A stretch of DNA of 64,000 bases from Ramlibacter albus (GTDB taxonomy: Bacteria > Pseudomonadota > Gammaproteobacteria > Burkholderiales > Burkholderiaceae_C): contig NZ_JACORU010000009.1 of assembly GCF_014297445.1 (NCBI RefSeq), positions 1-64,000 on the forward strand, written 5' to 3'. Positions 1 through 64,000 of this stretch are shown here, piece by piece. Made by a program: the position numbers and the translations under genes. Numbering within the stretch: position 1 is the first letter of the stretch; the number at the start of each line of letters is the position of its first letter. The notes below the pieces were generated by a model that did not search any database, had not been told where the DNA came from, and saw only the letters and a list, made by a program, of their open reading frames with translations.

Positions 1-61
1 TCTGCCTCAGCGCCTCCAGCTTGAATTCGAGCGTGTATCTCGCCCTCGGCTTCTTTGCCAT
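1..61 (-). CDS. IS3-family transposase OrfA, N-terminal fragment (runs off the window)
   Basis: The minus-strand ATG at 61 opens a frame of 20 codons to the window edge. It begins MAKKPRARYTLEFKLEAL, the typical start of IS3-family OrfA proteins, which carry a helix-turn-helix for binding the element's ends. AAGGAGAG lies about ten bases upstream. In the family, OrfA is followed by OrfB (DDE integrase domain) through a -1 frameshift, and that part would lie outside the window. It is short, but the match, start codon, ribosome binding site and adjacent terminus all agree. Confidence 0.7.
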   Translation of the reverse strand, partial: MAKKPRARYTLEFKLEALRQ

Positions 62-123
62 TCCAGTTCTCTCCTTGCCAAATTACACCTCAGCAAGGAA
101 TCCGTTTTTCGGGGGCAAGGTCA
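1..123 (-). mobile_element. End of an IS3-family-like insertion sequence, cut by the window edge
   Basis: Read on the minus strand, the RHS reading frame is abruptly replaced at position 123 by TGACCTTGCCCCCGAAAAAC, which starts with TG like IS3-family terminal inverted repeats. A ribosome binding site (AAGGAGAG) and the start of a transposase OrfA frame follow. The RHS frame runs a short way into the element and stops at 90-92. Only one end of the element is in the window, so the second inverted repeat and target duplication cannot be seen. The family call rests on the OrfA N-terminus and the TG terminus. Confidence 0.75.
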
Positions 124-1862
124 GTATGCACCGCATACAGCTTGCCGTTGCGGTACAGCCCGATGGGTATGGCGCCGCCACCGGCGACGGGCAACCAGAT
201 GATCTCCGTCGTACCCTTCCCCGCTGAAGAACCGTTGTCATACTCGCCCAGGAGCGCCCAGCGCGGAATCTCTCCGTCGCCATAGATGAACGCCTGCCCA
301 AGGCTCGCCTTGCCGGCCCCCGGGTTGCTCAACATCCAACCGAAGTTCTTGCGCAGCCAGTTCACAAACGCGTTGCCCAGCTCGCTTTCCTTGGGCAGGG
401 TCTGCAGCGCCTGCGGCTCGCTCTTGAACACCCGCTGCCCCCACCCGTTGTGCAGGTAGCGCACGGCCGCGGCTTCGCCGTCCTTCACGATCTCGACCCG
501 CGCGAGGCGGTTGTCGTCACCATAGACGAAGTGGCGCAGGCCGTCGCTCGTCATGGCACCGTTCGCATCGACCTCGTAAGCGACGTTCGTCACGCTGGTG
601 CGCACCGCCTGGCCCGCTTGCATGCGCGTGAGCGTCTGCGAGAAGCCCAGCAGCCGGTTGCTGCCCGCGTCCACCTTCAGCGCGACCTGCACACCCTGCG
701 CCATGCCGGGCTGCTCGAAGCTGCCCTCGAGGTCCACGTCGCTGCCTTGCATCTCCAGCGCCTGCAGCCGGTTGGAGTTGGCGTCGTAGCTGTAGACACT
801 TTTCGCGCCTTCGCGCTCCAAGCGAATGAGCCGGTTGCGGTTGTCGTAAGCGGCTGTCCATGACACCGGCACGCGATAGACCTCGCTGACCGTCGCCGTG
901 CCGGACACGACCGTGCGCGACGCCCACAGGTCTTGGGTGATGCCGACGATCCTCGACGCCGCGTCGTAGGTGTACCGCGCGAACTCGGTAGACGTCATCC
1001 TGCCACTTGTGTCGAAGCTGCGCGATGCCGCATCGCCATTGCTCCACGTCCACGCCTTCGGCTGCCCCAGCGGCGTGTGAGCAACGCTGCTCACGAACGG
1101 CGCCCATGGCTTGTTCCTGCCCGGCTCCAGGACGTCGACGCCGGTGACGCGCCCAGCGACGCGCCGGTAAGTTACCTTCAGGCCGCTTGGATAGATGATG
1201 CCGGTGAGGTCCCCCAGCGTGTAGCCGTAGTTCACGGCGAATGCGCTGGGGTTCGCCGGGTTGTCGTTGATGCGCCAGGTGGCGCTGAGCACGCGGCCGT
1301 GCAGGTCGCGTGTGTACGAGATGCTGCCGGAGCTGTCTTCCAGCCGGTCGACCTGGCCGCCCGGGTCGTAACTGAAGTTCGTCGTGCTGCCCGCATCGTG
1401 ACGAATGCGCGTTGGGCGGCCCAGCGCATCGCGCTCGATGCGCGTGACCTGCGCCTTTGCATCGCGTGCCTCGATCACGCGGCCATTCGCGTCGCGCTTG
1501 AACGTGACGGTGCCGGTGTCCGGGCTGCTCTGGCTGGTGACCTCGCCGAAGGCGTTGCGCGTGTAGCGCGTTGCGACGCCTTTGGGGTCCGTCACCTGCA
1601 CCAACTGGTCGAGCGGGCTCCATGACTGCGCGGCTGTGCTGTTGTCGGCGAACGTGATGGCGGTGGGGCGGCCCAGCGCATCGAGCGTCATACGCGTGCC
1701 TTGGTTCAGCGGGTCGGTCTGGCCGATGAGCCGGCCGTTGGCGTCGTACAAGAACTGCGTGGCCGGCCCGGATGGCACGCCCTGCGCGAGCGTTGCCGTA
1801 GTCGTGATCGAGGCCAGCACCGCGCAGCAGACGGCGCGCACCGGCATTCCTTGTGGTCGCAT
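90..1862 (-). CDS. RHS-repeat protein, 3' end cut off by an IS insertion
   Basis: RHS/YD repeats are obvious: YDANGRLIGQTDPLNQGTR, LDALGRPT, RDANGRVIEARDAKAQVTR and RDLHGRVLSATW. RHS proteins form a beta-cocoon shell that usually encloses a variable C-terminal toxin or effector. The first ~26 residues (hydrophobic core, ending ATLAQG) look like a secretion signal. The frame reaches YAVHT, just before the usual HLGTPR core motif, then enters IS sequence and stops after about a dozen foreign residues, so the end of the core and any toxin tip are lost. The gene lies 59 bp downstream of the ligase-like gene and on the same strand. It is probably a non-functional remnant. Confidence 0.85.
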   Translation of the reverse strand: MRPQGMPVRAVCCAVLASITTTATLAQGVPSGPATQFLYDANGRLIGQTDPLNQGTRMTLDALGRPTAITFADNSTAAQSWSPLDQLVQVTDPKGVATRYTRNAFGEVTSQSSPDTGTVTFKRDANGRVIEARDAKAQVTRIERDALGRPTRIRHDAGSTTNFSYDPGGQVDRLEDSSGSISYTRDLHGRVLSATWRINDNPANPSAFAVNYGYTLGDLTGIIYPSGLKVTYRRVAGRVTGVDVLEPGRNKPWAPFVSSVAHTPLGQPKAWTWSNGDAASRSFDTSGRMTSTEFARYTYDAASRIVGITQDLWASRTVVSGTATVSEVYRVPVSWTAAYDNRNRLIRLEREGAKSVYSYDANSNRLQALEMQGSDVDLEGSFEQPGMAQGVQVALKVDAGSNRLLGFSQTLTRMQAGQAVRTSVTNVAYEVDANGAMTSDGLRHFVYGDDNRLARVEIVKDGEAAAVRYLHNGWGQRVFKSEPQALQTLPKESELGNAFVNWLRKNFGWMLSNPGAGKASLGQAFIYGDGEIPRWALLGEYDNGSSAGKGTTEIIWLPVAGGGAIPIGLYRNGKLYAVHTDLAPEKRIPC

Positions 1863-1921
1863 GAAGTTTCGCTCCCTCGTTGAGTGGAGCGAAATCTAGG
1901 GCGGGGCGCGACGAAAGTGTC

Positions 1922-3169
1922 CTAGCCTTTAGTCTGGGTGTTGGCCGTATCCAACTGCTGCGACGCCGTCTCCTCCCACTCGTCGATGTGCCGCACGAGG
2001 TCGTCGATCGCAATCACTTCGCACCGGTTGTCCTCGCGCCGGAACACCACCGCGGACCAGCCGCTCATGCCAACGGGCCGCAGGTGATGCCGCCCGCGCC
2101 GCAAGCGCTGGCCCGACATCGCGCGGATCACTACACGCTCGTACAGTGACCGGCCGACGCGCGCCTGCGGCAGGTCCTCGTCCCAAGCACAGAGGTGGCC
2201 GACGTCCTCGTACTCCGGCGGGCGTTCGTCGAGATCGAGGAACGACGCGCTGCGGCCGCCCATCACCGCACCGATGAGGCGGAAGGTGAACGGATCGCTG
2301 ATGCGGCGGATCGGCCGCAGGAACTGCCGCACGATGCGCCCCGCGATCCCGCGCAGGCTGCTGGCCCCATGCTGCTGCGTGTGCCACATCGGCTCATCGA
2401 TGTCGCACGTGAACGGGCTTTCCGGGTAGCAGCTGAAGCGCGCGAGCCAGCCCTTGCGCGACGTGTGCGGCATCGGCTGGAACGCGCTGATCACCGGGAT
2501 GTCGTGCTTCGCCAGCTCCGCGAGGTCGTAACTCGGCCACTTCATCACGTCGCGCACGATGCCGACGATCAACGCGGCGGTCGCGACCATCAGCGAGGGG
2601 CTCGGCGTGAAATCGGAAGTGATTTCGATGCGGTCGATGCGCGGGCGCACGCCCACACCCGTGGATTCACGGTTCGTCGCCAGCAGCATCACCGGCGCGG
2701 GCAGGATGTACGTGAGCAGCAACGCCAGCTGCTCGATCGTGCGGCCGTTGGCGGGCTCACCGGGCGGCAGCTCGAACGACACGTTGTAGTGCGTGCTGAA
2801 TCCCACGAGGCGCGTCTCGTGGTTGTTGGCCCCATCCCACGCATCGAGGTTGTCGCGGATGACCTGGACCGCTTCCCACAGCGACCGGCCAGCGCGCGCC
2901 GCGCAGCCTCGCTCGATCTCGACTACCGGCGTGGCGACCTCGATCACGCCGGTGTCGAAGTAGACGGCGCATCCGGTGGGCAGCTGGTACGAGCGGCCCT
3001 CGCGGTGCACGAGCTCGTCGCGGATGAAGTCGCGCGGGCTGTGGAAGTGGTCCTCCGGCCGCGTCGGCTGGCCGTCGAGCACGAGTGAGAACTCCGCTTC
3101 CAAACCCATCGCCGCGAGGCGCAGCTTGCCGGGCGCGGAGGGTCGGTCGAGCTTCTTGCCGTCCGCCAT
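1922..3169 (-). CDS. Carboxylate-amine ligase-like protein (glutamine synthetase/GCS fold)
   Basis: This 415-residue protein begins with MGLEAEFSLVLDG, resembling the beta-strand with paired acidic metal ligands at the start of GCS2/PafA-type ligases. FDTGVIEVATPVVE and a later STHYNVSFE segment also fit that fold. Such enzymes use ATP to join a carboxylate to an amine. The ATG at 3169 is preferred because AGGGG lies 8 bases upstream; a GTG at 3178 would overlap the previous gene. The start sits directly after the M15-like gene's stop (TGACATG), so the two are translationally coupled. The substrate is unknown. The fold call is by motif only, so the specific activity is uncertain. Confidence 0.6.
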   Translation of the reverse strand: MADGKKLDRPSAPGKLRLAAMGLEAEFSLVLDGQPTRPEDHFHSPRDFIRDELVHREGRSYQLPTGCAVYFDTGVIEVATPVVEIERGCAARAGRSLWEAVQVIRDNLDAWDGANNHETRLVGFSTHYNVSFELPPGEPANGRTIEQLALLLTYILPAPVMLLATNRESTGVGVRPRIDRIEITSDFTPSPSLMVATAALIVGIVRDVMKWPSYDLAELAKHDIPVISAFQPMPHTSRKGWLARFSCYPESPFTCDIDEPMWHTQQHGASSLRGIAGRIVRQFLRPIRRISDPFTFRLIGAVMGGRSASFLDLDERPPEYEDVGHLCAWDEDLPQARVGRSLYERVVIRAMSGQRLRRGRHHLRPVGMSGWSAVVFRREDNRCEVIAIDDLVRHIDEWEETASQQLDTANTQTKG

Positions 3170-3170
3170 G

Positions 3171-3755
3171 TCAGCCACCCCTCACCGGGTCGAACACCGT
3201 GTAGCCGATGTCCAGGTGCAAGTGGTCGTCGGCCTGGCCGTCTTCCACGCCATAGGGACGCACCCACACGCCGGGGATGACCTTGCGCGCGATGACCGCG
3301 TACTTCTCGACCGCATCGCGGTTGTCGAGGTAGGTGTCGCCGATGCGGAAGATGTTGGCCGCCGTCCCCCAGCAGTGACGCGACGCGTGGCGGCTGAGCG
3401 CATGCCCCGGCGAGCGGTAGCCACCGTTGGCCGCGACATGCACGTACGTGCCCACCTCCAGCCGGAACAACTCGAGCGCCGCGGCGAGCAGCACCACCGC
3501 GCAAGGAACGAACTTCGGAAACGATTGCATGGCCGCCGCTTCGCGCACGTCCACCTCGATCAGTTCGCACAGCCGGAAGTGCGGCGTGAGCTGCGTCTCC
3601 TGAGCCTGGCGCCACGAGTCCACACGCAGGAAAGACGCCGGCAAGACGTGCGCAGCGCCCGTGCGGTCCTGCAGCGCCTGCCCCGGCCGCAGCACCTGCC
3701 GCACCTCCGGCGGCAGTTCACCCGCGAGCACCACGGGCAGCGGCATCGTGCTCAT
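3171..3755 (-). CDS. M15-like (D-Ala-D-Ala carboxypeptidase-type) protein
   Basis: The 194 residues include GYRSPGHALS, then SRHCWGTAANI and finally DDHLHLDIGYT. These match the M15 zinc-peptidase pattern SxHxxGxAxD ... HxH. The usual zinc-binding Asp is Asn here (AAN instead of AxD), which could lower or change metal binding. No signal peptide is visible, so it probably acts in the cytoplasm, unlike classical peptidoglycan M15 enzymes. The start ATG at 3755 overlaps the stop of the serine hydrolase gene by 4 bases (ATGA). The coupling to a peptide-bond-forming ligase and a serine hydrolase suggests peptide or amide turnover of one compound. Confidence 0.7.
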   Translation of the reverse strand: MSTMPLPVVLAGELPPEVRQVLRPGQALQDRTGAAHVLPASFLRVDSWRQAQETQLTPHFRLCELIEVDVREAAAMQSFPKFVPCAVVLLAAALELFRLEVGTYVHVAANGGYRSPGHALSRHASRHCWGTAANIFRIGDTYLDNRDAVEKYAVIARKVIPGVWVRPYGVEDGQADDHLHLDIGYTVFDPVRGG

Positions 3756-4606
3756 GCGGTGCCCCCCGTCATGTACTCGTACATCGCCCGCGAGATGCGC
3801 GCGATGGTCTCCTGGCGATGGCCCGTCACGTCCGGCGCCCACTCGGTCAGGATGACCACAACGTAGGCATCGCGCCCATCGAGGTACACGATGCCCGCGT
3901 CGTGGGCGATGGTGGAGATCTCGCCCGTCTTGTTCGCAACACGTGCGTCCTCCGGCAGGCCCGCGGGGATGCCGCTGCGGAAGCGCTGCTTGTGCAGGAT
4001 GTCGAGCATCGCGGCGGACGCCTCGGGCGAGATCGCCTTGCCCTCTTCGATGAGGCGCATCGCCGCGCAGAGCCCCGAAGCCGTTACGCGGTTGTTGAGC
4101 CCGGCCTCCCACGCTGCCTCGTCCTCGACGCCGCGCAGCAGTTCGATGCCGCTGACGTTCAATCTCGCGAGGCACGCGCGTGCGTTGTCGACGCCGACGA
4201 GGTCGAGCAGCAGGTTGGTGGCCAGGTTGCTGCTGGTCACGATCATGTGCTCGGCCAGCTCGTGCAGCGTGAGCGTGCGCCCGGTCGCGGCGTGCACGGC
4301 CGCGTTCGCGTCACGGTCCTCGCCCACGCGGAACGGCACCCCGCCCACCACGCTGTGGAAACGGTTGCGCACGTGCACGCGCGACGTGGGCTGGAAGCGC
4401 CCCTGCTCGATGGCGTCGTACACGCCCAGCAGCACGGGCACCTTGATCGTGCTCGCGGCGTGGAACCAGCGGTCGGCGTTGAGCGACCACGTGGTGTGGT
4501 GCTCGAAGTCGTAGGCGGCCACCGCGACTGCGGCCGCGCCCGCGTCTTCGCCGATGGAGAGGACGGTATCGCGGAGCGTTGCCTCCGCCGGGGGGTGGGT
4601 CACCAC
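3752..4606 (-). CDS. Class A beta-lactamase-like serine hydrolase, probably cytoplasmic
   Basis: All class A landmarks are present in 284 residues: S52-T-I-K55 (SxxK nucleophile motif), S125-S-N127 (SDN-like), E167-A-G-L-N171 (the general-base ExxLN of the omega loop) and K226-T-G228. The length is normal for the family. The N-terminus (MVTHPPAEATLRDTV) lacks a signal peptide, so a role in antibiotic resistance in the periplasm is unlikely; esterase or peptidase action on an intracellular product fits better. It is the first gene of the overlapping trio (3755 and 3169 starts downstream). The 69 bp upstream separate it from the PIN toxin gene on the same strand. Confidence 0.8.
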   Translation of the reverse strand: MVTHPPAEATLRDTVLSIGEDAGAAAVAVAAYDFEHHTTWSLNADRWFHAASTIKVPVLLGVYDAIEQGRFQPTSRVHVRNRFHSVVGGVPFRVGEDRDANAAVHAATGRTLTLHELAEHMIVTSSNLATNLLLDLVGVDNARACLARLNVSGIELLRGVEDEAAWEAGLNNRVTASGLCAAMRLIEEGKAISPEASAAMLDILHKQRFRSGIPAGLPEDARVANKTGEISTIAHDAGIVYLDGRDAYVVVILTEWAPDVTGHRQETIARISRAMYEYMTGGTA

Positions 4607-4675
4607 TCGAGTGTGGTGGGCTGGATGCGGGAAGGCTGTAGGACTTGCCGGATTCAGCCGGTCGGAGCGGTCAGT

Positions 4676-5122
4676 TCATCCGTCGCGCGCAACTGGCTCA
4701 TCCGCAGCGAGGTACAACTCGACTCGGCTGGTGGTCCAGGTCGCGACGCCTGTGCCGAAGAAGTCCGCATCTTCGGTCCACACCGGGCAATCGAGGGCCA
4801 AGGCACAGGCCAGTACCGGCCAATCTTCGGGGTCACGATCGGCGATGCGCGCGAGTGCGGCCTGTTCCATCGTCCCGTAGACCTCGATGTCGATGGGCGC
4901 AACCACAGCCTCGAGTGCCTCCAACACGGCGAGGACGTGCTCCCCGTTGACGCCGCGCCTTTCGAGCAGTGGGGGCAAGTGTTCACGAGCCTCTTCGAAA
5001 GCGGTGGCCGGGGCAAAGAAGCTCACCTCACCGGCATATTCCAGGAGCAATGCGCGCACGCGTTGACCGAGCACCGCGCGGACCAGGATATTGGCGTCGA
5101 GGACGAGTGCCCGGCGGTGCAT
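4676..5122 (-). CDS. PIN-domain toxin (type II toxin-antitoxin)
   Basis: The 148-residue protein starts MHRRALVLDANILVRAVLG, the PIN-domain strand with the first acidic metal ligand (D9). Further candidate ligands are E43/E44, D100 in DPEDWP and D118/D120 in TEDAD. PIN toxins are Mg-dependent RNases. It lies 21 bp downstream of a Phd/YefM-type antitoxin gene on the same strand, the usual order for such modules. The start has no good ribosome binding site, so translation may depend on coupling to the antitoxin frame. Confidence 0.85.
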   Translation of the reverse strand: MHRRALVLDANILVRAVLGQRVRALLLEYAGEVSFFAPATAFEEAREHLPPLLERRGVNGEHVLAVLEALEAVVAPIDIEVYGTMEQAALARIADRDPEDWPVLACALALDCPVWTEDADFFGTGVATWTTSRVELYLAADEPVARDG

Positions 5123-5143
5123 TCAGGTTGTCGATCCTCGTCC

Positions 5144-5419
5144 TCACCGGCCCTTTGGCCGGGCAGGCGCCTTGCGCCTGCGCGCGCTCTTGAACTCGGC
5201 GGCGACCTCCTCCACGTCCACTTTCCTTTCCGCAAGCAACTGGTCGAGCCCGGCCGATACCTTCCTCAACGCAGCCAGGTCCGCCTCGGCCTGGCCGTGC
5301 GCGGGGATGAAGAAGCCGACGGTCTGCCCATGGCGAGTGATGGCGACCGGCGTTTCCGCGGCAATGAACTCCGCCAGCCCGGCCCTGAACTCGCGAATGC
5401 CCACCTTGGTGGTTTCCAT
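5144..5419 (-). CDS. Phd/YefM-family antitoxin
   Basis: The 91-residue protein shows the Phd/YefM N-terminal DNA-binding fold: VGIREFRAGLAEFI, then TPVAITRHGQTVGFFIP. Its C-terminal half is charged and helical (QLLAERKVDVEEVAAEFKSARRRK), as expected for the toxin-wrapping tail. It neutralises the downstream PIN protein and should repress its own operon through the palindrome at 5465-5478. Antitoxin-first order and the short gap to the toxin support the call. Confidence 0.88.
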   Translation of the reverse strand: METTKVGIREFRAGLAEFIAAETPVAITRHGQTVGFFIPAHGQAEADLAALRKVSAGLDQLLAERKVDVEEVAAEFKSARRRKAPARPKGR

Positions 5420-5464
5420 GGCTTACTCCTCATGGACCTGTTCGACACCCGGCCATTGTGCATC

Positions 5465-5478
5465 ATTGTGTACACAAT
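5465..5478. promoter_or_regulatory. Probable antitoxin autorepression operator (TGTACA core)
   Basis: ATTGTGTACACAAT is a perfect 14-bp palindrome, 46 bp upstream of the antitoxin ATG. TGTACA is the known core of YefM operators. A degraded second copy (ATTGTGCAT) lies next to it at about 5455-5463. The AT-rich stretch stands out from the GC-rich surroundings. Confidence 0.65.
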
Positions 5479-5508
5479 TTCAAGGTCAACAGTCGTGGCC
5501 GCCCCGGC

Positions 5509-5524
5509 TCGTCGCAACCGACGA
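5509..5524 (+). promoter_or_regulatory. Regulon operator 1, TCGTC-GCAACC-GACGA
   Basis: The centre is at 5516.5, and the start codon of the acyl-CoA dehydrogenase at 5588 is 71.5 bp downstream. A -10-like GAAGAT starts at 5547, exactly 30.5 bp from the centre. No -35 element is evident, as expected for an activator-dependent promoter. The 16 bp are identical to operator 2 and, on the other strand, to operator 3. Confidence 0.7.
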
Positions 5525-5587
5525 TGCGCCCCTTGCCCCCGCCCGGGAAGATGGGCACCGTACCCCACGAGCCGGAAACGTTTACCC

Positions 5588-6856
5588 ATGGACTTCGACA
5601 TCCCCCGCGAGCTGCAGGACACGATCGCCACGATGGACGCCTTCATCGCGGCCGAGATCAAGCCGCTGGAAGACGCCAACCCGCAGTTCTTCGACCACCG
5701 GCGCGAACGCGCCCGCACCAACTGGGCCGAAGGCGGCATCCCCACGCGGGAGTGGGAAGCGCTGCTGCACGAGATGCGCCGGCGCGCCGACCGCGCGGGC
5801 TTCTACCGCATCGGCCTGCCGAAGCGGCTGGGCGGCAAGGACGCAAGCAACCTCGCCCAGGCCGTGCTGCGCGAACACCTCGCGGCCAAGGGCGTGGGCC
5901 TGCACGCCGACCTGCAAAGCGAAACTTCCGTCGTAGGCAGCATCTCGATGGCCGAGGTGTTCGACCGCTACGCGAACGAGGCGCAGAAGGCCGAGTACCT
6001 CGAAGGCATCATCACCGGGGAAAAACGCGTGGCCTTCGGTTTGACCGAGCCCGACCACGGCAGCGACGCCACGTGGATGGAAACCACCGCCGTGCGCCAG
6101 GGCGACGTCTGGGTGATCAACGGCGCCAAGCGCTTCAACAGCGGCGTGCACACCGCGCACTCCGACCTCGTCATCGCGCGCACCTCCGGCAAGGCCGGCG
6201 ACGCGACCGGCCTCACCGGCTTCATCGTGCCGATGGACACACCGGGCGTGAAGATCGAGTACTACCACTGGACCTTCAACATGCCCAGCGACCACGCGGA
6301 GGTCACGTTCAAGGACGTGCGCGTGCCGCACTCGGCCATCCTCGCCGAAGAGGGCAAGGGCCTGATGCTGGCGCAGCACGTCGTGCACAAGAACCGCATC
6401 CGGCAAGCCGCGCAAAGCGCGGGCGCCGCGCGCTACTGCGTGCAGGAGTCGGTGCAGTACGCCCGCGAGCGCAAGACCTTCGGCAAGCCCATCGCGCAGC
6501 ACCAGGCCATCCAGTTCCCGCTGGCCGAGATGCACGCGGAAGTCGAGATCGTGCGCAACTACGTGTTCAAGACCGCGTGGGAGATGGACCGCACGCCGCA
6601 CGAGAAGATGAGCGACCAGGTCGGCATCGCCAACTTCCGCGCGAACCGCCTCGCCTGCAAGGCCGCGGACCTGGCGATGCAGGTGCACGGCGGCATCGGC
6701 TACACGCGCGGCAAGGCCTTCGAGCACATCTACCGCCACCATCGCCGCTATCGCATCACCGAAGGCTCGGACGAAGTGCAGATCCGCAAGGTGGCGGGTT
6801 TCCTCTTCGGTTTTGCCGGGCCGAACAAGATCAAGAAAACGAAGGAGACTGCATGA
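5588..6856 (+). CDS. Acyl-CoA dehydrogenase family protein
   Basis: This 422-residue flavoprotein should remove alpha,beta hydrogens from a CoA thioester, using FAD and passing electrons to ETF. FGLTEPDHGSDATWMETTA is the central FAD/substrate motif, ARERKTFGKPIAQHQAIQ is the C-terminal domain signature, and the end has GSDEVQIRKVAGFLFG. The long N-terminal segment with FFDHRRERARTNWAEGG marks a bacterial branch not tied to a known substrate. The frame stays open far upstream, but ATG 5588 is chosen because similarity begins there and operator 1 with its -10 lies just before it. The stop overlaps the start of the TctC gene by 4 bases. Confidence 0.85.
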   Translation: MDFDIPRELQDTIATMDAFIAAEIKPLEDANPQFFDHRRERARTNWAEGGIPTREWEALLHEMRRRADRAGFYRIGLPKRLGGKDASNLAQAVLREHLAAKGVGLHADLQSETSVVGSISMAEVFDRYANEAQKAEYLEGIITGEKRVAFGLTEPDHGSDATWMETTAVRQGDVWVINGAKRFNSGVHTAHSDLVIARTSGKAGDATGLTGFIVPMDTPGVKIEYYHWTFNMPSDHAEVTFKDVRVPHSAILAEEGKGLMLAQHVVHKNRIRQAAQSAGAARYCVQESVQYARERKTFGKPIAQHQAIQFPLAEMHAEVEIVRNYVFKTAWEMDRTPHEKMSDQVGIANFRANRLACKAADLAMQVHGGIGYTRGKAFEHIYRHHRRYRITEGSDEVQIRKVAGFLFGFAGPNKIKKTKETA

Positions 6857-7821
6857 TCACTCGCCGCCATCTCACCGCCGCTGTGCTCGCGGCTGCCACC
6901 GCCTTCGGTGCCCACGCCGCCGATGCCTTCCCCATCCCGGGCAAGACCATCACGCTCGTACTGCCCTCGGCCAGCGGCTCCGCCGGCGACCAGGTGCTGC
7001 GCATGCTCGCCGACAAGCTGAAGGACGAGTGGAAGGTGCCGATCATCGTGGACTCCAAGCCGGGCGCAGGTGGCGCGATCGGTTCCGCGCACGTCGCCAA
7101 GTCGGCGCCGGACGGGCACACGATGCTGCTGGGTTTCAGCGCGCTGGTGCAGGCGCCGGCCTTCGGCGTGAAAACGCCTTACGACCCGCTCACGGACTTC
7201 ATCCCGATCGCTCGCTTGAACGACGTGCCGCTGGTGCTGCTCACGGGTGACATGAGCATCACGAGCCTTTCGGACTTCGTGACGAAGGCCAAGGCCAACC
7301 CAGCGCAGTTCAACTTCGGCAGCTATGGCGCGGCCACCACCGGCCACGTGTACTCCAGCCTGATCAACATGAAGCATGGGCTGGACCTCGCGCACGTGCC
7401 GTTCCGCGGCACGCCGCCGCTGACCAACGCGCTGCTTGGCGGCCACGTGAAAAGTGGCGTGAGCAACCTCGACAGCCTGCCGCACGTCAAGGCGGGCAAG
7501 CTGCGCGTGCTGGCGATCACGGGCACGAAGCGTTCGGCCCTGCTGCCCGATGTGCCGACGTTCAGCGAGCTGGGGTACGACATCACCGCGGGTGGGCGCT
7601 ACTGGCTGCTGCTGCCTGCGGGGGTGGCGCCGCAGACCGTGGACAAGGTCCGTGACGCGGTGCTGCGCGTGATCAGGATGCCGGATGTGCGGCAGAAGAT
7701 GCAGGAGATCGGGTTGGAGCCCGCTTCTGGGGAGCGGGAGGATGTCGCGGGGGACATGCGCAAGGAGATTGACTACTGGAAGCGGGTGGTGCAGGTTACT
7801 GGCATCAAGGCTGCGGAGTAG
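6853..7821 (+). CDS. TctC/Bug-family periplasmic solute receptor
   Basis: The 322 residues start with a Sec signal (MITRRHLTAAVLAAATAFGAHA). The Bug-family pattern follows: ITLVLPSASGSAGDQVLR, VDSKPGAGGAIGSAHVAKS-PDG, VPFRGTPPLTNALLGG and PDVPTFSELG. The usual PFPAGGxxD loop is changed to PSASGSAGD, so the ligand contact may differ. Receptors of this type feed carboxylates to TctAB or act as sensors, but no tctA or tctB is in the window. ATGA coupling to the dehydrogenase gene suggests the imported acid is that pathway's substrate. Confidence 0.88.
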   Translation: MITRRHLTAAVLAAATAFGAHAADAFPIPGKTITLVLPSASGSAGDQVLRMLADKLKDEWKVPIIVDSKPGAGGAIGSAHVAKSAPDGHTMLLGFSALVQAPAFGVKTPYDPLTDFIPIARLNDVPLVLLTGDMSITSLSDFVTKAKANPAQFNFGSYGAATTGHVYSSLINMKHGLDLAHVPFRGTPPLTNALLGGHVKSGVSNLDSLPHVKAGKLRVLAITGTKRSALLPDVPTFSELGYDITAGGRYWLLLPAGVAPQTVDKVRDAVLRVIRMPDVRQKMQEIGLEPASGEREDVAGDMRKEIDYWKRVVQVTGIKAAE

Positions 7822-7963
7822 CTCTTTCCTTTGTAGGGCGTCGTCGGGTCGATTGGCGGCCGAAGACATATGCGTGGGCAGGTACTCGACGTGAAGGAAC
7901 GATCCTCACGTTCGCCCGCCACCCGACGTCTCCCGATTCGGCCCTGTCCGTCCAGACGAGCCC

Positions 7964-7981
7964 AAATCGGCTGTCCGATTT
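7964..7981. terminator. Hairpin between convergent genes, probable bidirectional terminator
   Basis: AAATCGG-CTGT-CCGATTT is a perfect 7-bp stem with a 4-base loop. It lies between the converging TctC gene (ends 7821) and metallo-hydrolase gene (ends 8071). The stem ends in A/T runs on both sides, suiting termination from either direction. Confidence 0.55.
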
Positions 7982-7983
7982 AG

Positions 7984-8014
7984 CTCCCTCTCTTTCCCGG
8001 AGGGGAAGGGAGGG
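7984..8014. repeat. GC-rich imperfect hairpin, dispersed-repeat type
   Basis: CTCCCTCTCTTTCCC can fold against GGGAAGGGAGGG around a GGAG loop. Polypyrimidine/polypurine hairpins like this are often dispersed between convergent genes in proteobacteria, and it may add to termination. The rest of the 249-bp gap 7822-8070 shows no gene. Confidence 0.45.
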
Positions 8015-8070
8015 CGGGGGGAGGGATGGGGAGAGCAACGCACATATGAATGGCGAAACCGAGACTACGC

Positions 8071-9108
8071 TTACGGACGCCCCAAACCAAACCACGCGAC
8101 CCCATCGCGCACCTCGCGCACAGCTTCACCCCGAGCAATCAGGTAATTGAGACACGCCACCGTCTCCCCGGTGGCCATCCCCAACAAACTCGCGTTGTCC
8201 GGCGCAATCGGACGCCGAAACAGCGCCCCAAACACATCCACCACCCGCTTCGGCTCAACGAGCACCACGCGCAGCTTGTCCAGCGCTTCGTGCTGGCTCT
8301 CTTCCAACTGCGCCAGCCGCGCATGCAACCCGCGAAAGCACTCGTTGTGCGACGGCAGCACCAGCACGTCGTCACCGATGCGCGAACGCAGCTTCGCGAT
8401 CGACGCGAGCCAGTCAGCCATCGGGTTCGCATCCGGCTCCATCGGCTGCACGGACACGTTCGACGAAATCCGCGGCAGCACCTGGTCACCCGAGATCAGC
8501 AGCCCGCGGTCGGCGCAATACAGGCACGCATGCTCCGGTGAATGCCCGGTGCCGGTAACCACTTCCCAATCGCTCGCGCCGATGCGGATGCGCTCGCCAT
8601 CGACGATGCGGTGATAACTGTCGGGCATCGGCTGGATGTTGCGGCCGAACTTGCCGAAGCGCTCCTTGTAAGCCGCCATCGCCGCGTCGTCCCAGCCCGC
8701 GGCGCGGTAGAAGCGCAACGCATCGCGCGGCGGCTCGCGGCCAGTGTCCGACGCGGCGACGCGGCACTGCAGGTACTCCAGCCGCGTCATCCACAGCGGC
8801 ACATCGAAGCGCCGCGTGAACCAGCCGGCCATGCCGACGTGGTCCGGGTGCATGTGCGTGACGATCACGCGCTTGAGCGGTCGGTTGAAGGGCGGCTCGC
8901 GCAGCAATTGCTCCCACGCGTCGATGCTCGCCTGCGAGCCGACACCGGTGTCGACGAGCGTCCAGCCGTCCCCGTCTTCGAGCGCCCACACGTTGATGAG
9001 CGCGAGCGGGCCCGGCAACGCGAGCCGCACCCACCACACGCCCGGTGCGACGGGCGTGAACCCACCGTTGGCCGGCGCGGGGATCGGGAACGAGAGTGCT
9101 TCAGCCAC
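8071..9108 (-). CDS. MBL-fold metallo-hydrolase
   Basis: The 345-residue protein has the metallo-beta-lactamase signature H85-M-H87-P-D89-H90 after VIVTHM, followed by later metal-ligand regions (GTGHSPEHACLYC, LISGDQVLPRIS). The family includes thioesterases, glyoxalase II and lactonases; the ~120-residue C-terminal extension with a winged-helix look (ARGEAVREVRDGVAWFGLG) fits the LACTB2/thioesterase-like branch. Its start overlaps the upstream dehydrogenase gene by 8 bases. It is the last gene of the eight-gene operon beginning at 15967, where it may hydrolyse a CoA ester or lactone. Confidence 0.85.
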   Translation of the reverse strand: MAEALSFPIPAPANGGFTPVAPGVWWVRLALPGPLALINVWALEDGDGWTLVDTGVGSQASIDAWEQLLREPPFNRPLKRVIVTHMHPDHVGMAGWFTRRFDVPLWMTRLEYLQCRVAASDTGREPPRDALRFYRAAGWDDAAMAAYKERFGKFGRNIQPMPDSYHRIVDGERIRIGASDWEVVTGTGHSPEHACLYCADRGLLISGDQVLPRISSNVSVQPMEPDANPMADWLASIAKLRSRIGDDVLVLPSHNECFRGLHARLAQLEESQHEALDKLRVVLVEPKRVVDVFGALFRRPIAPDNASLLGMATGETVACLNYLIARGEAVREVRDGVAWFGLGRP

Positions 9109-10288
9109 GCGCCGAGAGCGCGTCGCGCTTGATCTTGCGGGCCAGCGACCACTTGTGCACTTCGCTCGGGCCGTCGTAGATGCGGAAGGCCCGCGTCTCG
9201 CGGAACACCTGTTCGACGATGGAGTCGCGCGCGACGCCGGAGCCGCCCATTACCTGCACGCAGCGGTCGGCGATGCGGAACAGCGCTTCGGACACAGCCA
9301 CCTTCGCCATCGAGCTTTCGGTGCCGCCGGCCGAGCCGCTGTCGAGCACGCTCGCGCACCAATCGATCATCAGCGTGCACTGCTGCAGCTCGATGGCGTT
9401 CTCGGCGAGCATGAAGCCGACGCCCTCGTGGTCGATGAGCAGCTTGCCGAAGGACTTGCGCGTGGTGGCGTAGGCCGTGGCGATCTCCTGCGCGCGCGTG
9501 GCGGAGCCGAGCCAGCGCATGCAGTGCGACAGGCGCGCGGGCGCAAGGCGCACTTGCGCGTAGCGGAAACCCTCGTCCGCCTCGCCGAGCACGTGCTCGT
9601 CCGAGAGCACCAGGTCCTCGATCAGCACCTGCGCGTGCCCACCGGGCATGGAGCTGTCGATGGTGTCGACGATGCGCTCGATGCGCACGGCCGGGTTCGG
9701 CAGGTCCACGAGGAACATCGTGGCCTTGCCCTCGCCGGCACCACCGGTGCGTGCCATCACGATGCCCGCCTTCGCGCCCTGGGCGCCGGTGATGAACATC
9801 TTGCGGCCGTTGACGCGCCACTGCGAGCCTTCGCGCACGGCGGTGGTCTGCAGCATGGAGGGATCGGAGCCCGCGCCCTGCTCGCTCGCAGGCTCGGTCA
9901 TGAAGAACGCGGAGCGCGCCTCGCCGCGGACCAGCGGCGCGAGAAAGCGGTCCTTCTGCCAGGGCGTGCCGATCTTGCCGAGCAGGAACATGTTGCCTTC
10001 GTCGGGCGCCATGGTGTTCACTGCAACCGGACCCAAGGGAGACAGGCCGCTCGCGCGCAACACCACCGCGGTCTCGCGCTGCGTCAGGTGGCTGCCGTCG
10101 GGCAGGATGTGCGGCGTGAGCACGCCGGCCGCACGCGCTTTCGCGCGCATCTCGTGCATCAGCTCGTCGGATGGGCCGTGCGCGCCGCAGCGCGGGTCGC
10201 GCTCGTAAGCGATGACGACGTCGCGCACGAAGGCTTCGACGCGCTGCGTCAGCTCGCGGCTGCGCTCGGAGGGGTAGAAGGGTGTCAT
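9101..10288 (-). CDS. Acyl-CoA dehydrogenase, ACAD10/11-like
   Basis: The 395 residues include MTEPASEQGAGSDPSMLQTTA (flavin region), GRKMFITGAQGAKAG and the C-terminal RIYDGPSEVHKWSLARKIKRD. The DGPxEVH tail is typical of the ACAD10/11 branch. In human ACAD10 and ACAD11 an APH-type kinase domain is fused in front of this dehydrogenase domain and the proteins process 4-hydroxyacyl-CoAs. Here the kinase is a separate gene immediately upstream, overlapping by 4 bases at ATG 10288. That pairing suggests dehydroxylation or rearrangement of hydroxyacyl-CoA rather than ordinary beta-oxidation (inference). Confidence 0.85.
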   Translation of the reverse strand: MTPFYPSERSRELTQRVEAFVRDVVIAYERDPRCGAHGPSDELMHEMRAKARAAGVLTPHILPDGSHLTQRETAVVLRASGLSPLGPVAVNTMAPDEGNMFLLGKIGTPWQKDRFLAPLVRGEARSAFFMTEPASEQGAGSDPSMLQTTAVREGSQWRVNGRKMFITGAQGAKAGIVMARTGGAGEGKATMFLVDLPNPAVRIERIVDTIDSSMPGGHAQVLIEDLVLSDEHVLGEADEGFRYAQVRLAPARLSHCMRWLGSATRAQEIATAYATTRKSFGKLLIDHEGVGFMLAENAIELQQCTLMIDWCASVLDSGSAGGTESSMAKVAVSEALFRIADRCVQVMGGSGVARDSIVEQVFRETRAFRIYDGPSEVHKWSLARKIKRDALSARG

Positions 10289-11355
10289 GGCGTTTCCGTT
10301 TCGGTGACGGGCAACCCGGCCAGCCGGCACGCCATGCGCGCGCGCCGCGCCACATGCGGCTTGCGCGAGAGCGCGGCCGACGAGCCGATACCGTCCAGCG
10401 CCCTTTTGTACGCGCCCTGCGCGTTGGCGGCAAGCTTGAACAGGTTGACGGCCATGTAGAAGTCCCAGTGGGGAACGTTGTCGATGCCGCGCGCCGCGCA
10501 GTAGCGGCGCACCTGCTCCTGTTCGCTGGGGATGCCCAGGGCGCGCCAATCGGCGCCTTCGAGCCCGATCGGCCCTTCGCGCAGGTGGTACACGAGGCAC
10601 GCGTACGCCACATCGCAGAAAGGATCGCCCAGCGTGCTCAACTCCCAGTCGAGCACGGCGACGACGCGCGGCTCGGTGGGGTGCACGATGAGGTTGCCGA
10701 GGCGGAAGTCACCGTGCATCACGCACGCGGGCTGCGCGGGCGGCAGGTTGGCGAGCAGCCACTCGGCGAGCTGCTCCATCTCCGGCACGTCGTCGGTCTG
10801 CGAGGCCCGGTACTGGCGCAGCCAGCGGTCGACGAAGCGCGGCAGGAAGTCGTTGGGCTTGCCGTAGTCGGCCAGGCCCACCGCCGCCGGGTCCACGCCG
10901 TGCAGGCGCGCGAGCGTGTCCATCAACTGGCCATAGACGGTGCGGCGTTCGGACGGTGAGCAGCCGGGCATCGACGGGTCGCCGAAGATGCGGCCGGGCA
11001 CGTGGTCCATCACGAAGAAGGACTGGCCCAGCACCTCGGGGTCCTCGCAGAGGAAGTGCGTGCGCGGCACCGGCACGCCCGTGCCCTGCAGCGCGGTGAT
11101 GACGCGGAACTCGCGATCCACCTGGTGCGCGGACGGCAGCAGCTTGCCCGCGGGGCGTTTGCGCATCACGAAGTCGCGTCGCGTTCCGTCGGCCATGCGC
11201 GCGTCGAGTGCGTAGGTCGGGTTGGAGAAGCCGCCCGGGAACTGGCGCACCTTCAGCTCGCCGGCATAACCGGGCAAGTGAGCGGCGAGGTAGCGGTCCA
11301 GCGAAGCTTCGTCGATGCGGTTGTGGGCCAGGACTTCGATGGTTTCGTTGAGCAT
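10285..11355 (-). CDS. APH-family phosphotransferase, hydroxyacyl-CoA kinase candidate
   Basis: The 356-residue kinase-like protein has H214-G-D216-FRLGN (catalytic loop) and LD236-WELSTLGDP (metal-binding Asp), plus an N-terminal nucleotide-binding lobe (RQFPGGFSNPTY). This is the aminoglycoside-phosphotransferase fold found in ACAD10/11 and in LvaA of the Pseudomonas levulinate pathway, which phosphorylates 4-hydroxyacyl-CoA. The downstream overlapping ACAD10/11-like gene supports the same chemistry here. It lies 4 bp after the permease gene at 11360 on the same strand. Antibiotic resistance is unlikely given the context. Confidence 0.82.
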   Translation of the reverse strand: MLNETIEVLAHNRIDEASLDRYLAAHLPGYAGELKVRQFPGGFSNPTYALDARMADGTRRDFVMRKRPAGKLLPSAHQVDREFRVITALQGTGVPVPRTHFLCEDPEVLGQSFFVMDHVPGRIFGDPSMPGCSPSERRTVYGQLMDTLARLHGVDPAAVGLADYGKPNDFLPRFVDRWLRQYRASQTDDVPEMEQLAEWLLANLPPAQPACVMHGDFRLGNLIVHPTEPRVVAVLDWELSTLGDPFCDVAYACLVYHLREGPIGLEGADWRALGIPSEQEQVRRYCAARGIDNVPHWDFYMAVNLFKLAANAQGAYKRALDGIGSSAALSRKPHVARRARMACRLAGLPVTETETP

Positions 11356-11359
11356 GGTT

Positions 11360-12115
11360 TTACTTGCGCCAGAAGACGACGCGGTGCTGCAGCAGCCGCA
11401 CGAGCAGGCCCGCGCCGGTGCCCATCGCGCACAGCACGACGATGGCGGCGAACATCATCGAGACGTCGAGCTCCTGCGAGCGCGCCTTGATGACGTAGCC
11501 CAGGCCCTCGGTGGCGGCGATGAACTCCGACACCACGACGCCGATCAGGCTGAACACGACGGCGACCTGCAGCGCACCGAAGAGGTACGGCGCCGCGGCC
11601 GGGACACGCACGTTGAACAGCGTGTGCATCCGCGACGCGGAGCAGGCACGGAACAGGTCGAGGTGCGCGCGGTCGGGCGAGCGCAGGCCCGCGACGGCCG
11701 CGAGGAAAGCGGGGAAGAAGGCGAGCATGCCGGCCGTGAACACCTTCGGCGCCATGCCGAAGCCGAGGTAGGCCACCACCAGCGGCGCGAGCGCCACCTT
11801 CGGGATGGACTGCATGGCAGTGACGACGGGCAGCAGGAACATCTCCAGCACCGGCACGAGCACCACCAGCGCACCCGCCGCCACGCCAAGCAGGACACCC
11901 ACCGTCAGTCCCACGAGTGCCGCGCGGCCCGTGGCGACGATGTGCGGGTGCAGCGTGCCCTGGACGACGCCCGCATCGAGCGCGCCGAGCACGTCGCTCG
12001 GCGACGGCAGCACGGACTTGTCGAAGCCGCCCGGCCGCGTGACCCACCACCACACGAACGTGAGCATGGCGATGGTGACGAGTGAAGCGAGCAATGTCTT
12101 GAGCGCGTCCTTCAT
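11360..12115 (-). CDS. ABC transporter permease, nitrate/sulfonate/taurine type
   Basis: The 251-residue membrane protein is of the SsuC/TauC type. The cytoplasmic EAA-like coupling loop is visible around FRACSASRMHTLFNVRVPAAAPYLFGAL, and the AMQSIPKVALAPLVVAYLGFG stretch is shared with its partner. Multiple hydrophobic segments span the sequence. The start ATG 12115 overlaps the preceding permease stop by 4 bases. It would form a heteromeric channel with the gene at 12112-12888, which is less common in this family than a homodimer. Confidence 0.9.
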   Translation of the reverse strand: MKDALKTLLASLVTIAMLTFVWWWVTRPGGFDKSVLPSPSDVLGALDAGVVQGTLHPHIVATGRAALVGLTVGVLLGVAAGALVVLVPVLEMFLLPVVTAMQSIPKVALAPLVVAYLGFGMAPKVFTAGMLAFFPAFLAAVAGLRSPDRAHLDLFRACSASRMHTLFNVRVPAAAPYLFGALQVAVVFSLIGVVVSEFIAATEGLGYVIKARSQELDVSMMFAAIVVLCAMGTGAGLLVRLLQHRVVFWRK

Positions 12116-12888
12116 GCCGTCGCCTCCACCATCGATTCGTCGCGCTGCCAGAACACCAACCGCCGGCGCAGGGCGCGAAGCCCCGCGCTCGCTGCGAGGC
12201 CGATGACAGCCAGCGTGATGACCGCACCGAACACGGTTGCCATGTCCAGCGTCGTCGACGCCGTCTGGATGCGCACGCCGAGGCCGCGTTCGCCTGCGAC
12301 CAGCTCCATGACGACGGATGCGAGCAGCGCGAACACCACCGAGACTTCGAGCCCCACGAAGACCTGTGGAGCAGCCGAGGGCAGCCGCACCGAGGCCAGG
12401 ATGCGCAACGGCCCGGCGCCGCTCGCGCGGTAGAGGTCCACCAGGCCTGGGTCGACCGAGCGGAAGCCGATGAAGCTGTTCACGAAGACCGGGTAGATGC
12501 ACGCGAGCGCGACGAGCGCCACGCTGCTGCGCATGCCGAAGCCGATCCAGATGTAGATGAGAGGCGCGAGCGCCACTTTCGGGATGGACTGGAAGGCCAT
12601 CACCGGCACGACCAGCAGCCGCTCGACGGGGCGCCACAGCGCCATCGCCGCGGCGAGGATGAATGCGATGCTCGCGCCGATGGCGTAGCCGATGGCCGCG
12701 GCGGATACCGTCGCCCAGGCGTCGAGCAGGATGTCGCCGGATCGCACGCCAGCCCAGAGCCCCTGCAGCGTCACGACGGGGTCGGGCAGCAGCATGGCGG
12801 GCGCGCCGAAGACACGCGTCGCCAGCAGCCACACGGCCAGCACGATTCCCACGGTGATGAAGGGCGCGACGCTGCGCAGCGACTTCAT
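12112..12888 (-). CDS. ABC transporter permease, nitrate/sulfonate/taurine type
   Basis: The 258-residue permease shows about six hydrophobic segments, AFQSIPKVALAPLIYIWIGFG and the coupling loop YRASGAGPLRILASVRLPSAAPQ. It is the paralogue of the next gene. It overlaps the ATPase gene upstream by 4 bases (ATGA at 12885-12888). Together with the ATPase and the NMT1-type binding protein it makes a complete importer, whose cargo is unknown and may be a precursor of the acyl-CoA handled by the flanking dehydrogenases. Confidence 0.9.
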   Translation of the reverse strand: MKSLRSVAPFITVGIVLAVWLLATRVFGAPAMLLPDPVVTLQGLWAGVRSGDILLDAWATVSAAAIGYAIGASIAFILAAAMALWRPVERLLVVPVMAFQSIPKVALAPLIYIWIGFGMRSSVALVALACIYPVFVNSFIGFRSVDPGLVDLYRASGAGPLRILASVRLPSAAPQVFVGLEVSVVFALLASVVMELVAGERGLGVRIQTASTTLDMATVFGAVITLAVIGLAASAGLRALRRRLVFWQRDESMVEATA

Positions 12889-13661
12889 CCCAGGTCCATC
12901 CGCGCGAACACTTCGCGCAACTCGTTCGACAACTCGGCGAAACGCGGGCTCGCCATCGTCTGGATCGAGCGCGGCCGCGGCAGGTCGATCTCCAGCGTCT
13001 GCACCACACGGCCGGGCCGCGGCGACAGCACCACGACGCGATCCGACAGGAAAACCGCCTCGGGAATCGAGTGCGTGATGAACAGCACCGACTTGCCCGT
13101 GGTGGACCAGATGCGCTGCAGCTCCACCATCATCGACTCGCGCGTCATGGCGTCCAGCGCAGCGAAGGGCTCGTCCATCAGCAGCAGCGAGGGGTCGTGC
13201 ACGAGGGCGCGCACGATGCCCACGCGCTGCTGCATGCCGCCGGAGAGTTCGTGGGGGTAGTGGCCGGCAAACTGGTCCAGCTTCACCATCTTCAGCAGGT
13301 CCAGGGCGCGTTCACGCGCGGCGCGCACGTCGCCGCCCATCGCGCGCACCGGCACGAGCACGTTGTCCAGCACCGTCTTCCAGGGCAGCAGCGTCGGCTG
13401 CTGGAACACGATGCCCACTTCGCGCCGCGGCCCATCGATCGGCTGGCCCGCCAGCGCGATGTTGCCGCTCGTGGGCTTCAGCAGCCCCGACGCCAGCTTG
13501 AGCAGCGTGGACTTGCCGCAGCCCGATGGGCCGAGCACCGACACGAACGCGCCCGGCGCGACATCGAACGAAAGCTGCTGCAGCGCCTGCACCGGGCCGC
13601 GGCTGGACGCGTAGACGACGTCCAGGCCCCCGATCGAGAGCGCCGCTTCCGCGCGCTTCAT
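12885..13661 (-). CDS. ABC transporter ATP-binding protein, SsuB/TauB type
   Basis: The 258 residues contain Walker A GPSGCGKST (44-52), Q-loop FQQPTLLPW, signature LSGGMQQR (139-146), Walker B LLLMDEP (159-165) and the switch His in FITHSIPEA. This set is complete, so the protein should be an active ATPase energising the two permeases. It ends in the 4-base overlap with the first permease and begins 1 bp after the stop of the binding-protein gene. Confidence 0.93.
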   Translation of the reverse strand: MKRAEAALSIGGLDVVYASSRGPVQALQQLSFDVAPGAFVSVLGPSGCGKSTLLKLASGLLKPTSGNIALAGQPIDGPRREVGIVFQQPTLLPWKTVLDNVLVPVRAMGGDVRAARERALDLLKMVKLDQFAGHYPHELSGGMQQRVGIVRALVHDPSLLLMDEPFAALDAMTRESMMVELQRIWSTTGKSVLFITHSIPEAVFLSDRVVVLSPRPGRVVQTLEIDLPRPRSIQTMASPRFAELSNELREVFARMDLG

Positions 13662-13662
13662 C

Positions 13663-14724
13663 TCACTTCGCCTGCCGCTGCACGACCAGCCGGTCGAACT
13701 TGTTGAACTCCGGCACGAACTGGTTGGTGACGATGTCGGTTGCCGGCACGGCGGCGCCCGCGGGCACCGTGCCGCCTTCCTCCAGCACCTTCACATACGT
13801 GTCCACCACCTTCGGGTCGAACGCGCCCCAGTTCGGGTCGCGCTTGAGCGCGTAGTCGATGGCGCTGTAGTTGGCCTCCAGCACGGCGACCGCGCCCTTC
13901 ACCCACTCGGCTTCCTTCTCGGCCGTCGGCTTGCTCGTGGGGTCGAACGCCCAATAGGCTCGCACGCACTTCTCGCGCGCCGCGGCGCAAGCCACCGACG
14001 ACTTCGCCATCGCGCGGCCCATGCCGGCCACGAGCTGCGGCTTGTCCTTGATGGTGTCGACGTGCGCCATCATCCCGGACGAGAAGATCGGACGCAGGTT
14101 GTCGGTGTGGGAGATGCGGCGGATCGGCACGCCGCCCAGCACCATGCGCGCGTCCTCGCTGAACCAGAGGTTGAGCGCGTCGACCTTGCCTTCGGTGAGC
14201 TGCTTCCACGCGGCGGGGCCGCTGCCCACCGGCACCAGCGTCACGTCGCCGGGGATGCTCAGGCCCAGCTGCTTGAACTGCGCGCGCGTCATCGAGATGT
14301 TGCCCGCCGCCATGCTCACGACACCGACCTTCTTGCCCTTGAGGTCGGCCAGCGTCTTGACGGGGCTGTCCGGCTTGACCACGTAGTCGTACGTGGTGGA
14401 CGCGAGGTAGTTGTAGACGTAGCGCACCGGCAGCGGCGACTTCTTGGCGACGTTGGCGATCAGCAGCGACGACTCGCCGAGGCCGAAGGGCACGGACTTG
14501 TTCGCCACCTGCGGCACGACCACCGCGGTGCCGCCGGTGAAGCCGGTGAGCTGCAGGTCGATGCCTTCGGCGGCGAAGTAGCCCAGCTCCTTGCCGTAGA
14601 GCAGGTCCGCGTATTGCGAGCCGACGGTGGTGGGGATCGCCAGCACGACCTTCTCGAGGGCGTGGGCGGGTACTTGAACTTGCAGGCCGAGCAGCAGCAG
14701 CGCTGCCGCGAGGAATCGATTCAT
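13663..14724 (-). CDS. ABC transporter substrate-binding protein, NMT1/THI5-like
   Basis: The 353-residue protein starts with a Sec signal (MNRFLAAALLLLGLQVQVPAHA) and continues with LEKVVLAIPTTVGSQYADLLYGKELGYFAAEGIDLQL, the usual opening of NMT1-type receptors. DLKGKKVGVVSMAAG and ALKRDPNWGAFDPK also fit. Such receptors bind aromatic acids, sulfonates or pyrimidines; the ligand is not evident from the sequence. It is the second gene of the operon, 10 bp after the dehydrogenase gene. Confidence 0.88.
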   Translation of the reverse strand: MNRFLAAALLLLGLQVQVPAHALEKVVLAIPTTVGSQYADLLYGKELGYFAAEGIDLQLTGFTGGTAVVVPQVANKSVPFGLGESSLLIANVAKKSPLPVRYVYNYLASTTYDYVVKPDSPVKTLADLKGKKVGVVSMAAGNISMTRAQFKQLGLSIPGDVTLVPVGSGPAAWKQLTEGKVDALNLWFSEDARMVLGGVPIRRISHTDNLRPIFSSGMMAHVDTIKDKPQLVAGMGRAMAKSSVACAAAREKCVRAYWAFDPTSKPTAEKEAEWVKGAVAVLEANYSAIDYALKRDPNWGAFDPKVVDTYVKVLEEGGTVPAGAAVPATDIVTNQFVPEFNKFDRLVVQRQAK

Positions 14725-14734
14725 GTCTGTCTCC

Positions 14735-15967
14735 TTAGCGAGTGGAAAGCTGCGCGGCTGCGAGGTGCGCCGACAGCTCGTTCTTGGCGATGGCGTTGCG
14801 GTGCACTTCGTCCGGGCCGTCCGCGATGCGCAGCGTGCGCGCGCTCGCGAGGAAGCGGGCGAACGGGAAGTCCTGCGACAGCCCGCCACCGCCATGCGCC
14901 TGGATGGCCCAGTCGATGACCTGCTGGGCCATGCCGGGCGCCACCACCTTGATCATGGCGATGTCGTTCTTCGCGACTTTGTTGCCATGGTTGTCCATCA
15001 TCCACGCGGCGCGCAGCGTGAGCAGGCGCGCCATGTCGATGCGGCAGCGCGCTTCGGCGATGCGCTCCTGCGTCACCGTCTGCGCCGACAGCGGCTTGCC
15101 GAAGGCGACGCGGTTGACCACGCGCTTGCACATCAGGTCGAGGCAGCGCTCCGCAAGGCCGATCAGGCGCATGCAGTGGTGGATGCGGCCCGGGCCGAGG
15201 CGCCCTTGCGCGATCTCGAAGCCGCGGCCCTCGCCGAGCAGGATGTTCGACACGGGCACGCGCACGTTCTCGAAGATGATCTCCATGTGGCCGTGCGGCG
15301 CGTCGGAAAAGCCAAGCACCTTCAGGTGGCGCTTGACCGTGACGCCGGGGGTGTCGGCGGGCACCATCACCATACTCTGCTGCGAGTGCTTCGGGCCATT
15401 GAAGTCTGTCTTGCCCATCACGATGTAGACGGCGCAGCGCGGGTCGCCCGCGCCGGAGATCCACCACTTGCGGCCGTTGATGACGTATTCGTCGCCCACG
15501 CGCTCGATGCGCGTGGTGATGTTGGTCGCGTCGCTGGAGGCCACTTCCGGCTCTGTCATCGCGAAGGCGGAGCGGATCGTGCCGTCCAGCAGCGGCTCCA
15601 GCCAGCGCTTCTTCTGTTCGGCGGTGCCGTAAAGGGCCAGCGTCTCCATGTTGCCCGTGTCGGGCGCGGAGCAGTTGAACACCTCGCTGCAGCCGGAGAC
15701 CTTGCCCATCTCCTCGGCCAGCGGCGCGTATTCCAGGTTGGTGAGGCCCGCGCCCTTCACGCCGGACTTCTCGCTCGTGTGCAGCGGCAGGAACAGGTTC
15801 CACAGCCCCGCTTCGCGCGCCTTGGGCTTGAGCTCCAGCACGATCTTCGGCGGCGTCCAGTCGTCGTCGTGGAAGAAGTGCGGCTCGTTCGGGTAGATGT
15901 GGCGGTCCATGAACGTGCGCACTCGCTCGCGCAGTTCCAGCGTCTTGGGGGAATGGTTGAAATCCAT
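14735..15967 (-). CDS. Acyl-CoA dehydrogenase, ACAD10/11-like; first gene of an eight-gene operon
   Basis: The 410 residues contain [35 protein letters not shown] and the tail [19 protein letters not shown], again the DGPxEVH type. It heads an uninterrupted minus-strand run to 8071 with gaps no larger than 10 bp and several 4- or 8-base overlaps. The promoter is operator 2: a TAGACT hexamer (15979 to 15974) puts the predicted +1 exactly on the A of the start codon, so the mRNA may be leaderless. No ribosome binding site precedes the ATG, which agrees. Confidence 0.87.
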
Positions 15968-16001
15968 CGGGCCAGTCTAGGAAGCTCGGGCCCGCCGCGA
16001 A

Positions 16002-16017
16002 TCGTCGCAACCGACGA
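16002..16017. promoter_or_regulatory. Regulon operator 2, TCGTC-GCAACC-GACGA, in a divergent promoter
   Basis: The centre (16009.5) is exactly 42.5 bp from both start codons, 15967 on the minus strand and 16052 on the plus strand. A -10-like hexamer starts 30.5 bp away in each direction: TAGACT leftward (15979) and GAGCAT rightward (16040). Both predicted transcripts start at their ATG. One operator thus appears to serve two activator-type promoters. Confidence 0.75.
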
Positions 16018-16051
16018 TGATGCGCACCGCCCGGCGGGCGAGCATGCGGGC

Positions 16052-17965
16052 ATGAAGATGAGCGAACCTGCGCAACGCGAGCCCCTGGTGGTCGCAAGCT
16101 TTTCCGGTTACTTCGGCGACCGCGCCACGGCGCTGGACGAGGCCATGGCCGGCGACCCCATCCATGTGCTGATTGGCGACTACCTCGCCGAGATCACGCT
16201 GGCCGGTATTTCCGCACGCTTCCGCAAGGACCCGACGCAGGGCTACGCCGACTACTTCGTCAAGCAGGTGCAGCCGCACCTGGGCGGCATCGCGGCTCGC
16301 GGGATCAAGCTCGTCACCAATGCGGGCGGCCTCAATCCACGCGGGCTGGCGAACGTGCTGCGCGGGCTGATCGCGGACGCGGGCCTCTCGCTGAAGGTGG
16401 CCTGCGTCGAAGGCGACAACGTGCTCGACCGGCTCGACCTGCTGCAGGCGGCCGGCCACCCGCTCACCCATCTCGACACCGGCGAGCCGCTCTCCGCATG
16501 GGGCCGCACGCCGATCGGCGCCAATGCCTATCTCGGCGCGTGGGGCATCGCCGCCGCCCTGCGCGAAGGCGCGGACATCGTGCTGTGCGGGCGTGTCACC
16601 GACTCGTCGCTCATCCTTGGGCCGTCGGCGTGGTGGCACGGTTGGCAGCTGGACGATTGGGATCGCCTTGCGGGCGGCGTGGTCGCGGGCCACATCCTCG
16701 AATGCGGGCCGCATGCGACGGGCGGCAACTTCAGCGGGTTCGCCTCGCTGCCCGGCATCACGTTCCCGGGCTTCGTCGTCGGCGAGATCGCGGCGGACGG
16801 CAGCAGCGTCATCACCAAGCATGCGCGCGACGGCGGGGCGGTGACCACCGACACCGTCACCGCGCAGCTCGTGTACGAGATCCAGGGCCCGAAGTATCTC
16901 AACCCCGACGTGACGGTGGACCTCTCTGCCATCCGCTGCGAACAGGTTGCGCCCAACCGCGTGCGCGTGAGCGGCGCGCGCGGCGAGCCGCCGCCGGACA
17001 CTTCGAAAGTGGCGATGTTCGCGCCCGAAGGCTGGCAGATCGTGTCGTGGGCCTTCGTCACCGGCATCGACATCGAGCGCAAGCTGGCGCTGCTGCGCGC
17101 GCAGCTGCACCTGCTGCTGGCCGGCACGGTGGACCAGCTCGAAATCACCGCCTACGGCACGCCGGCGGCGCAGCCCGAATCGCAAGCCGAAGCGACCGTG
17201 CCGGTACGCATCGCCGCATTCGCAAGCGAGCGCGACCAGCTGACCGAGGAGCAGTTCTTCCTCAAGCTCAATAGCCTGTACCTGTGGAGCGTGCCGGGCT
17301 TCTACACGGACTCGGGCGCCGAGCGCGCGCTCAAGCCGCAGCGGCGCATCGAGTACTGGCCCGCGGTGCTGCACGTCTCGCAGCTTGCGCACACCGTCAC
17401 GCTGGAGGATGGGCGCACGCTGGAGATTCCGCCGAATCCGCACGCCGTACCCGGCGGTGTTCAGCCGACGCACCCCGAGCCGCAGCCTGTCGCACGTACG
17501 ACGTCACGCGCCACGCAGCGCGCCCCGCTCGGCCGTGTCGCCTACGCCCGCTCGGGCGACAAGGGCGGCAACAGCAACATCGGCCTCTGGGCGCAGCACG
17601 AGAAGGCGTGGCCGTGGCTGCGGCAGGCGCTTTCGACGGACATGCTGCGCCGCCTGCTGCCGCAGGCCGAGGGCCTGGAGATCGTGCGGCACGAGTTCCC
17701 GCACATCCGCGCCGTGCACTTCATCGTGCGCGGGTTGCTGGGGCGCGGCGGCAGCACCAACCTGCAGGCCGACCAGGTGGGCAAGGCGGTGGGAGAGTTC
17801 GTGCTCGCGCGGCAGGTGGAGATTCCGGTGGAACTGCTGGTGGACGAGTACCGGGGCTCGCCGGCTAGCCCGGCCGCCCGAACAGCTTCTCCCGCAACGT
17901 CCCCTCCGAATACCGCGTCTTGTACGCGCCCCGCGACTGCAGTTCCGGCACCACGTGTGCAATGA
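16052..17965 (+). CDS. AtuA-family protein with C-terminal AtuA-like domain
   Basis: The 637-residue protein has the AtuA family pattern: VTNAGGLNPRGLANVLRGL, GANAYLGAWGIAAALREGADIVLCGRVTDSSL and GGVVAGHILECGPHATGGN. A second small domain near residue 490 carries VAYARSGDKGGNSNIGLWA. AtuA is needed for acyclic terpene use in Pseudomonas, but its chemistry is not established. The last ~35 residues are Pro/Ala/Ser-rich and overlap the convergent LLM gene by 101 bp, so the true end may be less conserved. The start ATG is 42.5 bp from operator 2 and no ribosome binding site is seen, consistent with a leaderless transcript. Confidence 0.82.
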   Translation: MKMSEPAQREPLVVASFSGYFGDRATALDEAMAGDPIHVLIGDYLAEITLAGISARFRKDPTQGYADYFVKQVQPHLGGIAARGIKLVTNAGGLNPRGLANVLRGLIADAGLSLKVACVEGDNVLDRLDLLQAAGHPLTHLDTGEPLSAWGRTPIGANAYLGAWGIAAALREGADIVLCGRVTDSSLILGPSAWWHGWQLDDWDRLAGGVVAGHILECGPHATGGNFSGFASLPGITFPGFVVGEIAADGSSVITKHARDGGAVTTDTVTAQLVYEIQGPKYLNPDVTVDLSAIRCEQVAPNRVRVSGARGEPPPDTSKVAMFAPEGWQIVSWAFVTGIDIERKLALLRAQLHLLLAGTVDQLEITAYGTPAAQPESQAEATVPVRIAAFASERDQLTEEQFFLKLNSLYLWSVPGFYTDSGAERALKPQRRIEYWPAVLHVSQLAHTVTLEDGRTLEIPPNPHAVPGGVQPTHPEPQPVARTTSRATQRAPLGRVAYARSGDKGGNSNIGLWAQHEKAWPWLRQALSTDMLRRLLPQAEGLEIVRHEFPHIRAVHFIVRGLLGRGGSTNLQADQVGKAVGEFVLARQVEIPVELLVDEYRGSPASPAARTASPATSPPNTASCTRPATAVPAPRVQ

Positions 17966-19178
17966 AGTCGTCGACGCACTCGGGCACCACGGTGCGCGAC
18001 AGGTTGTAGCCGTCGACGCCGCACTGCTCGCTCCAGTCGACCAGCATCTGCGCGATGGTGGCGCCTGAGCCGATCCACGGTTTCTGGCGGCTGCCCAGCA
18101 CGAACTGGTCCAGCAGCTTGCGGCGCGTCCACTGCGGGCCGGCCGCGCGCGTCATGGCTTCCACGTTGGAGACGATCGCCTGGCTGGCCGTGACGATCGG
18201 CTCGTCGATGTCGTACTTCGAAAAATCGATGCCCAGCGACGCGGCCGCGTGCACCAGCGCGCCGTCGCTGCTGGCGTGCCGCTTGTAGTCTTCGAACTTG
18301 TCGCGGGCCTCCGCATCGGTGCGGCCCGTGACGATGGTGGCGCCGAGGAACACGCGGATGGCGTCGCGCGAGCGCCCCTGGGCCTCGGCCTCGCTGCGCA
18401 GGCTGTCCACCTGCTGCTTCACCGCGGGCTGCGCCTGCCCGTTGAGGAACACGCATTCGGCGTGCGTCGCGGCAAAGCGGGTCCCGCGAGCGGAAGCACC
18501 GGCCTGGTAGAGCACCGGCGTGCGTTGCGACGAAGGCTCGCACAGGTGCATCGCGTCCACGGTGTACTGCTTGCCCTTGTGGTGGACCACGTGCACCTTC
18601 GCCGGGTCGGCGTAGGTGCCGGTGCGCCTGTCCGCGACGACCGCGCCGTCCTCCCAGCTGCCCTCCCACAGCGCCCGCACGAGCGCCATGTATTCGTCCG
18701 CCATGTCGTAGCGGTCGTCGTGCGCCATCTGGCCCGCGAACCCCGCCGCCCGCGCCGCGCTGTCGAGGTAACCCGTCACGATGTTCCAGCCGATGCGCCC
18801 GCCGGTGAGGTGGTCCAGCGTGGACATGCGCCGCGCGAAGGTGAAGGGCTGCTCGTACGTGAGGTTGGCCGTGACGCCGAAACCGAGGTGACGCGTGACG
18901 GTGGCCATCGCCGGGATCAGCAGCGTGGGGTCGTTCACGGGGACCTGCACGGCGTGCCGCACCGCGGGGTCGGGGCTGCCGCCCAGGACGTCGTATACCC
19001 CCAGCACGTCGGCCAGGAAAATGCCGTCGAACAGGCCCGCTTCCAGGCGGCGCGCGTAGTCCGTCCAGTAGTCCAGCTGCGTGTAGCGCGTGGACTGGTC
19101 GCGCGGATGCGTCCACAGGCCCTGCTGGATGTGGCCCACGCAGTTCATGTCGAACGCGTTGATGCGGATTTCTTTCAT
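17865..19178 (-). CDS. LLM-class FMN-dependent monooxygenase, NtaA/SnaA/DszA type
   Basis: The 437 residues begin MKEIRINAFDMNCVGHIQQGLW, the start of the NtaA/SnaA/DszA branch of bacterial-luciferase-like monooxygenases. FLADVLGVYDV, TANLTYEQPFTFARRMSTLDHLTGGRIGWN and PVLYQAGASARGTRFAA are family hallmarks. These enzymes take reduced flavin from a partner reductase and oxidise sulfur or nitrogen compounds or aminopolycarboxylates. No flavin reductase is adjacent. It is divergent from the TonB receptor gene, and an inverted repeat lies between them, suggesting shared control and an outer-membrane-imported substrate (inference). Confidence 0.88.
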   Translation of the reverse strand: MKEIRINAFDMNCVGHIQQGLWTHPRDQSTRYTQLDYWTDYARRLEAGLFDGIFLADVLGVYDVLGGSPDPAVRHAVQVPVNDPTLLIPAMATVTRHLGFGVTANLTYEQPFTFARRMSTLDHLTGGRIGWNIVTGYLDSAARAAGFAGQMAHDDRYDMADEYMALVRALWEGSWEDGAVVADRRTGTYADPAKVHVVHHKGKQYTVDAMHLCEPSSQRTPVLYQAGASARGTRFAATHAECVFLNGQAQPAVKQQVDSLRSEAEAQGRSRDAIRVFLGATIVTGRTDAEARDKFEDYKRHASSDGALVHAAASLGIDFSKYDIDEPIVTASQAIVSNVEAMTRAAGPQWTRRKLLDQFVLGSRQKPWIGSGATIAQMLVDWSEQCGVDGYNLSRTVVPECVDDFIAHVVPELQSRGAYKTRYSEGTLREKLFGRPG

Positions 19179-19181
19179 CAG

Positions 19182-19205
19182 GGGTCCGATCTTAGTCGCG
19201 GACCC
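19182..19205. promoter_or_regulatory. Inverted repeat GGGTCCG-N10-CGGACCC between divergent genes
   Basis: Perfect 7-bp arms with a 10-bp spacer lie immediately upstream of the LLM gene start (19178) and 62 bp before the TonB receptor start. The position suits an operator for the divergent pair, although a regulator gene for it is not in sight. It does not match the TCGTC-N6-GACGA sites. Confidence 0.4.
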
Positions 19206-19266
19206 GTCCGGCCTTGGCCCCGGCGGGCGGCACAATCGCGGCACCGAAAAACGACGAGGGGAACCC

Positions 19267-21423
19267 GTGGCAAGACCCTGGCGGTATGGCCTGCTCGCAC
19301 TGGCGGCAGGCGGCCTGGCGCACGCGCAGCAGCCACCCGAAGCCGGCGGCGATAGCCTGCAACTCGAGCCGGTGGACGTCACCGCGCGCCGCGCGCTGCA
19401 GGACCGCTTCTTCGCGCCCGGCTCGATGGTGGTGCTGGACCGGCGCGACATCGAGAACCTGGGCGCGTTCTCCGTGGCGGACGTGCTCAAGCAGTTGCCC
19501 GGCGTGGTGGTCAACACCGGGGCCGACGGCAGCGTGGAGATCCGCATGCGCGGCATGGAGCGCAGCGCCACGCAGCTGCTGGTGGACGGCCAGCGGCAGG
19601 CCACCGGCCGCAGCCAGCTGGCGCTGGACCAGTTGCCGCCGGAGATGGTGGAGCGCATCGAGGTCGTGCGCTCGCCGTCGGCAGAGTTCTCGGGCGCCAC
19701 CGGCGGCACGATCAATATCGTGCTGCGGCAGGCCACGGTGCGGCGCGAAACCTCGATTCGCCTGACCGACAACACGGTGTGGGGCCGGCACCGCGGGCAA
19801 CTCTTCTTCTCCCGCACCGGGCCCGTCACCGAGCCCAAACCGGCCACGGCCGGCCAGCCGGCGGACGACCCGTGGGCCTACTTCCTCGCCGCCAACGCCA
19901 CCGGCGTGCTCCTGGGCTCCAACGGCCACAGCCGCGTGGACGCGCCCCTCTACGCCACCGACAGCGAAAGCATCGCCCGCTACCACCGCCACGAGTACTC
20001 CATCACCCCGCGCCTGACGGGCAAGCTGGCGCGCGACGACACGCTCACGCTGCGCGGCTTCCTCAGCCGCGCGAGCTTCGGCGGCGCCGTCGACACCGGC
20101 ACCACGTCATTCGTTGGCGGCGTGGCTACGCCGTCGGCCAGCCGCGACACGCAGCAGCAGCTGCGCCACTTCGGCACGCTCGCGGCGGACTGGACCCACC
20201 GCTTCGAGGGCAGCAAGCTGGAAACCACCCTGGCGGCGAACCGGCTGCGCGAGACCGTCGACCGCGCGGGCAGCGTCGTGGCCGGGCCGGGCATCGGGGG
20301 CAGTTCTTTCTTCGTCGATCGCCGGCACGAGAACGTCGCCGACCTCAAGACCAAGCTCTCCACCACCGGCTCGCCGCTGCTGCGCATGGGCGGCGCGGAG
20401 ATCGAGCGTCGCAGCCTGGGCATCGACACCGACAGCAGCGCCACCGGCCCGTTCGCGGCCGAAGCGACCCTGCAGCGGCGCATCCTGTGGGTGCAGGACG
20501 AGTGGGCGTGGGGCGAGCGCGGCACGGTCACCGCCGGCCTGCGCGGCGAATCCATCGACATCACCACGCGCGGGCCCACGCTGGGCACGGTGCATCGCCA
20601 CATCCCCGTCGTGCAGCCGTCGGTGCACCTGCGCCAGCCGTGGGGCACGCAATGGCAGTGGCGCGCGAACCTCGCACGCACCACGCGCAACCCGCGCGTG
20701 TGGGACCTCGTCGACCGCACGACACCGAGCAACGGCCTGAACTCGCTGGTGAACCCGGACACCGCGGGCAACCCGGGGCTGCGCCCCGAAAAATCCTGGG
20801 CGCTGGACACCGGCGTCGAGCGGCGCCTGGGCACCGACGGGCAGGCCGGCGGCAACCTCTTCGTGCGGCGCGTGCAGGACGCCATCGGGCCGCTTGTCAC
20901 GCAGACGGGCGGCCGCTGGCTCGAACAGCGCAGCAACGTGGGCGACGCCACCGTGTGGGGCCTCGAGTTCGACGCGCGCACGAACCTGGGCGTGCTCGGC
21001 CTGCCGCGCGAATGGACGCTCAACGCCAACTTCAGCCTGCTGCAGTCGCGCATGACCAGCGGGCCCAACACCGGTCAGCGCATTCCCGGCCAGCCGCGGT
21101 ACACGGCCAGCCTCAATGTCGCCAGGCCGATCCGCCGCACGGGTGGCCTGTTCGGTGGCTTCACGCTGAACGTGAACGGCACGGCCGACCTCATGACGGC
21201 ACCGGGGCGCACCGGCCGCAACGCGGCCCGCACGGCGCTGGACCTGCACGTGGGTGGCGTGGTGCGCGGGCTCGGCTACTGGCGCATCGGCCTGCAGAAC
21301 ATCACCGATGCACCCTACCGCCGCGTGCGCCGCTATGACGACCCGACGGCGGGGACAACCACCAGCCAGGGGGAGCTGTACCTCACACCGCGGGCGTACC
21401 TGACGGTGGGGACGCAGTTCTAG
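19267..21423 (+). CDS. TonB-dependent outer-membrane receptor
   Basis: The 718-residue protein has a short signal (RPWRYGLLALAAGGLAHAQ), a TonB-box-like LEPVDVTARRA, and the plug motifs VLDRRDIENLGAFSVADVLKQLPG, IRMRGMERSATQLLVDGQ and IEVVRSPSAEFSGATGG-TINIVL. The barrel ends YLTPRAYLTVGTQF with the expected terminal Phe. GTG 19267 is the start because GAGGGG precedes it by 5 bases and the signal peptide follows. It lies 88 bp from the divergent LLM monooxygenase gene. The ligand could be a siderophore or an organosulfur or organonitrogen compound. Confidence 0.88.
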   Translation: MARPWRYGLLALAAGGLAHAQQPPEAGGDSLQLEPVDVTARRALQDRFFAPGSMVVLDRRDIENLGAFSVADVLKQLPGVVVNTGADGSVEIRMRGMERSATQLLVDGQRQATGRSQLALDQLPPEMVERIEVVRSPSAEFSGATGGTINIVLRQATVRRETSIRLTDNTVWGRHRGQLFFSRTGPVTEPKPATAGQPADDPWAYFLAANATGVLLGSNGHSRVDAPLYATDSESIARYHRHEYSITPRLTGKLARDDTLTLRGFLSRASFGGAVDTGTTSFVGGVATPSASRDTQQQLRHFGTLAADWTHRFEGSKLETTLAANRLRETVDRAGSVVAGPGIGGSSFFVDRRHENVADLKTKLSTTGSPLLRMGGAEIERRSLGIDTDSSATGPFAAEATLQRRILWVQDEWAWGERGTVTAGLRGESIDITTRGPTLGTVHRHIPVVQPSVHLRQPWGTQWQWRANLARTTRNPRVWDLVDRTTPSNGLNSLVNPDTAGNPGLRPEKSWALDTGVERRLGTDGQAGGNLFVRRVQDAIGPLVTQTGGRWLEQRSNVGDATVWGLEFDARTNLGVLGLPREWTLNANFSLLQSRMTSGPNTGQRIPGQPRYTASLNVARPIRRTGGLFGGFTLNVNGTADLMTAPGRTGRNAARTALDLHVGGVVRGLGYWRIGLQNITDAPYRRVRRYDDPTAGTTTSQGELYLTPRAYLTVGTQF

Positions 21424-21440
21424 CCTCTGCGGCCTGCACG

Positions 21441-22118
21441 CTAAGCGTCGAACCCGACGAACACGGTCGCTTCTTCAAGACTCTTGCGTTCGGAAACCAC
21501 CGCATTGGCGGGAAAGGTCTCGTCGGGCCATCCGAGCGCGATGCTCTTCATGATGACCTGGTTGTCGGCGATGCCGGCGTGTTCGCGCACCACCGGGGAC
21601 TGCATGATGCCCTGGCTGTTGATCACGCAGCCCAGGCCGCGTGACCATGCCGCATTGACGAGCGCCGTGGCCACGGCGCCGCAGTCGAAAGGCGTGTCGT
21701 CGCTGCCATCGAGCACCCGGTCGTAGGTGATGATGATGCAGACCGGCGCATCGAACTGGCGAAAGCCGCGCATGACCCAGTCCTGGCGCATCGGCTGGTC
21801 GTCCCGTGCGATGCCCATGGCCGCGAACAGCTGCTTGGCGACGCCGATCTGGCGCTCGCGATGCTGGCCCGCGAAGGGCTGGCCCGTCCGGAATTCCCGC
21901 GACTGCGGGACCCCGGCGGCCATTCGCTCCGTGTTGCCCCTGCGAATGCGGTCGAGCGGCTCCCCCGTGACGACGTAGAAGTTCCAGGGCTGCGTGTTCA
22001 TCGACGACGGCGCCCGCATCGCGAGCCCGATGACTTCCTCGATCAGCGCGCGGGGAACCGGATCCGCCTTGTAGCCGCGAATGCTGCGGCGTCCAAGGAT
22101 GACGTCGTCGAACTCCAT
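21441..22118 (-). CDS. Nitroreductase-family flavoprotein
   Basis: The 225-residue protein opens with ILGRRSIRGYKADPVPRALIEEVI and MRAPSSMNTQPWNFYVVTG, the FMN-binding N-terminus of the nitroreductase superfamily. AAWSRGLGCVINSQGI and IALGWPDETFPAN complete the fold. Members reduce nitroaromatics, quinones or enones with NAD(P)H. It ends 17 bp from the converging TonB receptor gene. It lies opposite in direction to the DUF2630 gene, across a 188-bp gap in which I see no gene. Confidence 0.88.
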   Translation of the reverse strand: MEFDDVILGRRSIRGYKADPVPRALIEEVIGLAMRAPSSMNTQPWNFYVVTGEPLDRIRRGNTERMAAGVPQSREFRTGQPFAGQHRERQIGVAKQLFAAMGIARDDQPMRQDWVMRGFRQFDAPVCIIITYDRVLDGSDDTPFDCGAVATALVNAAWSRGLGCVINSQGIMQSPVVREHAGIADNQVIMKSIALGWPDETFPANAVVSERKSLEEATVFVGFDA

Positions 22119-22306
22119 GCTGTTTCCTGGGGATGCGTTTTTGCGGAAGCCGGATCATAGGGGCAGGGTCCGCGTCTTCGCTGTCGCCTGCGCTCGCGCC
22201 CGGGTGAGGGCTACATTTCGAAGGCTCGCGCCTCGGGCCTGTGAGGGTCCAACCTCGGTGCACTGAAAAGGCATATGCTTTGTGCTCGCTATTTCGAAAG
22301 CAGCAA

Positions 22307-22540
22307 GTGAACGACAGATCCATACTTGAGCACATTTCGCAGCTTGTCGAAGAAGAGCACCATCTGCGTGCTGACGCCGGCAAGGCAGACCACGACGCGG
22401 AAAGGCTGCGGCGACTTGAGGTGGAACTCGACCAATGCTGGGACCTGCTGCGCCAGCGGCGCGCGAAACGCGAGTTTGGCGGCGACCCCAACGAAGCCGC
22501 GCCACGGGACCCCGGGACGGTCGAAGGCTATAGCGGTTAG
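22307..22540 (+). CDS. DUF2630-family small protein
   Basis: The 77 residues match the DUF2630 pattern closely: NDRSILEHISQLVEEEH, RLEVELDQCWDLLRQRRAKREFG and the end GTVEGYSG. The protein is predicted to be helical and coiled-coil-like; no function is known. The GTG start at 22307 is chosen because family similarity begins there; GAAAGCAGCAA upstream is a weak ribosome binding site, and upstream in-frame codons look unrelated. It stands alone between divergent and convergent neighbours. Confidence 0.8.
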   Translation: MNDRSILEHISQLVEEEHHLRADAGKADHDAERLRRLEVELDQCWDLLRQRRAKREFGGDPNEAAPRDPGTVEGYSG

Positions 22541-22565
22541 GTCTGCTCCTGGCCGGAAGCGGACC

Positions 22566-23141
22566 TCACAAGGATGTGCGCACCTGCAGCCAATCCCAGC
22601 GCTGTTTGTACGATGCGGCTTTCCGTGCGAAGAGCGACATGTGCGGAGTCAGGGGGTTCGGCGCCAACTGCCCTGCGTACATGATCTCCAACCCGTTGGG
22701 GGCGTAAACCTCGTAGCCGGGCCCGCTTGGACGGATGCCCACGCAAGTCGCCGGAACGAGGAAACGATCGATGCCGTCCGCGGCACTTGCCAGCGCGTCG
22801 TATGGAAATCCGAAATGTTCCTCGTACCAAAGGTGCACGCGCGCCTGGTTTTTCACTTCGACCGTCGCGTCCAAGCCGCCCATGACCGCATTGACCCGCT
22901 GCTGGACGCGCGCTTCGCTTTCCGCTGACAGATCCCGATCATCGAAGTAGAAGATGTCGTAGTCCTTGATGCCTGCCTCGGGCGCTCGACCACAGCGCAG
23001 GTTCCACGCCGTCTGAAACAGGCATCCAGCCACCAACCAGCCGTCGGTCAGTTCGAAAGATGACCAGTTCGCCAGGATGGCGCGATTGATCCTGTTCGAA
23101 AGAACGTCACGAATGAACTGTTCTCGGGTTGCGGCAGACAT
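22566..23141 (-). CDS. Nucleotidyltransferase-family protein
   Basis: The 191-residue protein has WLVAGCLFQTAWNL followed by GIKDYDIFYFDDRDLS, the D-x-D-type active site of a small family of predicted nucleotidyltransferases. ADGIDRFLVPATCVGI and MYAGQLAPNPLTPHMSLFARKAASYKQRW are also typical. The substrate is unknown. Its beginning overlaps a possible 120-residue gene on the same strand (23048-23410) by 94 bp. Confidence 0.8.
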   Translation of the reverse strand: MSAATREQFIRDVLSNRINRAILANWSSFELTDGWLVAGCLFQTAWNLRCGRAPEAGIKDYDIFYFDDRDLSAESEARVQQRVNAVMGGLDATVEVKNQARVHLWYEEHFGFPYDALASAADGIDRFLVPATCVGIRPSGPGYEVYAPNGLEIMYAGQLAPNPLTPHMSLFARKAASYKQRWDWLQVRTSL

Positions 23142-23410
23142 GCTTCAAGCATATGCGACGACCGCTTTCGACCCAGACCAGCCCTCCCCTGCTCGCGCAA
23201 CGCCAACACAGACGCCACCGCCTCCGAAAACGACCGCACCACAAATTCCACCGACCCGCGCACCATCATTTCATCCACAAGCCCTTCCCGATAAGGCGGC
23301 TTCACCGTCAATACCATCGTGTACGGATACGCATCGCGCATCTTGGGCGACGCGGATTGCCAAGCCTCGTGGTTCTCTTGCAGCGGATACGCAACCACCA
23401 CCGTGGACAT
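23048..23410 (-). CDS. Possible small protein of unknown function
   Basis: A 120-codon frame from ATG 23410 reads MSTVVVAYPLQENHEAW, SPKMRDAYPYTMVLTVKPPY and DEMMVRGSVEFVVRSFSEAV. This composition looks like a folded protein rather than a shadow frame, and it fills the otherwise empty 330 bp between the nucleotidyltransferase and hydrolase genes. The last third overlaps the nucleotidyltransferase gene and may not be conserved, so a frameshift or an earlier natural end is possible. I do not recognise the family. Confidence 0.4.
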   Translation of the reverse strand: MSTVVVAYPLQENHEAWQSASPKMRDAYPYTMVLTVKPPYREGLVDEMMVRGSVEFVVRSFSEAVASVLALREQGRAGLGRKRSSHMLEACLPQPENSSFVTFFRTGSIAPSWRTGHLSN

Positions 23411-23471
23411 AAGCGCGGTCCGCCCACCGCGGCAAGCCCGTGCAGAATCGAACCGCTTCGCGACAAGCCCC

Positions 23472-24236
23472 CTAAAGGAAGAACGCCTCGATTTCCGCAG
23501 CCACGCGCGACGGCCTCGTGATCGTGGGCACGTGGCCCACGCCATCGAGCTTCACCAGGCGCGAGCCCGCGATGCGGGAATGCATGAATTCGGAGTCCGG
23601 CACAGGCCGGATGACATCCTCCGCCCCATGAATGAGAAGGGTCGGCAAACGGACCTTGTCCAGTTCGCCGCTCAGGTCGACGCCGGCCAGCCCTTCGAGC
23701 AGTTCCACCGCGTGCCGCGCGCCGGACCGCATCACGATCTTGTGGGCCCAGGCTCGTTCCGCGGCGCAGTCCGCTTCAGGAATGCAGGCGTTCACGAACA
23801 TCTGCATCGTTCCCGCAAAGTCCGCCTTGCACCCCTCCGCGAGCTTCCTCGCGCCTGTCGACAGCGCCCCTTCGTAGCGCGCCCCGACGAGCACCAGGCC
23901 ACTGAAGCGCTCCGGCGCGCGCCGTGCGGCCTGCAGCACCGTCAGGCCCCCGGCCGACTCGCCGGCAAGCACACAGCGCTCCACTTCGAGGGCATCGAGA
24001 ACCCTGAACAGGTCGTCCACCAGCATCTCGGGGCCGATCGGGCCGCCTCGGTGCTGCGTCGCGCCGGTTCCGCGATGGTCATAGGTGATGCACCGCCACC
24101 GCTTGCTCAGCTTCTCGAAGGGTTGCACCCACAGCTCGCCACTGCCGACCCAGCCGCCGTGCGCGACGATCGTGTAGCCGCCGGTGGGGCCGCACTCGGA
24201 GACGAACAGGTCCGCATCGGCCGTCTTGAGGAACAT
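23472..24236 (-). CDS. Alpha/beta-fold hydrolase
   Basis: The 254-residue hydrolase has the nucleophile elbow AGES94AGG, an acidic residue at D207 in HGAEDVIRP and the histidine H235 in GVGHVPT. THE oxyanion region is HGGWVGSGELW near residue 26, and DHRGTGATQ follows. It resembles 3-oxoadipate-enol-lactonase-like or haloperoxidase-like esterases. It lies 17 bp after the EthD gene and downstream of the fusion regulator on the same strand, so it is probably a target of that regulator. Confidence 0.88.
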   Translation of the reverse strand: MFLKTADADLFVSECGPTGGYTIVAHGGWVGSGELWVQPFEKLSKRWRCITYDHRGTGATQHRGGPIGPEMLVDDLFRVLDALEVERCVLAGESAGGLTVLQAARRAPERFSGLVLVGARYEGALSTGARKLAEGCKADFAGTMQMFVNACIPEADCAAERAWAHKIVMRSGARHAVELLEGLAGVDLSGELDKVRLPTLLIHGAEDVIRPVPDSEFMHSRIAGSRLVKLDGVGHVPTITRPSRVAAEIEAFFL

Positions 24237-24253
24237 GGCGTTCTCCCGCGCCG

Positions 24254-24574
24254 CTAGCTGCGCTCGACAACCGCGTCGCTGATCCAGATCACGGGCTGCG
24301 CATCCGTGTAGTTGGGAATGTCGCCCATGATTTCCTGCACGTGCGGGTTCAACGCGGCTTGCAGGCTCTCGACCGAATCCGAATAGATGCTGCAGGCCGC
24401 CGCGAAGGGCAGCGGCGCCCCCGGCGCACCCGCGGCCAGCCCCTTGTCGACCGTGTAGTAGCGGCATGCCGACCCCAGCCGCTTTGCCACCAGCGGCATG
24501 TGCTTGTCGCGATAGTAGTCGTGGTCGAAACGCATGCCGGGCTGGAACGGGTACATCACGTTGAACTTGATCAT
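24254..24574 (-). CDS. EthD-family protein
   Basis: The 106-residue protein begins MIKFNVMYPFQPGMRFDHDYYRDKH and continues MPLVAKRLG, the ferredoxin-like EthD fold. EthD proteins are often encoded next to P450s or hydrolases in the breakdown of ethers or polyketide-like compounds, and some are dimeric decarboxylases or reductases. AAGGAG lies upstream of ATG 24574. It is the first gene after two palindromes at 24631-24689 and forms a two-gene unit with the hydrolase. Confidence 0.85.
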   Translation of the reverse strand: MIKFNVMYPFQPGMRFDHDYYRDKHMPLVAKRLGSACRYYTVDKGLAAGAPGAPLPFAAACSIYSDSVESLQAALNPHVQEIMGDIPNYTDAQPVIWISDAVVERS

Positions 24575-24630
24575 GGGAAAGCTCCTTCTGGGGATACGCC
24601 ATTGAAGCGCAGTGGCCGGCGGCCGTCGCA

Positions 24631-24644
24631 GGGACTGCAGTCCC
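24631..24644. promoter_or_regulatory. Palindrome GGGAC-TGCA-GTCCC, putative operator
   Basis: A perfect 14-bp palindrome lies 57 bp upstream of the EthD start. Its GGGAC-N4-GTCCC layout is shared with the palindrome at 24672-24689, and the two centres are 43 bp apart, about four helical turns. This suggests cooperative binding by the neighbouring LuxR-type fusion regulator. It may instead be part of a terminator for that gene, but no U-run follows. Confidence 0.5.
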
Positions 24645-24671
24645 GTTTCGCCTGCGGTGCGGCCTGCAGCG

Positions 24672-24689
24672 CCGGGACAAGTGTCCCGG
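24672..24689. promoter_or_regulatory. Palindrome CCGGGACA-AG-TGTCCCGG, putative operator
   Basis: This is a perfect 18-bp palindrome between the stop of the fusion regulator (24701) and the EthD-hydrolase unit. The inner 14 bp follow the same GGGAC-N4-GTCCC pattern as 24631-24644. Its dyad form fits a LuxR-type HTH dimer. Confidence 0.5.
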
Positions 24690-24700
24690 GGCGCGCGGCG

Positions 24701-25756
24701 TCACCTGCCGAGGCCGGCGTTTCTCGCCATCACGATGGCCTGCGAACGGTTCTCGACGCCCAGCTTGTCGAACAACGCGGACACCGTGTTGCGCACCGTC
24801 TTCTCCGCAAGGCCGAGATGGGCAGCGATCTGGGCGTTGTCCAAGCCACTGGCCAGCAGGTCGAGCATCTCCCGCTGACGGGCGGATAGCTGCGGGAACC
24901 CTTGTGCCGGTTGAGGTGCCGCCACGAACTGCTCGATCAGCTCCACGGCCCGGTCGAAGGCCGGCTCGCCCTCCATCGGATAGTGGTTGTCGGTTTCGAG
25001 CGGCTCGAACACCGCGCCTTCGATCTCGCGGGCGAGGTACAAGCCCTCGTCGAACGGAACGCGCGCGTCCCCGCGGCAGTGCATGACCAGCGTGGGGCAG
25101 CGTATCGCGGCCAGCGCGGACGACGCGTCCACTCGCGACAGCGACAGCATCATGCGGGCCGCGTGGTCGGGCGCGCACGAGACCTTCTGCAAGTCATTGA
25201 ATGCGCAAACCTGTTCCGCCGTTCCACTGGGAATGAACTGCATCGTCATCATCTGCCGGAATGCGGCGTTCTGCTGCCCCCACCCGGTACGCATGAGTTC
25301 GGCGGTTGCCTCCACGACGGACTGCTTCTCGGGGCTGCGGACCAGCGTTCCACGGGCATAGGCACTCATCAGGACCAGGTGCGTGACGCGCTCCGGGTGG
25401 CGCGCCGCATACGTGATCGCCGCAGCCCCGCCCTGCGATGCACCGAACAGCGCGAACTGCTGCAGCCCGCAGGCGTCGACGACCGCTTCGAGATCGGACA
25501 CCAGTTCGTCGAGCCCGAAGGAGGTGATCTCCCGTTGCGAGAGGCCACTGCCGCGCGAGTCGTAGCGAACCAGCCGATGCCGCTGCGACAGCCGCTCGAG
25601 CCAGGGGAGGAGCACCGGCGTGCGCCAGTCCCAGTCGACATGCGTCATCCAGTGGGCGGCGCGCACGAGCGGCGGGCCGGCGCCGCTTTCGGCATAGGCG
25701 ATCTTCACGCCGTCACCGGTCGTGGCGAACCGGATCTGTTGACGAAAGCGGGTCAT
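24701..25756 (-). CDS. Alpha/beta hydrolase fused to a LuxR-type DNA-binding domain
   Basis: The first ~285 of 351 residues form an alpha/beta hydrolase: nucleophile GAS107QGG, D230 in HCRGDARVPF and H258 in ETDNHYPME. The last ~60 residues are a LuxR HTH: LSARQREMLDLLASGLDNAQIAAHLGLAEKTVRNTVSALFDKLGV. The triad is intact, so the sensor may hydrolyse or tightly bind an ester-like effector. The palindromes just downstream and the EthD/hydrolase genes after them are the likely targets. It is on the same strand as those genes and separated from the LysR gene by 110 bp. Confidence 0.88.
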   Translation of the reverse strand: MTRFRQQIRFATTGDGVKIAYAESGAGPPLVRAAHWMTHVDWDWRTPVLLPWLERLSQRHRLVRYDSRGSGLSQREITSFGLDELVSDLEAVVDACGLQQFALFGASQGGAAAITYAARHPERVTHLVLMSAYARGTLVRSPEKQSVVEATAELMRTGWGQQNAAFRQMMTMQFIPSGTAEQVCAFNDLQKVSCAPDHAARMMLSLSRVDASSALAAIRCPTLVMHCRGDARVPFDEGLYLAREIEGAVFEPLETDNHYPMEGEPAFDRAVELIEQFVAAPQPAQGFPQLSARQREMLDLLASGLDNAQIAAHLGLAEKTVRNTVSALFDKLGVENRSQAIVMARNAGLGR

Positions 25757-25866
25757 GCGTAGTGCCCTGACGTAAGGCGAGACGTCGCGCTGGCTGCGTC
25801 CGGCATGGGTGTGTTATCGCCTCACGCCACGGTGGCGCGAGCGCGGGTATTCCCTAGCGGTCGCAG

Positions 25867-26814
25867 TCATGCCTTGCGCCGCGCCCCCGTGACCCGCGGC
25901 CACCCCACGCGGATCACCTCCGTCAGCCAATCCAGTCCGGCGTCCCTGCTCGACCGGCCGTGCCGCACGAGCAGCATCGTCGACAGGTCCATCTCGAAGG
26001 GCAGCGGCATGTGCCGCAAGCCGAAGGTCGCCGCGTACCTTTCGGCCAAAGGCCGCGGCACCGTCGCGATCAAGTCGCCCTGCCCCACGATCGACAACGC
26101 CGACAGGAACATCGGCACGCTGCCCATGATCGTGCGGCGGTGTCCCAGCCGCGCCAGCGCCTGGTCCACCGGCCCATACGGCTCGCCGTGGAAGGACACC
26201 AGCAGATGCGGCAGCGCGAGGTACTTGTCCATCGTCAGATCGCCGCGCTTGAGCTGCGGGTGATGGCGCCGCACCACCGCGTGGTACACGTCGCGTGAGA
26301 GCACGGTGGCATCGACACCTGGCCGCACCGCATCGAAGCGCCCGACCACCAGGTCCGCGCCGTCCGCATCGAGCATGTCCAGCGCTTCCGTCCCCGTGGC
26401 AAAACGAACCGAGAAGTTCGCGTGCGGCGCTTCGCGCTGGAAGGCCGACTGCAGCAGCGGGCCCAGGATGGCCGCCACGTAGTCGTTGGTTGCAATCCGG
26501 AAAAGCCGCTGCGACCGGCCCGGCTCGAAGCGCCCGCCCGCATCGACCGTCTCGGCCGCCAGCGCCAGCAGCGAGTCGATGCGGGGCCCGAGCAGCAGCG
26601 CCGCCTGCGTGGGCCGCAGGCCGTCGCTGCGCCGCAGGAACAGCGGCTCGCCGAAGACCTCGCGCAGGCGCGCAAGGGCGTGGCTCACCGCCGACTGCGA
26701 CAGCCCCAGCCGCTCGGCCACCACCGTGGTGCGGCGGTGCACCAGCAGCTGCTGGAACACCAGCAGCAGGTTGAAGTCCAGCCGCCTGATCTTAGAAATA
26801 TCGATATCGGTCAT
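25867..26814 (-). CDS. LysR-family transcriptional regulator
   Basis: The 315-residue regulator has the N-terminal winged HTH: LDFNLLLVFQQLLVHRRTTVVAERLGLSQSAVSHALARLRE, then FGEPLFLRRSDGLRPTQ. An effector domain follows. It is divergent from the TctC-DUF1028-DUF1028 genes across a 77-bp gap, the typical LysR layout, so it probably activates them when the imported acid or its product binds. CTGAATTCAG at 26818-26827, beside the LysR start codon, could be part of its site. Confidence 0.93.
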   Translation of the reverse strand: MTDIDISKIRRLDFNLLLVFQQLLVHRRTTVVAERLGLSQSAVSHALARLREVFGEPLFLRRSDGLRPTQAALLLGPRIDSLLALAAETVDAGGRFEPGRSQRLFRIATNDYVAAILGPLLQSAFQREAPHANFSVRFATGTEALDMLDADGADLVVGRFDAVRPGVDATVLSRDVYHAVVRRHHPQLKRGDLTMDKYLALPHLLVSFHGEPYGPVDQALARLGHRRTIMGSVPMFLSALSIVGQGDLIATVPRPLAERYAATFGLRHMPLPFEMDLSTMLLVRHGRSSRDAGLDWLTEVIRVGWPRVTGARRKA

Positions 26815-26891
26815 GCGCTGAATTCAGTTGCGCTGCACGCGGGGGCGCGCCGATCATGGGCCCACGGCATTTCAACACTGGAAGGTCCCCG

Positions 26892-27905
26892 ATGCGGCGC
26901 ACTGCTCCCCTCCCCGATGTTCAACGGCACTTCAAGCGGCGCGACGTGCTGCGCCTCGGCGGCGCGGCCGGTGTGGCGGCCGCCCTCGGCCCTGCCGCAT
27001 GGGCCCAGGACGCCTACCCCACGCGCCCCATCCGCATTGTCGTCACCTTTCCGGCAGGGGGCGGCCCGGACATCGCGGCGCGCGTGATCGGCGCAAAGAT
27101 GGCGGCGAACATCGGCCAGGGCGTCATCATCGAGAACCGGGCGGGCGCCACCGGCATCATCGGCGCCGAACACGTGGCGAGGTCGGCGCCCGACGGCTAT
27201 ACGGTCGTAGTCGCGACGCCGGCGCCCCTCACCATTGCGACAGGGTCGGGGCGCAAGCTCAATTACACGCTGGCCGACTTCGCCGCCGTGACGCAGGGCG
27301 TGTTGCAGACGCCGCTGCTGGTGGTGGCGCCGGACGGCCCGTACAAGACCGTCGCCGACATCATCGCAGCCGCCAAGGCCCGGCCGGGCGCATTGACTTT
27401 CGGCTCGGCCGGCATCGGCAACTCGCAGCACCTCGCGGGCGAGCTGTTCAACCAGATGGCGGGCATCCAGACGCTGCACGTCCCTTTTCCGGGCACGGCG
27501 CAGGGGCTGCTGGCCGTGATGAACAGGCAGATCGACTTCTACTTCTCGGACCCGTCGGCCATGCCGCACGTGAAGGGCGGCAAGCTGCGCGCGGCGGCGG
27601 TCAGCACGCTGAAGCGCTCACCCAACCTGCCCGACGTGCCCACCGTCGCCGAAGCGGGTGTGCCGGGCTACGAATACAGCAACTGGTACGGCTTCTGCGT
27701 GCCCGCGAAGACCCCGCCCGCCGTGATCGCCTACCTGAACCGGGAGATCGCGAAGGCGATGGCCGACCCGAGCGTGAAGGAAACGCTGACCGGCGCCGGC
27801 ATGGACCCCTCGCCCTCGACGCCCGACGAACTGGCCGCGTACATGAAGCGCGACCAGGAGAAGTGGGCCAAGGTCATTCGCACGGCCAACATCAAGTTCG
27901 AGTAA
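26892..27905 (+). CDS. TctC/Bug-family solute receptor
   Basis: The 337-residue receptor has RRDVLRLGGAAGVAAALGPAAWA, which looks like a twin-arginine signal, then the canonical VVTFPAGGGPDIAAR, ENRAGATGIIGAEHVARSAPDGYT, GSAGIGNSQHLAGELF and VPFPGTAQG. GGAAGG lies about 7 bases before ATG 26892; an earlier in-frame ATG at 26856 is less likely. It is the first gene of a unit with two DUF1028 genes and lies opposite the LysR gene. The missing TctA/TctB partners must be elsewhere, or the receptor is a sensor. Confidence 0.87.
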   Translation: MRRTAPLPDVQRHFKRRDVLRLGGAAGVAAALGPAAWAQDAYPTRPIRIVVTFPAGGGPDIAARVIGAKMAANIGQGVIIENRAGATGIIGAEHVARSAPDGYTVVVATPAPLTIATGSGRKLNYTLADFAAVTQGVLQTPLLVVAPDGPYKTVADIIAAAKARPGALTFGSAGIGNSQHLAGELFNQMAGIQTLHVPFPGTAQGLLAVMNRQIDFYFSDPSAMPHVKGGKLRAAAVSTLKRSPNLPDVPTVAEAGVPGYEYSNWYGFCVPAKTPPAVIAYLNREIAKAMADPSVKETLTGAGMDPSPSTPDELAAYMKRDQEKWAKVIRTANIKFE

Positions 27906-27914
27906 GGACCGGCG

Positions 27915-28616
27915 ATGACCTTCACCATCCTGGGCCGGTGCGCGCGCACCGGCAAGGCGGGGTTCTGCCAGGCGACCAGCACGCCCGCGGTGGGCTGGCG
28001 TTGCACGGACATCGTCCCGGGCCGCGGCCTCGTGACCGTGCAGGCGCACGGCGACTACCGGCAGCTTCAGCGTGCGATCGCTTTGGTCGAGCGCGGGCTG
28101 TCGCCGCCGGACGTGCTGGCCGAACTCGCGAAGGAAGACCCGTACTTCGACTACCGGCAGCTCGCCGTGCTCGACATGCAGGGCCGCATCGCCGTGAAGA
28201 CCGGCCCGAAGGCGCGGCCCTGGGCGGGCGAGATCGTCGGCACGGACCACGTCGTCACGGGCAACGTGCTCGTCGGCGAGCAGGTGCTGCGCGCGATGAC
28301 CCATGCGTTCATGGGCAGCAGTGGCGAGGAACTCGAAGAGCGCCTCATGCGCGCCGTGGAGGCCGGCCGCGACGCCGGCGGCCAGGAGGAAGGCCAGACC
28401 TCGTGCGCGCTGGTCGTGTACGCGAGCGAAAGCTTCCCGATCGTGAACCTGCGTGTGGACGTGGCGGCCGAGCCGATCGGCGAGATGCGCACGATCTTCG
28501 ACTGGTTCAAGCCCCTGATCCCGTACTACGTGGCGCGCACGCTCGACCCGACTTCCGTCGTGCCGAAGAAGGCCTTCCTGGAAAAGCAGGGCCTGCCGGT
28601 CAACCCCTACCGCTGA
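27915..28616 (+). CDS. DUF1028 protein (Ntn-hydrolase-like), copy 1
   Basis: The 233 residues follow the DUF1028 pattern: MTFTILGRCARTGKAGFCQATSTPAVG at the start, HVVTGNVLVGEQVL in the middle and a DxG-rich charged C-terminus. The family adopts an Ntn-hydrolase-like fold but its reaction is not established. It follows the TctC gene by 9 bp with AAGGA upstream. Compared with copy 2, the second-residue region has Arg-Cys in place of Ala-Arg and the internal acidic motif differs, so the pair probably forms a heteromer or has split roles. Confidence 0.8.
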   Translation: MTFTILGRCARTGKAGFCQATSTPAVGWRCTDIVPGRGLVTVQAHGDYRQLQRAIALVERGLSPPDVLAELAKEDPYFDYRQLAVLDMQGRIAVKTGPKARPWAGEIVGTDHVVTGNVLVGEQVLRAMTHAFMGSSGEELEERLMRAVEAGRDAGGQEEGQTSCALVVYASESFPIVNLRVDVAAEPIGEMRTIFDWFKPLIPYYVARTLDPTSVVPKKAFLEKQGLPVNPYR

Positions 28617-28637
28617 ATTTTTCGGAGACAAGAGACC

Positions 28638-29348
28638 ATGACCTTCTGCATCATCGCCCGCGACAAGGCTACCGGCCTGCTCGGGCTCGCGCAAGCGACC
28701 AACCCGCTCTCCGTGGGCGGCCGTTGCCCCTTCATCCGCGCCAACGTCGGCGCGGTCAGCACGCAGGCCTACACCGACCCCGGGCTCGGCCCGCTCGCCA
28801 TCGAGCTGCTGACGCTGGGGCATTCGCCGCAGAAGGTGATCAAGGAACTGGGCGAGAGCGACCCGCATTTCGAATGGCGGCAGATCGGAATCGTGGACCG
28901 CCACGGCCGCGCCGCGGTGCACACCGGCAAGCAATGCAAGGTGCACAGCGGGGCCATCGTGGGCGACGGCTACCTGGTGATGGGCAACTACCTGCTCACC
29001 GACCAGGTGGTGCCGAAGATGGACGAGGCCTGGCGCAACAGCGAAGGCAAGCTGTTCGAGGAGCGCCTGCTCGCGGCTGCAGTGGCGGCGCGCGACGCGG
29101 GCGGCGACCTGGGCGGCCATCGGTCGTCGTGCATGTTGGTCTACGACACCGAGGCCTATGCGCGCACCGACCTGCGCATCGACTTCGTGCCCAAGCGCGA
29201 GGGCGAGCGCGACGCGGTCGATGCGCTGGGCGAGATCCTGGACCGGTGGAAGCCGATGATCGGCTACTACAAGGTGCGGCCGCACAACCCGAGCATGCCC
29301 GGGTGGTCGGACTGGCTGGCGGAACAGGGGACGCCGTTCAGGGATTGA
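28638..29348 (+). CDS. DUF1028 protein (Ntn-hydrolase-like), copy 2
   Basis: The 236-residue protein begins MTFCIIARDKATGLLGLAQATNPLSVG and has VGAVSTQAYTDPGLGPLAIELL, the more standard DUF1028 sequence of the two. GAIVGDGYLVMGNYLL and RSSCMLVYD align with copy 1. GGAGA precedes ATG 28638. It ends 35 bp from the converging MaoC-like gene. DUF1028 genes often sit beside amidohydrolases or Bug receptors, fitting hydrolysis of an imported amide (inference). Confidence 0.85.
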   Translation: MTFCIIARDKATGLLGLAQATNPLSVGGRCPFIRANVGAVSTQAYTDPGLGPLAIELLTLGHSPQKVIKELGESDPHFEWRQIGIVDRHGRAAVHTGKQCKVHSGAIVGDGYLVMGNYLLTDQVVPKMDEAWRNSEGKLFEERLLAAAVAARDAGGDLGGHRSSCMLVYDTEAYARTDLRIDFVPKREGERDAVDALGEILDRWKPMIGYYKVRPHNPSMPGWSDWLAEQGTPFRD

Positions 29349-29383
29349 GGTGGCCGAAGGTCGATCGGCCCGGCGCGCTCCCG

Positions 29384-29857
29384 CTAGCGCGGGCTGCAAA
29401 GGTACATCGACCGCACGATCATGCTCTGCACCGTCTCGTCGCGCTGGTTCAGCACCGTGCGGCGGAAGGTGACGATGCCGCGCGTGCCGCTGCTGGTGAG
29501 CTTGAGTTCGTCCACCGTCGCCACCGCGCGGATCGTGTCGCCGTGCTTCACCGGCGCATGCGCGCGCCACTCGTCCACGCCCATCATCGCCACGATGGTG
29601 CCGTCGTTCAGCCCCAGCTGGCACAGCAGCCCGGCCGCTATGGAGAACACCAGCGGCCCGTGCGCGATGATCTCGCCATAGGGCTGCGTCTTGCAGAACT
29701 CGAAGTCCACGTGCGGCGCGTTGAAGTCGCCCGAGAGGCACGCGAAGTTGATGATGTCGGTCTGCGTGATCGTGCGGCGCGGCGACTCGAAACGTTCCCC
29801 GAGCTTGAACTCGTCGAAGTAACGGCCGCGCGGGCGGGCCTGGGTGGTGGTCGTCAT
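29384..29857 (-). CDS. MaoC-like dehydratase
   Basis: This 157-residue hot-dog protein should hydrate an enoyl-CoA or dehydrate a hydroxyacyl-CoA. YFDEFKLGERFESPRRTITQTDIINFACLSGDFNAPHVD matches the (R)-hydratase motif with catalytic Asp and His, and IAHGPLVFSIAAGLL follows. AAGGAG lies 8 bases before ATG 29857, so that start is preferred over ATG 29878, which overlaps the stop of the acyl-CoA ligase gene. It forms a two-gene operon with that ligase under operator 3. Confidence 0.88.
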   Translation of the reverse strand: MTTTTQARPRGRYFDEFKLGERFESPRRTITQTDIINFACLSGDFNAPHVDFEFCKTQPYGEIIAHGPLVFSIAAGLLCQLGLNDGTIVAMMGVDEWRAHAPVKHGDTIRAVATVDELKLTSSGTRGIVTFRRTVLNQRDETVQSMIVRSMYLCSPR

Positions 29858-29874
29858 CTCGTTCTCCTTGTTCG

Positions 29875-31500
29875 TCATCCGACGGGCTCCGGCCGCACCC
29901 GGATGCCGGCGCGCTCGCGGTCCCACGTATCGGGCGTGACGCCTTCCTTGCGCAGCGGGTACTTCTGCACCTTGTGCGTCTCGGTGCGCGGCAGCGCATC
30001 CACCACACGCACGTAACGCGGCACCATGAAGTGCGCCATGCGCGGCGCGACGAAGGCGATGAGGTCCTGCGGCTGCAGGCTGCTGCCGGGCCGCAACGCA
30101 ACGACCGCCATGACGTCGTCCTCGCCGAACTCGCTGGGCACGCCGACGACGGCGGCCTCCAGCACGGCGGGGTGCGCCAGGATCTCGCGCTCGACTTCGG
30201 CCGACGACACGTTCTCGCCGCGGCGGCGCAGCGCGTCCTTCTTGCGGTCGATGAAGAAGTAGTCGCCCTGCGCGTCGCGGCGGAACAGCTCGCCGGTGTG
30301 GAACCAGCCGTTGCGCCACGTGGCGGCAGTGGCTTCGGGGTCGCGGTGGTAGCCGTGCGACATGGCCCACGGCGAGTCGGTGCGCAATACCAGTTCGCCG
30401 ACACTGCCTTCGGGCACGTCGAAGTCGTGGTCGTCCACCAGGCGCGCCTGCACGCCGGGGCGCGGCTTGCCGCACACGCCCGCGGCCTTGGGGTCGCGCG
30501 CGGAAACGAGCGGGTTGCTGGTCTCGCTGGAGTTGTAGCTCGTGTAGACGGCCACGCCGAAGCGCTTCGCGAAAGCCTCGCCGTCGGCCGGGTACGGCAC
30601 CAGCGACACGCTGCGCAGCGAGTGGTCGCGTTCGCCGGGCTCCACGGGCGCCTTCATCAGGAAGCCCGTCATCGCACCCAGCAGCGTGAGCGTGGTGGCG
30701 CGCGTCTCGCGCACCGTCTGCCAGAACGTCGCCGTCTTGAAGGAGGCCACGAGCGAGAGCGAGCCACCTTTGAGCAGCATGCCCAGCACGTTGAGCAGGC
30801 CGCCGGCATGGAAAAGCGGCAGCGTGACGAGGCGGTGGTCGTCGCCGGTGACCATGTCGCGGCCGGCCGTCGCCATCGTCGCCAAGTGCATGTTCGACGT
30901 CAGCACGCCCTTGGAATTGCCGGTCGTGCCAGAGGTGTAGACGATGCAGTGCAGGTCCCAGGGGCGCACGCGGGGCAGTTCGCCGGGTGGCACCGGCTCG
31001 CCGCGCATGGCGTCTTCACCGCGCCACTGCAAGTTGTCGCCTGCGGCTGCGCCGATGACGACGACGTCCCGCAGGGAAGCTGGCGCGGCTTCGGCGACCA
31101 GCCCCGCGAGGTCCGCGTGCACGACAGCCAGCCGCGGCTCGGCATTGCGAAAGGCGTGCGCCAGGACGGCGCCGCGCCAACCGGTGTTGAACGGCACCAG
31201 CACGGCCCCCAGCAGTGCGAGGCCGAACCAGGCCCGCACCATCGCAGGCCCGTTGGGCAGCCACACCGCGACGAGCTCGCCCTGGCGAACGCCGAGCGCG
31301 CGCAGGCCGCCCGCACAAACAAGGCCTTCCTCGAGCGCCTGCGCGTAGGTCCAGGCCGTGCCGTCGTCGAACCGGATGAACACCTTGTCCGGCTGCAGCC
31401 CCGCCTGCTTGCGCAGCGCGGCGCCCAGCACGAAGTCCTCGTCGGCCGGGCACGCCGTCGAGCAGCGCTCGCGGGGTCCAGTCGGGGCAGCAGCTGTCAT
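29875..31500 (-). CDS. Acyl-CoA synthetase (AMP-binding), CaiC-like
   Basis: The 541-residue enzyme activates a carboxylic acid to its CoA thioester with ATP. YTSGTTGNSKG (188-198) is the P-loop-like A3 motif. SYNSSETSNPL, GWFHTGELFRRDAQGDYFFIDRKKD and HKVQKYPLR, with its catalytic Lys region, are in the expected order. The overall layout is like crotonobetaine/carnitine CoA ligases. A TAGCTT hexamer (31513 to 31508) driven by operator 3 puts +1 one base before the ATG, and no ribosome binding site is visible. The MaoC-like gene follows. Confidence 0.88.
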   Translation of the reverse strand: MTAAAPTGPRERCSTACPADEDFVLGAALRKQAGLQPDKVFIRFDDGTAWTYAQALEEGLVCAGGLRALGVRQGELVAVWLPNGPAMVRAWFGLALLGAVLVPFNTGWRGAVLAHAFRNAEPRLAVVHADLAGLVAEAAPASLRDVVVIGAAAGDNLQWRGEDAMRGEPVPPGELPRVRPWDLHCIVYTSGTTGNSKGVLTSNMHLATMATAGRDMVTGDDHRLVTLPLFHAGGLLNVLGMLLKGGSLSLVASFKTATFWQTVRETRATTLTLLGAMTGFLMKAPVEPGERDHSLRSVSLVPYPADGEAFAKRFGVAVYTSYNSSETSNPLVSARDPKAAGVCGKPRPGVQARLVDDHDFDVPEGSVGELVLRTDSPWAMSHGYHRDPEATAATWRNGWFHTGELFRRDAQGDYFFIDRKKDALRRRGENVSSAEVEREILAHPAVLEAAVVGVPSEFGEDDVMAVVALRPGSSLQPQDLIAFVAPRMAHFMVPRYVRVVDALPRTETHKVQKYPLRKEGVTPDTWDRERAGIRVRPEPVG

Positions 31501-31535
31501 CCCCGCAAAGCTAAGCGAGGCCGGGCCGCGGCGAA

Positions 31536-31551
31536 TCGTCGGTTGCGACGA
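31536..31551. promoter_or_regulatory. Regulon operator 3, TCGTC-GGTTGC-GACGA, between two divergent ligase operons
   Basis: On the minus strand the 16 bp read TCGTCGCAACCGACGA, identical to operators 1 and 2. The centre (31543.5) is 43.5 bp from ATG 31500 (minus) and 73.5 bp from ATG 31617 (plus). Hexamers TAGCTT (minus, from 31513) and CACCAT (plus, from 31574) each start 30.5 bp away. Confidence 0.75.
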
Positions 31552-31616
31552 TGCCGCCCCCCGCCCCGGCCCGCACCATGCGGACCAGACCGGAAAGAAC
31601 CAGGAGACCGCGCCGC

Positions 31617-33272
31617 ATGCCTGCCCCCCGCGCCCAGCCGCCCCGGCGGGAAGACTTCGTCAACCGCGACCTGCTGGAGAAGTGGGCCGCGCAGACGCCC
31701 GGGCGCACCTTCGCGGTGTTCGAGGACCTGACCGAGTGGTCGTACGCCCGCACCCTGCAGGAGGTGCGCGGCACCGCCGCCGCACTGCAGGACCTGGGCG
31801 TGAAGCAGGGCGACCACGTGCTGGTGTGGCTGCCCAACGGCGCCGACTTCCTGCGCTGCTGGCTGGCCATCAACTACATCGGCGCGGTCTGCGTGTGCGT
31901 CAACACCGCCTACCGCGCCGCCACGCTCGAACATGTGCTGCGCAACGCGGGCGGCAGCCTGATGGTCACGCTCGACGTGCTGGCCGACCGCCTGGCCGAA
32001 GTGGACCGCGCGACCCTGAAGCAGGTGGTGCTGGCCGACGCGTCCGCGCGCGAGCTGCCCGGCCTGCGGTGCCACGGCGCCGCCGCGCTGCACTCGACGC
32101 GGCAGCCCGACCCGCCGCCCCGGCCGATCGAGCCGTGGGACCCGCAGCTCATCATCTACACCTCCGGCACCACGGGCCCGGCCAAGGCGGTGGTGTCGAC
32201 GTACATCCACCTGCACACCATGGGCCTGCTCACGGTGAGCGACCGGGACGGCAACCTGTACGCCGGCCCCAACGACCGCATCGTCACCAGCCTGCCGATG
32301 TTCCACGCCGGGGGCCTGATCCCGGCGCTGTCGATGCTCAAGCTCGGCGGTTCGACGGCGATCTTCACTGGCTTCGACACCAAGACGTTCTGGCAGAAGA
32401 TCAAGGCCACGGGCTGCACCATCTCCAGCATCCTGGGCGTGATGGTGTCGTTCCTGCTCAAGCAGCCGGTCGAGCCCGGCGAGCGCGACACGCCGCTCAG
32501 GCGCGTGAAAGTCGTGCCGCTCACGGCCGAGGCCGAGCAGTTCGCCGAGCGCTTCGGCGTCACCATCCACAGCCACTTCAACATGAGCGAAGTGCCAGTG
32601 CCGCTGGTGTGCGAGACCAACTGCCGCGTCGTCGGCAGCTGCGGCAAGCCGCGCAAGGGCATGGACGTGCGCCTCGTCGACGAGAACGACATCGAGGTCG
32701 CCGACGGCGAAGTGGGCGAGCTCATCGTGCGCGCCGATGACCCGTGGGTGATCTGCCACGCGTACCACGGCGACCCCGCGGCCACCGCCCGCGCGTGGCG
32801 CAACGGCTGGTTCCACACCGGCGACGGTTTCCGCCGCGACGCCGAGGGCAACTGGTTCTTCGTCGACCGCCTGAAGGACGCGATCCGCCGGCGCGGCGAG
32901 AACATCTCGTCGTTCGAGGTCGAGAGCGCCGTGATCCTCTACCCCGGCGTGCGCGAAGCCGCGGCGGTGGCGGTGGCGAGCGAGCACTCCGAGAACGAAG
33001 TGCTCGTCGCCGTCGGCCGCAAGCCGGGCCACGACATCGAGCCCGCGCAGCTCATCGAGTTCCTGCGGCCGCGCCTGCCCTACTACGCCGTCCCGCGCTA
33101 CGTGCGCGTGCTGGACGACCTGCCCAAGGCCCCCACGCAGAAGGTGCAGAAGTTCCAGCTGCGCGCCGACGGCGTCACGCCCGACACCTGGGACCGCGAA
33201 GCCGCGGGCATCCAGGTGCGGCGCGACACGCTGACCCGCCCCGACCCCGCCCCAAGAATGGAGACACCATGA
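31617..33272 (+). CDS. Acyl-CoA synthetase (AMP-binding), second copy
   Basis: The 551-residue ligase has IIYTSGTTGPAKAVVSTY as A3, SHFNMSEVPVPL, GWFHTGDGFRRDAEGNWFFVDRLKD and TQKVQKFQLR. It is a diverged paralogue of the ligase at 29875 and is similar from end to end. CAGGAGA about 9 bases before ATG 31617 marks the start; in-frame ATGs from 31551 on overlap the operator and are less likely. Its stop overlaps the next TctC start. Two ligases facing away from one operator suggest two related acids, such as a racemate or a homologue pair (inference). Confidence 0.87.
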   Translation: MPAPRAQPPRREDFVNRDLLEKWAAQTPGRTFAVFEDLTEWSYARTLQEVRGTAAALQDLGVKQGDHVLVWLPNGADFLRCWLAINYIGAVCVCVNTAYRAATLEHVLRNAGGSLMVTLDVLADRLAEVDRATLKQVVLADASARELPGLRCHGAAALHSTRQPDPPPRPIEPWDPQLIIYTSGTTGPAKAVVSTYIHLHTMGLLTVSDRDGNLYAGPNDRIVTSLPMFHAGGLIPALSMLKLGGSTAIFTGFDTKTFWQKIKATGCTISSILGVMVSFLLKQPVEPGERDTPLRRVKVVPLTAEAEQFAERFGVTIHSHFNMSEVPVPLVCETNCRVVGSCGKPRKGMDVRLVDENDIEVADGEVGELIVRADDPWVICHAYHGDPAATARAWRNGWFHTGDGFRRDAEGNWFFVDRLKDAIRRRGENISSFEVESAVILYPGVREAAAVAVASEHSENEVLVAVGRKPGHDIEPAQLIEFLRPRLPYYAVPRYVRVLDDLPKAPTQKVQKFQLRADGVTPDTWDREAAGIQVRRDTLTRPDPAPRMETP

Positions 33273-34264
33273 CCCTCTCTCGCAGAACCCTGCTGCGCTC
33301 CCTCGCCTCCACCGGCGCGCTCGGCGCGGCCGGCGCCGCGCCCCGCGCCTGGGCGCAGGACGCCTTCCCCGCGCGCCCGATCAAGGTGGTGATCCCCTTC
33401 CCCGCCGGCAGCGTGGGCGACGTGCTGATGCGCGCGGTGCAGGTACGCACGGCCGACACGCCGTACAACTTCGTCATCGACAACAAGCCCGGCGGCAACA
33501 CCTTCATCGCGATGGGCATCGTCGCCAACTCGCCGCCCGACGGCTACACGATGGTCGGCAGCACGATCTCCACGGACGTGATCAACCCGATGATCTACAA
33601 CAAGCTGCCGTACGACCCCAGCGGGCTCGTGCCGCTGTCGCTGCTGGGCTATTCGCCGTACGTGGTCGTGGTGCCCGCCGAATTCCAGGCGAACACGCTC
33701 GCCGAGCTGGTCGCGATGGCCAAGGCCAAGCCGGGCTCGCTGAACTTCGGCTCCGCCGGCATCGGCAACTCCACGCACCTCGTCACCGAGAAGCTGATGC
33801 GCGACGCCGGCATCAAGCTGACGCACGTGCCCTTCAACGGCGCGCAGCCGGTGCACCAGGCGCTGATGCGCGGCGACGTGCAGGTGTACTCGGACGTGCT
33901 GACCAGCGCGCTGCCGCACGTGCGCTCGGGCAAGTTCAAGCTGCTGGCCATCACCAGCGACAAGCGCCACCCGACGGTGCCCAACGTGCCAACCATGATC
34001 GAAAGCGGCTTCCCCGACTTCGTGCTGACCGCCTGGTACGGCCTGCAGGTGCCGCGCCGCACGCCGCAGGACGTGATCGACAAGCTCAGCAAGGTGCTCG
34101 ACAAGGCGATGACCGACCCCTCCATGCTCGCCGAGTTCGACAAGCGCGGCATGGTGATCTTTCCGCAAAGCGGCCCGAAGGCGCACGCCCAGATGATCGC
34201 GCTGGACCGCGAGCGCTGGGGCAGCGTGATCAAGTCGCTGAACCTGAAGCTCGAGTCGTCCTGA
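33269..34264 (+). CDS. TctC/Bug-family solute receptor
   Basis: The 331 residues start with MTLSRRTLLRSLASTGALGAAG, which resembles a twin-arginine signal. VVIPFPAGSVGDVLMR, DNKPGGNTFIAMGIVANSPPDGYT and VPFNGAQPVHQALMRG are the Bug-family motifs. GGAGA precedes ATG 33269, which overlaps the ligase stop by 4 bases. Being inside the second ligase operon, it probably captures that ligase's substrate. Confidence 0.88.
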   Translation: MTLSRRTLLRSLASTGALGAAGAAPRAWAQDAFPARPIKVVIPFPAGSVGDVLMRAVQVRTADTPYNFVIDNKPGGNTFIAMGIVANSPPDGYTMVGSTISTDVINPMIYNKLPYDPSGLVPLSLLGYSPYVVVVPAEFQANTLAELVAMAKAKPGSLNFGSAGIGNSTHLVTEKLMRDAGIKLTHVPFNGAQPVHQALMRGDVQVYSDVLTSALPHVRSGKFKLLAITSDKRHPTVPNVPTMIESGFPDFVLTAWYGLQVPRRTPQDVIDKLSKVLDKAMTDPSMLAEFDKRGMVIFPQSGPKAHAQMIALDRERWGSVIKSLNLKLESS

Positions 34265-34277
34265 AAGCGCGGGCCCG

Positions 34278-35948
34278 ATGAAGTGTTCCGAGGCGATCGC
34301 CGAGATCCTCAAGCGCGAAGGCATCTCCACGCTCTTCTGCTACCCGACCACACCAGTGATCGAAGCCGCCGCGCAGGCGGGCATCCGCCCCGTGGTGTGC
34401 CGGCAGGAGCGCGTGGGGGTCGACATGGCCAGCGGCTATGCGCGCGTGCAGGACGGGCGGCCGCCCGCGGCCTTCGCCATGCAGTACGGCCCCGGCGTGG
34501 AGAACGCCTTCGCCGGCATCGCCAGCGCGTGGTCGGACGCCACGCCCATTCTCTTCTTGCCGCTCGCGCATCCGCGAGCGCATTCGCAGGTCTTCCCGCT
34601 CTTCAAGTCGACGCGCACGCTGCCCAGCGTGGCGAAATCGGTCGAGGAGATCATGCTGCCGCAGCACACGCCGGCGGCGATGCGGCGGGCGTTCAGCAAC
34701 CTCAAGAACGGGCGCGCGGGCCCGGCGGTCGTTGAAATCCCGCTGGACGTGCTGAACAAGGACATCGAGCAGGACACGCTCGACTATGCGCCGGTGCACA
34801 CCGCGCGCAGCGCCGCCGATTGGGACGACGTGGAGCGCGCGGCGGACCTGCTGCTCGCCGCGCGTTGCCCCGTGATCCAGGCCGGGCAAGGCGTGCTCTA
34901 TGCCCGCGCGACGCCGGAGCTGGTGGAGCTCGCCGAGCTGCTGCAGGCGCCCGTGTACACCACGGTCGACGGCAAGAGCGCCTTTCCGGAGCATCACCCG
35001 CTCGCGCTCGGCACGGCAGGCCTCGTCTTCACGGGCGAGGGACAGCACTTCTTCCAGAACGCCGACCTCGTGTTCGGCGTCGCCACCAGCCTCACGCACC
35101 ATCCCATCGTGCAACCGCCGCTGCCCGAGGGCCGGCGCATCATCCACCTGACCAACGAACCGCGCGACCTGAACAAGAGCTACTTCGCGGAGCTGGGCCT
35201 GCTCGGTGACGCGAAGCTCGTGCTGCGCCAGCTGGTGACGGCCGTGTCCGACCGGCTGAAAGGCGAGCCGCGTCGCAACGATGTCGCCGCGCAGGTCGAA
35301 CGCCTGCGCACGCAATGGCTCGCCCAATGGCGCGCCGCGCTGACCAGCGACGAGACGCCGATCTCGCCATATCGCGTCATTCACGAGTTCTCGCGCGCCA
35401 TCGCCGCCGACGACGCCATCGTCACGCACGACTCCGGCAGCCCGCGCGACCAGATGCTGCCCTTCTACCGCGCGGGCGGGCCGCGCAGCTACCTGGGCTG
35501 GGGCAAGTCGCACCAGCTGGGCACGGGCCTGGGCCTCACCATCGGCGCCAAGCTCGCCGCGCCGGACAAGTTCTGCGTCAACTTCATGGGCGACGCCGCC
35601 TTCGGCATGACCGGCCTCGACTTCGAGACCGCCGTGCGCAACGAGATCCCCATCTGCACCGTGGTGCTGAACAACGCCACCATGGCGATCGAGACGCGCA
35701 CGATGGCGCGCTCGCACGAGCTTTACGGCACGCGCGCCATCGGCGGCAACTACGCCGCCATCGCGCGGGAGCTGGGCGGCTGGAGCCTGCGCATCGACCA
35801 CCCGGCGCAAGTCGGGGATGCCTTCCGCCAGGCGCGCCGCATGACGCAGGAAGGCCAAGCCTGCCTGCTCGAATTCATCACCTCCGCCGAAACGGCGTTC
35901 TCGCATCGCTTCGGCGCGGCCGAACATGGCGCACCCGTCGCCGCCTGA
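34278..35948 (+). CDS. ThDP-dependent enzyme, acetolactate synthase-like
   Basis: The 556-residue protein shows the three-domain ThDP-enzyme layout. E44 in CRQE44RVGVDMASGYAR is the conserved cofactor-activating Glu, and GDAAFG (438-443) up to LNN (464-466) is the ThDP/Mg motif. It belongs to the broad acetolactate synthase, oxalyl-CoA decarboxylase and benzoylformate decarboxylase superfamily. Candidate roles include decarboxylation of a 2-oxo acid or a CoA derivative such as oxalyl-CoA-type. It lies 13 bp after TctC and 8 bp before AtuA in one operon. Confidence 0.83.
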   Translation: MKCSEAIAEILKREGISTLFCYPTTPVIEAAAQAGIRPVVCRQERVGVDMASGYARVQDGRPPAAFAMQYGPGVENAFAGIASAWSDATPILFLPLAHPRAHSQVFPLFKSTRTLPSVAKSVEEIMLPQHTPAAMRRAFSNLKNGRAGPAVVEIPLDVLNKDIEQDTLDYAPVHTARSAADWDDVERAADLLLAARCPVIQAGQGVLYARATPELVELAELLQAPVYTTVDGKSAFPEHHPLALGTAGLVFTGEGQHFFQNADLVFGVATSLTHHPIVQPPLPEGRRIIHLTNEPRDLNKSYFAELGLLGDAKLVLRQLVTAVSDRLKGEPRRNDVAAQVERLRTQWLAQWRAALTSDETPISPYRVIHEFSRAIAADDAIVTHDSGSPRDQMLPFYRAGGPRSYLGWGKSHQLGTGLGLTIGAKLAAPDKFCVNFMGDAAFGMTGLDFETAVRNEIPICTVVLNNATMAIETRTMARSHELYGTRAIGGNYAAIARELGGWSLRIDHPAQVGDAFRQARRMTQEGQACLLEFITSAETAFSHRFGAAEHGAPVAA

Positions 35949-35956
35949 AAGACAAC

Positions 35957-37780
35957 ATGACCTCTCCCCGCACGATCAAGATCGGTGGCGCCTGCGGCTT
36001 CACCGGCGACTCGCCCCATGCCACGCCGCAACTGCTGCAGGTGCCGGGGCTGGACTACCTGATCTACGACTACCTCGCCGAGATGAGCATGGGCATCTTC
36101 GCGCGCTCGCGCTCGAAGGGCGTGGGTCGCGAAGGCTGGTCCACCGATTTCATCGAGCAGATGATGAAGCCCAACCTGCGCACGCTCGCCGAGAAGGGCG
36201 TGAAGGTGGTGGCCAATGCCGGCGGCGTCGACCCCGTGGGCTGCGCCAATTCGCTGCGCGCCCTCATCGCCGAACAAGGCTTGTCGCTGAAAGTGGCCGC
36301 CGTGCACGGCGACGACCTCGTCGGCCGCATCGACGAATTCCGCGCGCCGGAGATGTTCAGCGGCCGCGCGATGCCGCAGCGCATCACGGGCGCGAACGCC
36401 TACCTCGGCGCCGCGCCGATTGTGCGCGCACTGGCGATGGGTGCCGACATCGTCGTCACCGGGCGCGTGGCCGACAGCGCGCTGGCGCTCGGCCCGCTGG
36501 TCCACGAGTTCGGCTGGGCCATGGACGACTTCGAGCGCATGGCGCAGGGCACGGTGGCCGGCCACCTGATCGAGTGCGGCGCGCAAGTGACGGGCGGCAC
36601 GTACACCGACTGGTTCGAGAGCGGCGACTGGTCTCGCATCGGCTACCCCGTGGCCGAGGTGGACGCGGACGGCCGCATCGTCATCACCAAGCCTGCCGGC
36701 ACCGGCGGCGTGGTGAACACCGGCACCGTCTCCGAACAGCTGATGTACGAGGTGGACGACCCGGCCAACTACCACGTGGCCGACGTCATCGTCGACTTCA
36801 CCGGCGTCACGGTTCACCAGCTCGGCCCCGACCGCGTCGAAGTGCGCGGCGTGCAGGGCCGCCGGCCCACCGACACCTACAAGGTGTGCGCCACCTACCA
36901 GGGTGCCTACCGCTGCATGGTGCTCGCGCCGGTGATCGGCGTGGACGCGCCCGCGAAAGCCGAGCGGCAGGCGCGCGCACTCATCGACCGCAACGAGCGC
37001 GCCATCGTCGAAGCCGGCCACGCGCCGTTCTCGCTGCGCAGCGTCGAGCTGCTCGGCACCGAGGCCTCGTACGGCGCCAACGCACGCGCGCTACCCACGC
37101 GCGAAGTCGTCGCGAAGATCGTCGTCGACCACAAGGACCGCAAGGCGCTCGAAGTGTTCCGTGCCGACGCGCTGTCGCCCATCACGTCGATGTCGCCCGG
37201 CTCCACGGGCTGGCACTTCGGCCGGCCCTCGATCTACGCCGTGATGCACGTGTTCTCGCTGCTCGCGCCCAAGTCGCGCATTCCGGCGCTGGTGGAGCTC
37301 GACGGCCACACCGAAACGATCACCGGGTGGATCGGCGGCGGCACGGGCGAGCCCGCGCGCGCCCGCATCGAAGGCACCGTGCCCGCGCCCGACGCGAGCG
37401 GGCCGATGCGCCGCGTGCGCCTCATCGACATCGCGATCGCCCGCAGCGGCGACAAGGGCGACCGCTTCATGGCGGCGATCATCGCGCGCAAGCCGGCCTA
37501 CCTGCCGTGGATCCGCGCGGCCCTCACGCCCGAGCGGCTGGGGCAGCACATGGGCCACGTCTTCGACGGCGCCGAAGGCACGGTGACGCGCTACGACGTG
37601 CCTGGCCTGAACGCGATCAACCTGCTGTTCGACGGCGCACTGGCGGGCGGGCAACTGGCTTCGCCTCGCCTCGACGCACTCGCCAAGGGCATGGGCCAGC
37701 AGTTGCTGGAGCTGGAGCTCGACGTGCCCGAGAGCCTGGACGTGGTGCCCTACGAGCAGCGCGCGGCGGGGCGCCCATGA
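35957..37780 (+). CDS. AtuA-family protein, second copy
   Basis: The 607 residues have GGACGFTGDSPHATPQLL near the start, VVANAGGVDPVGCANSLRALI, GANAYLGAAPIVRALAMGADIVVTGRVADSALALGP and GTVAGHLIECGAQVTGGTY. The C-terminal domain has IAIARSGDKGDRFMAAII. It is only distantly similar to the copy at 16052, with a different N-terminus. It sits directly before, and overlaps by 4 bases, a single-chain biotin carboxylase, recalling the atuA-atuC/atuF association in terpene catabolism. A role in handling the carboxylated CoA ester is an inference. Confidence 0.85.
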   Translation: MTSPRTIKIGGACGFTGDSPHATPQLLQVPGLDYLIYDYLAEMSMGIFARSRSKGVGREGWSTDFIEQMMKPNLRTLAEKGVKVVANAGGVDPVGCANSLRALIAEQGLSLKVAAVHGDDLVGRIDEFRAPEMFSGRAMPQRITGANAYLGAAPIVRALAMGADIVVTGRVADSALALGPLVHEFGWAMDDFERMAQGTVAGHLIECGAQVTGGTYTDWFESGDWSRIGYPVAEVDADGRIVITKPAGTGGVVNTGTVSEQLMYEVDDPANYHVADVIVDFTGVTVHQLGPDRVEVRGVQGRRPTDTYKVCATYQGAYRCMVLAPVIGVDAPAKAERQARALIDRNERAIVEAGHAPFSLRSVELLGTEASYGANARALPTREVVAKIVVDHKDRKALEVFRADALSPITSMSPGSTGWHFGRPSIYAVMHVFSLLAPKSRIPALVELDGHTETITGWIGGGTGEPARARIEGTVPAPDASGPMRRVRLIDIAIARSGDKGDRFMAAIIARKPAYLPWIRAALTPERLGQHMGHVFDGAEGTVTRYDVPGLNAINLLFDGALAGGQLASPRLDALAKGMGQQLLELELDVPESLDVVPYEQRAAGRP

Positions 37781-40700
37781 TGCGCATGAGCGATACCGAG
37801 CGGCGCGCCCTGCAGTCGCCCTTCCGCAAAGTGCTGGTCGCCAACCGCGGCGAGATCGCAGTGCGCATCGCGCGCGCCGCGGCCGAGCTGGGCATCGCGA
37901 GCGTCGGCATCCACTCGACCAACGACGCCGGTTCGGTGCACTGGCGCCGCTGCGACGAGGCGGTTGCTTTGCCCGGCACGGGCGCGGCGGCCTACCTCGA
38001 CATGGATGCGGTGATCGGCGCCGCGCGCGCAAGCGGCTGCGACGCGGTGCATCCCGGCTACGGCTTCCTCAGCGAGAACGCAGCGTTCGCGCGGCGTTGC
38101 GCCGAGGCGGGCCTCGCCTTCATCGGACCGCGACCCGAGGTGCTGGACCTGCTGGGCGACAAGGCGCAGGCCCGGCGGCTTGCGGCCGAGTGCAACATTC
38201 CCGTGGCCCGCGGTATCTCGCGGGCCGTGACGCTTGACGAGGCTCGCGAGTTCCTCGCGTCGCTGGGCAGCGGCGCGATCATGCTCAAGGCCCTCGCCGG
38301 CGGCGGTGGCCGCGGCATGCGCGTCGTCGAGTCGCCCGACGCACTACCCGAGGCTTTCGCTTCGGCGCAGGCCGAGGCCCGTGCGGCTTTCGGCAACGAC
38401 GCGCTCTATGTCGAAGAACTGGTCACCCAAGCGCGGCACGTGGAAGTGCAGGTGCTCGGTGACACCGCGGGCGAAGTCGCCCACCTGCACGAGCGCGAAT
38501 GCACGCTGCAGCGCCGCCAGCAGAAGCTGGTGGAGTTCGCGCCTTCGCCTTTCCTCGACGCAACCATGCGCGCCGCGCTGGCGGATGCGGCGTGCGTGCT
38601 GGCGCGCGCGGCCGGCGTGCACACGCTGTGCACCATGGAGTTCCTGGTCGCCCCGGACGGCCGCTTCGTCTTCATGGAAGCGAATCCGCGCCTGCAGGTG
38701 GAGCACACCGTCACCGAAGCGGTGACCGGCATCGACCTCGTGCAGGCCCAGTTCCTGCTCGCCGCGGGCCGCACGCTGGAGGTGCTGGGCTTGCAGCAAC
38801 AAGACATCCCCGCGCCGCGCGGGCTGGCCGTGCAGTTGCGCGTCAACATGGAGCGCATCGATGCGCAGGGCCATGCGCTGCCCGCCAGTGGCACGCTGCG
38901 CGCCTTCGACGCACCCGGCGGCGCCGGCGTGCGCATCGACACCTTCGCGCGCGCGGGCTGGACGCCCTCGACCCGCTTCGATTCGCTGCTTGCGAAACTC
39001 GTCGTTCATGTGCCCGGCACGCGCGTCGAAGACCTGCTGCTGCGCGCCGGCCGTGCGCTCGCCGAATTCGAAATCGAAGGCGTGTCGACGAACATCGGTT
39101 TCCTGCAGGCCCTGCTCGCCGACGCGGACGTGGTCGCGGGGCGCGTGGACACGCGCTTCGTCGAGCGCCACGGCGCGCGCCTCGCCGCGGCCGCGCAGGG
39201 CCAGCCTCGCCTGCACGGCGCCGCCCGCGAAGAGCCGGCCACGTCCGGCAACGCCGATGCGCTCGCAGCCGACGATGCCGCCGATGCGGCGGCCGGCGAA
39301 GCCGACGCGTTCGCACCGGAGGGCGTGCAGGTCGTCGCCGCGCCGCTGGGCGGCGTCGTCGCGCGCCTCGCGGTGGCCGCGGGCGACACGGTGCGCGCCG
39401 GCCAGACCCTCGCGGTGGTCGAGGCCATGAAGATGGAACACGCAGTGACCGCGCCCTGCGCCGGGCAGGTGCTGTCGCTCCACGCCGCCCTGGGCGAGGC
39501 CGTGGTCGAGGGCCGCCCGCTGGTGTGGCTCGAGCCCGGCGACGCCGGCGATGCAGCGCACGAAGACGCCGGCATCCAGCACGACCCGGTTGCCGCCCAA
39601 CGCCTGCAGGAGCTGCGCGACCGCAAGGCCGCCCTGCTCGACGCCGCGCGTCCCGACGCCGTCGCCCGCCAGCGCGGGCGCGGCGCGCTCACCGCGCGCG
39701 AGCGCATCGCGCGCCTGTGCGACGCGGGCAGCTTCGTGGAGATGGGCGCGCTGCTGGCACCGGAGAGCGGCGCTGCGGCACCCGCCGACGGCGTCGTGGT
39801 CGGCTCGGCGCGGATCGCGGGCCGCCCGGTCATGGTGGCGGCGCAGGACTTCAGCGTCTTCGGCGGCAGCTCCGGGCTCATGGGCCGCAACAAGATCGCT
39901 CGTGCGCTGCAGCGCGCGCGCATCAACGGCATGCCGATGGTGATGCTGTTCGACGGCGGCGGCCACCGCATCCAGGACGGGCAGAACTCGCGCCACTTCG
40001 CCTCGTCCACCAACATGTTCCAGGAGTTCTCGTACCTGTCCGGCTGGGTGCCGGTGGTCAGCGCCGTGCTCGGCGCCGGCTTCGCGGCCAACACCAACTA
40101 CTGCGCCATGTCCGACTTCGTCGTGATGGTGCGCGGGCAGGCCGAGATGGGCCTGGCCGGCCCGGCCCTCGTGAAGGCCGGCACCGGGGAGACCATCTCC
40201 GGCCAGGACCTCGGCGGCGCGGCGGAACAGGTGGACCGCAACGGCCTGGCCGACCTCGCCGTGGACACCGAGGACGAGGCGTTCGCCGCGGTGCGCGGCT
40301 TCCTGTCGTACCTGCCCTCCAATGCGCGGGCCGCACGCGCGGACGTGCAGGCCGTGCAGGAACCCGCAGGCGACGAGCTGTCGCAACTCGTGCCCGCGAA
40401 CACGCGCGTGGCCTACGACATGCGGCAGGTCGTCGCGCGCATCGCCGACGTCGGCTCGGTCTTCGAGATCAAGCCCACCTACGGCGCCAACATGGTCACC
40501 GCGTTCGCGCGGCTGGACGGGCGGGCCGTTGGCTTCATCGGCAACCAGCCGCTGGTGATGGGCGGCATGATCGACAGCGCCGCGGCCGAGAAGACGGCCC
40601 GCTTCATTGCCTTGTGCGACGCGTACGGGCTGCCGCTGGTCTACCTGGTGGACGTGCCGGGCATGTCCATCGGCTCGCGCGCGGAGCGCACCACGCTCGG

Positions 40701-41121
40701 CCGGCGCAGCGCCAAGATGCTCTTCGAACTCGGCCACGCCACCGTGCCGCGGGCCTCGGTGGTGCTGCGCAAGGGCTATGGCCTCGGCTACGTCGCCATG
40801 TGCGGCGGCCGCGGGTTCGAGCCCGACACCTGCCTGGCCTGGCCGACCGCCGAAATCTGCGCGATGTCGATCGAAGGCTCGGTGGACGTCGCCTACCGCA
40901 AGCAGTTCGCGACCGCGCCGGACCCTGCCGCGAAGCGGCGCGAGATCATCGACGGCATTCGAGCTCGCGTGAGCGCCGTGCAGGCCGCCGAGGGCTTCGG
41001 CATCGACGACGTCATCGAGCCCGGCGAAACCCGTGCGCGGCTGATCGACGTGTTCGCGCAGGCGCCTGCGAGGCGGCAGCCGGCCATGCCGCCGAAATTC
41101 CGCTCGATCCCGCCGATCTGA
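37777..41121 (+). CDS. Single-chain biotin-dependent acyl-CoA carboxylase (BC-BCCP-CT fusion)
   Basis: All three parts are in 1114 residues. A biotin carboxylase covers about 15-470 (KVLVANRGEIAVRIARA, ALAGGGGRGMR, EANPRLQVEHTVTEAVTG), a biotinyl domain has K552 in EAMK552M, and a carboxyltransferase covers about 600-1090 (LTARERIARLCDAG, AAEKTARFIALCDAYGLP, VVLRKGYGLGYVAM). Most bacteria split these into two or three subunits. The CT-alpha-like region follows the long-chain or geranyl/propionyl type, so the substrate is not clear. The protein should carboxylate an acyl- or enoyl-CoA formed by the dehydrogenases. It is ATGA-coupled to the AtuA gene. Confidence 0.88.
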   Translation: MMRMSDTERRALQSPFRKVLVANRGEIAVRIARAAAELGIASVGIHSTNDAGSVHWRRCDEAVALPGTGAAAYLDMDAVIGAARASGCDAVHPGYGFLSENAAFARRCAEAGLAFIGPRPEVLDLLGDKAQARRLAAECNIPVARGISRAVTLDEAREFLASLGSGAIMLKALAGGGGRGMRVVESPDALPEAFASAQAEARAAFGNDALYVEELVTQARHVEVQVLGDTAGEVAHLHERECTLQRRQQKLVEFAPSPFLDATMRAALADAACVLARAAGVHTLCTMEFLVAPDGRFVFMEANPRLQVEHTVTEAVTGIDLVQAQFLLAAGRTLEVLGLQQQDIPAPRGLAVQLRVNMERIDAQGHALPASGTLRAFDAPGGAGVRIDTFARAGWTPSTRFDSLLAKLVVHVPGTRVEDLLLRAGRALAEFEIEGVSTNIGFLQALLADADVVAGRVDTRFVERHGARLAAAAQGQPRLHGAAREEPATSGNADALAADDAADAAAGEADAFAPEGVQVVAAPLGGVVARLAVAAGDTVRAGQTLAVVEAMKMEHAVTAPCAGQVLSLHAALGEAVVEGRPLVWLEPGDAGDAAHEDAGIQHDPVAAQRLQELRDRKAALLDAARPDAVARQRGRGALTARERIARLCDAGSFVEMGALLAPESGAAAPADGVVVGSARIAGRPVMVAAQDFSVFGGSSGLMGRNKIARALQRARINGMPMVMLFDGGGHRIQDGQNSRHFASSTNMFQEFSYLSGWVPVVSAVLGAGFAANTNYCAMSDFVVMVRGQAEMGLAGPALVKAGTGETISGQDLGGAAEQVDRNGLADLAVDTEDEAFAAVRGFLSYLPSNARAARADVQAVQEPAGDELSQLVPANTRVAYDMRQVVARIADVGSVFEIKPTYGANMVTAFARLDGRAVGFIGNQPLVMGGMIDSAAAEKTARFIALCDAYGLPLVYLVDVPGMSIGSRAERTTLGRRSAKMLFELGHATVPRASVVLRKGYGLGYVAMCGGRGFEPDTCLAWPTAEICAMSIEGSVDVAYRKQFATAPDPAAKRREIIDGIRARVSAVQAAEGFGIDDVIEPGETRARLIDVFAQAPARRQPAMPPKFRSIPPI

Positions 41122-41129
41122 AGACCACC

Positions 41130-41849
41130 ATGAAGAACGATGCACTTCCCGCGCTCAAGGCGCTCGATGCGCCCGATGCGCTCGACCCTTCCGGCTTCGA
41201 GCGCCTGCTCGCAACTCGCGCGAGCTGCCGCGGCTTCCTGCCCACACCGCTGCCGCGCCCGCTGATCGAGCGCATCCTGGCCGCGACGCAGCGCACTGCG
41301 TCGTGGAACAACACGCAGCCGTGGCAGGTGATCGTCACCGACGCGCCGGCCACCGAGTCGCTGCGGCAGGCGCTGCAGTCGCAGCAGCCGGAACCCGCGG
41401 GGTTCGAGATTCCCCCGCCCGCGGAGTACCGCGGTGTCTACCTCGAGCGCCGGCGCGCCTGCGGCTGGGGCCTTTATGCGGCAGTGGGCGTCGCCAAGGG
41501 CGACCGCGAAGCCTCGCAGCGGCAGGCGAACGAGAATTTCCGCATGTTCGGCGCCCCGCACCTGGCGCTGCTCACGAGCGACAAGGCGTTGGGCACCTAC
41601 GGCGTGCTCGACTGCGGCGGCTGGGTCAACAACTTCCTGCTCGCGGCGGCGTCGCACGGCGTCGCCACGATCGCGCAGGCCGCGCTCGCGCAGCGCTCGG
41701 CGTTCCTGCGGCGCTGGTTCGGCATCCCCGAGGACCGGACGATCGTCTGCGGCATTTCGTTCGGCTACGCCGACACCGCGCATCCCGCGAATTCTTTCCG
41801 CACACCGCGAGCGCCGCTCGCCGAAGTCGTGCGCTGGGTCGATCAATGA
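41130..41849 (+). CDS. Nitroreductase-family protein
   Basis: The 239-residue protein has LLATRASCRGFLPTPLPRPLIERIL and AATQRTASWNNTQPWQVIV near the start, the nitroreductase FMN site. DCGGWVNNFLLAAASHGVATIAQAA follows. In a pathway context it could act as an enoate- or quinone-type reductase. It is 8 bp after the carboxylase gene and overlaps the CoA-transferase start at 41846 by 4 bases, so it belongs to the same operon. It is about 15 residues longer than the copy at 21441. Confidence 0.87.
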   Translation: MKNDALPALKALDAPDALDPSGFERLLATRASCRGFLPTPLPRPLIERILAATQRTASWNNTQPWQVIVTDAPATESLRQALQSQQPEPAGFEIPPPAEYRGVYLERRRACGWGLYAAVGVAKGDREASQRQANENFRMFGAPHLALLTSDKALGTYGVLDCGGWVNNFLLAAASHGVATIAQAALAQRSAFLRRWFGIPEDRTIVCGISFGYADTAHPANSFRTPRAPLAEVVRWVDQ

Positions 41850-43051
41850 GCGACAAGGAAACGCCGCTGCGCGGGCTGCGCATCGCCGACTTCTCGCACT
41901 TCATCGCGGGCCCGTTCGCCACGATGATCCTGGCCGACATGGGCGCGGAGGTGATCAAGATCGAAAGCGCGGGCACGGGCGACAACTTCCGCCACTACCC
42001 GCCCCACATCGGCGGCGAGAGCGTTCCGTACCTCTGGGTCAACCGCAACAAGAAGAGCGTGGCGCTGGACCTGAAGACGCCCGAGGGGCGCGCCGTGGCG
42101 CTGGACATCGTGGCGAAGTCCGACGTGGTGGTGGAGAACTTCTCCACCGGCGTGATGGAGCGGCTGGGGCTGGACTGGGCCACGCTCTCGCACGACAACC
42201 CGCGCCTGATCTACGCGTCGGTGTCGTCCTATGGGCGGCGCGGCCCGTATGCCAATCGCATCGGCTTCGACCCCGTGGTGCAGGCGGAGAGCGGGTTCAT
42301 CTCGATGAATGGCGACCCGGCGCAGGAGCCCGGGTATCGTGCGGGCCCTTCGGTCATGGACATCGCGACGGCGATGATGACCGCGAATGCCATCCAGGGC
42401 GCGTGGATCGCGCGCCTGCGCACCGGGCGCGGGCAGCTCGTCGAGACGACGATGATCGAGACGGCCATCAACATGCTGGGCAATTTCTCGCTGTCGTACC
42501 TGGCCACCGGGGTGAGCCCCACGCGCTTCGGCAACACGCAGGCCACGGCTTCGCCGGTGGGTGCGTTCGAAACCGCGACCGGCCCGATCTATCTTGCTTG
42601 CGCCAACGACCGCACGTTCCAGCGCCTTGCGCGAGACGTGCTGCTGGATCCCGCGCTTGCCGACGATCCCGCGTACGCGACAAGCGCCGGCCGCCGCGAG
42701 AACCAGCAGCGGCTTCTCTCCGACATCCGCGCGCGGCTGAAGCAGCAGGACCGTGACACCTCGCTTGCGCGAATGCACGAGGCCGGTGTTCCGTGCGGCG
42801 CGATCCGCACAGTGGGCGAGGCGATGGACGCGCCGGAGATCAAGGAACTGGGGTTGGTGAGCAGCATTGCGCATCCGACGCTGGGGACGATTCCGAACGT
42901 GGGGTTGCCGATGCACTTTTCCGAGACGCCGCTGGCCGAGCCGGTGGCGGCGCCGCTGCTGGGGGCCGACACGGATGCCGTCCTGCGGGACGTGCTGGGT
43001 TACGCGCCCGAGCGCATCTCGGGGCTGCGGGAAGAAGGCGTGTTCGGCTGA
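41846..43051 (+). CDS. CaiB/BaiF-family CoA-transferase
   Basis: This 401-residue type III CoA-transferase has [25 protein letters not shown] at the start and VNRNKKSVALDLKTPEG. VMDIATAMMTANAIQGA carries the catalytic Asp that forms an acyl-CoA anhydride-type intermediate. The 15-residue spacing and tail fit formyl- or carnitine-CoA-type transferases rather than the racemase branch. It is the seventh gene of the operon from 31617 and ends by overlapping the convergent enoyl-CoA hydratase gene by 52 bp. Confidence 0.9.
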   Translation: MSDKETPLRGLRIADFSHFIAGPFATMILADMGAEVIKIESAGTGDNFRHYPPHIGGESVPYLWVNRNKKSVALDLKTPEGRAVALDIVAKSDVVVENFSTGVMERLGLDWATLSHDNPRLIYASVSSYGRRGPYANRIGFDPVVQAESGFISMNGDPAQEPGYRAGPSVMDIATAMMTANAIQGAWIARLRTGRGQLVETTMIETAINMLGNFSLSYLATGVSPTRFGNTQATASPVGAFETATGPIYLACANDRTFQRLARDVLLDPALADDPAYATSAGRRENQQRLLSDIRARLKQQDRDTSLARMHEAGVPCGAIRTVGEAMDAPEIKELGLVSSIAHPTLGTIPNVGLPMHFSETPLAEPVAAPLLGADTDAVLRDVLGYAPERISGLREEGVFG

Positions 43052-43767
43052 ATCGCCGCGAACGCGCGAGTCTGCGCCTCGACATGCGCGGCCATGCAGT
43101 CCGCAAGGTCGTCGCCGAGACCGAGGGCCAACCCGAGCTTGGCAACGGAAAGCCCCGAAGGGGCGAGCGCGGCCAGTTCCTCGGCCACCGCCTGCGCGCG
43201 CTGCTCCAGCGCATCCCGCTCGCACGGTTCGGCAATGAGACCGAGCGCATAAGCCCGCGACGCATCGATGTTGCGGCCGAACAGCGACATCTCGGCGGCC
43301 AGGTGCTTGCCGATCAGACGCGGCATGAGGTACGCGCCACCCGCAAGCCCCCGATGCACCTCCGGAAACCCGAACTTCGCACCGTGCACCGCAATCACGT
43401 GGTCGCTGCACAGGGCCAGCGCCGCGCCACCGCCCAACGCATCGCCCTGCACGAGCGCCACGATGGGTTTCGGGTGGCGAACCATCTCGACATAAAGCGC
43501 GAGGATGTTCTGCATGGCCGCGCGGAAGTCCTCGACGCCGAAGCGGCGGAACTCCTTGACGTCGGCACCCGCGCTGAACGCGCGGCCTTGCGCGCGCACG
43601 AACACACCATGGCGAGCGTCATCGGCCGCCGCCTCGCGCAACGCCGCGCGCAACTGCGCCACCGTCTCGCCGGACAACGGGTTCAGCCCGTTCTCCGAGA
43701 CGAGGCACAGCTCGGCGAACACGCGCCCACCGGCGCGGCGCTCGCTGCGTTCGACCTGCGTGCCCAA
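43000..43767 (-). CDS. Enoyl-CoA hydratase/isomerase-family protein
   Basis: The 255-residue crotonase has the CoA/oxyanion segment QGRAFSAGADVKEFRRFG and VQGDALGGGAALALCSDHVIA. One catalytic Glu remains in FGFPEVHRGL, but the second position (usually Glu in AxEA) is Ser in DASRAYALGLI. Two Glu are used for simple hydration, so an isomerase or lyase role is possible. Its start lies 2 bp beyond the amidohydrolase stop, so the two genes form an operon under operator 4. Confidence 0.85.
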   Translation of the reverse strand: MGTQVERSERRAGGRVFAELCLVSENGLNPLSGETVAQLRAALREAAADDARHGVFVRAQGRAFSAGADVKEFRRFGVEDFRAAMQNILALYVEMVRHPKPIVALVQGDALGGGAALALCSDHVIAVHGAKFGFPEVHRGLAGGAYLMPRLIGKHLAAEMSLFGRNIDASRAYALGLIAEPCERDALEQRAQAVAEELAALAPSGLSVAKLGLALGLGDDLADCMAAHVEAQTRAFAAIQPNTPSSRSPEMRSGA

Positions 43768-43769
43768 GC

Positions 43770-45458
43770 TCAGCCCCGGCCCTTGCGCAGCAAGCGCCCC
43801 GGCATCGCGTCACCGGCAACCAGCGCGTCGCGTCCTTGCTCGCGCACAACCACACCATTGACGATCACCGCATCCACGCCGATCGCATCGGACACCAGCC
43901 GCGGCTCTCCCGCGGGAAGGTCGTTCACGCGGCGCAGCGGGCCGGCCGCGACGGTATCCGGGTCGAACACCACCACGTCCGCCGAGCGGCCCACCGCCAG
44001 CAGGCCGCGGTCGGTGATGCCGAAAACCTCGGCCGGCCGCGTCGTCAGCATGCGCACGGCCTGCTCCAGCGACAGCACCTTCTTCTCGCGCACCCAGCGG
44101 CCCAGCAGGTGCGTCGCCTGGCAGGCATCGCACAGCTGGCTCGCGTGCGCGCCGGCGTCGGACAGGCCCAGCACCATGGCGGGGTTGGTGAGCAGCTCCT
44201 GCACCTGGTCTTCGTCGTGGTTGGCCAGCGGAATGCGAAAGCGCGCCTGCAGCTCGGTCGCCAGCGCCATGTCGAGCACCAGGTCGACGGGATGGACGTT
44301 GCGCTCGCGCGCCACGTCCACCACCATGCGCTCTTCCAGCGCCGGTTCGGCCGCGAACTCGACGATGGCCATCTGCTCGAACGAATGGCGCAGGCCCGGC
44401 CACGCGGTGTCCCAGCGGTCGCGGAACTGCTGGCGGAACATGGGGTCGCGATAGATCGCGAGCTTGCCCCGGAAGTCGGCCGCGGCCACGGGCTTGAAGA
44501 AGGACATGCCCTCCAGCACGCCGGGCTCGCGGAACTGGAACTCGAAGTTGAGCGGGCGCGGCGTCACCTGCGGCGCGACGCGCAGCCCGCGCCCGGCCAT
44601 CTCCACCGTCTTCGCGAGCTGGTCGTGATGCGTCGACTTGCCGAAGGCCGAGCCCGCGAGCAGGGCCGACCAGCTGATGGGAACACCCGACTCCACGGCC
44701 AGCTGCTCGATCTGCTCGAGCATGAGGCCGGATCCCAGCGTCGTCTGCAGCATGCCGTGGCCGGCGTCGCGCATCGTCGACACGAGTTCGCGCACTTCGT
44801 CGAAGGCCGCGGCGCGGCTGGCGACCTGGCGGCCCTGGAAGCCGAGGTGGCCCTGGAACTTGGAGGTGGCGAGCCCCAGCGCACCCGCGTCGAGCGCCTC
44901 CTGCAGGATGCGGCGCATCGCGGCGCGTTCCTCGTCGGTGGCTTCGCGCTCGGTCGCCTCCTCGCCCATCACGTACAGGCGCAGCGGCGTGTGGCCCAGC
45001 AACGCCGCCACGTTGATCGCCGTGCCGCGCTTTTCCACCACGTCGAGGTATTCGGGGAAGGTCTCGAAGCCCCAGTCGCCCAGGCCTTCGCGCAGCGCGG
45101 CGCCGCTCATGCCCTCGACCTTTTCCAGGGTCTGCACGATCAGCGGGCGATGGTCGCGGCGGACCGGCGCGATGCCGAAGCCGCAATTGCCCATCACCAC
45201 CGTGGTCACGCCGTGCCACGGGGAGATCGACAGCAGCTTGTCCCACAGGACCTGCGCGTCGTAGTGCGTGTGCACGTCGACGAAGCCGGGGCACACCACG
45301 CGGCCGGTCGCGTCGATCTCGCGCGCGGCGCTGCCGGGTGCGTCGCCCAGGGCGACGATGCGCCCGTCCTTGATCGCAACGTCGGCGCGGCGGCCGGGCG
45401 TGCCGGTGCCGTCCACGAGCAGCCCGCCCGTGATCTTCAGGTCATAGTCGAATGGCAC
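43770..45458 (-). CDS. D-aminoacylase-like amidohydrolase
   Basis: The 562-residue TIM-barrel amidohydrolase has GFVDVHTHYDAQVLWD, the HxH metal motif, then VVMGNCGFGIAPVRRD. Later LSDAGAHASQLCDACQATHLLGRW matches the N-acyl-D-amino-acid deacylase branch. It would cleave an N-acyl or related amide bond. GTG 45458 is preferred over an earlier ATG at 45485 because AAGGAG lies 6 bases upstream. Operator 4 lies 61.5 bp from the start, with GATCAT as the -10. A crotonase gene follows. Confidence 0.87.
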   Translation of the reverse strand: MPFDYDLKITGGLLVDGTGTPGRRADVAIKDGRIVALGDAPGSAAREIDATGRVVCPGFVDVHTHYDAQVLWDKLLSISPWHGVTTVVMGNCGFGIAPVRRDHRPLIVQTLEKVEGMSGAALREGLGDWGFETFPEYLDVVEKRGTAINVAALLGHTPLRLYVMGEEATEREATDEERAAMRRILQEALDAGALGLATSKFQGHLGFQGRQVASRAAAFDEVRELVSTMRDAGHGMLQTTLGSGLMLEQIEQLAVESGVPISWSALLAGSAFGKSTHHDQLAKTVEMAGRGLRVAPQVTPRPLNFEFQFREPGVLEGMSFFKPVAAADFRGKLAIYRDPMFRQQFRDRWDTAWPGLRHSFEQMAIVEFAAEPALEERMVVDVARERNVHPVDLVLDMALATELQARFRIPLANHDEDQVQELLTNPAMVLGLSDAGAHASQLCDACQATHLLGRWVREKKVLSLEQAVRMLTTRPAEVFGITDRGLLAVGRSADVVVFDPDTVAAGPLRRVNDLPAGEPRLVSDAIGVDAVIVNGVVVREQGRDALVAGDAMPGRLLRKGRG

Positions 45459-45511
45459 GCGTAGCTCCTTGTTGACGAGGAGCATGATCCGGGGCCGCTG
45501 CGGCGCCTGAA

Positions 45512-45527
45512 TCGTCCGAACGGACGA
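45512..45527 (-). promoter_or_regulatory. Regulon operator 4, TCGTCCG-AA-CGGACGA (perfect 7-2-7 palindrome)
   Basis: It lies between the stop of the racemase-like gene (45530) and the start of the amidohydrolase gene. The centre is at 45519.5; the minus-strand hexamer GATCAT starts at 45489, 30.5 bp away, and gives a leader of about 20 bases that includes AAGGAG. This and operator 8 are the most symmetrical copies. Confidence 0.72.
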
Positions 45528-45529
45528 AT

Positions 45530-46603
45530 TTACCGGCGCCAGGCGCGCAGGAAGTCCTCGTCCGCTTCGCGGCTGGCCTGCGGCTGCCCCGCCGGCGTGC
45601 GGGAGAAACGCGGTGCCGGGGCGGGCTGGACCACGCCGTCCACGGTGACGAAACCACCGCGAGCCCGATGCTGCGGATGCGCAGGCGCCTCGTCCCAGTC
45701 GAGCACGGGCGTGAGGCAGGCGTCGCGCCCCTCGGCGAGGGCGCACCACTCGTCCCGGCTGCGCTGCAGGAAGACCTGCGCCAACTGCGCCTTGAAGGCG
45801 GGCCAGCGCGCGCGGTCCCATTGCGCCGTGCGCATCTCGCCCTCAATGGCGCACAAGTCCATCAATTGCGCGTAGAACTGCGGCTCGTTCGCGGCCACGG
45901 CGACGTACCGGCCGTCCGCGCAGCGATAGGCGTTGTAGAAGTGCGCGCCACCGTCGAGGTGGTTCTCTCCGCGCCCGCCGCTCCAGCGGCCGCTCGCCCG
46001 CATGCCGTAGAAGAGCGACGCGAGCAGCGTCGAGCCTTCGCTCATCGCGGCGTCGACCACCTGCCCGCGGCCGGACACGTTGCGTTCCTGCAGCGCGGCA
46101 AGCAGGCCCACGGCGAGCAGCATCGCCCCGCCGCCGTAGTCGCCCACCAGGTTCAGCGGGGGCACCGGCGGCTCGCCCGGGCGCCCGATGGCGTGCAGCG
46201 CGCCGCTCAGGCCGAGATAGTTGATGTCATGGCCCGCCACCTGGGCCAGCGGCCCGTCCTGCCCCCATCCCGTCATGCGGCCGTACACGAGGCGCGGGTT
46301 GCGCTGCATGCACTCGCTCGGGCCCAGCCCGAGGCGCTCCATCACGCCGGGGCGGAAACCCTCGATCAGGATGTCGGCGCTGCCGGCGAGTTCCAGCGCG
46401 GTGGCCCGGCCCTCGTCCGAACGAAGGTCGAGCGCGATGCGGTGCCGCCCGCGCCCGGGCACGTCGAAGCGGCTCGCTTCGGCGCCGATGCGCGTGACCT
46501 GCAGCACCTGCGCGCCCAGGTCGGCCAGCAGCATCGCGCAAAAAGGCGCGGGGCCGATGCCACCGGCCTCCAGCACGCGGATTCCCGCCAACGGTCCATT
46601 CAT
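45530..46603 (-). CDS. Alpha-methylacyl-CoA racemase-like protein (CaiB/BaiF family)
   Basis: The 357 residues contain [35 protein letters not shown]125DINYLGLSG and NLVGD155YGGGA. H125 and D155 match the proton-shuttle pair of mycobacterial racemase (His126/Asp156), and the protein lacks the transferase Asp motif. Racemases convert 2R to 2S methylacyl-CoA so that dehydrogenases can act. The ATG at 46603 is preferred over a GTG at 46612; a TATAGT -10 from operator 5 puts +1 one base before it. It has the same EEC tail pattern [10 protein letters not shown] as two paralogues at 59162 and 61424. Confidence 0.85.
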   Translation of the reverse strand: MNGPLAGIRVLEAGGIGPAPFCAMLLADLGAQVLQVTRIGAEASRFDVPGRGRHRIALDLRSDEGRATALELAGSADILIEGFRPGVMERLGLGPSECMQRNPRLVYGRMTGWGQDGPLAQVAGHDINYLGLSGALHAIGRPGEPPVPPLNLVGDYGGGAMLLAVGLLAALQERNVSGRGQVVDAAMSEGSTLLASLFYGMRASGRWSGGRGENHLDGGAHFYNAYRCADGRYVAVAANEPQFYAQLMDLCAIEGEMRTAQWDRARWPAFKAQLAQVFLQRSRDEWCALAEGRDACLTPVLDWDEAPAHPQHRARGGFVTVDGVVQPAPAPRFSRTPAGQPQASREADEDFLRAWRR

Positions 46604-46638
46604 CCGCGCCACTATAGGGGGCGCGCTGAGTGTCTCAA

Positions 46639-46654
46639 CCGTCCGAATCGACGA
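46639..46654. promoter_or_regulatory. Regulon operator 5, CCGTC-CGAATC-GACGA, at the regulator's own promoter
   Basis: The centre (46646.5) is 43.5 bp from the racemase-like start (46603, minus strand) with TATAGT starting 30.5 bp away at 46616. On the plus strand no hexamer fits at 30.5 bp. Instead TAGAAT at 46661-46666 is the likely -10 of the regulator gene, so the operator overlaps that promoter's -35 region. This suggests activation leftward and autorepression rightward. Confidence 0.68.
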
Positions 46655-46692
46655 TATCCCTAGAATGGGTTCGCGCAGAGCCAGCGCATTGC

Positions 46693-49416
46693 ATGACTTC
46701 TACCGCAGTCCCTCCCACCCGCACGCCGCTGCTGCGCAGCCGCGTGATGGCGCAGTCGAGCAAGTTCAACCTGCCCGGCACCAACGCCGCATTGGTGCGC
46801 CGCGCGGCGATCGCCGAACGCGTCGAGCGCGCCGCCGCCGCCAAGCTCATCCTCGTGCGCGCCCCGGCCGGCTTCGGCAAGACGACCGCGCTGCGCCAGA
46901 TCCACGAGCAGCTGAGCGCGGCCGGCGTCGCCACGGCGTGGATCACCGTCGACGCCGCCGACAACGACGTGCCGCGTTTCCTCAGCTGCCTGGCCGAGGC
47001 GGTGGCCCGCTTGCAGATCGAGGACGCGGCCGCCACCAGCGCCGACGCCGAAGCCGTGGCCCTGCTCGAGCGTGAAGGCCCGCCCTTCGCCCTCTTCCTC
47101 GACGAATTCGAAACCCTGCAGTCGGCCGCCGTGATCGGCCTCGTGCGCGAAGTGATCGAGCGGCTGCCGCGCAACGGGCGCGTGGTGATCGGTTCGCGCA
47201 GCCTGCCCGACGTGGGCCTGGGCCGCCTGCGCGTGCGTGGGCAGCTCGTGGAGATCGGCGCCGACGTGCTGCGCTTCAGCGCCGCGGAGACCGCCGAATT
47301 CCTGCGCCTGCGCGGCCTGCCCGCGTTGCCGCCCGACACGCTGGAGCTGCTGCACGCGCGCACCGAAGGCTGGATCGCGGCGCTGCTGCTCGTGTCGATG
47401 GCATTGGGCAGCCATGAAGCGGCCGCGGACTTCATCCAGCGCCTGTCGGGTTCCGGCGGGGCCATCGCGGAGTACCTGGCCGAGGACGTGCTGGGCCGCC
47501 AGCCGCCCGAAGTGCGCGAGTTCCTGCAGCGCACGAGCATCCTGCGGCAGCTCAATGCGCCGCTGTGCCAGGCGCTCGTGCCGCGCACCGACTGCGCCGC
47601 GATGCTCGAGCGGCTGCATGCGTCGAGCCTGTTCCTGCTGCCGCTCGAGACCGAAAGCGCCGAGCCCAACTATCGCTACCACGCCCTCTTCGCCAATTTC
47701 CTGCGCACGCAGCTCGCGCGCGAGCACCCGGAAGACCTGCTGCGGCTGCACTTGTCGGCCTGCGCGTGGTACGAGTCGGTCGGCCGCCCCGTGCCGGCCA
47801 TCGACCATGCGATCGAAGGCGGCGACTACCCCCATGCGCTGTCGCTGCTGGAGCAGCATGGCCAGCGCTTCGTCGAGCAGGGGCGCATGCGCCTGCTTGC
47901 ACGCTGGTTCGCGGCGATCCCGCCCGAGCAGTTGAAGCAGCATCCGCGCATGCAGGCGCTGTACGTGTGGGCCGTGCTCTTCACCCAGGGCGCGTCCGAG
48001 GGCATGGCGCTGCTGGCCGCGAGCGGCATCGAATCGAGCGAGGACCCGACGATCCGCGCCCACGTCAACGCGCTGCAGCCGCTGCTGCTGGCGATGCTGG
48101 ACCGCTACGACGAAGCCAACCCCATCGGCCGCGCGGGCCTTGCGCGCCTTCCCACCGCCGTGCCCTTTGCCGACACGGTGCTGATCAACTGCATGGCGCA
48201 CGTCACTTCCGTGCTCGGCGAGAAGCGCGAAGCGCAGCGCCTGCTCGACGCCGCGCGGCAGACGCAGAGCAGCAGCGTGTTCAACCGCATGTACACCGAG
48301 TCGACCGAGGGCTTGCTGGACATCGAGCGAGGCCGCTTCCGGCAGGCGACCGCGCGCTTTCGCATCGCGGTCGATGCCACGACGCGCGAGGCCGACTACA
48401 GCCACACCGGTGGCAACGCGTGGGCCGGCGTGCTCTATGCAGCCGCGATGTACGAGGCCAACGAACTGGAAGCATGCGACCGCTTGCTCAACGTCTACCT
48501 GCCGCTCGCGCGCGAGGTGGGCCTGCCCGACCACATGATCAGCAGCTATGCGATGCGCTCGCGGCTGCTGTTCTGGCGCGGTGACGTCGACGGCGCGCTG
48601 CGCACGCTCACCGAGCTGGAGACGCTGGGCAACCTTCGCAAGCTGCCGCGCGTCGTGGCGACGGCGAAACTCGAACGCGCCCGCATGCTGATGCGCCAGG
48701 GCAATGCCTATGGCGCGAAGGAAGAGCTCGACCGCGCGGACGACAAGGCCGTCTGGGAGCGCGTGGCGCGCCAGCGCCTGCCCGCGCACGACGTGCTGGA
48801 CATCGGCATCGCGCGCCTGCGCTGGGAGATCCTGTTCGGCGACGCCGCCGAGGCGTTGCGCCGCATCGACGCGGACCTGCCCGCCATCGACGCCGAAGCC
48901 CGCGTGCGCCGCAGCCGCAAGCTGCGCGTGCTCAAGTCGATGGCTTTGTGGAAGCTCAAGCAGGTCGACGCGTCAGCCGACGTGATGCGCGACATCCTGC
49001 TCGAAGGCAGCCGCGAGGGTTTCCTGCGCCTCATCGCCGACGACGGCGTGCACGTCGCCGGGCCGATCCAGGCGGTGCTGGCGCCGCTGAAGGCCGCGCC
49101 CGAGAAGTCCGACCCGATCCTGCTCGAATACGTCCAGCGCGTGCTGGAGGCGCTCGGCCCCGATGCGCTCGCCGCCGAACCCGCGCAAGCGGCCGCGGCC
49201 ACCGACGTGCCGTGGCAGGTGGAGCCGCTCACGCAGAAGGAGATGCAGGTGCTGAAGCTGCTGGCGGAGGGTTACTCCAACAGTGCGATGTCCGAGAAGC
49301 TTTTCGTTTCCGACAGCACGGTGCGCACGCACCTGCGCAACATCAACATGAAGCTGGGCGCGCAGAACCGGACGCAGGCGGTGTCGCTGGCGAGGCGCTA
49401 CGGGTTGATCCGTTAG
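46693..49416 (+). CDS. MalT/LAL-type LuxR-family transcriptional activator, proposed regulon master
   Basis: The 907-residue protein has an N-terminal STAND-type ATPase: Walker A APAGFGKTT near residue 58, Walker B ALFLDEFE and an arginine-rich sensor segment. A long helical repeat region (tetratricopeptide-like) runs to about 830. It ends with a LuxR HTH: LTQKEMQVLKLLAEGYSNSAMSEKLFVSDSTVRTHLRNINMKLGAQNRTQ. Such proteins are ATP- and ligand-dependent activators, as MalT and AlkS. ATG 46693 is chosen over GTG 46630 because the operator and -10 lie between the two. It shares its promoter region with a racemase-like gene carrying the regulon site, which points to this protein as the regulator of the YCGTC-N6-GACGA sites (inference). 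Confidence 0.88.
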   Translation: MTSTAVPPTRTPLLRSRVMAQSSKFNLPGTNAALVRRAAIAERVERAAAAKLILVRAPAGFGKTTALRQIHEQLSAAGVATAWITVDAADNDVPRFLSCLAEAVARLQIEDAAATSADAEAVALLEREGPPFALFLDEFETLQSAAVIGLVREVIERLPRNGRVVIGSRSLPDVGLGRLRVRGQLVEIGADVLRFSAAETAEFLRLRGLPALPPDTLELLHARTEGWIAALLLVSMALGSHEAAADFIQRLSGSGGAIAEYLAEDVLGRQPPEVREFLQRTSILRQLNAPLCQALVPRTDCAAMLERLHASSLFLLPLETESAEPNYRYHALFANFLRTQLAREHPEDLLRLHLSACAWYESVGRPVPAIDHAIEGGDYPHALSLLEQHGQRFVEQGRMRLLARWFAAIPPEQLKQHPRMQALYVWAVLFTQGASEGMALLAASGIESSEDPTIRAHVNALQPLLLAMLDRYDEANPIGRAGLARLPTAVPFADTVLINCMAHVTSVLGEKREAQRLLDAARQTQSSSVFNRMYTESTEGLLDIERGRFRQATARFRIAVDATTREADYSHTGGNAWAGVLYAAAMYEANELEACDRLLNVYLPLAREVGLPDHMISSYAMRSRLLFWRGDVDGALRTLTELETLGNLRKLPRVVATAKLERARMLMRQGNAYGAKEELDRADDKAVWERVARQRLPAHDVLDIGIARLRWEILFGDAAEALRRIDADLPAIDAEARVRRSRKLRVLKSMALWKLKQVDASADVMRDILLEGSREGFLRLIADDGVHVAGPIQAVLAPLKAAPEKSDPILLEYVQRVLEALGPDALAAEPAQAAAATDVPWQVEPLTQKEMQVLKLLAEGYSNSAMSEKLFVSDSTVRTHLRNINMKLGAQNRTQAVSLARRYGLIR

Positions 49417-49422
49417 TGCCTG

Positions 49423-50409
49423 TCACCCCGGACTCGATCCGGGGTCCATTGCCGCGAGGTACTGGTCCCATATCTGCTGCACGACCTGGGCCTGAAGCCG
49501 GTCCTTCGGCGCCTTCTGCGGATCACGTCCACGCTTCGCGGCCAGCTCGCGCTTGAGACGAATGAAATCGAGCGGATGCACGGTGCGCATCGTCGCCATC
49601 TCGCCGTTCGCGCTGACGACGAGATGCTCGAACTTCCGCGCGCTCGCAATCTTCTCGCCTTGGTCCACCTGCACGGCCCAGAAGTCGTCTTCGTCGTCGG
49701 ACATGGGCATCGGATGCGGGTCACCGTCGACGGCGGTGCGGCGTATCACGTCGACCTCGAACCCGTCGTCGTTGACGGCGGTCTGCAATTGATCTCGCAT
49801 CACGCGGAATGACGGATCTGCTTTCTGGAGCACGCCAATCAGCGAAGCGGTGTCGCCCTTCTTCAGCGTACTGGCGAACGCGAGGCGTTGCCGGGCGTCG
49901 AACAGGAGGTCGAGGTCCCGTGTCGCGAGCGCGCCGGGGTCCGCGAGAACGCCAGCAGCCGTTTCGTAGGCGTAGATCGCGTGCGTGCCGACCACCATGA
50001 ACTTGTCCGCAAGCCCTGCCGCCTCGAGCGCGGCGAGAATCCGCACCACGATGTTCGGCGTGCGGCCGACGCGATACAACCGGTTGAGCTTGCGCTGCTC
50101 CTCCAGCCTGCGCTTGATGGCCTTGAGGCGTTCCTGAGCGCGCAGCTTGCGTTGCTGGAAACTCGCGTGCATCGCCTCCGTCTCGGCGCTGCGCGGCCCG
50201 AGCGACTTCTGCGTACCGGTTGCAGATTTGCGAAGCAGATAGGTCCGCCCCCCCGCCGACTTCCAGACCATCGACCCCTTGACCTGTTTCGCCTCGCGCG
50301 CAGCTTCCGTGAACGCGCGCCACGTGGCCCGCGCGTTCACCAGTTCGCGCAGCTGGTTCTCGTCGAGTTGCAGCAGGTATCGCAGGGCTTTTTCCCAGTA
50401 AATCGGCAA
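49423..50409 (-). CDS. GSU2403-family nucleotidyltransferase-fold protein
   Basis: The 328-residue protein has MVVGTHAIYAYETAAG then ATRDLDLLFDARQRL, the DxD site of the family, and DFIRLKRELAAKRGRD near the end. A Lys/Arg/Glu-rich helical stretch (RLKAIKRRLEEQRKLNRLY) precedes the fold. Substrate and role are unknown; related minimal nucleotidyltransferases occur in toxin-antitoxin pairs, but no partner is next to it. The last seven residues come from a dispersed hairpin repeat. Confidence 0.75.
   Translation of the reverse strand: MPIYWEKALRYLLQLDENQLRELVNARATWRAFTEAAREAKQVKGSMVWKSAGGRTYLLRKSATGTQKSLGPRSAETEAMHASFQQRKLRAQERLKAIKRRLEEQRKLNRLYRVGRTPNIVVRILAALEAAGLADKFMVVGTHAIYAYETAAGVLADPGALATRDLDLLFDARQRLAFASTLKKGDTASLIGVLQKADPSFRVMRDQLQTAVNDDGFEVDVIRRTAVDGDPHPMPMSDDEDDFWAVQVDQGEKIASARKFEHLVVSANGEMATMRTVHPLDFIRLKRELAAKRGRDPQKAPKDRLQAQVVQQIWDQYLAAMDPGSSPG
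49426..49444. terminator. CCCCGGA-CTCGA-TCCGGGG hairpin, repeat-type terminator between convergent genes
   Basis: Perfect 7-bp stem with a 5-base loop, directly after the LuxR gene stop (49416) and overlapping the last codons of the convergent nucleotidyltransferase-like gene (stop 49423). This hairpin is of a kind dispersed in many proteobacterial genomes, and it supplies the DPGSSPG end of that protein. Confidence 0.55.
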
Positions 50410-50457
50410 AACCGCAATTTACTGGGAAATTCCTTGAAAATCAATGCCTTACAACCG

Positions 50458-51639
50458 CTACAACCGCTCAACGATCGTCACATTGGCCATCCCGCCACCT
50501 TCGCACATCGTCTGCAGCCCGTAGCGGCCGCCACGCTGTTGCAGCGCATACAGCAGCGTCGTCATCAGCTTCGTGCCGGACGCACCGAGCGGATGGCCCA
50601 GGGCAATCGCACCGCCATTCACGTTCAGGCGCTCGGCGTCCGCACCCAGCGCCTGCAGCCACGCCAGCGGCACCGGCGCGAAGGCTTCGTTCACTTCGTA
50701 CAGGTCGATGTCGGCGATGTTCATGCCGGCCTTCTCCAGCGCGCGCTGCGTCGCGGGGATCGGTGCTTCGAGCATGATCACCGGGTCGTGCCCGATCACG
50801 CTCATGTGATGGATGCGCGCGAGCGGCTTCACGCCCAGGCGCTTGAGGCCGCGCTCGCTGACCACCATCACGCCGCTCGCGCCGTCGCAGATCTGGCTGG
50901 CGCTGGCGGCGCTGATGCGGCCGCCTTCCTGCAGCAGCTTGACGCCGGCGATGCCTTCGAAGCTCGCATCGGCGCGGATGCCTTCGTCGCGCTTGTGCAC
51001 TTCACCGGTCTCGGCACCGTTCGAATCGCGCACACGCAGCGGCACGATCTCCGCGTCGAAGCGGCCTTCGCTCGCGGCGCGGGCAGCGAGCTGGTGGCTG
51101 CGCAGCGCGTAGCGGTCCAGCGTTTCCTTTTTCAGGCCGTACTTCGTCGCGATCATCTCCGCGCCGACGAACTGGCTGAAGTCGCGGTCGCCATACCGCT
51201 TGCGGATCTCCGGGCTCATGTAGAAGCCCATGCCGTTCTTCTGCGGCAGCGCCGACGGCGTGAACATCGGCACGCGCGTCATGCTCTCCACGCCGGCCGC
51301 GATGACGACGTCCTGCGTGCCCGACATCACGGCCTGCGCCGCGAAGTGCAGCGCCTGCTGCGACGAGCCGCACTGGCGGTCCAGCGAAGTGCCGGGCACC
51401 GACTCGGGCAGGCGCGAGGCCAGCACCGCGTTGCGCGCGACGTTGGTGGACTGCTCGCCCACCTGGCTGACGCAGCCCATGATCACGTCCTCGACCAGCG
51501 CGGGGTCGCAATCGGCGCGCTCGACCAGTGCGTTGAGCACTTGCGCTGCGAGTTCCACCGGGTGCCAGCCGGAAAGCTTGCCGCCGCGGCGGCCCCCGGC
51601 CGTGCGCGCGGCGGCGACGATGTAGGCTTCTTGTGCCAT
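50458..51639 (-). CDS. Acetyl-CoA C-acyltransferase (thiolase)
   Basis: The 393-residue thiolase has all catalytic residues: C90 in DRQC90GSSQQA, H349 in GGAIALGH349PLGASG and C379 in C379EGGGMAN. It breaks 3-oxoacyl-CoA to acetyl-CoA and a shorter acyl-CoA, or joins acetyl-CoA units. AAGGAAGGA lies upstream of ATG 51639. It follows the SDR gene by 22 bp on the same strand, so the dehydrogenase product is passed to thiolysis, completing a beta-oxidation round. Confidence 0.92.
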   Translation of the reverse strand: MAQEAYIVAAARTAGGRRGGKLSGWHPVELAAQVLNALVERADCDPALVEDVIMGCVSQVGEQSTNVARNAVLASRLPESVPGTSLDRQCGSSQQALHFAAQAVMSGTQDVVIAAGVESMTRVPMFTPSALPQKNGMGFYMSPEIRKRYGDRDFSQFVGAEMIATKYGLKKETLDRYALRSHQLAARAASEGRFDAEIVPLRVRDSNGAETGEVHKRDEGIRADASFEGIAGVKLLQEGGRISAASASQICDGASGVMVVSERGLKRLGVKPLARIHHMSVIGHDPVIMLEAPIPATQRALEKAGMNIADIDLYEVNEAFAPVPLAWLQALGADAERLNVNGGAIALGHPLGASGTKLMTTLLYALQQRGGRYGLQTMCEGGGMANVTIVERL

Positions 51640-51661
51640 GTGAGTCCTTCCTTGTGTTGGG

Positions 51662-52444
51662 TTAACGCGGCGCCATGCGGATCGCGCCGTCGAGGCGCAC
51701 GCATTCACCGTTGAAGTAGCTGTTGGTGATCATCGTCTCGGCGAGGTGCGCGTATTCGTCCGGGTTGCCCAAGCGCTTGGGGAAAGGCACCGATTCGCCC
51801 AGGGACTTGAGCACGTTGTCGGGCAGCGCCATCAGCAGCGGCGTCGCGAAGATGCCGGGCAGGATGGTGTTGACGCGGATGCCTTCGCCCATCAGGTCGC
51901 GCGCGACCGGCAGCGTCAGGCCCACGATGCCCGCCTTGGAAGCCGAGTACGCTGCCTGGCCCATCTGGCCATCCTCGGCCGCGACGGAAGCGGTGTTGAC
52001 GATCGCGCCACGCTCGCCGTCCTTCAGCGGGTCCAGCGTCAGCATGCCGGCGGCCGAATGCGCGATGCAGCGGAACGTACCGATGAGGTTGATCTGGATG
52101 ATCTTCTCGAAGTCGGGCAGCGGGAAGTGCTTGGGCTGGCCGGTTGCCTTGTCGCGGCTGGCCGTCTTGATGCCGTTGCCGGTGCCGGCGCAGTTGACGA
52201 GGATGCGCTCCTGCCCGTGCGCGGCGCGCGCCTTCTCGAAGCCGGCCTTCACCTGCTCTTCGCTGGTGACGTCCACCTTGCAGAAGGTGCCGTTGAGCTC
52301 GCGTGCCATGGCCTCGCCGGCTTCCGCGTTGAAGTCGAAGATGGCGACGCGCACGCCTTGGGAGGCGAGGCGGCGGGCGGTGGCGGCGCCGAGGCCGGAA
52401 GCGCCGCCGGTGACGACCGCGGCAATCGAGGAATCGAGTTTCAT
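51662..52444 (-). CDS. SDR, 3-hydroxyacyl-CoA dehydrogenase type 2-like
   Basis: The 260-residue short-chain dehydrogenase has TGGASGLG (12-19) for NAD binding and the S153, Y166, K170 triad (AYSASKAG). VNCAGTGNGIKTASRDK and ILPGIFATPLL match HSD17B10-like 3-hydroxyacyl-CoA dehydrogenases, which act on branched 2-methyl-3-hydroxyacyl-CoAs. It is divergent from the TctC-carboxylase operon across operators 6 and 7. The CACAGT -10 gives a +1 one base before ATG 52444 and no ribosome binding site precedes it. Confidence 0.9.
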   Translation of the reverse strand: MKLDSSIAAVVTGGASGLGAATARRLASQGVRVAIFDFNAEAGEAMARELNGTFCKVDVTSEEQVKAGFEKARAAHGQERILVNCAGTGNGIKTASRDKATGQPKHFPLPDFEKIIQINLIGTFRCIAHSAAGMLTLDPLKDGERGAIVNTASVAAEDGQMGQAAYSASKAGIVGLTLPVARDLMGEGIRVNTILPGIFATPLLMALPDNVLKSLGESVPFPKRLGNPDEYAHLAETMITNSYFNGECVRLDGAIRMAPR

Positions 52445-52479
52445 GGGCTCGACTGTGCGCCGCAAGCGCCCGCGGGTCA

Positions 52480-52495
52480 CCGTCCAAACCGACGA
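52480..52495 (-). promoter_or_regulatory. Regulon operator 6, CCGTC-CAAACC-GACGA
   Basis: The centre is 52487.5, 43.5 bp from the SDR start. The minus-strand hexamer CACAGT starts at 52457, again 30.5 bp away; it is the weakest -10 of the set. First base is C instead of T, as in operator 5. Confidence 0.68.
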
Positions 52496-52526
52496 ATCGC
52501 GCCGTCTCCGCACGGCCGGAGCAATT

Positions 52527-52542
52527 TCGTCGTAACCGACGA
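52527..52542 (+). promoter_or_regulatory. Regulon operator 7, TCGTC-GTAACC-GACGA
   Basis: The centre is 52534.5, 61.5 bp from the TctC start. The plus-strand hexamer GAACAT starts at 52565, 30.5 bp away. Operators 6 and 7 are 47 bp apart, one facing each divergent gene, unlike the single shared operators 2, 3 and 5. Confidence 0.72.
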
Positions 52543-52595
52543 TTCGGCGCATCGCGGCCGCCCGGAACATGCCCCGCACACTCCAGGAGAGGCGC

Positions 52596-53564
52596 ATGCC
52601 GTCCCGTTTCGCGAAGATCGCCGCCGCGCTGGCGCTTGCCGCCGTGGCCTGCCTGCAGGCCCACGCGGCCTGGCCCGAGCGGCAGATCACGCTCGTCGTG
52701 CCCTTCCCCGCCGGCGGCCTGACGGACGTGGCCGCGCGCCACTTCGCGCAAGGCCTCCAGGAAGAACTGAAGCAGCCCGTGGTCGTGGAAAACCGCGTCG
52801 GCGCGGGCGGCATCATCGGCACCGAGTACGTGTCCAAGGCCAAGCCCGACGGCTATACGCTGCTCGTGAACAGCCCCAGCCACGTCATCAACCAGGCGTT
52901 CCGCGCGAAGATGCCGTACGACGCCTTGCGCGACTTCACGCCCGTGGCGCAGCTGCTCAATTCGCCGATGGTGCTCGTCGTGCACCCGTCGGTGCCCGCC
53001 ACCACGCTGACGGAGTACCTCGCGTATGCCGCGCGGCAGAAGGGTGGCGTGTCGTTCGGCTCCACCGGCGCGGGCGGCACGAGCCACCTGGCCGGCGAGA
53101 TGCTGCGGCTGGTGACGCGCTCGCCGATGACCCACATTCCCTACAAGGGCGCGACCCCGGCGTTCAACGACGTGCTGGGCGGCCAGCTGCCCTCGATCTT
53201 CCTCGACGTGGCGACCGTCGCGCAGCAGGTCAACGCCGGCAAGCTGCGCGCCATCGCGGTGTCGGCCGCGACTCGCAGCGAAGCGCTGCCGACGGTGCCC
53301 ACCGTGGCCGAACAGGGCTACCCGCGCTACGACGTGTCCACCTGGATCGCGCTGTACGGCCCCGCCAACCTGCCCGAGCCGATCGCCAATGCACTCAATG
53401 CGGTGGCGCTGCGCACGATGGGCAGCCCGCGCGAGCGCGACTGGCTCCGGCAGAACGGCGCCGCCGCCGGCGCGATGAACGTCCCCGAGTTCCGCCGCTT
53501 CGTGCAGGACGAGCTGGAAAAGTGGACACAGTTCAACAAGGAAGCGCGCGTGCAGGTCGACTGA
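52596..53564 (+). CDS. TctC/Bug-family solute receptor
   Basis: The 322-residue receptor starts with a Sec signal (SRFAKIAAALALAAVACLQAHA) and has LVVPFPAGGLTDVAARHF, VENRVGAGGIIGTEYVSKAKPDGYT, GSTGAGGTSHLAGEML and IPYKGATPAFNDVLGG. AGGAGAGG before ATG 52596 fixes the start. The transcript is led by operator 7. It is the first gene of a four-gene operon with a fused carboxylase, a CoA-transferase and another TctC, so receptor, carboxylase and transferase should share a substrate. Confidence 0.9.
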   Translation: MPSRFAKIAAALALAAVACLQAHAAWPERQITLVVPFPAGGLTDVAARHFAQGLQEELKQPVVVENRVGAGGIIGTEYVSKAKPDGYTLLVNSPSHVINQAFRAKMPYDALRDFTPVAQLLNSPMVLVVHPSVPATTLTEYLAYAARQKGGVSFGSTGAGGTSHLAGEMLRLVTRSPMTHIPYKGATPAFNDVLGGQLPSIFLDVATVAQQVNAGKLRAIAVSAATRSEALPTVPTVAEQGYPRYDVSTWIALYGPANLPEPIANALNAVALRTMGSPRERDWLRQNGAAAGAMNVPEFRRFVQDELEKWTQFNKEARVQVD

Positions 53565-53566
53565 GC

Positions 53567-56500
53567 ATGGCATCCCCCAGGTTGTTGATCGCCAACCGCG
53601 GCGAAATCGCGCTGCGCATCGCCCGCGCGGCGCAAGAGCTCCAATTGCCCACCGTCACGGTCCATTCGGCCGACGACGCGAAGTCGCCGCATCGATTCGC
53701 CGCCGACCAGTCCGTCGCGCTGCAGCGCGAGGGCGCGGCGGCCTATCTCGACATCGACGCCATCGTGCGGGCGGCGGTGGACACGGGCTGCACGCTCGTG
53801 CATCCCGGCTACGGGTTCCTGAGCGAGAACGCCGCGTTCGCCGCGGCTTGCGAACGCGCGGGGCTCACCTTCGTCGGCCCGTCGCCGGAGGTGCTCGAAC
53901 TCTTCGGCGACAAGGCGCGCGCCCGCGCCTTCGCTCGCGAACAGGGCGTCGCGCTCGCGCGCGGCACCGCGGGCCCGACTTCGCTGGAGGACATGCGCGG
54001 CTTCTTCGCCGCCCTGCCGGCCGGCTCCAGCGCGATGGTGAAGGCCGTCGCGGGCGGCGGCGGCCGCGGCATGCGCCGCGTCGAATCGGCCGCCCAGCTC
54101 GACGCCGCGTTCGCGCGCTGCAGCTCCGAGGCGGCCAAGGCGTTCGGCCAGTCCGCCTTGTACATCGAACAGTACGTGGCCGGCGCACGCCACATCGAAG
54201 TGCAGGTGGTGGGCGACGGGCGCGACTACAGCCATGTCGGCGAGCGCGATTGCAGCGTGCAGCAGCGTCACCAGAAGGTGGTGGAAGTCGCGCCGGCGCC
54301 CGCGCTGGGCGAGGACCTGCGCGCGAAGCTGCAGGCCGCGGCGCTGCGCATGGCGCGCGCCTGCCGCCTGCGGGGCCTGTGCACCTTCGAGTTCCTGGTG
54401 GCCGGCGAGCTGGAAGGCGGCTTCGTCTTCATGGAAGCCAACCCGCGCCTGCAGGTCGAACACACGGTCACCGAGGAGGTGTACGGCCTGGACCTCGTGC
54501 GCGCCCAGATCGCGATCGCGATGGGCGAGACCCTTGCGGCCGTGGGCCTTGCGCAGCCGGACGTCGGCGCGCCGCGCGGGTTCGCGATCCAGTACCGCAT
54601 CACTCTCGAAGGTGCGGCCGAGGCGGGCACCGTCACCCGCTTCGACGTTCCCACGGGCCGCGGTGTGCGTGTCGAAACGTTCTTGCACGAAGGCGCAACG
54701 CCCGGCACTGCATTCGACCCGCTGCTCGCGAAGCTGATCGTGCACAGCCATGCGCCGCAGTTCGCCACCGCCGCCGACAAGGGCGCGCGCGTGCTGCGCG
54801 AGTTCCGGCTCGGTGGCATCGCCACGAATCTCGGCCTGCTCGATGCGATCGCCGCGGACGCCTCGTTCCGCGCCGCCGAAACGAGCACGCGCTATCTCGA
54901 ATCGAATCTCGACCGCTTGGTGCAGGTCGCGCGGCAGCGCACCGCCGAACGCGCGTCGGAGCTCGTGCGCGCAGCCTCGCGCCCAGAAGCGCAGGCGGCC
55001 ACCGCCGAGGACGACGACCCGTCGGTCGTGCGAGCCCCCACGCGCGGCACCGTCCTTGAGATCGCCATCGCCGAAGGCGCCCGCATGCGCCAGGGCGATG
55101 CACTCTGCGTGCTCGAAGCCATGAAGATGGAGCACGTCGTCACTGCGCCGTTCGACGGCGTGGTGGCGGCCGTGCAGGTCGCACCGGGCGAGCTGGTGGA
55201 CGCCGGCCGCCCGCTGTTCCTCGTCGAGCCCGGCACCGTCGAAGCGGTGGCCGAAACGGGGACCGAGCGCGAACACGCCGGGCCCCGCATGGACCTGCAG
55301 GAAGTGCTGGACCTGCGGCGCCTGCGCGAGGACGAAGGCCGCCCCGCGGTCGTCGCGCAGCGCCACGCCAAGGGCATGCGCACCGCGCGCGAGAACATCC
55401 ACGACCTGTGCGACCCCGGCACTTTCGTGGAGTACGGCGGCGCGGCCGTCGGCGCCCGCCACGGCGTCGCGCCGCTGGACGAGCTGCGCAGGACGAGCCC
55501 GGCCGACGGCTTCATCTACGGGCATGCCACGGTCAACGGTGGCCGCTGCTTCGTCGCGTCGTACGACTACAGCGTGCACGCGGGCACCCAGGGCTTCTTC
55601 GGCCACAAGAAGCACGACCGCCTGTTCCAGCTGGCCGAGGACGCGCGCCGGCCGGTGGTGATCTTCACCGAAGGCGGCGGCGGCCGGCCCACCGAGCCCA
55701 ACAACGTGGGCGGCGCCAACCTCGCGACGGCCACCTTCTTCTCGTTCGCGCGCCTGAGCGGGCTCGTGCCGCTGGTGGGCATCGTCGCGGGCCGCTGCTT
55801 CGCGGGCAACGCGGCGCTGCTCGGTTGCTGCGACGTCGTGATCGCCACGCGCGACGCCACGGTCGGCATGGGCGGGCCGGTGATGATCGAAGGCGCCGGG
55901 CTGGGCGTGTACCCGCCGGAGCAGGTCGGCCCCGCGGCGATGCACGCGAAGACCGGCGTGGTCGACATCCTGGTCGAGGACGAGGCGCAGGCCGTGCGTG
56001 CCGCGAAGCAGTACCTCGGCTACTTCCAGGGCCCGGTGGCCGGCTGGAAGGCGGCGGACCCGGCCGTGCTGCGCGGGCTGATCCCCGACCGCCGCACGCG
56101 CGCGTACGACATGCGCAAGGTGATCGCCGCATTGGCTGACGAAGAGTCCGTGCTCGAACTGCGCGCGCAGTTCGCGCCGGGCGCGATCACCGCGCTGGTC
56201 CGCGTCGAGGGCCGCCCGCTCGGGCTGATCGCCAACAACCCGGCGCACAACGCGGGCGCCGTGTGCGCCGCCGAGGCCGACAAGTTCACGCGCTTCGCGA
56301 AGCTGTGCGACGCGCACGGCCTGCCGGTGCTGTCGCTGTGCGACACGCCGGGCATCATGGTCGGCCCCGACGCCGAGCAGACCGCCATCGTGCGCCACAG
56401 CTCGCGCATGCTCGTCGCCGCGGCCAACCTCACGGTGCCCTGGTTCACCGTCGTGCTGCGCAAGGCCTACGGGCTCGGCGCGATGGCGATGGGTGGCGGC

Positions 56501-56824
56501 AGCTTCCACCACGGCTCGTTCTTCGCCGTGGCATGGCCCACCGCGGAGTTCGGCGGCATGGGCCTGGAGGGCCAGGTGCGCCTGGGCCACCGACGCGAGC
56601 TCGAGCAGATCGCCGACCCGCAGCAGCGCGCCGAACGCTTCCGCGATCTCGTCGACCGCCTCTACCAGCACGGCAAGGCGACGCGCTACGCGCCCTTCCT
56701 CGTCATCGACGAAGTGATCGACCCCGCCGAGACGCGCGGCTGGCTGCTCGCGGGGCTCGACGCCGCGCGGCCGCGGCGCGACCGCTCGCCGCACAAGTAC
56801 CAGCCCGGCGTGGACCCCTGGTAG
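53567..56824 (+). CDS. Single-chain biotin-dependent acyl-CoA carboxylase, second copy
   Basis: The 1085-residue fusion has biotin carboxylase (LLIANRGEIALRIARA, VAGGGGRGMR, EANPRLQVEHTVTEEVYG), biotinyl K520 in EAMK520MEH and a carboxyltransferase with FGHKKHDRLFQLAE, AVCAAEADKFTRFAKLCDAHGLP and VVLRKAYGLGAMAMGGG. It is clearly different from the copy at 37777, especially in the carboxyltransferase half, so the substrates probably differ. It starts 2 bp after the TctC stop (TGAGCATG) and precedes a CoA-transferase gene by 34 bp. Confidence 0.88.
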   Translation: MASPRLLIANRGEIALRIARAAQELQLPTVTVHSADDAKSPHRFAADQSVALQREGAAAYLDIDAIVRAAVDTGCTLVHPGYGFLSENAAFAAACERAGLTFVGPSPEVLELFGDKARARAFAREQGVALARGTAGPTSLEDMRGFFAALPAGSSAMVKAVAGGGGRGMRRVESAAQLDAAFARCSSEAAKAFGQSALYIEQYVAGARHIEVQVVGDGRDYSHVGERDCSVQQRHQKVVEVAPAPALGEDLRAKLQAAALRMARACRLRGLCTFEFLVAGELEGGFVFMEANPRLQVEHTVTEEVYGLDLVRAQIAIAMGETLAAVGLAQPDVGAPRGFAIQYRITLEGAAEAGTVTRFDVPTGRGVRVETFLHEGATPGTAFDPLLAKLIVHSHAPQFATAADKGARVLREFRLGGIATNLGLLDAIAADASFRAAETSTRYLESNLDRLVQVARQRTAERASELVRAASRPEAQAATAEDDDPSVVRAPTRGTVLEIAIAEGARMRQGDALCVLEAMKMEHVVTAPFDGVVAAVQVAPGELVDAGRPLFLVEPGTVEAVAETGTEREHAGPRMDLQEVLDLRRLREDEGRPAVVAQRHAKGMRTARENIHDLCDPGTFVEYGGAAVGARHGVAPLDELRRTSPADGFIYGHATVNGGRCFVASYDYSVHAGTQGFFGHKKHDRLFQLAEDARRPVVIFTEGGGGRPTEPNNVGGANLATATFFSFARLSGLVPLVGIVAGRCFAGNAALLGCCDVVIATRDATVGMGGPVMIEGAGLGVYPPEQVGPAAMHAKTGVVDILVEDEAQAVRAAKQYLGYFQGPVAGWKAADPAVLRGLIPDRRTRAYDMRKVIAALADEESVLELRAQFAPGAITALVRVEGRPLGLIANNPAHNAGAVCAAEADKFTRFAKLCDAHGLPVLSLCDTPGIMVGPDAEQTAIVRHSSRMLVAAANLTVPWFTVVLRKAYGLGAMAMGGGSFHHGSFFAVAWPTAEFGGMGLEGQVRLGHRRELEQIADPQQRAERFRDLVDRLYQHGKATRYAPFLVIDEVIDPAETRGWLLAGLDAARPRRDRSPHKYQPGVDPW

Positions 56825-56858
56825 GCCCACCCCCATCCCCCGCAGGACCCCCACCACC

Positions 56859-58106
56859 ATGAGCCTCGAAGAATTTCCCGACTACCAGCCGCGGCCGCCC
56901 GGCGCGCCCGCCGCGCTCGACGGCGTGCGCGTCGTCGAGTTCGCGCACTTCATCGCCGGCCCGTTCGCCGGCACGCTGCTCGCCAACTTCGGCGCCGACG
57001 TCATCAAGGTGGAGGCACCGGGGCGCGGCGACGAGTTCCGCTACTACCCGCCCGCGGCGCCCGCGCTGCAGGACCAGGGCGCACCCTACATCTGGGCCAA
57101 CCGCAACAAGCGCAGCGTGACGCTGGACCTCAAGACCGAAGCCGGCCTGGCCGTCGCGCGCGACCTGGTGCGCGGCGCCGACGTGGTCATCGAGAACTTC
57201 TCGGGCGACGTGATGGCGCGCTTCGGGCTCGACTACGCGTCGTGCAAGGCGCTCAAGCCCGACATCGTCTATTGCTCCGTCTCGGCCTACGGCAAGGACG
57301 GCGCGTTCGCCAAGCGGCTCGGCTTCGACACCGTGGCGCAGGCCGAAAGCGGCTTCTTCTCGCTCAACGGCTATGCGGACCGCCCCGGCGTGCGCGCGGG
57401 CTCGCCCGTGGTGGACATCACGACGGCCACGATGGCGGCCAACGGAATTCTTGCGGCGCTGTTCCATCGCGCGCGCACGGGCCAGGGCCAGCAACTGCAG
57501 ATCGCGCTGTACGAAAGCGCGACGCTGCTCACCGGCTACGCACCCATGCAGCACCTGCTGTGCGGCTTCGAGCCGCAGCGCAACGGCAACGACAGCCCCG
57601 ACACGTCGCCCACCGCGGCCTTCATGGCGTCCGACCGCCTCTTCTACATCAACTGCGGCAACGACCGCATCTACCAGCGCCTGTGCCTGGAGGTGCTGGA
57701 GCGACCCGACCTCGCGAACGACCCGGCGCTGGCCGGGCGCGACGGGCGCATGGAGCGCCGCCTCGAACTGTTCGACATCCTGCAGGACATCTTCAAGACG
57801 CTGCCGTGGTCGTATTGGCAGCCGCGCCTCGTGAAGGCCGCCATCCCGAGCGCGGAGATCCGCACGCTGCCCGATGCGCTGCGCTCGCCCGAAGCGCGCG
57901 GGCTCGACCTCGTCACCCGCATTCCGCACCCCGTGCTCGGCTGGATCCCGCACGTGCGGCTGCCGCTGCGCATGGGCGCCACGCCCGCGGCCGACCCCCG
58001 CCCCGCCCCCTCCGTGGGGCAGGACACCGACGACGTGCTGGCCCGCACGCTCGGCTACCCCGCCGATCGCATCGCGCAGTTGCGCGATGGCGGCGCGCTC
58101 GGCTGA
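56859..58106 (+). CDS. CaiB/BaiF-family CoA-transferase
   Basis: The 415 residues include FAHFIAGPFAGTLLANFGADVIKVE, ANRNKRSVTLDLKTEAG and VVDITTATMAANGILAALF, with the catalytic Asp. It matches the transferase at 41846 in overall layout and is in an equivalent place after a fused carboxylase. It would move CoA between a donor ester and the pathway acid. CAGGA precedes ATG 56859. It is followed by a TctC gene after 33 bp. Confidence 0.9.
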   Translation: MSLEEFPDYQPRPPGAPAALDGVRVVEFAHFIAGPFAGTLLANFGADVIKVEAPGRGDEFRYYPPAAPALQDQGAPYIWANRNKRSVTLDLKTEAGLAVARDLVRGADVVIENFSGDVMARFGLDYASCKALKPDIVYCSVSAYGKDGAFAKRLGFDTVAQAESGFFSLNGYADRPGVRAGSPVVDITTATMAANGILAALFHRARTGQGQQLQIALYESATLLTGYAPMQHLLCGFEPQRNGNDSPDTSPTAAFMASDRLFYINCGNDRIYQRLCLEVLERPDLANDPALAGRDGRMERRLELFDILQDIFKTLPWSYWQPRLVKAAIPSAEIRTLPDALRSPEARGLDLVTRIPHPVLGWIPHVRLPLRMGATPAADPRPAPSVGQDTDDVLARTLGYPADRIAQLRDGGALG

Positions 58107-58139
58107 ACCCACCCATCGCTTCCCTCACCTGGAGACACC

Positions 58140-59123
58140 ATGCACAAGCTGCTGAAATCCGTCCTCATTCCCATCGCCGCGGCGGCGGCGCTGATCGCGA
58201 CCGGCACCGCGCGAGCGGCCGACGACTACCCCACGAAGCCGATCCGGATGGTGGTCCCCGGGCCGGCCGGCGGCCCGACCGACCTGATGGCGCGCGACCT
58301 CGCGGCCAAGCTCTCGGAGTTCCTGCCGCAGCCCATCGTCATCTTCAACCAGGCCGGCGCGGGCGGCATGATCGCTGCCGGCGCCGTGGCCAAGGCCGCG
58401 CCCGACGGCTACACGGTGCTGTTCGGCAACCAGGGTCCGCTGGCCGCCAACTACGCGCTCTACGACAAGGTGCCGTACAACGTGCAGACGGACTTCGCGC
58501 CGGTGTCGCGCTGGGCGGTGATCCCCAACGTGCTGCTCGTCAACGCCAAGGTTCCGGTCAACACCGTGCAGGAACTGGTGGCGCTGGTGCGCAAGGGCGA
58601 TCGCGCGTGGAGCTTCGCTTCGGGCGGCAACGGCACCAGCACGCACATCGCGGGCGCGGTGTTCGCCAAGCGCGCCAACCTGAAGATGACCCACGTGCCC
58701 TACAAGGGCGCGCCGCCGTCGCTGCAGGACCTGATGGGCGGCCAGATCCCGGTGGCGTTCTCCGGCACCGTGGACTCGCTCGCGCTGATCCGCGCCGGGT
58801 CGGTGAAGGCGCTGGCCGTCACGTCGCTGCAACGTGTGCCCTCGCTGCCCAACGTGCCGACGGTGGCCGAAACGGTCATCCCCGGCTACTCGGTGGCTCC
58901 GTGGTTCGGCGTGGTCGCGCCGGCCGGCACGCCGCCCGACGTCATCGAGAAGCTGAACGCGGCGATCGCGAAGGCCGGACGCTCGCCCGACCTCGTGAAG
59001 AAGATCCAGGACCTCGGCGGCGCGATCGCCACCAGTTCGTCGGCCGAATTCGGCGAGCTGATGAAGAAGGACGTGGAGCACTGGGCCACGCTGATCAACG
59101 AGTCGGGCGCGAAAGTCGACTAG
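58140..59123 (+). CDS. TctC/Bug-family solute receptor
   Basis: The 327-residue receptor has a Sec signal ending ATGTARA, then MVVPGPAGGPTDLMARDLA, FNQAGAGGMIAAGAVAKAAPDGYT and VPYKGAPPSLQDLMGG. Both PGPAGG in place of PFPAGG and the ligand-loop region differ from the first receptor of this operon, so a different acid is likely bound. GGAGA precedes ATG 58140. It is the last gene of the operon and ends before a hairpin at 59133-59152. Confidence 0.9.
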   Translation: MHKLLKSVLIPIAAAAALIATGTARAADDYPTKPIRMVVPGPAGGPTDLMARDLAAKLSEFLPQPIVIFNQAGAGGMIAAGAVAKAAPDGYTVLFGNQGPLAANYALYDKVPYNVQTDFAPVSRWAVIPNVLLVNAKVPVNTVQELVALVRKGDRAWSFASGGNGTSTHIAGAVFAKRANLKMTHVPYKGAPPSLQDLMGGQIPVAFSGTVDSLALIRAGSVKALAVTSLQRVPSLPNVPTVAETVIPGYSVAPWFGVVAPAGTPPDVIEKLNAAIAKAGRSPDLVKKIQDLGGAIATSSSAEFGELMKKDVEHWATLINESGAKVD

Positions 59124-59132
59124 GTGCTTTGG

Positions 59133-59152
59133 ATCCCCGCCTTCGCGGGGAT
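59133..59152. terminator. ATCCCCGC-CTTC-GCGGGGAT hairpin, repeat-type terminator
   Basis: A perfect 8-bp stem with a 4-base loop lies between the convergent TctC and racemase-like genes (38-bp gap). The sequence TGGATCCCCGCCTTCGCGGG resembles a dispersed repeat of Burkholderiales and probably terminates both transcripts. Confidence 0.6.
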
Positions 59153-59161
59153 GACGAGCTT

Positions 59162-60250
59162 CTACGCCGGCAGCACGATGCCCCAGCGGGCCCGCAGTTC
59201 TTCGGCACCGGCCTCGCGGCCGGGCTCCGGTGTGCCCGCTGGCGTGCGCGTGAACCGCGGCGCCGGCGCGGGCTGCACCACGCCGTCCACGTCCACGAAC
59301 GTGCCGCGCGCGCGGTTGTGCGGGTGCCGCGGCGCTTCGTCCCAGTCGAGCACCGGCGCGAAACAGGCGTCGCTGCCTTCCAGCAGCGCGCACCACTCGT
59401 CGCGCGTGCGCGTGGCGAACACCTCGGCCAACCGGTGCTTCATGAGCGGCCAGCGCTCGCGGTCCGGCTGCGCGTCGAACAGCGGGTCGGCCAGGCCACA
59501 GCGCTCGCGCAGCAGCGCGTAGAACTGCGGCTCGATCGCGCCCACGGCGATGGATTTGCCGTCGGCGCAGGCATAGGTGCAATAGAACGGCGCGCCGCCG
59601 TCCAGCAGGTTGGTGCCGCGCTCGTTCGTCGCGCGGCCGGCCGCGTGGCTGGCGTACATGTTGGTGCACAGCAGCGCCGCGCCGTCGGTCATCGCCGCGT
59701 CCACCACCTGCCCGCGGCCCGAACTGCGCGCTTCCAGCAGCGCGGCGAGCAGGCCCATGCCGAGCACCATCGCGCCACCGCCGTAGTCGCCCACCAGGTT
59801 GAGCGGCGGCACGGGCTGCCCGCCGGCAGGGCCGATGGCATGCAGCGCGCCGGAGATGGCGATGTAGTTGATGTCGTGCCCGGCCGCCGTGTGCAGCGGG
59901 CCGCCCTGGCCCCAGCCCGTCATGCGGCCGTAGACCAGCCGCGGGTTCGCGGCCAGGCATTCGCCCGGGCCGAAGCCGAGCCGCTCCATCACGCCCGGGC
60001 GAAAACCTTCGATCAGTGCGTCGGCGCCGGCAATGGCCGGCATCAGCGCCGCCACGGCGCCCGGTGCGCGCAGGTCGACCTGGACGGTGGCGCGGTTGCG
60101 GCAATTCACGTCGAACCGGCCGGGAGCAGCGCCGGGCCGCGCGATGCGCAGCACCTCGGCGCCCATGTCGGCAAGCACCATCGCGCAGAAAGGCGCCGGG
60201 CCGAGGCCCGCGAACTCGACGACCTTGATGCCCTGCAGCGGTCCGGCCAT
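59162..60250 (-). CDS. Alpha-methylacyl-CoA racemase-like protein, second paralogue
   Basis: The 362-residue protein has [21 protein letters not shown]125 in AAGH125DINYIAISG and D155 in VGD155YGGGA, the racemase pair. AAGGAGG lies 7 bases before ATG 60250, one of the best ribosome binding sites in the window. It is the third gene of a unit that starts with racemase-like 61424-62524 and an acyl-CoA dehydrogenase, all under operator 8. Having two racemases around one dehydrogenase suggests acids with two methyl branches or with different chain lengths. Confidence 0.86.
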
Positions 60251-60270
60251 GGCGTTGCCTCCTTCGCGAT

Positions 60271-61419
60271 TCAAAGCGCCCGCGCGATCACTTCCTTCAT
60301 GATCTCGCTGGTGCCGCCGTAGATGCGCTGCACGCGCGCGTCGGCGTACATGCGGCTGATCGGATACTCGTCCATGTACCCGTACCCGCCGAAGAGCTGC
60401 AGGCATTCGTCGACGACGCGCCCCTGCGTCTCGGACGCCCAGAGCTTGGCCATCGACGCCGTGGCGGTATCGAGCTTGCCGACAAGCAGCTTCTCGACGC
60501 ACTGGTCGACAAAGGCGCGCCCGGCCATGATCTGCGTGGCCACCTCGGCCAGCTTGAACCGCGTGTTCTGCTGCTCGATGAGCGGCTTGCCGAACACCTG
60601 GCGTTCGCGCACGTACTGCAAGGTCGATTCGTAGGCCCCCTCCATCGCCGCGAGCGCCATGACGCCGATGATCAGCCGCTCGTACGGCAAGTCACCCATC
60701 AGCTGGTAGAAGCCCTTGCCCTCTTCGCCCCCGAGAAGGTTCTCCGCCGGCACTTCGACGCCGTCGAAGAACAGCTCGGACGTGTCCTGCGCCTTCAGCC
60801 CCATCTTGGGCAGCACGCGGCTGACGCTGTAGCCTTTGGCCTCGGCCGCCTCCACGATCAGGATCGACGTGCCTTTCGCGCGCTGCGCAGGGTCGGTCTT
60901 GCAAACCACGAGCACCAGGCCCGCGAGGAAGCCATTGCTGATGAAGGTCTTGCTGCCGTCGATGCGGTAACCCAGCTCGGTCCGGACGGCACGTGCACGG
61001 ATCGCCTGCAGGTCCGAGCCCGTGCCCGGCTCCGTCATTGCAATGGCGCCGACGAGCTCGCCGCGCGCCATGCGCGGCAGGTACTTGCGCTTCTGCGCCT
61101 CGGTGCCATGGTTCAGGATGTAGTGCGCAACGATCGCGTGCACCGACGTGTTCATGCCCGTGAGGCTGCGCCGTAGCATCTCCTCGTACACGACGGCTTC
61201 GTGGCGGAAGTCGCCACCGCCGCCGCCGTACTCGTCGGGGATGTCGGCGCACAGCAGGCCGAGCTCGCCGGCCTTGCGCCACACCGCGTGGCCCACGTGG
61301 CCGCGCTTGCGGGCCTCTTCGTCACCCGGCGCGAGTTCTTCCTCGATGAAGCGCACCACCGTGTCGCGGTACAGCTCCAGCTCGGGGTCGGACCAGCTGC
61401 GCTCGAACCTCACCGGCAT
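60271..61419 (-). CDS. Acyl-CoA dehydrogenase, IVD-like catalytic base
   Basis: The 382 residues have [27 protein letters not shown] and the C-terminal [35 protein letters not shown]. The usual MCAD base position has Gly (YGGTSEI), but [10 protein letters not shown] carries a Glu in the place of isovaleryl-CoA dehydrogenase Glu254 (LERL), so this protein should use that base on short branched acyl-CoAs. It lies 4 bp after the first racemase-like gene and 20 bp before the second. Confidence 0.88.
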
Positions 61420-61423
61420 CGCG

Positions 61424-62524
61424 TCAGGCCTCGGCACGCGCCGTTTCGGCCGCGCCCCACGCGCGCAGGGCGTCCGCTGCCGCTTGCGGCGCGGCAGGCT
61501 CCGGCTGGGCGTTCGGCGTGCGCGAGAAGCGCGGCGCGGGCGCCGGCTGCACAACGCCCTGCACCGTGACGAAGGTGCCGCGTGCCTGGTTGTGCACGTG
61601 CTGCGGCGCCTCCTCGAAATCCAGCACCGGCGCGAAGCACGCGTCGGTGCCCTCCAGCAGCGCGCACCACTCCTCGCGCGTGCGGGTGCGGAACACATCC
61701 GCCAGCCGCAGCTTCATCATCGGCCAGCGCGAGCGGTCCATCTGGCCTTGGGTGAATTCCGCTTCCAGGCCGCACAGCTCGCACAGCTGCGCGAAGAACT
61801 TGGGCTCGATCGCGCCGATGGCGACGAACTTGCCGTCCGCGCAGGCATAGGTGTCGTAGAAGTGCGCCGCGCCGTCGAGCAGGTTGTCGGCGCGCTGCGC
61901 GGTCCAGCGGCCCGCGGCCTTCATGCCGTAGAACACCGACGACAGCAGCGCGGCGCCATCCGTCATCGCCGCATCGACCACCTGCCCCTGGCCCGAGCGG
62001 CGCGCCTCGTGCAGCGCGGCCAGCAGGCCCACGGCGAGCAGCATCGCGCCGCCGCCGTAGTCGCCCACGTAGTTCAGCGGCGGAGGCGGCGCGTCGCCGG
62101 CGCGGCCGATCGCATGCAGCGCACCCGTGACGGCGATGTAGTTGATGTCGTGGCCGGCCGCGGCGGAGAGCGGCCCCGTCTGGCCCCAGCCCGTCATGCG
62201 GCCGTAGACCAGCTTCGGGTTGAGCTTCATGCAGGCCGTGGGGCCCAGGCCCAGCCGCTCCATCACGCCGGGGCGGTAGCCCTCGATCAGGACGTCCGCC
62301 TTCACGATCAGGCCGAGCGCGGCTTCCACGCCTGGCGCCGTCTGCAGGTCGAGCGCGACGTGGCGCTTGCCGCGAGCGGTGACGTCGGTGGCGGCATGCG
62401 TGGTGCCGGGGCGTGCGATGCACACGACGTCCGCGCCGAGATCCGCCAGCACCATCCCGCAGAACGGCCCCGGGCCCATGCCCGCCATCTCCACCACGCG
62501 CAATCCATCCAATGGGCCGGGCAT
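61424..62524 (-). CDS. Alpha-methylacyl-CoA racemase-like protein, third paralogue
   Basis: The 366 residues have [21 protein letters not shown]125 in AAAGH125DINYIAVTG and D155 in VGD155YGGGA. AGGGAGA lies 6 bases before ATG 62524. The mRNA should begin near 62548 from TAGCAT, driven by operator 8, giving a short leader. It is the first gene of the racemase-dehydrogenase-racemase operon. The N-terminal 155 residues are closest to those of the copy at 59162, and the two may be recent duplicates. Confidence 0.87.
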
Positions 62525-62582
62525 GTCGATCTCCCTGTGAGTTTGGTTGTCCAGATGCTAGGGGGCGGGCCCGCGCGGTGAA

Positions 62583-62598
62583 TCGTCCGTTCGGACGA
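62583..62598 (-). promoter_or_regulatory. Regulon operator 8, TCGTCCG-TT-CGGACGA (perfect 7-2-7 palindrome)
   Basis: The centre is 62590.5 and the racemase-like start is 66.5 bp downstream on the minus strand. TAGCAT starts at 62560, exactly 30.5 bp from the centre. It lies between the stop of the crotonase gene (62605) and the racemase-like gene, so it splits these genes into separate units. Confidence 0.75.
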
Positions 62599-62604
62599 AA
62601 CGGT

Positions 62605-63405
62605 TCAGGCCCCGCGCCCCGGTTGGGACGCCTTGCCGCGTGCCTGCACGGCTTCGCGCCGGGCGGCGATGGCGGAACGGTCCAGCGATGCCGCCCACTC
62701 ACGCGAGCGCTGGCCTTCGAGGCGAAGGCCCTGCTCCAGCGTGCCGGCGAGGCCGTCGTCCACCAGGCGCTTGTACTGCGCGAGCATCCCCGGCGCGGCG
62801 GACAGCATGTCGCCCGCGAGACCCAGCGCGGTGGCGAGCAGCTCCTCGTGCGGCACGACGCGATTCGCCAGCCCCCACGCCTGCGCCTGCTGCGCACTGA
62901 CGAAATTGCCCGTCAAGGACATCTCCAGCGCGCGGGCGCGGCCGATCAGGCGCGGCATCCGCTGCGACATGCCCCAGCTGGGGATCACGCCGACGCGCGC
63001 GTGCGTGTCCGCGAACGTCGCGCGGTCCGACGCGATGAGCAGGTCGCACGCGAGCGCCAGTTCGAGCCCGCCCGTGACGGCCGGCCCGTTCACGGCCGCG
63101 ACCACCGGGCCGGGGAAGCCGAGCACGGCATGCACGGGGTCGTCCACCGCACCGCTGACGGCCAGCTCGGCCAGGTTCTCCGACGTGGAGAGCTCGCGCA
63201 GGTCGAGGCCCGCGCAGAACGCCCGGCCGGCGCCCGTGAGCACCACCACCTGCGTGCCCTCGGCCGCGAGCTGCGCGAATGCACGGGCGAGCTGGGTGCG
63301 CATCGAGCGAGTCAGTGCATTCAGCGCCTGCGGCCGCTGCAGCGTGACGACGGCGCAGCCGTCGTCACGCATCTCGACGGTGACCAGGGATTCGGCGGTG
63401 TCCAT
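62605..63405 (-). CDS. Enoyl-CoA hydratase/isomerase-family protein
   Basis: The 266-residue crotonase has TGAGRAFCAGLDLRELS and NGPAVTGGLELALACDLLIASD. Both standard hydratase Glu positions are changed: FADTHARVGVIPSWG has Ala or Arg where the first is expected and SAQQAQAWGL has Gln at the second. The TH-R-G-P-WG-S variant is common but its reaction is not established, so hydration should not be assumed. It overlaps no neighbour; its start is 8 bp from the stop of the next crotonase, so the two are co-transcribed from beyond the window. Confidence 0.85.
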   Translation of the reverse strand: MDTAESLVTVEMRDDGCAVVTLQRPQALNALTRSMRTQLARAFAQLAAEGTQVVVLTGAGRAFCAGLDLRELSTSENLAELAVSGAVDDPVHAVLGFPGPVVAAVNGPAVTGGLELALACDLLIASDRATFADTHARVGVIPSWGMSQRMPRLIGRARALEMSLTGNFVSAQQAQAWGLANRVVPHEELLATALGLAGDMLSAAPGMLAQYKRLVDDGLAGTLEQGLRLEGQRSREWAASLDRSAIAARREAVQARGKASQPGRGA

Positions 63406-63413
63406 CGCAACCC

Positions 63414-64000
63414 TCAGGCGTGAAAGCGCGGCTCGCGCTTCTCGAGGAACGCGCGCACGCCCTCGTCGAACTCGGGCCGGTCGAGCAGCTCGCGCTGGCG
63501 GTCGGCTTCGTATTGCAGCTGCGCGCGCAGGTCGTTGCGCGACGCGGCCTCGTAGGCACGGCGCGTTTCGAGCGCGGCGCCGGCGGGCAGCTTGGCCAAT
63601 TGGCGCGCGAGCTGCGTGGCCTTGTCGGCCAGGTCGGCGTCGTCCATGCACGCCCACACCACGCCCCACTGCTCCGCCTTTTCCGCGCTCAGGCGGTCGC
63701 CGAGCAGCGTGAGCGCCGCGGCGCGGCCGCGGCCCACCAGCTGCTGCAGGAACCACGTGGTGCCGAGGTCGGGCACGATGCCCAGCTTGGGGATGAAGGG
63801 CAGGTAGAAGTACGCGGAGCGGGCCGCGACCACGATGTCGGCCGCGAGCGCGATGCCCACGCCAGCACCGGCTGCAACGCCGGGGATGGCGCACACCACC
63901 GGCACCGGCAGCTCGCGCAGGCCGGTGATGATGGGGTTGGAGACCTCTTCCATCACCTTCTGCGTCGCTTCGCCGCGCGACAGGTGCTCATGCCCGGCGG
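63414..64000 (-). CDS. Enoyl-CoA hydratase/isomerase, PaaG-like (5' part beyond window)
   Basis: The open frame runs to the window edge, reading HEHLSRGEATQKVMEEVSN before VVCAIPGVAAGAGVGIALAADIVVAA. FIPKLGIVPDLGTTWFLQQLVG is the PaaG-type segment, with Asp in VPD where PaaG has its catalytic Asp. PaaG isomerises the ring epoxide in phenylacetyl-CoA breakdown; related members act as delta-isomerases. An ATG at 63953 is internal, since the frame continues coherently upstream, and the protein is likely ~265 residues in full. Confidence 0.85.
   Translation of the reverse strand, partial: AGHEHLSRGEATQKVMEEVSNPIITGLRELPVPVVCAIPGVAAGAGVGIALAADIVVAARSAYFYLPFIPKLGIVPDLGTTWFLQQLVGRGRAAALTLLGDRLSAEKAEQWGVVWACMDDADLADKATQLARQLAKLPAGAALETRRAYEAASRNDLRAQLQYEADRQRELLDRPEFDEGVRAFLEKREPRFHA

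Follow-up and report, generated by a model that had tools for sequence, protein, structure and literature searches.

The window analysed here, the first 64,000 nucleotides of contig NZ_JACORU010000009.1 of Ramlibacter albus, carries a cluster of genes for acyl-CoA catabolism whose intergenic regions hold eight copies of a 16-bp palindrome, together with the gene of a large LAL/MalT-type LuxR protein. The predicted operators, the units that they would control and the proposed regulator are as follows.

5509..5524, plus strand: predicted operator, exact motif, GAAGAT at +22; acyl-CoA dehydrogenase (5588, plus) and TctC (6853, plus)
16002..16017, unstranded: predicted operator, exact motif, common to AtuA (16052, plus; -10 GAGCAT) and the 15967 minus-strand unit of ACAD, NMT1/ABC transporter, APH, ACAD and MBL (-10 TAGACT at 15974-15979)
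31536..31551, unstranded: predicted operator, exact motif, common to divergent acyl-CoA ligases 31431/31500 (minus; -10 TAGCTT at 31508-31513) and 31617 (plus; -10 CACCAT)
31617..43051, plus strand: predicted target operon, among the largest, from gene calls and Pfam, its extent inferred from spacing; ligase, TctC, TPP enzyme, AtuA, fused BC-CT carboxylase, nitroreductase and CaiB
45512..45527, minus strand: predicted operator, perfect 7-2-7 palindrome, GATCAT at +22; amidohydrolase/ECH unit (45485, minus)
45530..46576, minus strand: predicted target, alpha-methylacyl-CoA racemase homologue (PDB 1x74, E 1e-113)
46639..46654, unstranded: predicted operator, C at position 1, between the methylacyl-CoA racemase (46576, minus; -10 TATAGT at 46611-46616) and the LAL regulator (46747, plus; no -10 at +22)
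46747..49416, plus strand: LAL/MalT-type LuxR activator of 889 aa, put forward as the regulator on the evidence of domains, structure match and co-occurrence
50458..52444, minus strand: predicted targets, SDR and thiolase, part of the regulon's conserved core in other genomes
52480..52495, minus strand: predicted operator, C at position 1, CACAGT at +22; SDR (52444, minus) and thiolase (50458, minus)
52527..52542, plus strand: predicted operator, exact motif, GAACAT at +22; TctC (52596, plus), fused carboxylase (53585, plus), CaiB (56859, plus) and TctC (58140, plus)
62583..62598, minus strand: predicted operator, perfect 7-2-7 palindrome, -10 TAGCAT at 62555-62560; racemase-type CaiB (62497, minus), ACAD (60271, minus) and CaiB (59162, minus)

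An original prediction, made from the sequence, had placed intergenic inverted repeats of the form YCGTC-N6-GACGA at these eight positions and read them as the mark of a catabolic regulon. The sites are present at 5509, 16002, 31536, 45512, 46639, 52480, 52527 and 62583, each between called genes of the window; the TCGTC and GACGA arms are exact in six, with C as the first letter at 46639 and 52480, and the 7-2-7 symmetry claimed for 45512 and 62583 is indeed perfect. The distance to the start codon, put at 42-74 bp, was measured at about 27-105 bp with our own choice of starts. The loose pattern YCGTCN6GACGA occurs at ten places in the window, namely the eight sites plus 514 and 45636, which are both within coding sequence, and gives 17 strand-wise exact matches, where 100 dinucleotide shuffles average 0.51. 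The tight form of the palindrome, TCGTC-S-N-AA-Y-S-GACGA (searched as TCGTCSNAAYSGACGA with one mismatch allowed), returns the eight sites and nothing else, whereas shuffles average 0.12 per window, which bears out the claim that such near-exact copies exceed chance.

Across the 6.15-Mb genome, nine exact copies of the tight form were found, all nine inside 80 kb of one contig, while the one-mismatch copies outside the cluster (n = 20) all lie in coding sequence and none has TAnnnT at 20-25 bp; in this specific form, the motif is not equally frequent in unrelated coding DNA. Six further sites lie just outside the window, bringing the total to 14, and the cluster extends to about 88 kb, with about 24 genes more beyond the window. 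Within the window itself, about 32 genes fall into ten units, with operons inferred, plus the regulator gene, in line with the roughly 30 genes in at least ten units first proposed.

Nearly every operon of the cluster has the palindrome in front of it, and the promoters share a rigid layout. On 17 of the 18 gene-facing sides assigned by hand in this genome, a -10-like hexamer, xAnnnT, stands exactly 22 bp downstream of the palindrome, which puts the palindrome's midpoint at -42.5. Sites that occur in pairs (52480/52527 and 78641/78667) were credited to whichever gene is nearer, and the minus side of 5509 (a 91-aa frame) was left out of the 18. When the count takes in all sides up to 300 bp from a gene, plus 66413, the hexamer is found on 17 of 23 sides; the five sides without gene assignment carry none, and the sole assigned side lacking it is the one that faces the regulator gene. 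Other genomes have xAnnnT at +22/+23 on 123 of 176 sides, and TAnnnT was counted at +22/+23 on 65 of 198 sides and at no more than three for any other offset. Relative to predicted starts, both counts of sides in this genome agree with class II activation, in which the site lies near -41.5/-42.5 and the -10 at a fixed distance, and the promoter geometry, as read from sequence, is that of an activator. LuxR/NarL-type class II promoters share this arrangement, in that their lux box is a palindrome with its midpoint at -42.5 and a constant distance to the -10, although its half-site differs from that of the palindrome described here.

The likely regulator of these sites is the LAL/MalT-type protein 46747-49416, encoded midway along the cluster, as its domain composition and genomic company indicate. 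It carries a C-terminal GerE/LuxR helix-turn-helix (PF00196 at residues 827-882, E 4.4e-18) and a TPR_MalT region at 439-771, with AAA_16 and nSTAND matches below cut-off, and residues 16-402 align with the PDB structure of MalT, 8bob (E 1.9e-37). Its P-loop, APAGFGKTT near residue 44, departs from the strict GxxxxGK[ST] form, and among the fetched loci 30 of 30 LAL rows show a GK[TS] P-loop; LFLDEFE near residue 117, read by eye, fits Walker B. The GerE helix-turn-helix, the N-terminal STAND-type NTPase with its Walker A and B motifs, and the large size with a TPR-like middle are those expected of an LAL protein. MalT of Escherichia coli, the LAL prototype and regulator of the maltose regulon, shares the N-terminal P-loop, the TPR-like region and the C-terminal GerE domain, but against the NCBIfam MalT model the protein scores 324.5 bits, far under the cut-off of 537, and does not qualify as MalT proper. 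No autoinducer-binding or receiver domain was found in it by a Pfam scan. The claim of a regulon is supported, and the regulator, which the original prediction had left unnamed, can now be given a candidate.

Positive autoregulation of the LAL gene was considered and rejected: where a TAG-type -10 occurs next to this gene, it is mostly oriented towards the divergent neighbour, and the one assigned side of this genome that has no hexamer is that of the regulator. Of 27 loci, 18 have a site no more than 300 bp upstream of the LAL gene and nine have none upstream. On the regulator side of the 46639 site, TAGAAT stands 6 bp away, which could mean autorepression, but a single TAnnnT falls at offset 6 among the 198 sides.

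Among 299 genomes of the family, the motif with its -10 is present in 22 of the 29 that have the LAL gene versus 11 of the 270 that do not (p = 2e-19); G119, which has the gene, is not among the fetched loci because of a contig end. The seven LAL genomes without the strict composite each have two to six matrix hits in called intergenic DNA around the LAL gene (the gene calls of G101 being poor), and among the 11 with the composite and no close LAL, three have distant homologues and eight have none. The real composite is found in 33 genomes and a reversed control in 41; by genome count there is no enrichment, which is confined to the link with LAL. Gene calling failed in G191a, G191b and G101, which were excluded from site counts; the other 30 of the 33 stretches give 135 intergenic matrix hits against 1 for the reversed matrix; 14 of the 135 come from this genome, whose sites built the matrix, and seven from stretch G001a, which, like the extent of G002, was chosen by motif hits and not by LAL alone. 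The 135 include the weak hit 21445 (score 11.3, at a gene edge), which is excluded from the 14 sites, and omit 66413, which is one of the 14, because that site runs into the 3' end of the gene before it. Two rows of a separate comparison, G564a and G340, stemmed from a wrong frame and were disregarded.

Conservation upstream of orthologous operons, whose absence the original prediction had named as a ground for refutation, is seen in other genomes: the motif is kept before related genes and is linked to the regulator gene, LAL being the only regulator among the families present in at least six stretches. Together with the specificity found in the genome scan, this supports the reading as a catabolic regulon. 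The LAL protein of Xenophilus azovorans DSM 13620 is 87% identical to the one described here. Outside the family, the motif stands no more than 1.5 kb from the LAL homologue in three of five loci at 48-54% identity, with none beside it in the other two; at 29-37% identity, it is found in 0 of 4. The conserved targets are methylacyl-CoA racemase, acyl-CoA dehydrogenase, SDR, thiolase, enoyl-CoA hydratase and FadB, a set which suggests that the regulon serves the catabolism of methyl-branched acyl-CoAs, the substrates probably being methyl-branched or isoprenoid-like acids. An attempt to name the pathway substrate from NCBIfam matches was not successful; neither AtuA protein is named by NCBIfam, and PRK06154 (TPP enzyme) is the only family above its cut-off among those shown.

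From the computed sites, spacing, confinement, conservation and co-occurrence, we infer binding and activation by the LAL protein: the palindrome is very probably the binding site of 46747-49416, acting as activator of the acyl-CoA cluster. With ATP and an inducer, probably a pathway acid or CoA thioester, the protein would bind the palindrome at -42.5 as a symmetric dimer via its C-terminal GerE helix-turn-helix and contact RNA polymerase positioned on a (T)AnnnT -10 exactly 22 bp downstream, the palindrome standing in for a -35 box. A single palindrome could serve two divergent promoters, and about 17 transcription units of one 80-kb acyl-CoA catabolism cluster would be under the control of the 14 sites.

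Short palindromes before acyl-CoA genes are typical of TetR-, GntR- or IclR-like repressors, and the sites might instead be operators at which such a repressor blocks transcription until an acyl-CoA inducer is present, in the manner of FadR, PsrA, FadP and LiuR. We regard this as improbable, given that the site is clear of the -10 and that a repressor needs no such gap as the 22 bp kept on 17 of the 18 assigned sides. No TetR, GntR or IclR match was obtained in the proteins scanned (50 window genes, with 63414 in part, seven frames in two gaps and most genes at 64-88 kb), and no further regulator family is conserved in the loci. In proteobacteria, the regulons that serve fatty-acid and branched-chain catabolism (FadP, PsrA, LiuR and LiuQ) comprise target enzymes of similar kinds, but according to the main text of PMC5343134, from which the words LuxR and MalT are absent, FadP and LiuQ are TetR and LiuR is a MerR regulator, whereas the regulator proposed here is an LAL protein.

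Less probable still is binding by another regulator of the cluster, either the alpha/beta-hydrolase-LuxR fusion 24701-25756, which has a GerE DNA-binding domain, or the LysR protein 25867-26814. The fusion protein occurs in 32 of 299 genomes, among them 7 of the 33 with the motif (p = 0.065), and was rejected as regulator for want of a clear link. The usual LysR site is T-N11-A, and neither gene is preceded by a motif site. Next to no credence can be given to an origin of the motif in GC-rich codon periodicity (TCGTC, GACGA) or in a dispersed repeat. The loose pattern is widespread enough in the genome (351 strand-wise hits, against 190 when it is reversed as a control) to have been dropped as a genome-wide probe, and the tight pattern at up to two mismatches is noisy as well (407 versus 220). 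The tight pattern, which is specific at zero or one mismatch, is in its exact form confined to one cluster; its sites are intergenic and at a promoter spacing conserved across genera, and this confinement, the shuffles and the reversed-matrix control rule out a chance or compositional origin.

The LAL activator proposed here has functional parallels, since AlkS is a pathway-specific catabolic LAL activator and TpdR of Rhodococcus jostii TMP1 has a similar role. PMC6099782 describes TpdR as a pathway-specific LAL activator of catabolic genes that acts on a single promoter, in which 15-nt repeats and inverted repeats of 7 nt are present; by this description it differs from the 14 sites proposed here for about 17 units. 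The same paper gives MalT sites as decanucleotides in direct repeat, not palindromes, in contrast to the 16-bp palindrome at -42.5 found here before acyl-CoA genes. A search of the open-access literature by topic words, not by motif, returned nothing among the matches listed that describes the motif, the regulon or the regulator. LAL regulators are common, yet sites or regulons are known for few of them, particularly beyond Streptomyces and the enteric bacteria. Here, sequence alone ties together a regulator, a site, a promoter geometry and about 55 target genes, which offers a way into a large, uncharacterised acyl-CoA pathway with AtuA proteins, fused carboxylases, racemases and TctC receptors.

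Leaderless mRNAs, which would be unusual for a betaproteobacterium, are predicted from an ATG 6-8 nt past the -10 in five of nine TAnnnT promoters of this genome; 14735, 72175 and 85180 would be transcribed in this way. We lean modestly towards a broader picture, in which one LAL activator would govern an 80-kb cluster through about 17 promoters that follow a single strict plan (a palindrome centred on -42.5, a gap of 22 bp and no -35), coupled in this lineage to leaderless translation, with the regulator's own gene spared. The ATG lies exactly 6-8 nt past the -10 hexamer in 0 of 45 cases in other LAL genomes and in 11 of 20 TAnnnT promoters when this genome is taken together with its two closest LAL relatives.

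The eight 16-bp inverted repeats, YCGTC-N6-GACGA, that the original prediction placed in the window are all present at those coordinates and all lie between called genes, and the finding proved right in substance and stronger than claimed. The tightened pattern TCGTCSNAAYSGACGA, allowing at most one mismatch, recovers exactly these eight sites with no further match in the window, whereas 100 dinucleotide shuffles yield 0.12 matches on average; the looser original pattern adds two matches, at 514 and 45636, both within coding sequence. Across the 6.15-Mb genome, the tight pattern has nine exact matches, all nine on this 232-kb contig between 5509 and 85145, six within the window (contig positions 1-64000) and three past it (72123, 78667 and 85130). 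One-mismatch matches on other contigs fall within called coding genes in 20 of 20 cases, none with TAnnnT 20-25 bp away on either side, and at two mismatches the pattern becomes noisy (407 strand-wise matches genome-wide vs 220 for the reversed control). Adding one-mismatch and matrix matches brings the cluster to 14 sites, of which 66413 overlaps the 3′ end of the preceding gene.

5509, 16002, 31536, 45512, 46639, 52480, 52527, 62583: sites in the window (contig starts)
66413, 71584, 72123, 78641, 78667, 85130: sites past the window (contig starts)

Eighteen flanks, or sides, of these sites were assigned to a gene, and a hexamer xAnnnT stands exactly 22 bp past the palindrome in 17 of them, compared with at most two of the 18 at every other offset from 0 to 49. 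Taking all sides within 300 bp of a called gene, plus 66413, the count is 17 of 23; the hexamer is missing from six, namely where 46639 faces the regulator gene, on the minus side of 5509, and on the four sides that face each other within the site pairs 52480/52527 and 78641/78667. The fuller form TAnnnT occurs at +22 at 9 of the 14 sites. If the hexamer is the -10 element, the palindrome would be centred at -42.5 (or -43.5), the position of a class II activator. On the regulator gene's side of 46639, TAGAAT lies at 46661-46666, 6 bp from the operator; if this hexamer serves as the -10 of the regulator gene, the -35 and spacer would lie beneath the operator, which could mean autorepression.

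The proposed regulator, encoded at 46747-49416, is 889 aa long; Pfam finds GerE and MalT-type TPR domains in it, along with weaker AAA/STAND matches, and the protein matches the MalT structure 8bob (E 1.9e-37). Its P-loop, APAGFGKTT, is kept with small changes in all 30 such proteins of the fetched loci. Identity with MalT itself was rejected, as the score is well below the NCBIfam MalT cut-off, which makes it a large ATP-binding MalT-type LuxR (LAL) protein but not MalT. Of 299 family genomes, 29 carry an orthologue (E ≤1e-100); the three other genomes of the same genus have none. The cluster is most probably the regulon of a LAL-type activator acting at class II sites, with binding and activation predicted from sequence.

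A matrix built from this genome's sites was used to scan 33 stretches, comprising the LAL surroundings from 27 of the 28 further genomes that encode LAL, the cluster itself and portions of two genomes whose LAL is 87% identical. It gave 142 intergenic matches vs 9 with the reversed matrix, or 135 vs 1 once three stretches with failed gene calling were removed; 14 of the 135 come from this genome, the matrix source, and seven from G001a, a stretch picked by its motif matches. The unbiased test was a search of the same 299 family genomes for the composite of motif and -10 hexamer, which is present in 22 of the 29 LAL genomes vs 11 of the 270 others (p = 2e-19). The reversed composite occurs in 41 genomes, six of which have LAL (p = 0.26); the overall genome count is thus what chance would give, and the information lies solely in the association with LAL. 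For the GerE protein at 24701, found in 32 of the 299 genomes, seven carry the composite (p = 0.065). Of the 11 genomes that have the composite but no close LAL, three have distant homologues only (28-35%) and eight have none; some of these matches are probably due to chance.

The promoter geometry recurs in the other stretches, where xAnnnT lies at +22 or +23 in 123 of 176 sides; over all 198 sides, TAnnnT is found 65 times at +22/+23, and no other offset has more than three. The 41 sides with TAnnnT at a gap of 22 share the consensus TCGTCG-S-WW-S-CGACGA-T-N17-TTCC-TAGnnT. In other families of the order, the motif lies within 1.5 kb of LAL homologues at three of five loci with 48-54% identity and at none of four with 29-37%. 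Nearly all close homologues have TVRTHLR in the recognition-helix region, and three of the distant ones have TVK(S/W)HL, a pattern that fits LAL specificity in a small sample.

In this genome and the two closest LAL relatives, an ATG follows the hexamer by 6-8 nt in 11 of 20 TAnnnT sides (binomial p = 4e-11, with the local ATG rate as background); this holds for 0 of 45 sides in other genomes. The 11 cases represent seven gene families, several found in two or three genomes, and this genome alone contributes five of its eight TAnnnT sides, or five of nine with 66413, which has no such ATG.

16002, 31536, 46639 (window) and 72123, 85130 (contig): sites with an ATG 6-8 nt after the predicted -10

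The ATG placement at these five sites suggests leaderless mRNAs. In three of the 11 cases, the ATG lies in frame ahead of the called start (29875 and 45530 here, and an enoyl-CoA hydratase gene in the genome G001), and these genes may instead have a leader-bearing mRNA translated from the later start.

If the run of co-directional genes behind each site is taken as its operon, the window sites have about 32 putative target genes and those past the window about 24. Between 5 and 88 kb, Pfam identifies acyl-CoA dehydrogenases, racemase- and CaiB-type CoA transferases, enoyl-CoA hydratases, SDRs, acyl-CoA ligases, amidohydrolases, a thiolase, FadB, a TPP enzyme, two AtuA proteins, two fused biotin carboxylase-carboxyltransferases and eight TctC receptors. 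Among the matches are mycobacterial alpha-methylacyl-CoA racemase (E 1e-113) for the racemase at 45530 and a long-chain acyl-CoA carboxylase (E 2e-200) for the fused carboxylase at 37777. Such enzymes suggest that the pathway may beta-oxidize methyl-branched acids, perhaps isoprenoid-like ones.

Elsewhere, the genes behind the sites include LAL itself, racemase, acyl-CoA dehydrogenase, thiolase, SDR, enoyl-CoA hydratase, acyl-CoA ligase, FadB and nitronate monooxygenase, among others. LAL is the sole regulator among families present in at least six stretches (mostly 20 kb each side), and the gene most often divergent from it encodes an SDR (8 of 30 loci, 75-82% identity). Genes added to this set, chiefly in this genome and those most closely related to it, are AtuA, the fused carboxylases and most TctC genes. 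Genes without a counterpart in this cluster are faced by 39 of the 176 sides elsewhere; the largest group, with 14 genes from 13 stretches, encodes a Liv-type periplasmic binding protein, and the 10 of 16 groups scanned also include, among others, a Liv-type permease, an acyl-CoA thioesterase and a pair of histidine kinases.

L135:5907-7409: histidine kinase gene preceded by a motif site, another genome
L142:4779-6209: histidine kinase gene preceded by a motif site, a second other genome

The eight genes for TctC, a tripartite tricarboxylate receptor, lie in one cluster (contig 6853-83220), and no TctA or TctB membrane subunit was found among the proteins scanned. An adjacent DUF1028 gene pair (27915-29348) stands behind a TctC gene, with no motif site upstream. 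A luciferase-like monooxygenase frame is predicted on the minus strand at 17865-19847, absent from the gene calls. Upstream of the 5509 site, a second perfect palindrome, ATTGTGTACACAAT (5465-5478), unrelated to the motif, faces a short open reading frame (5144-5419) that has no Pfam match; the palindrome resembles a GntR-type operator. The 351-aa product of 24701-25756 is an alpha/beta hydrolase fused to a LuxR-type GerE domain, with a paralogue of 66% identity on another contig.
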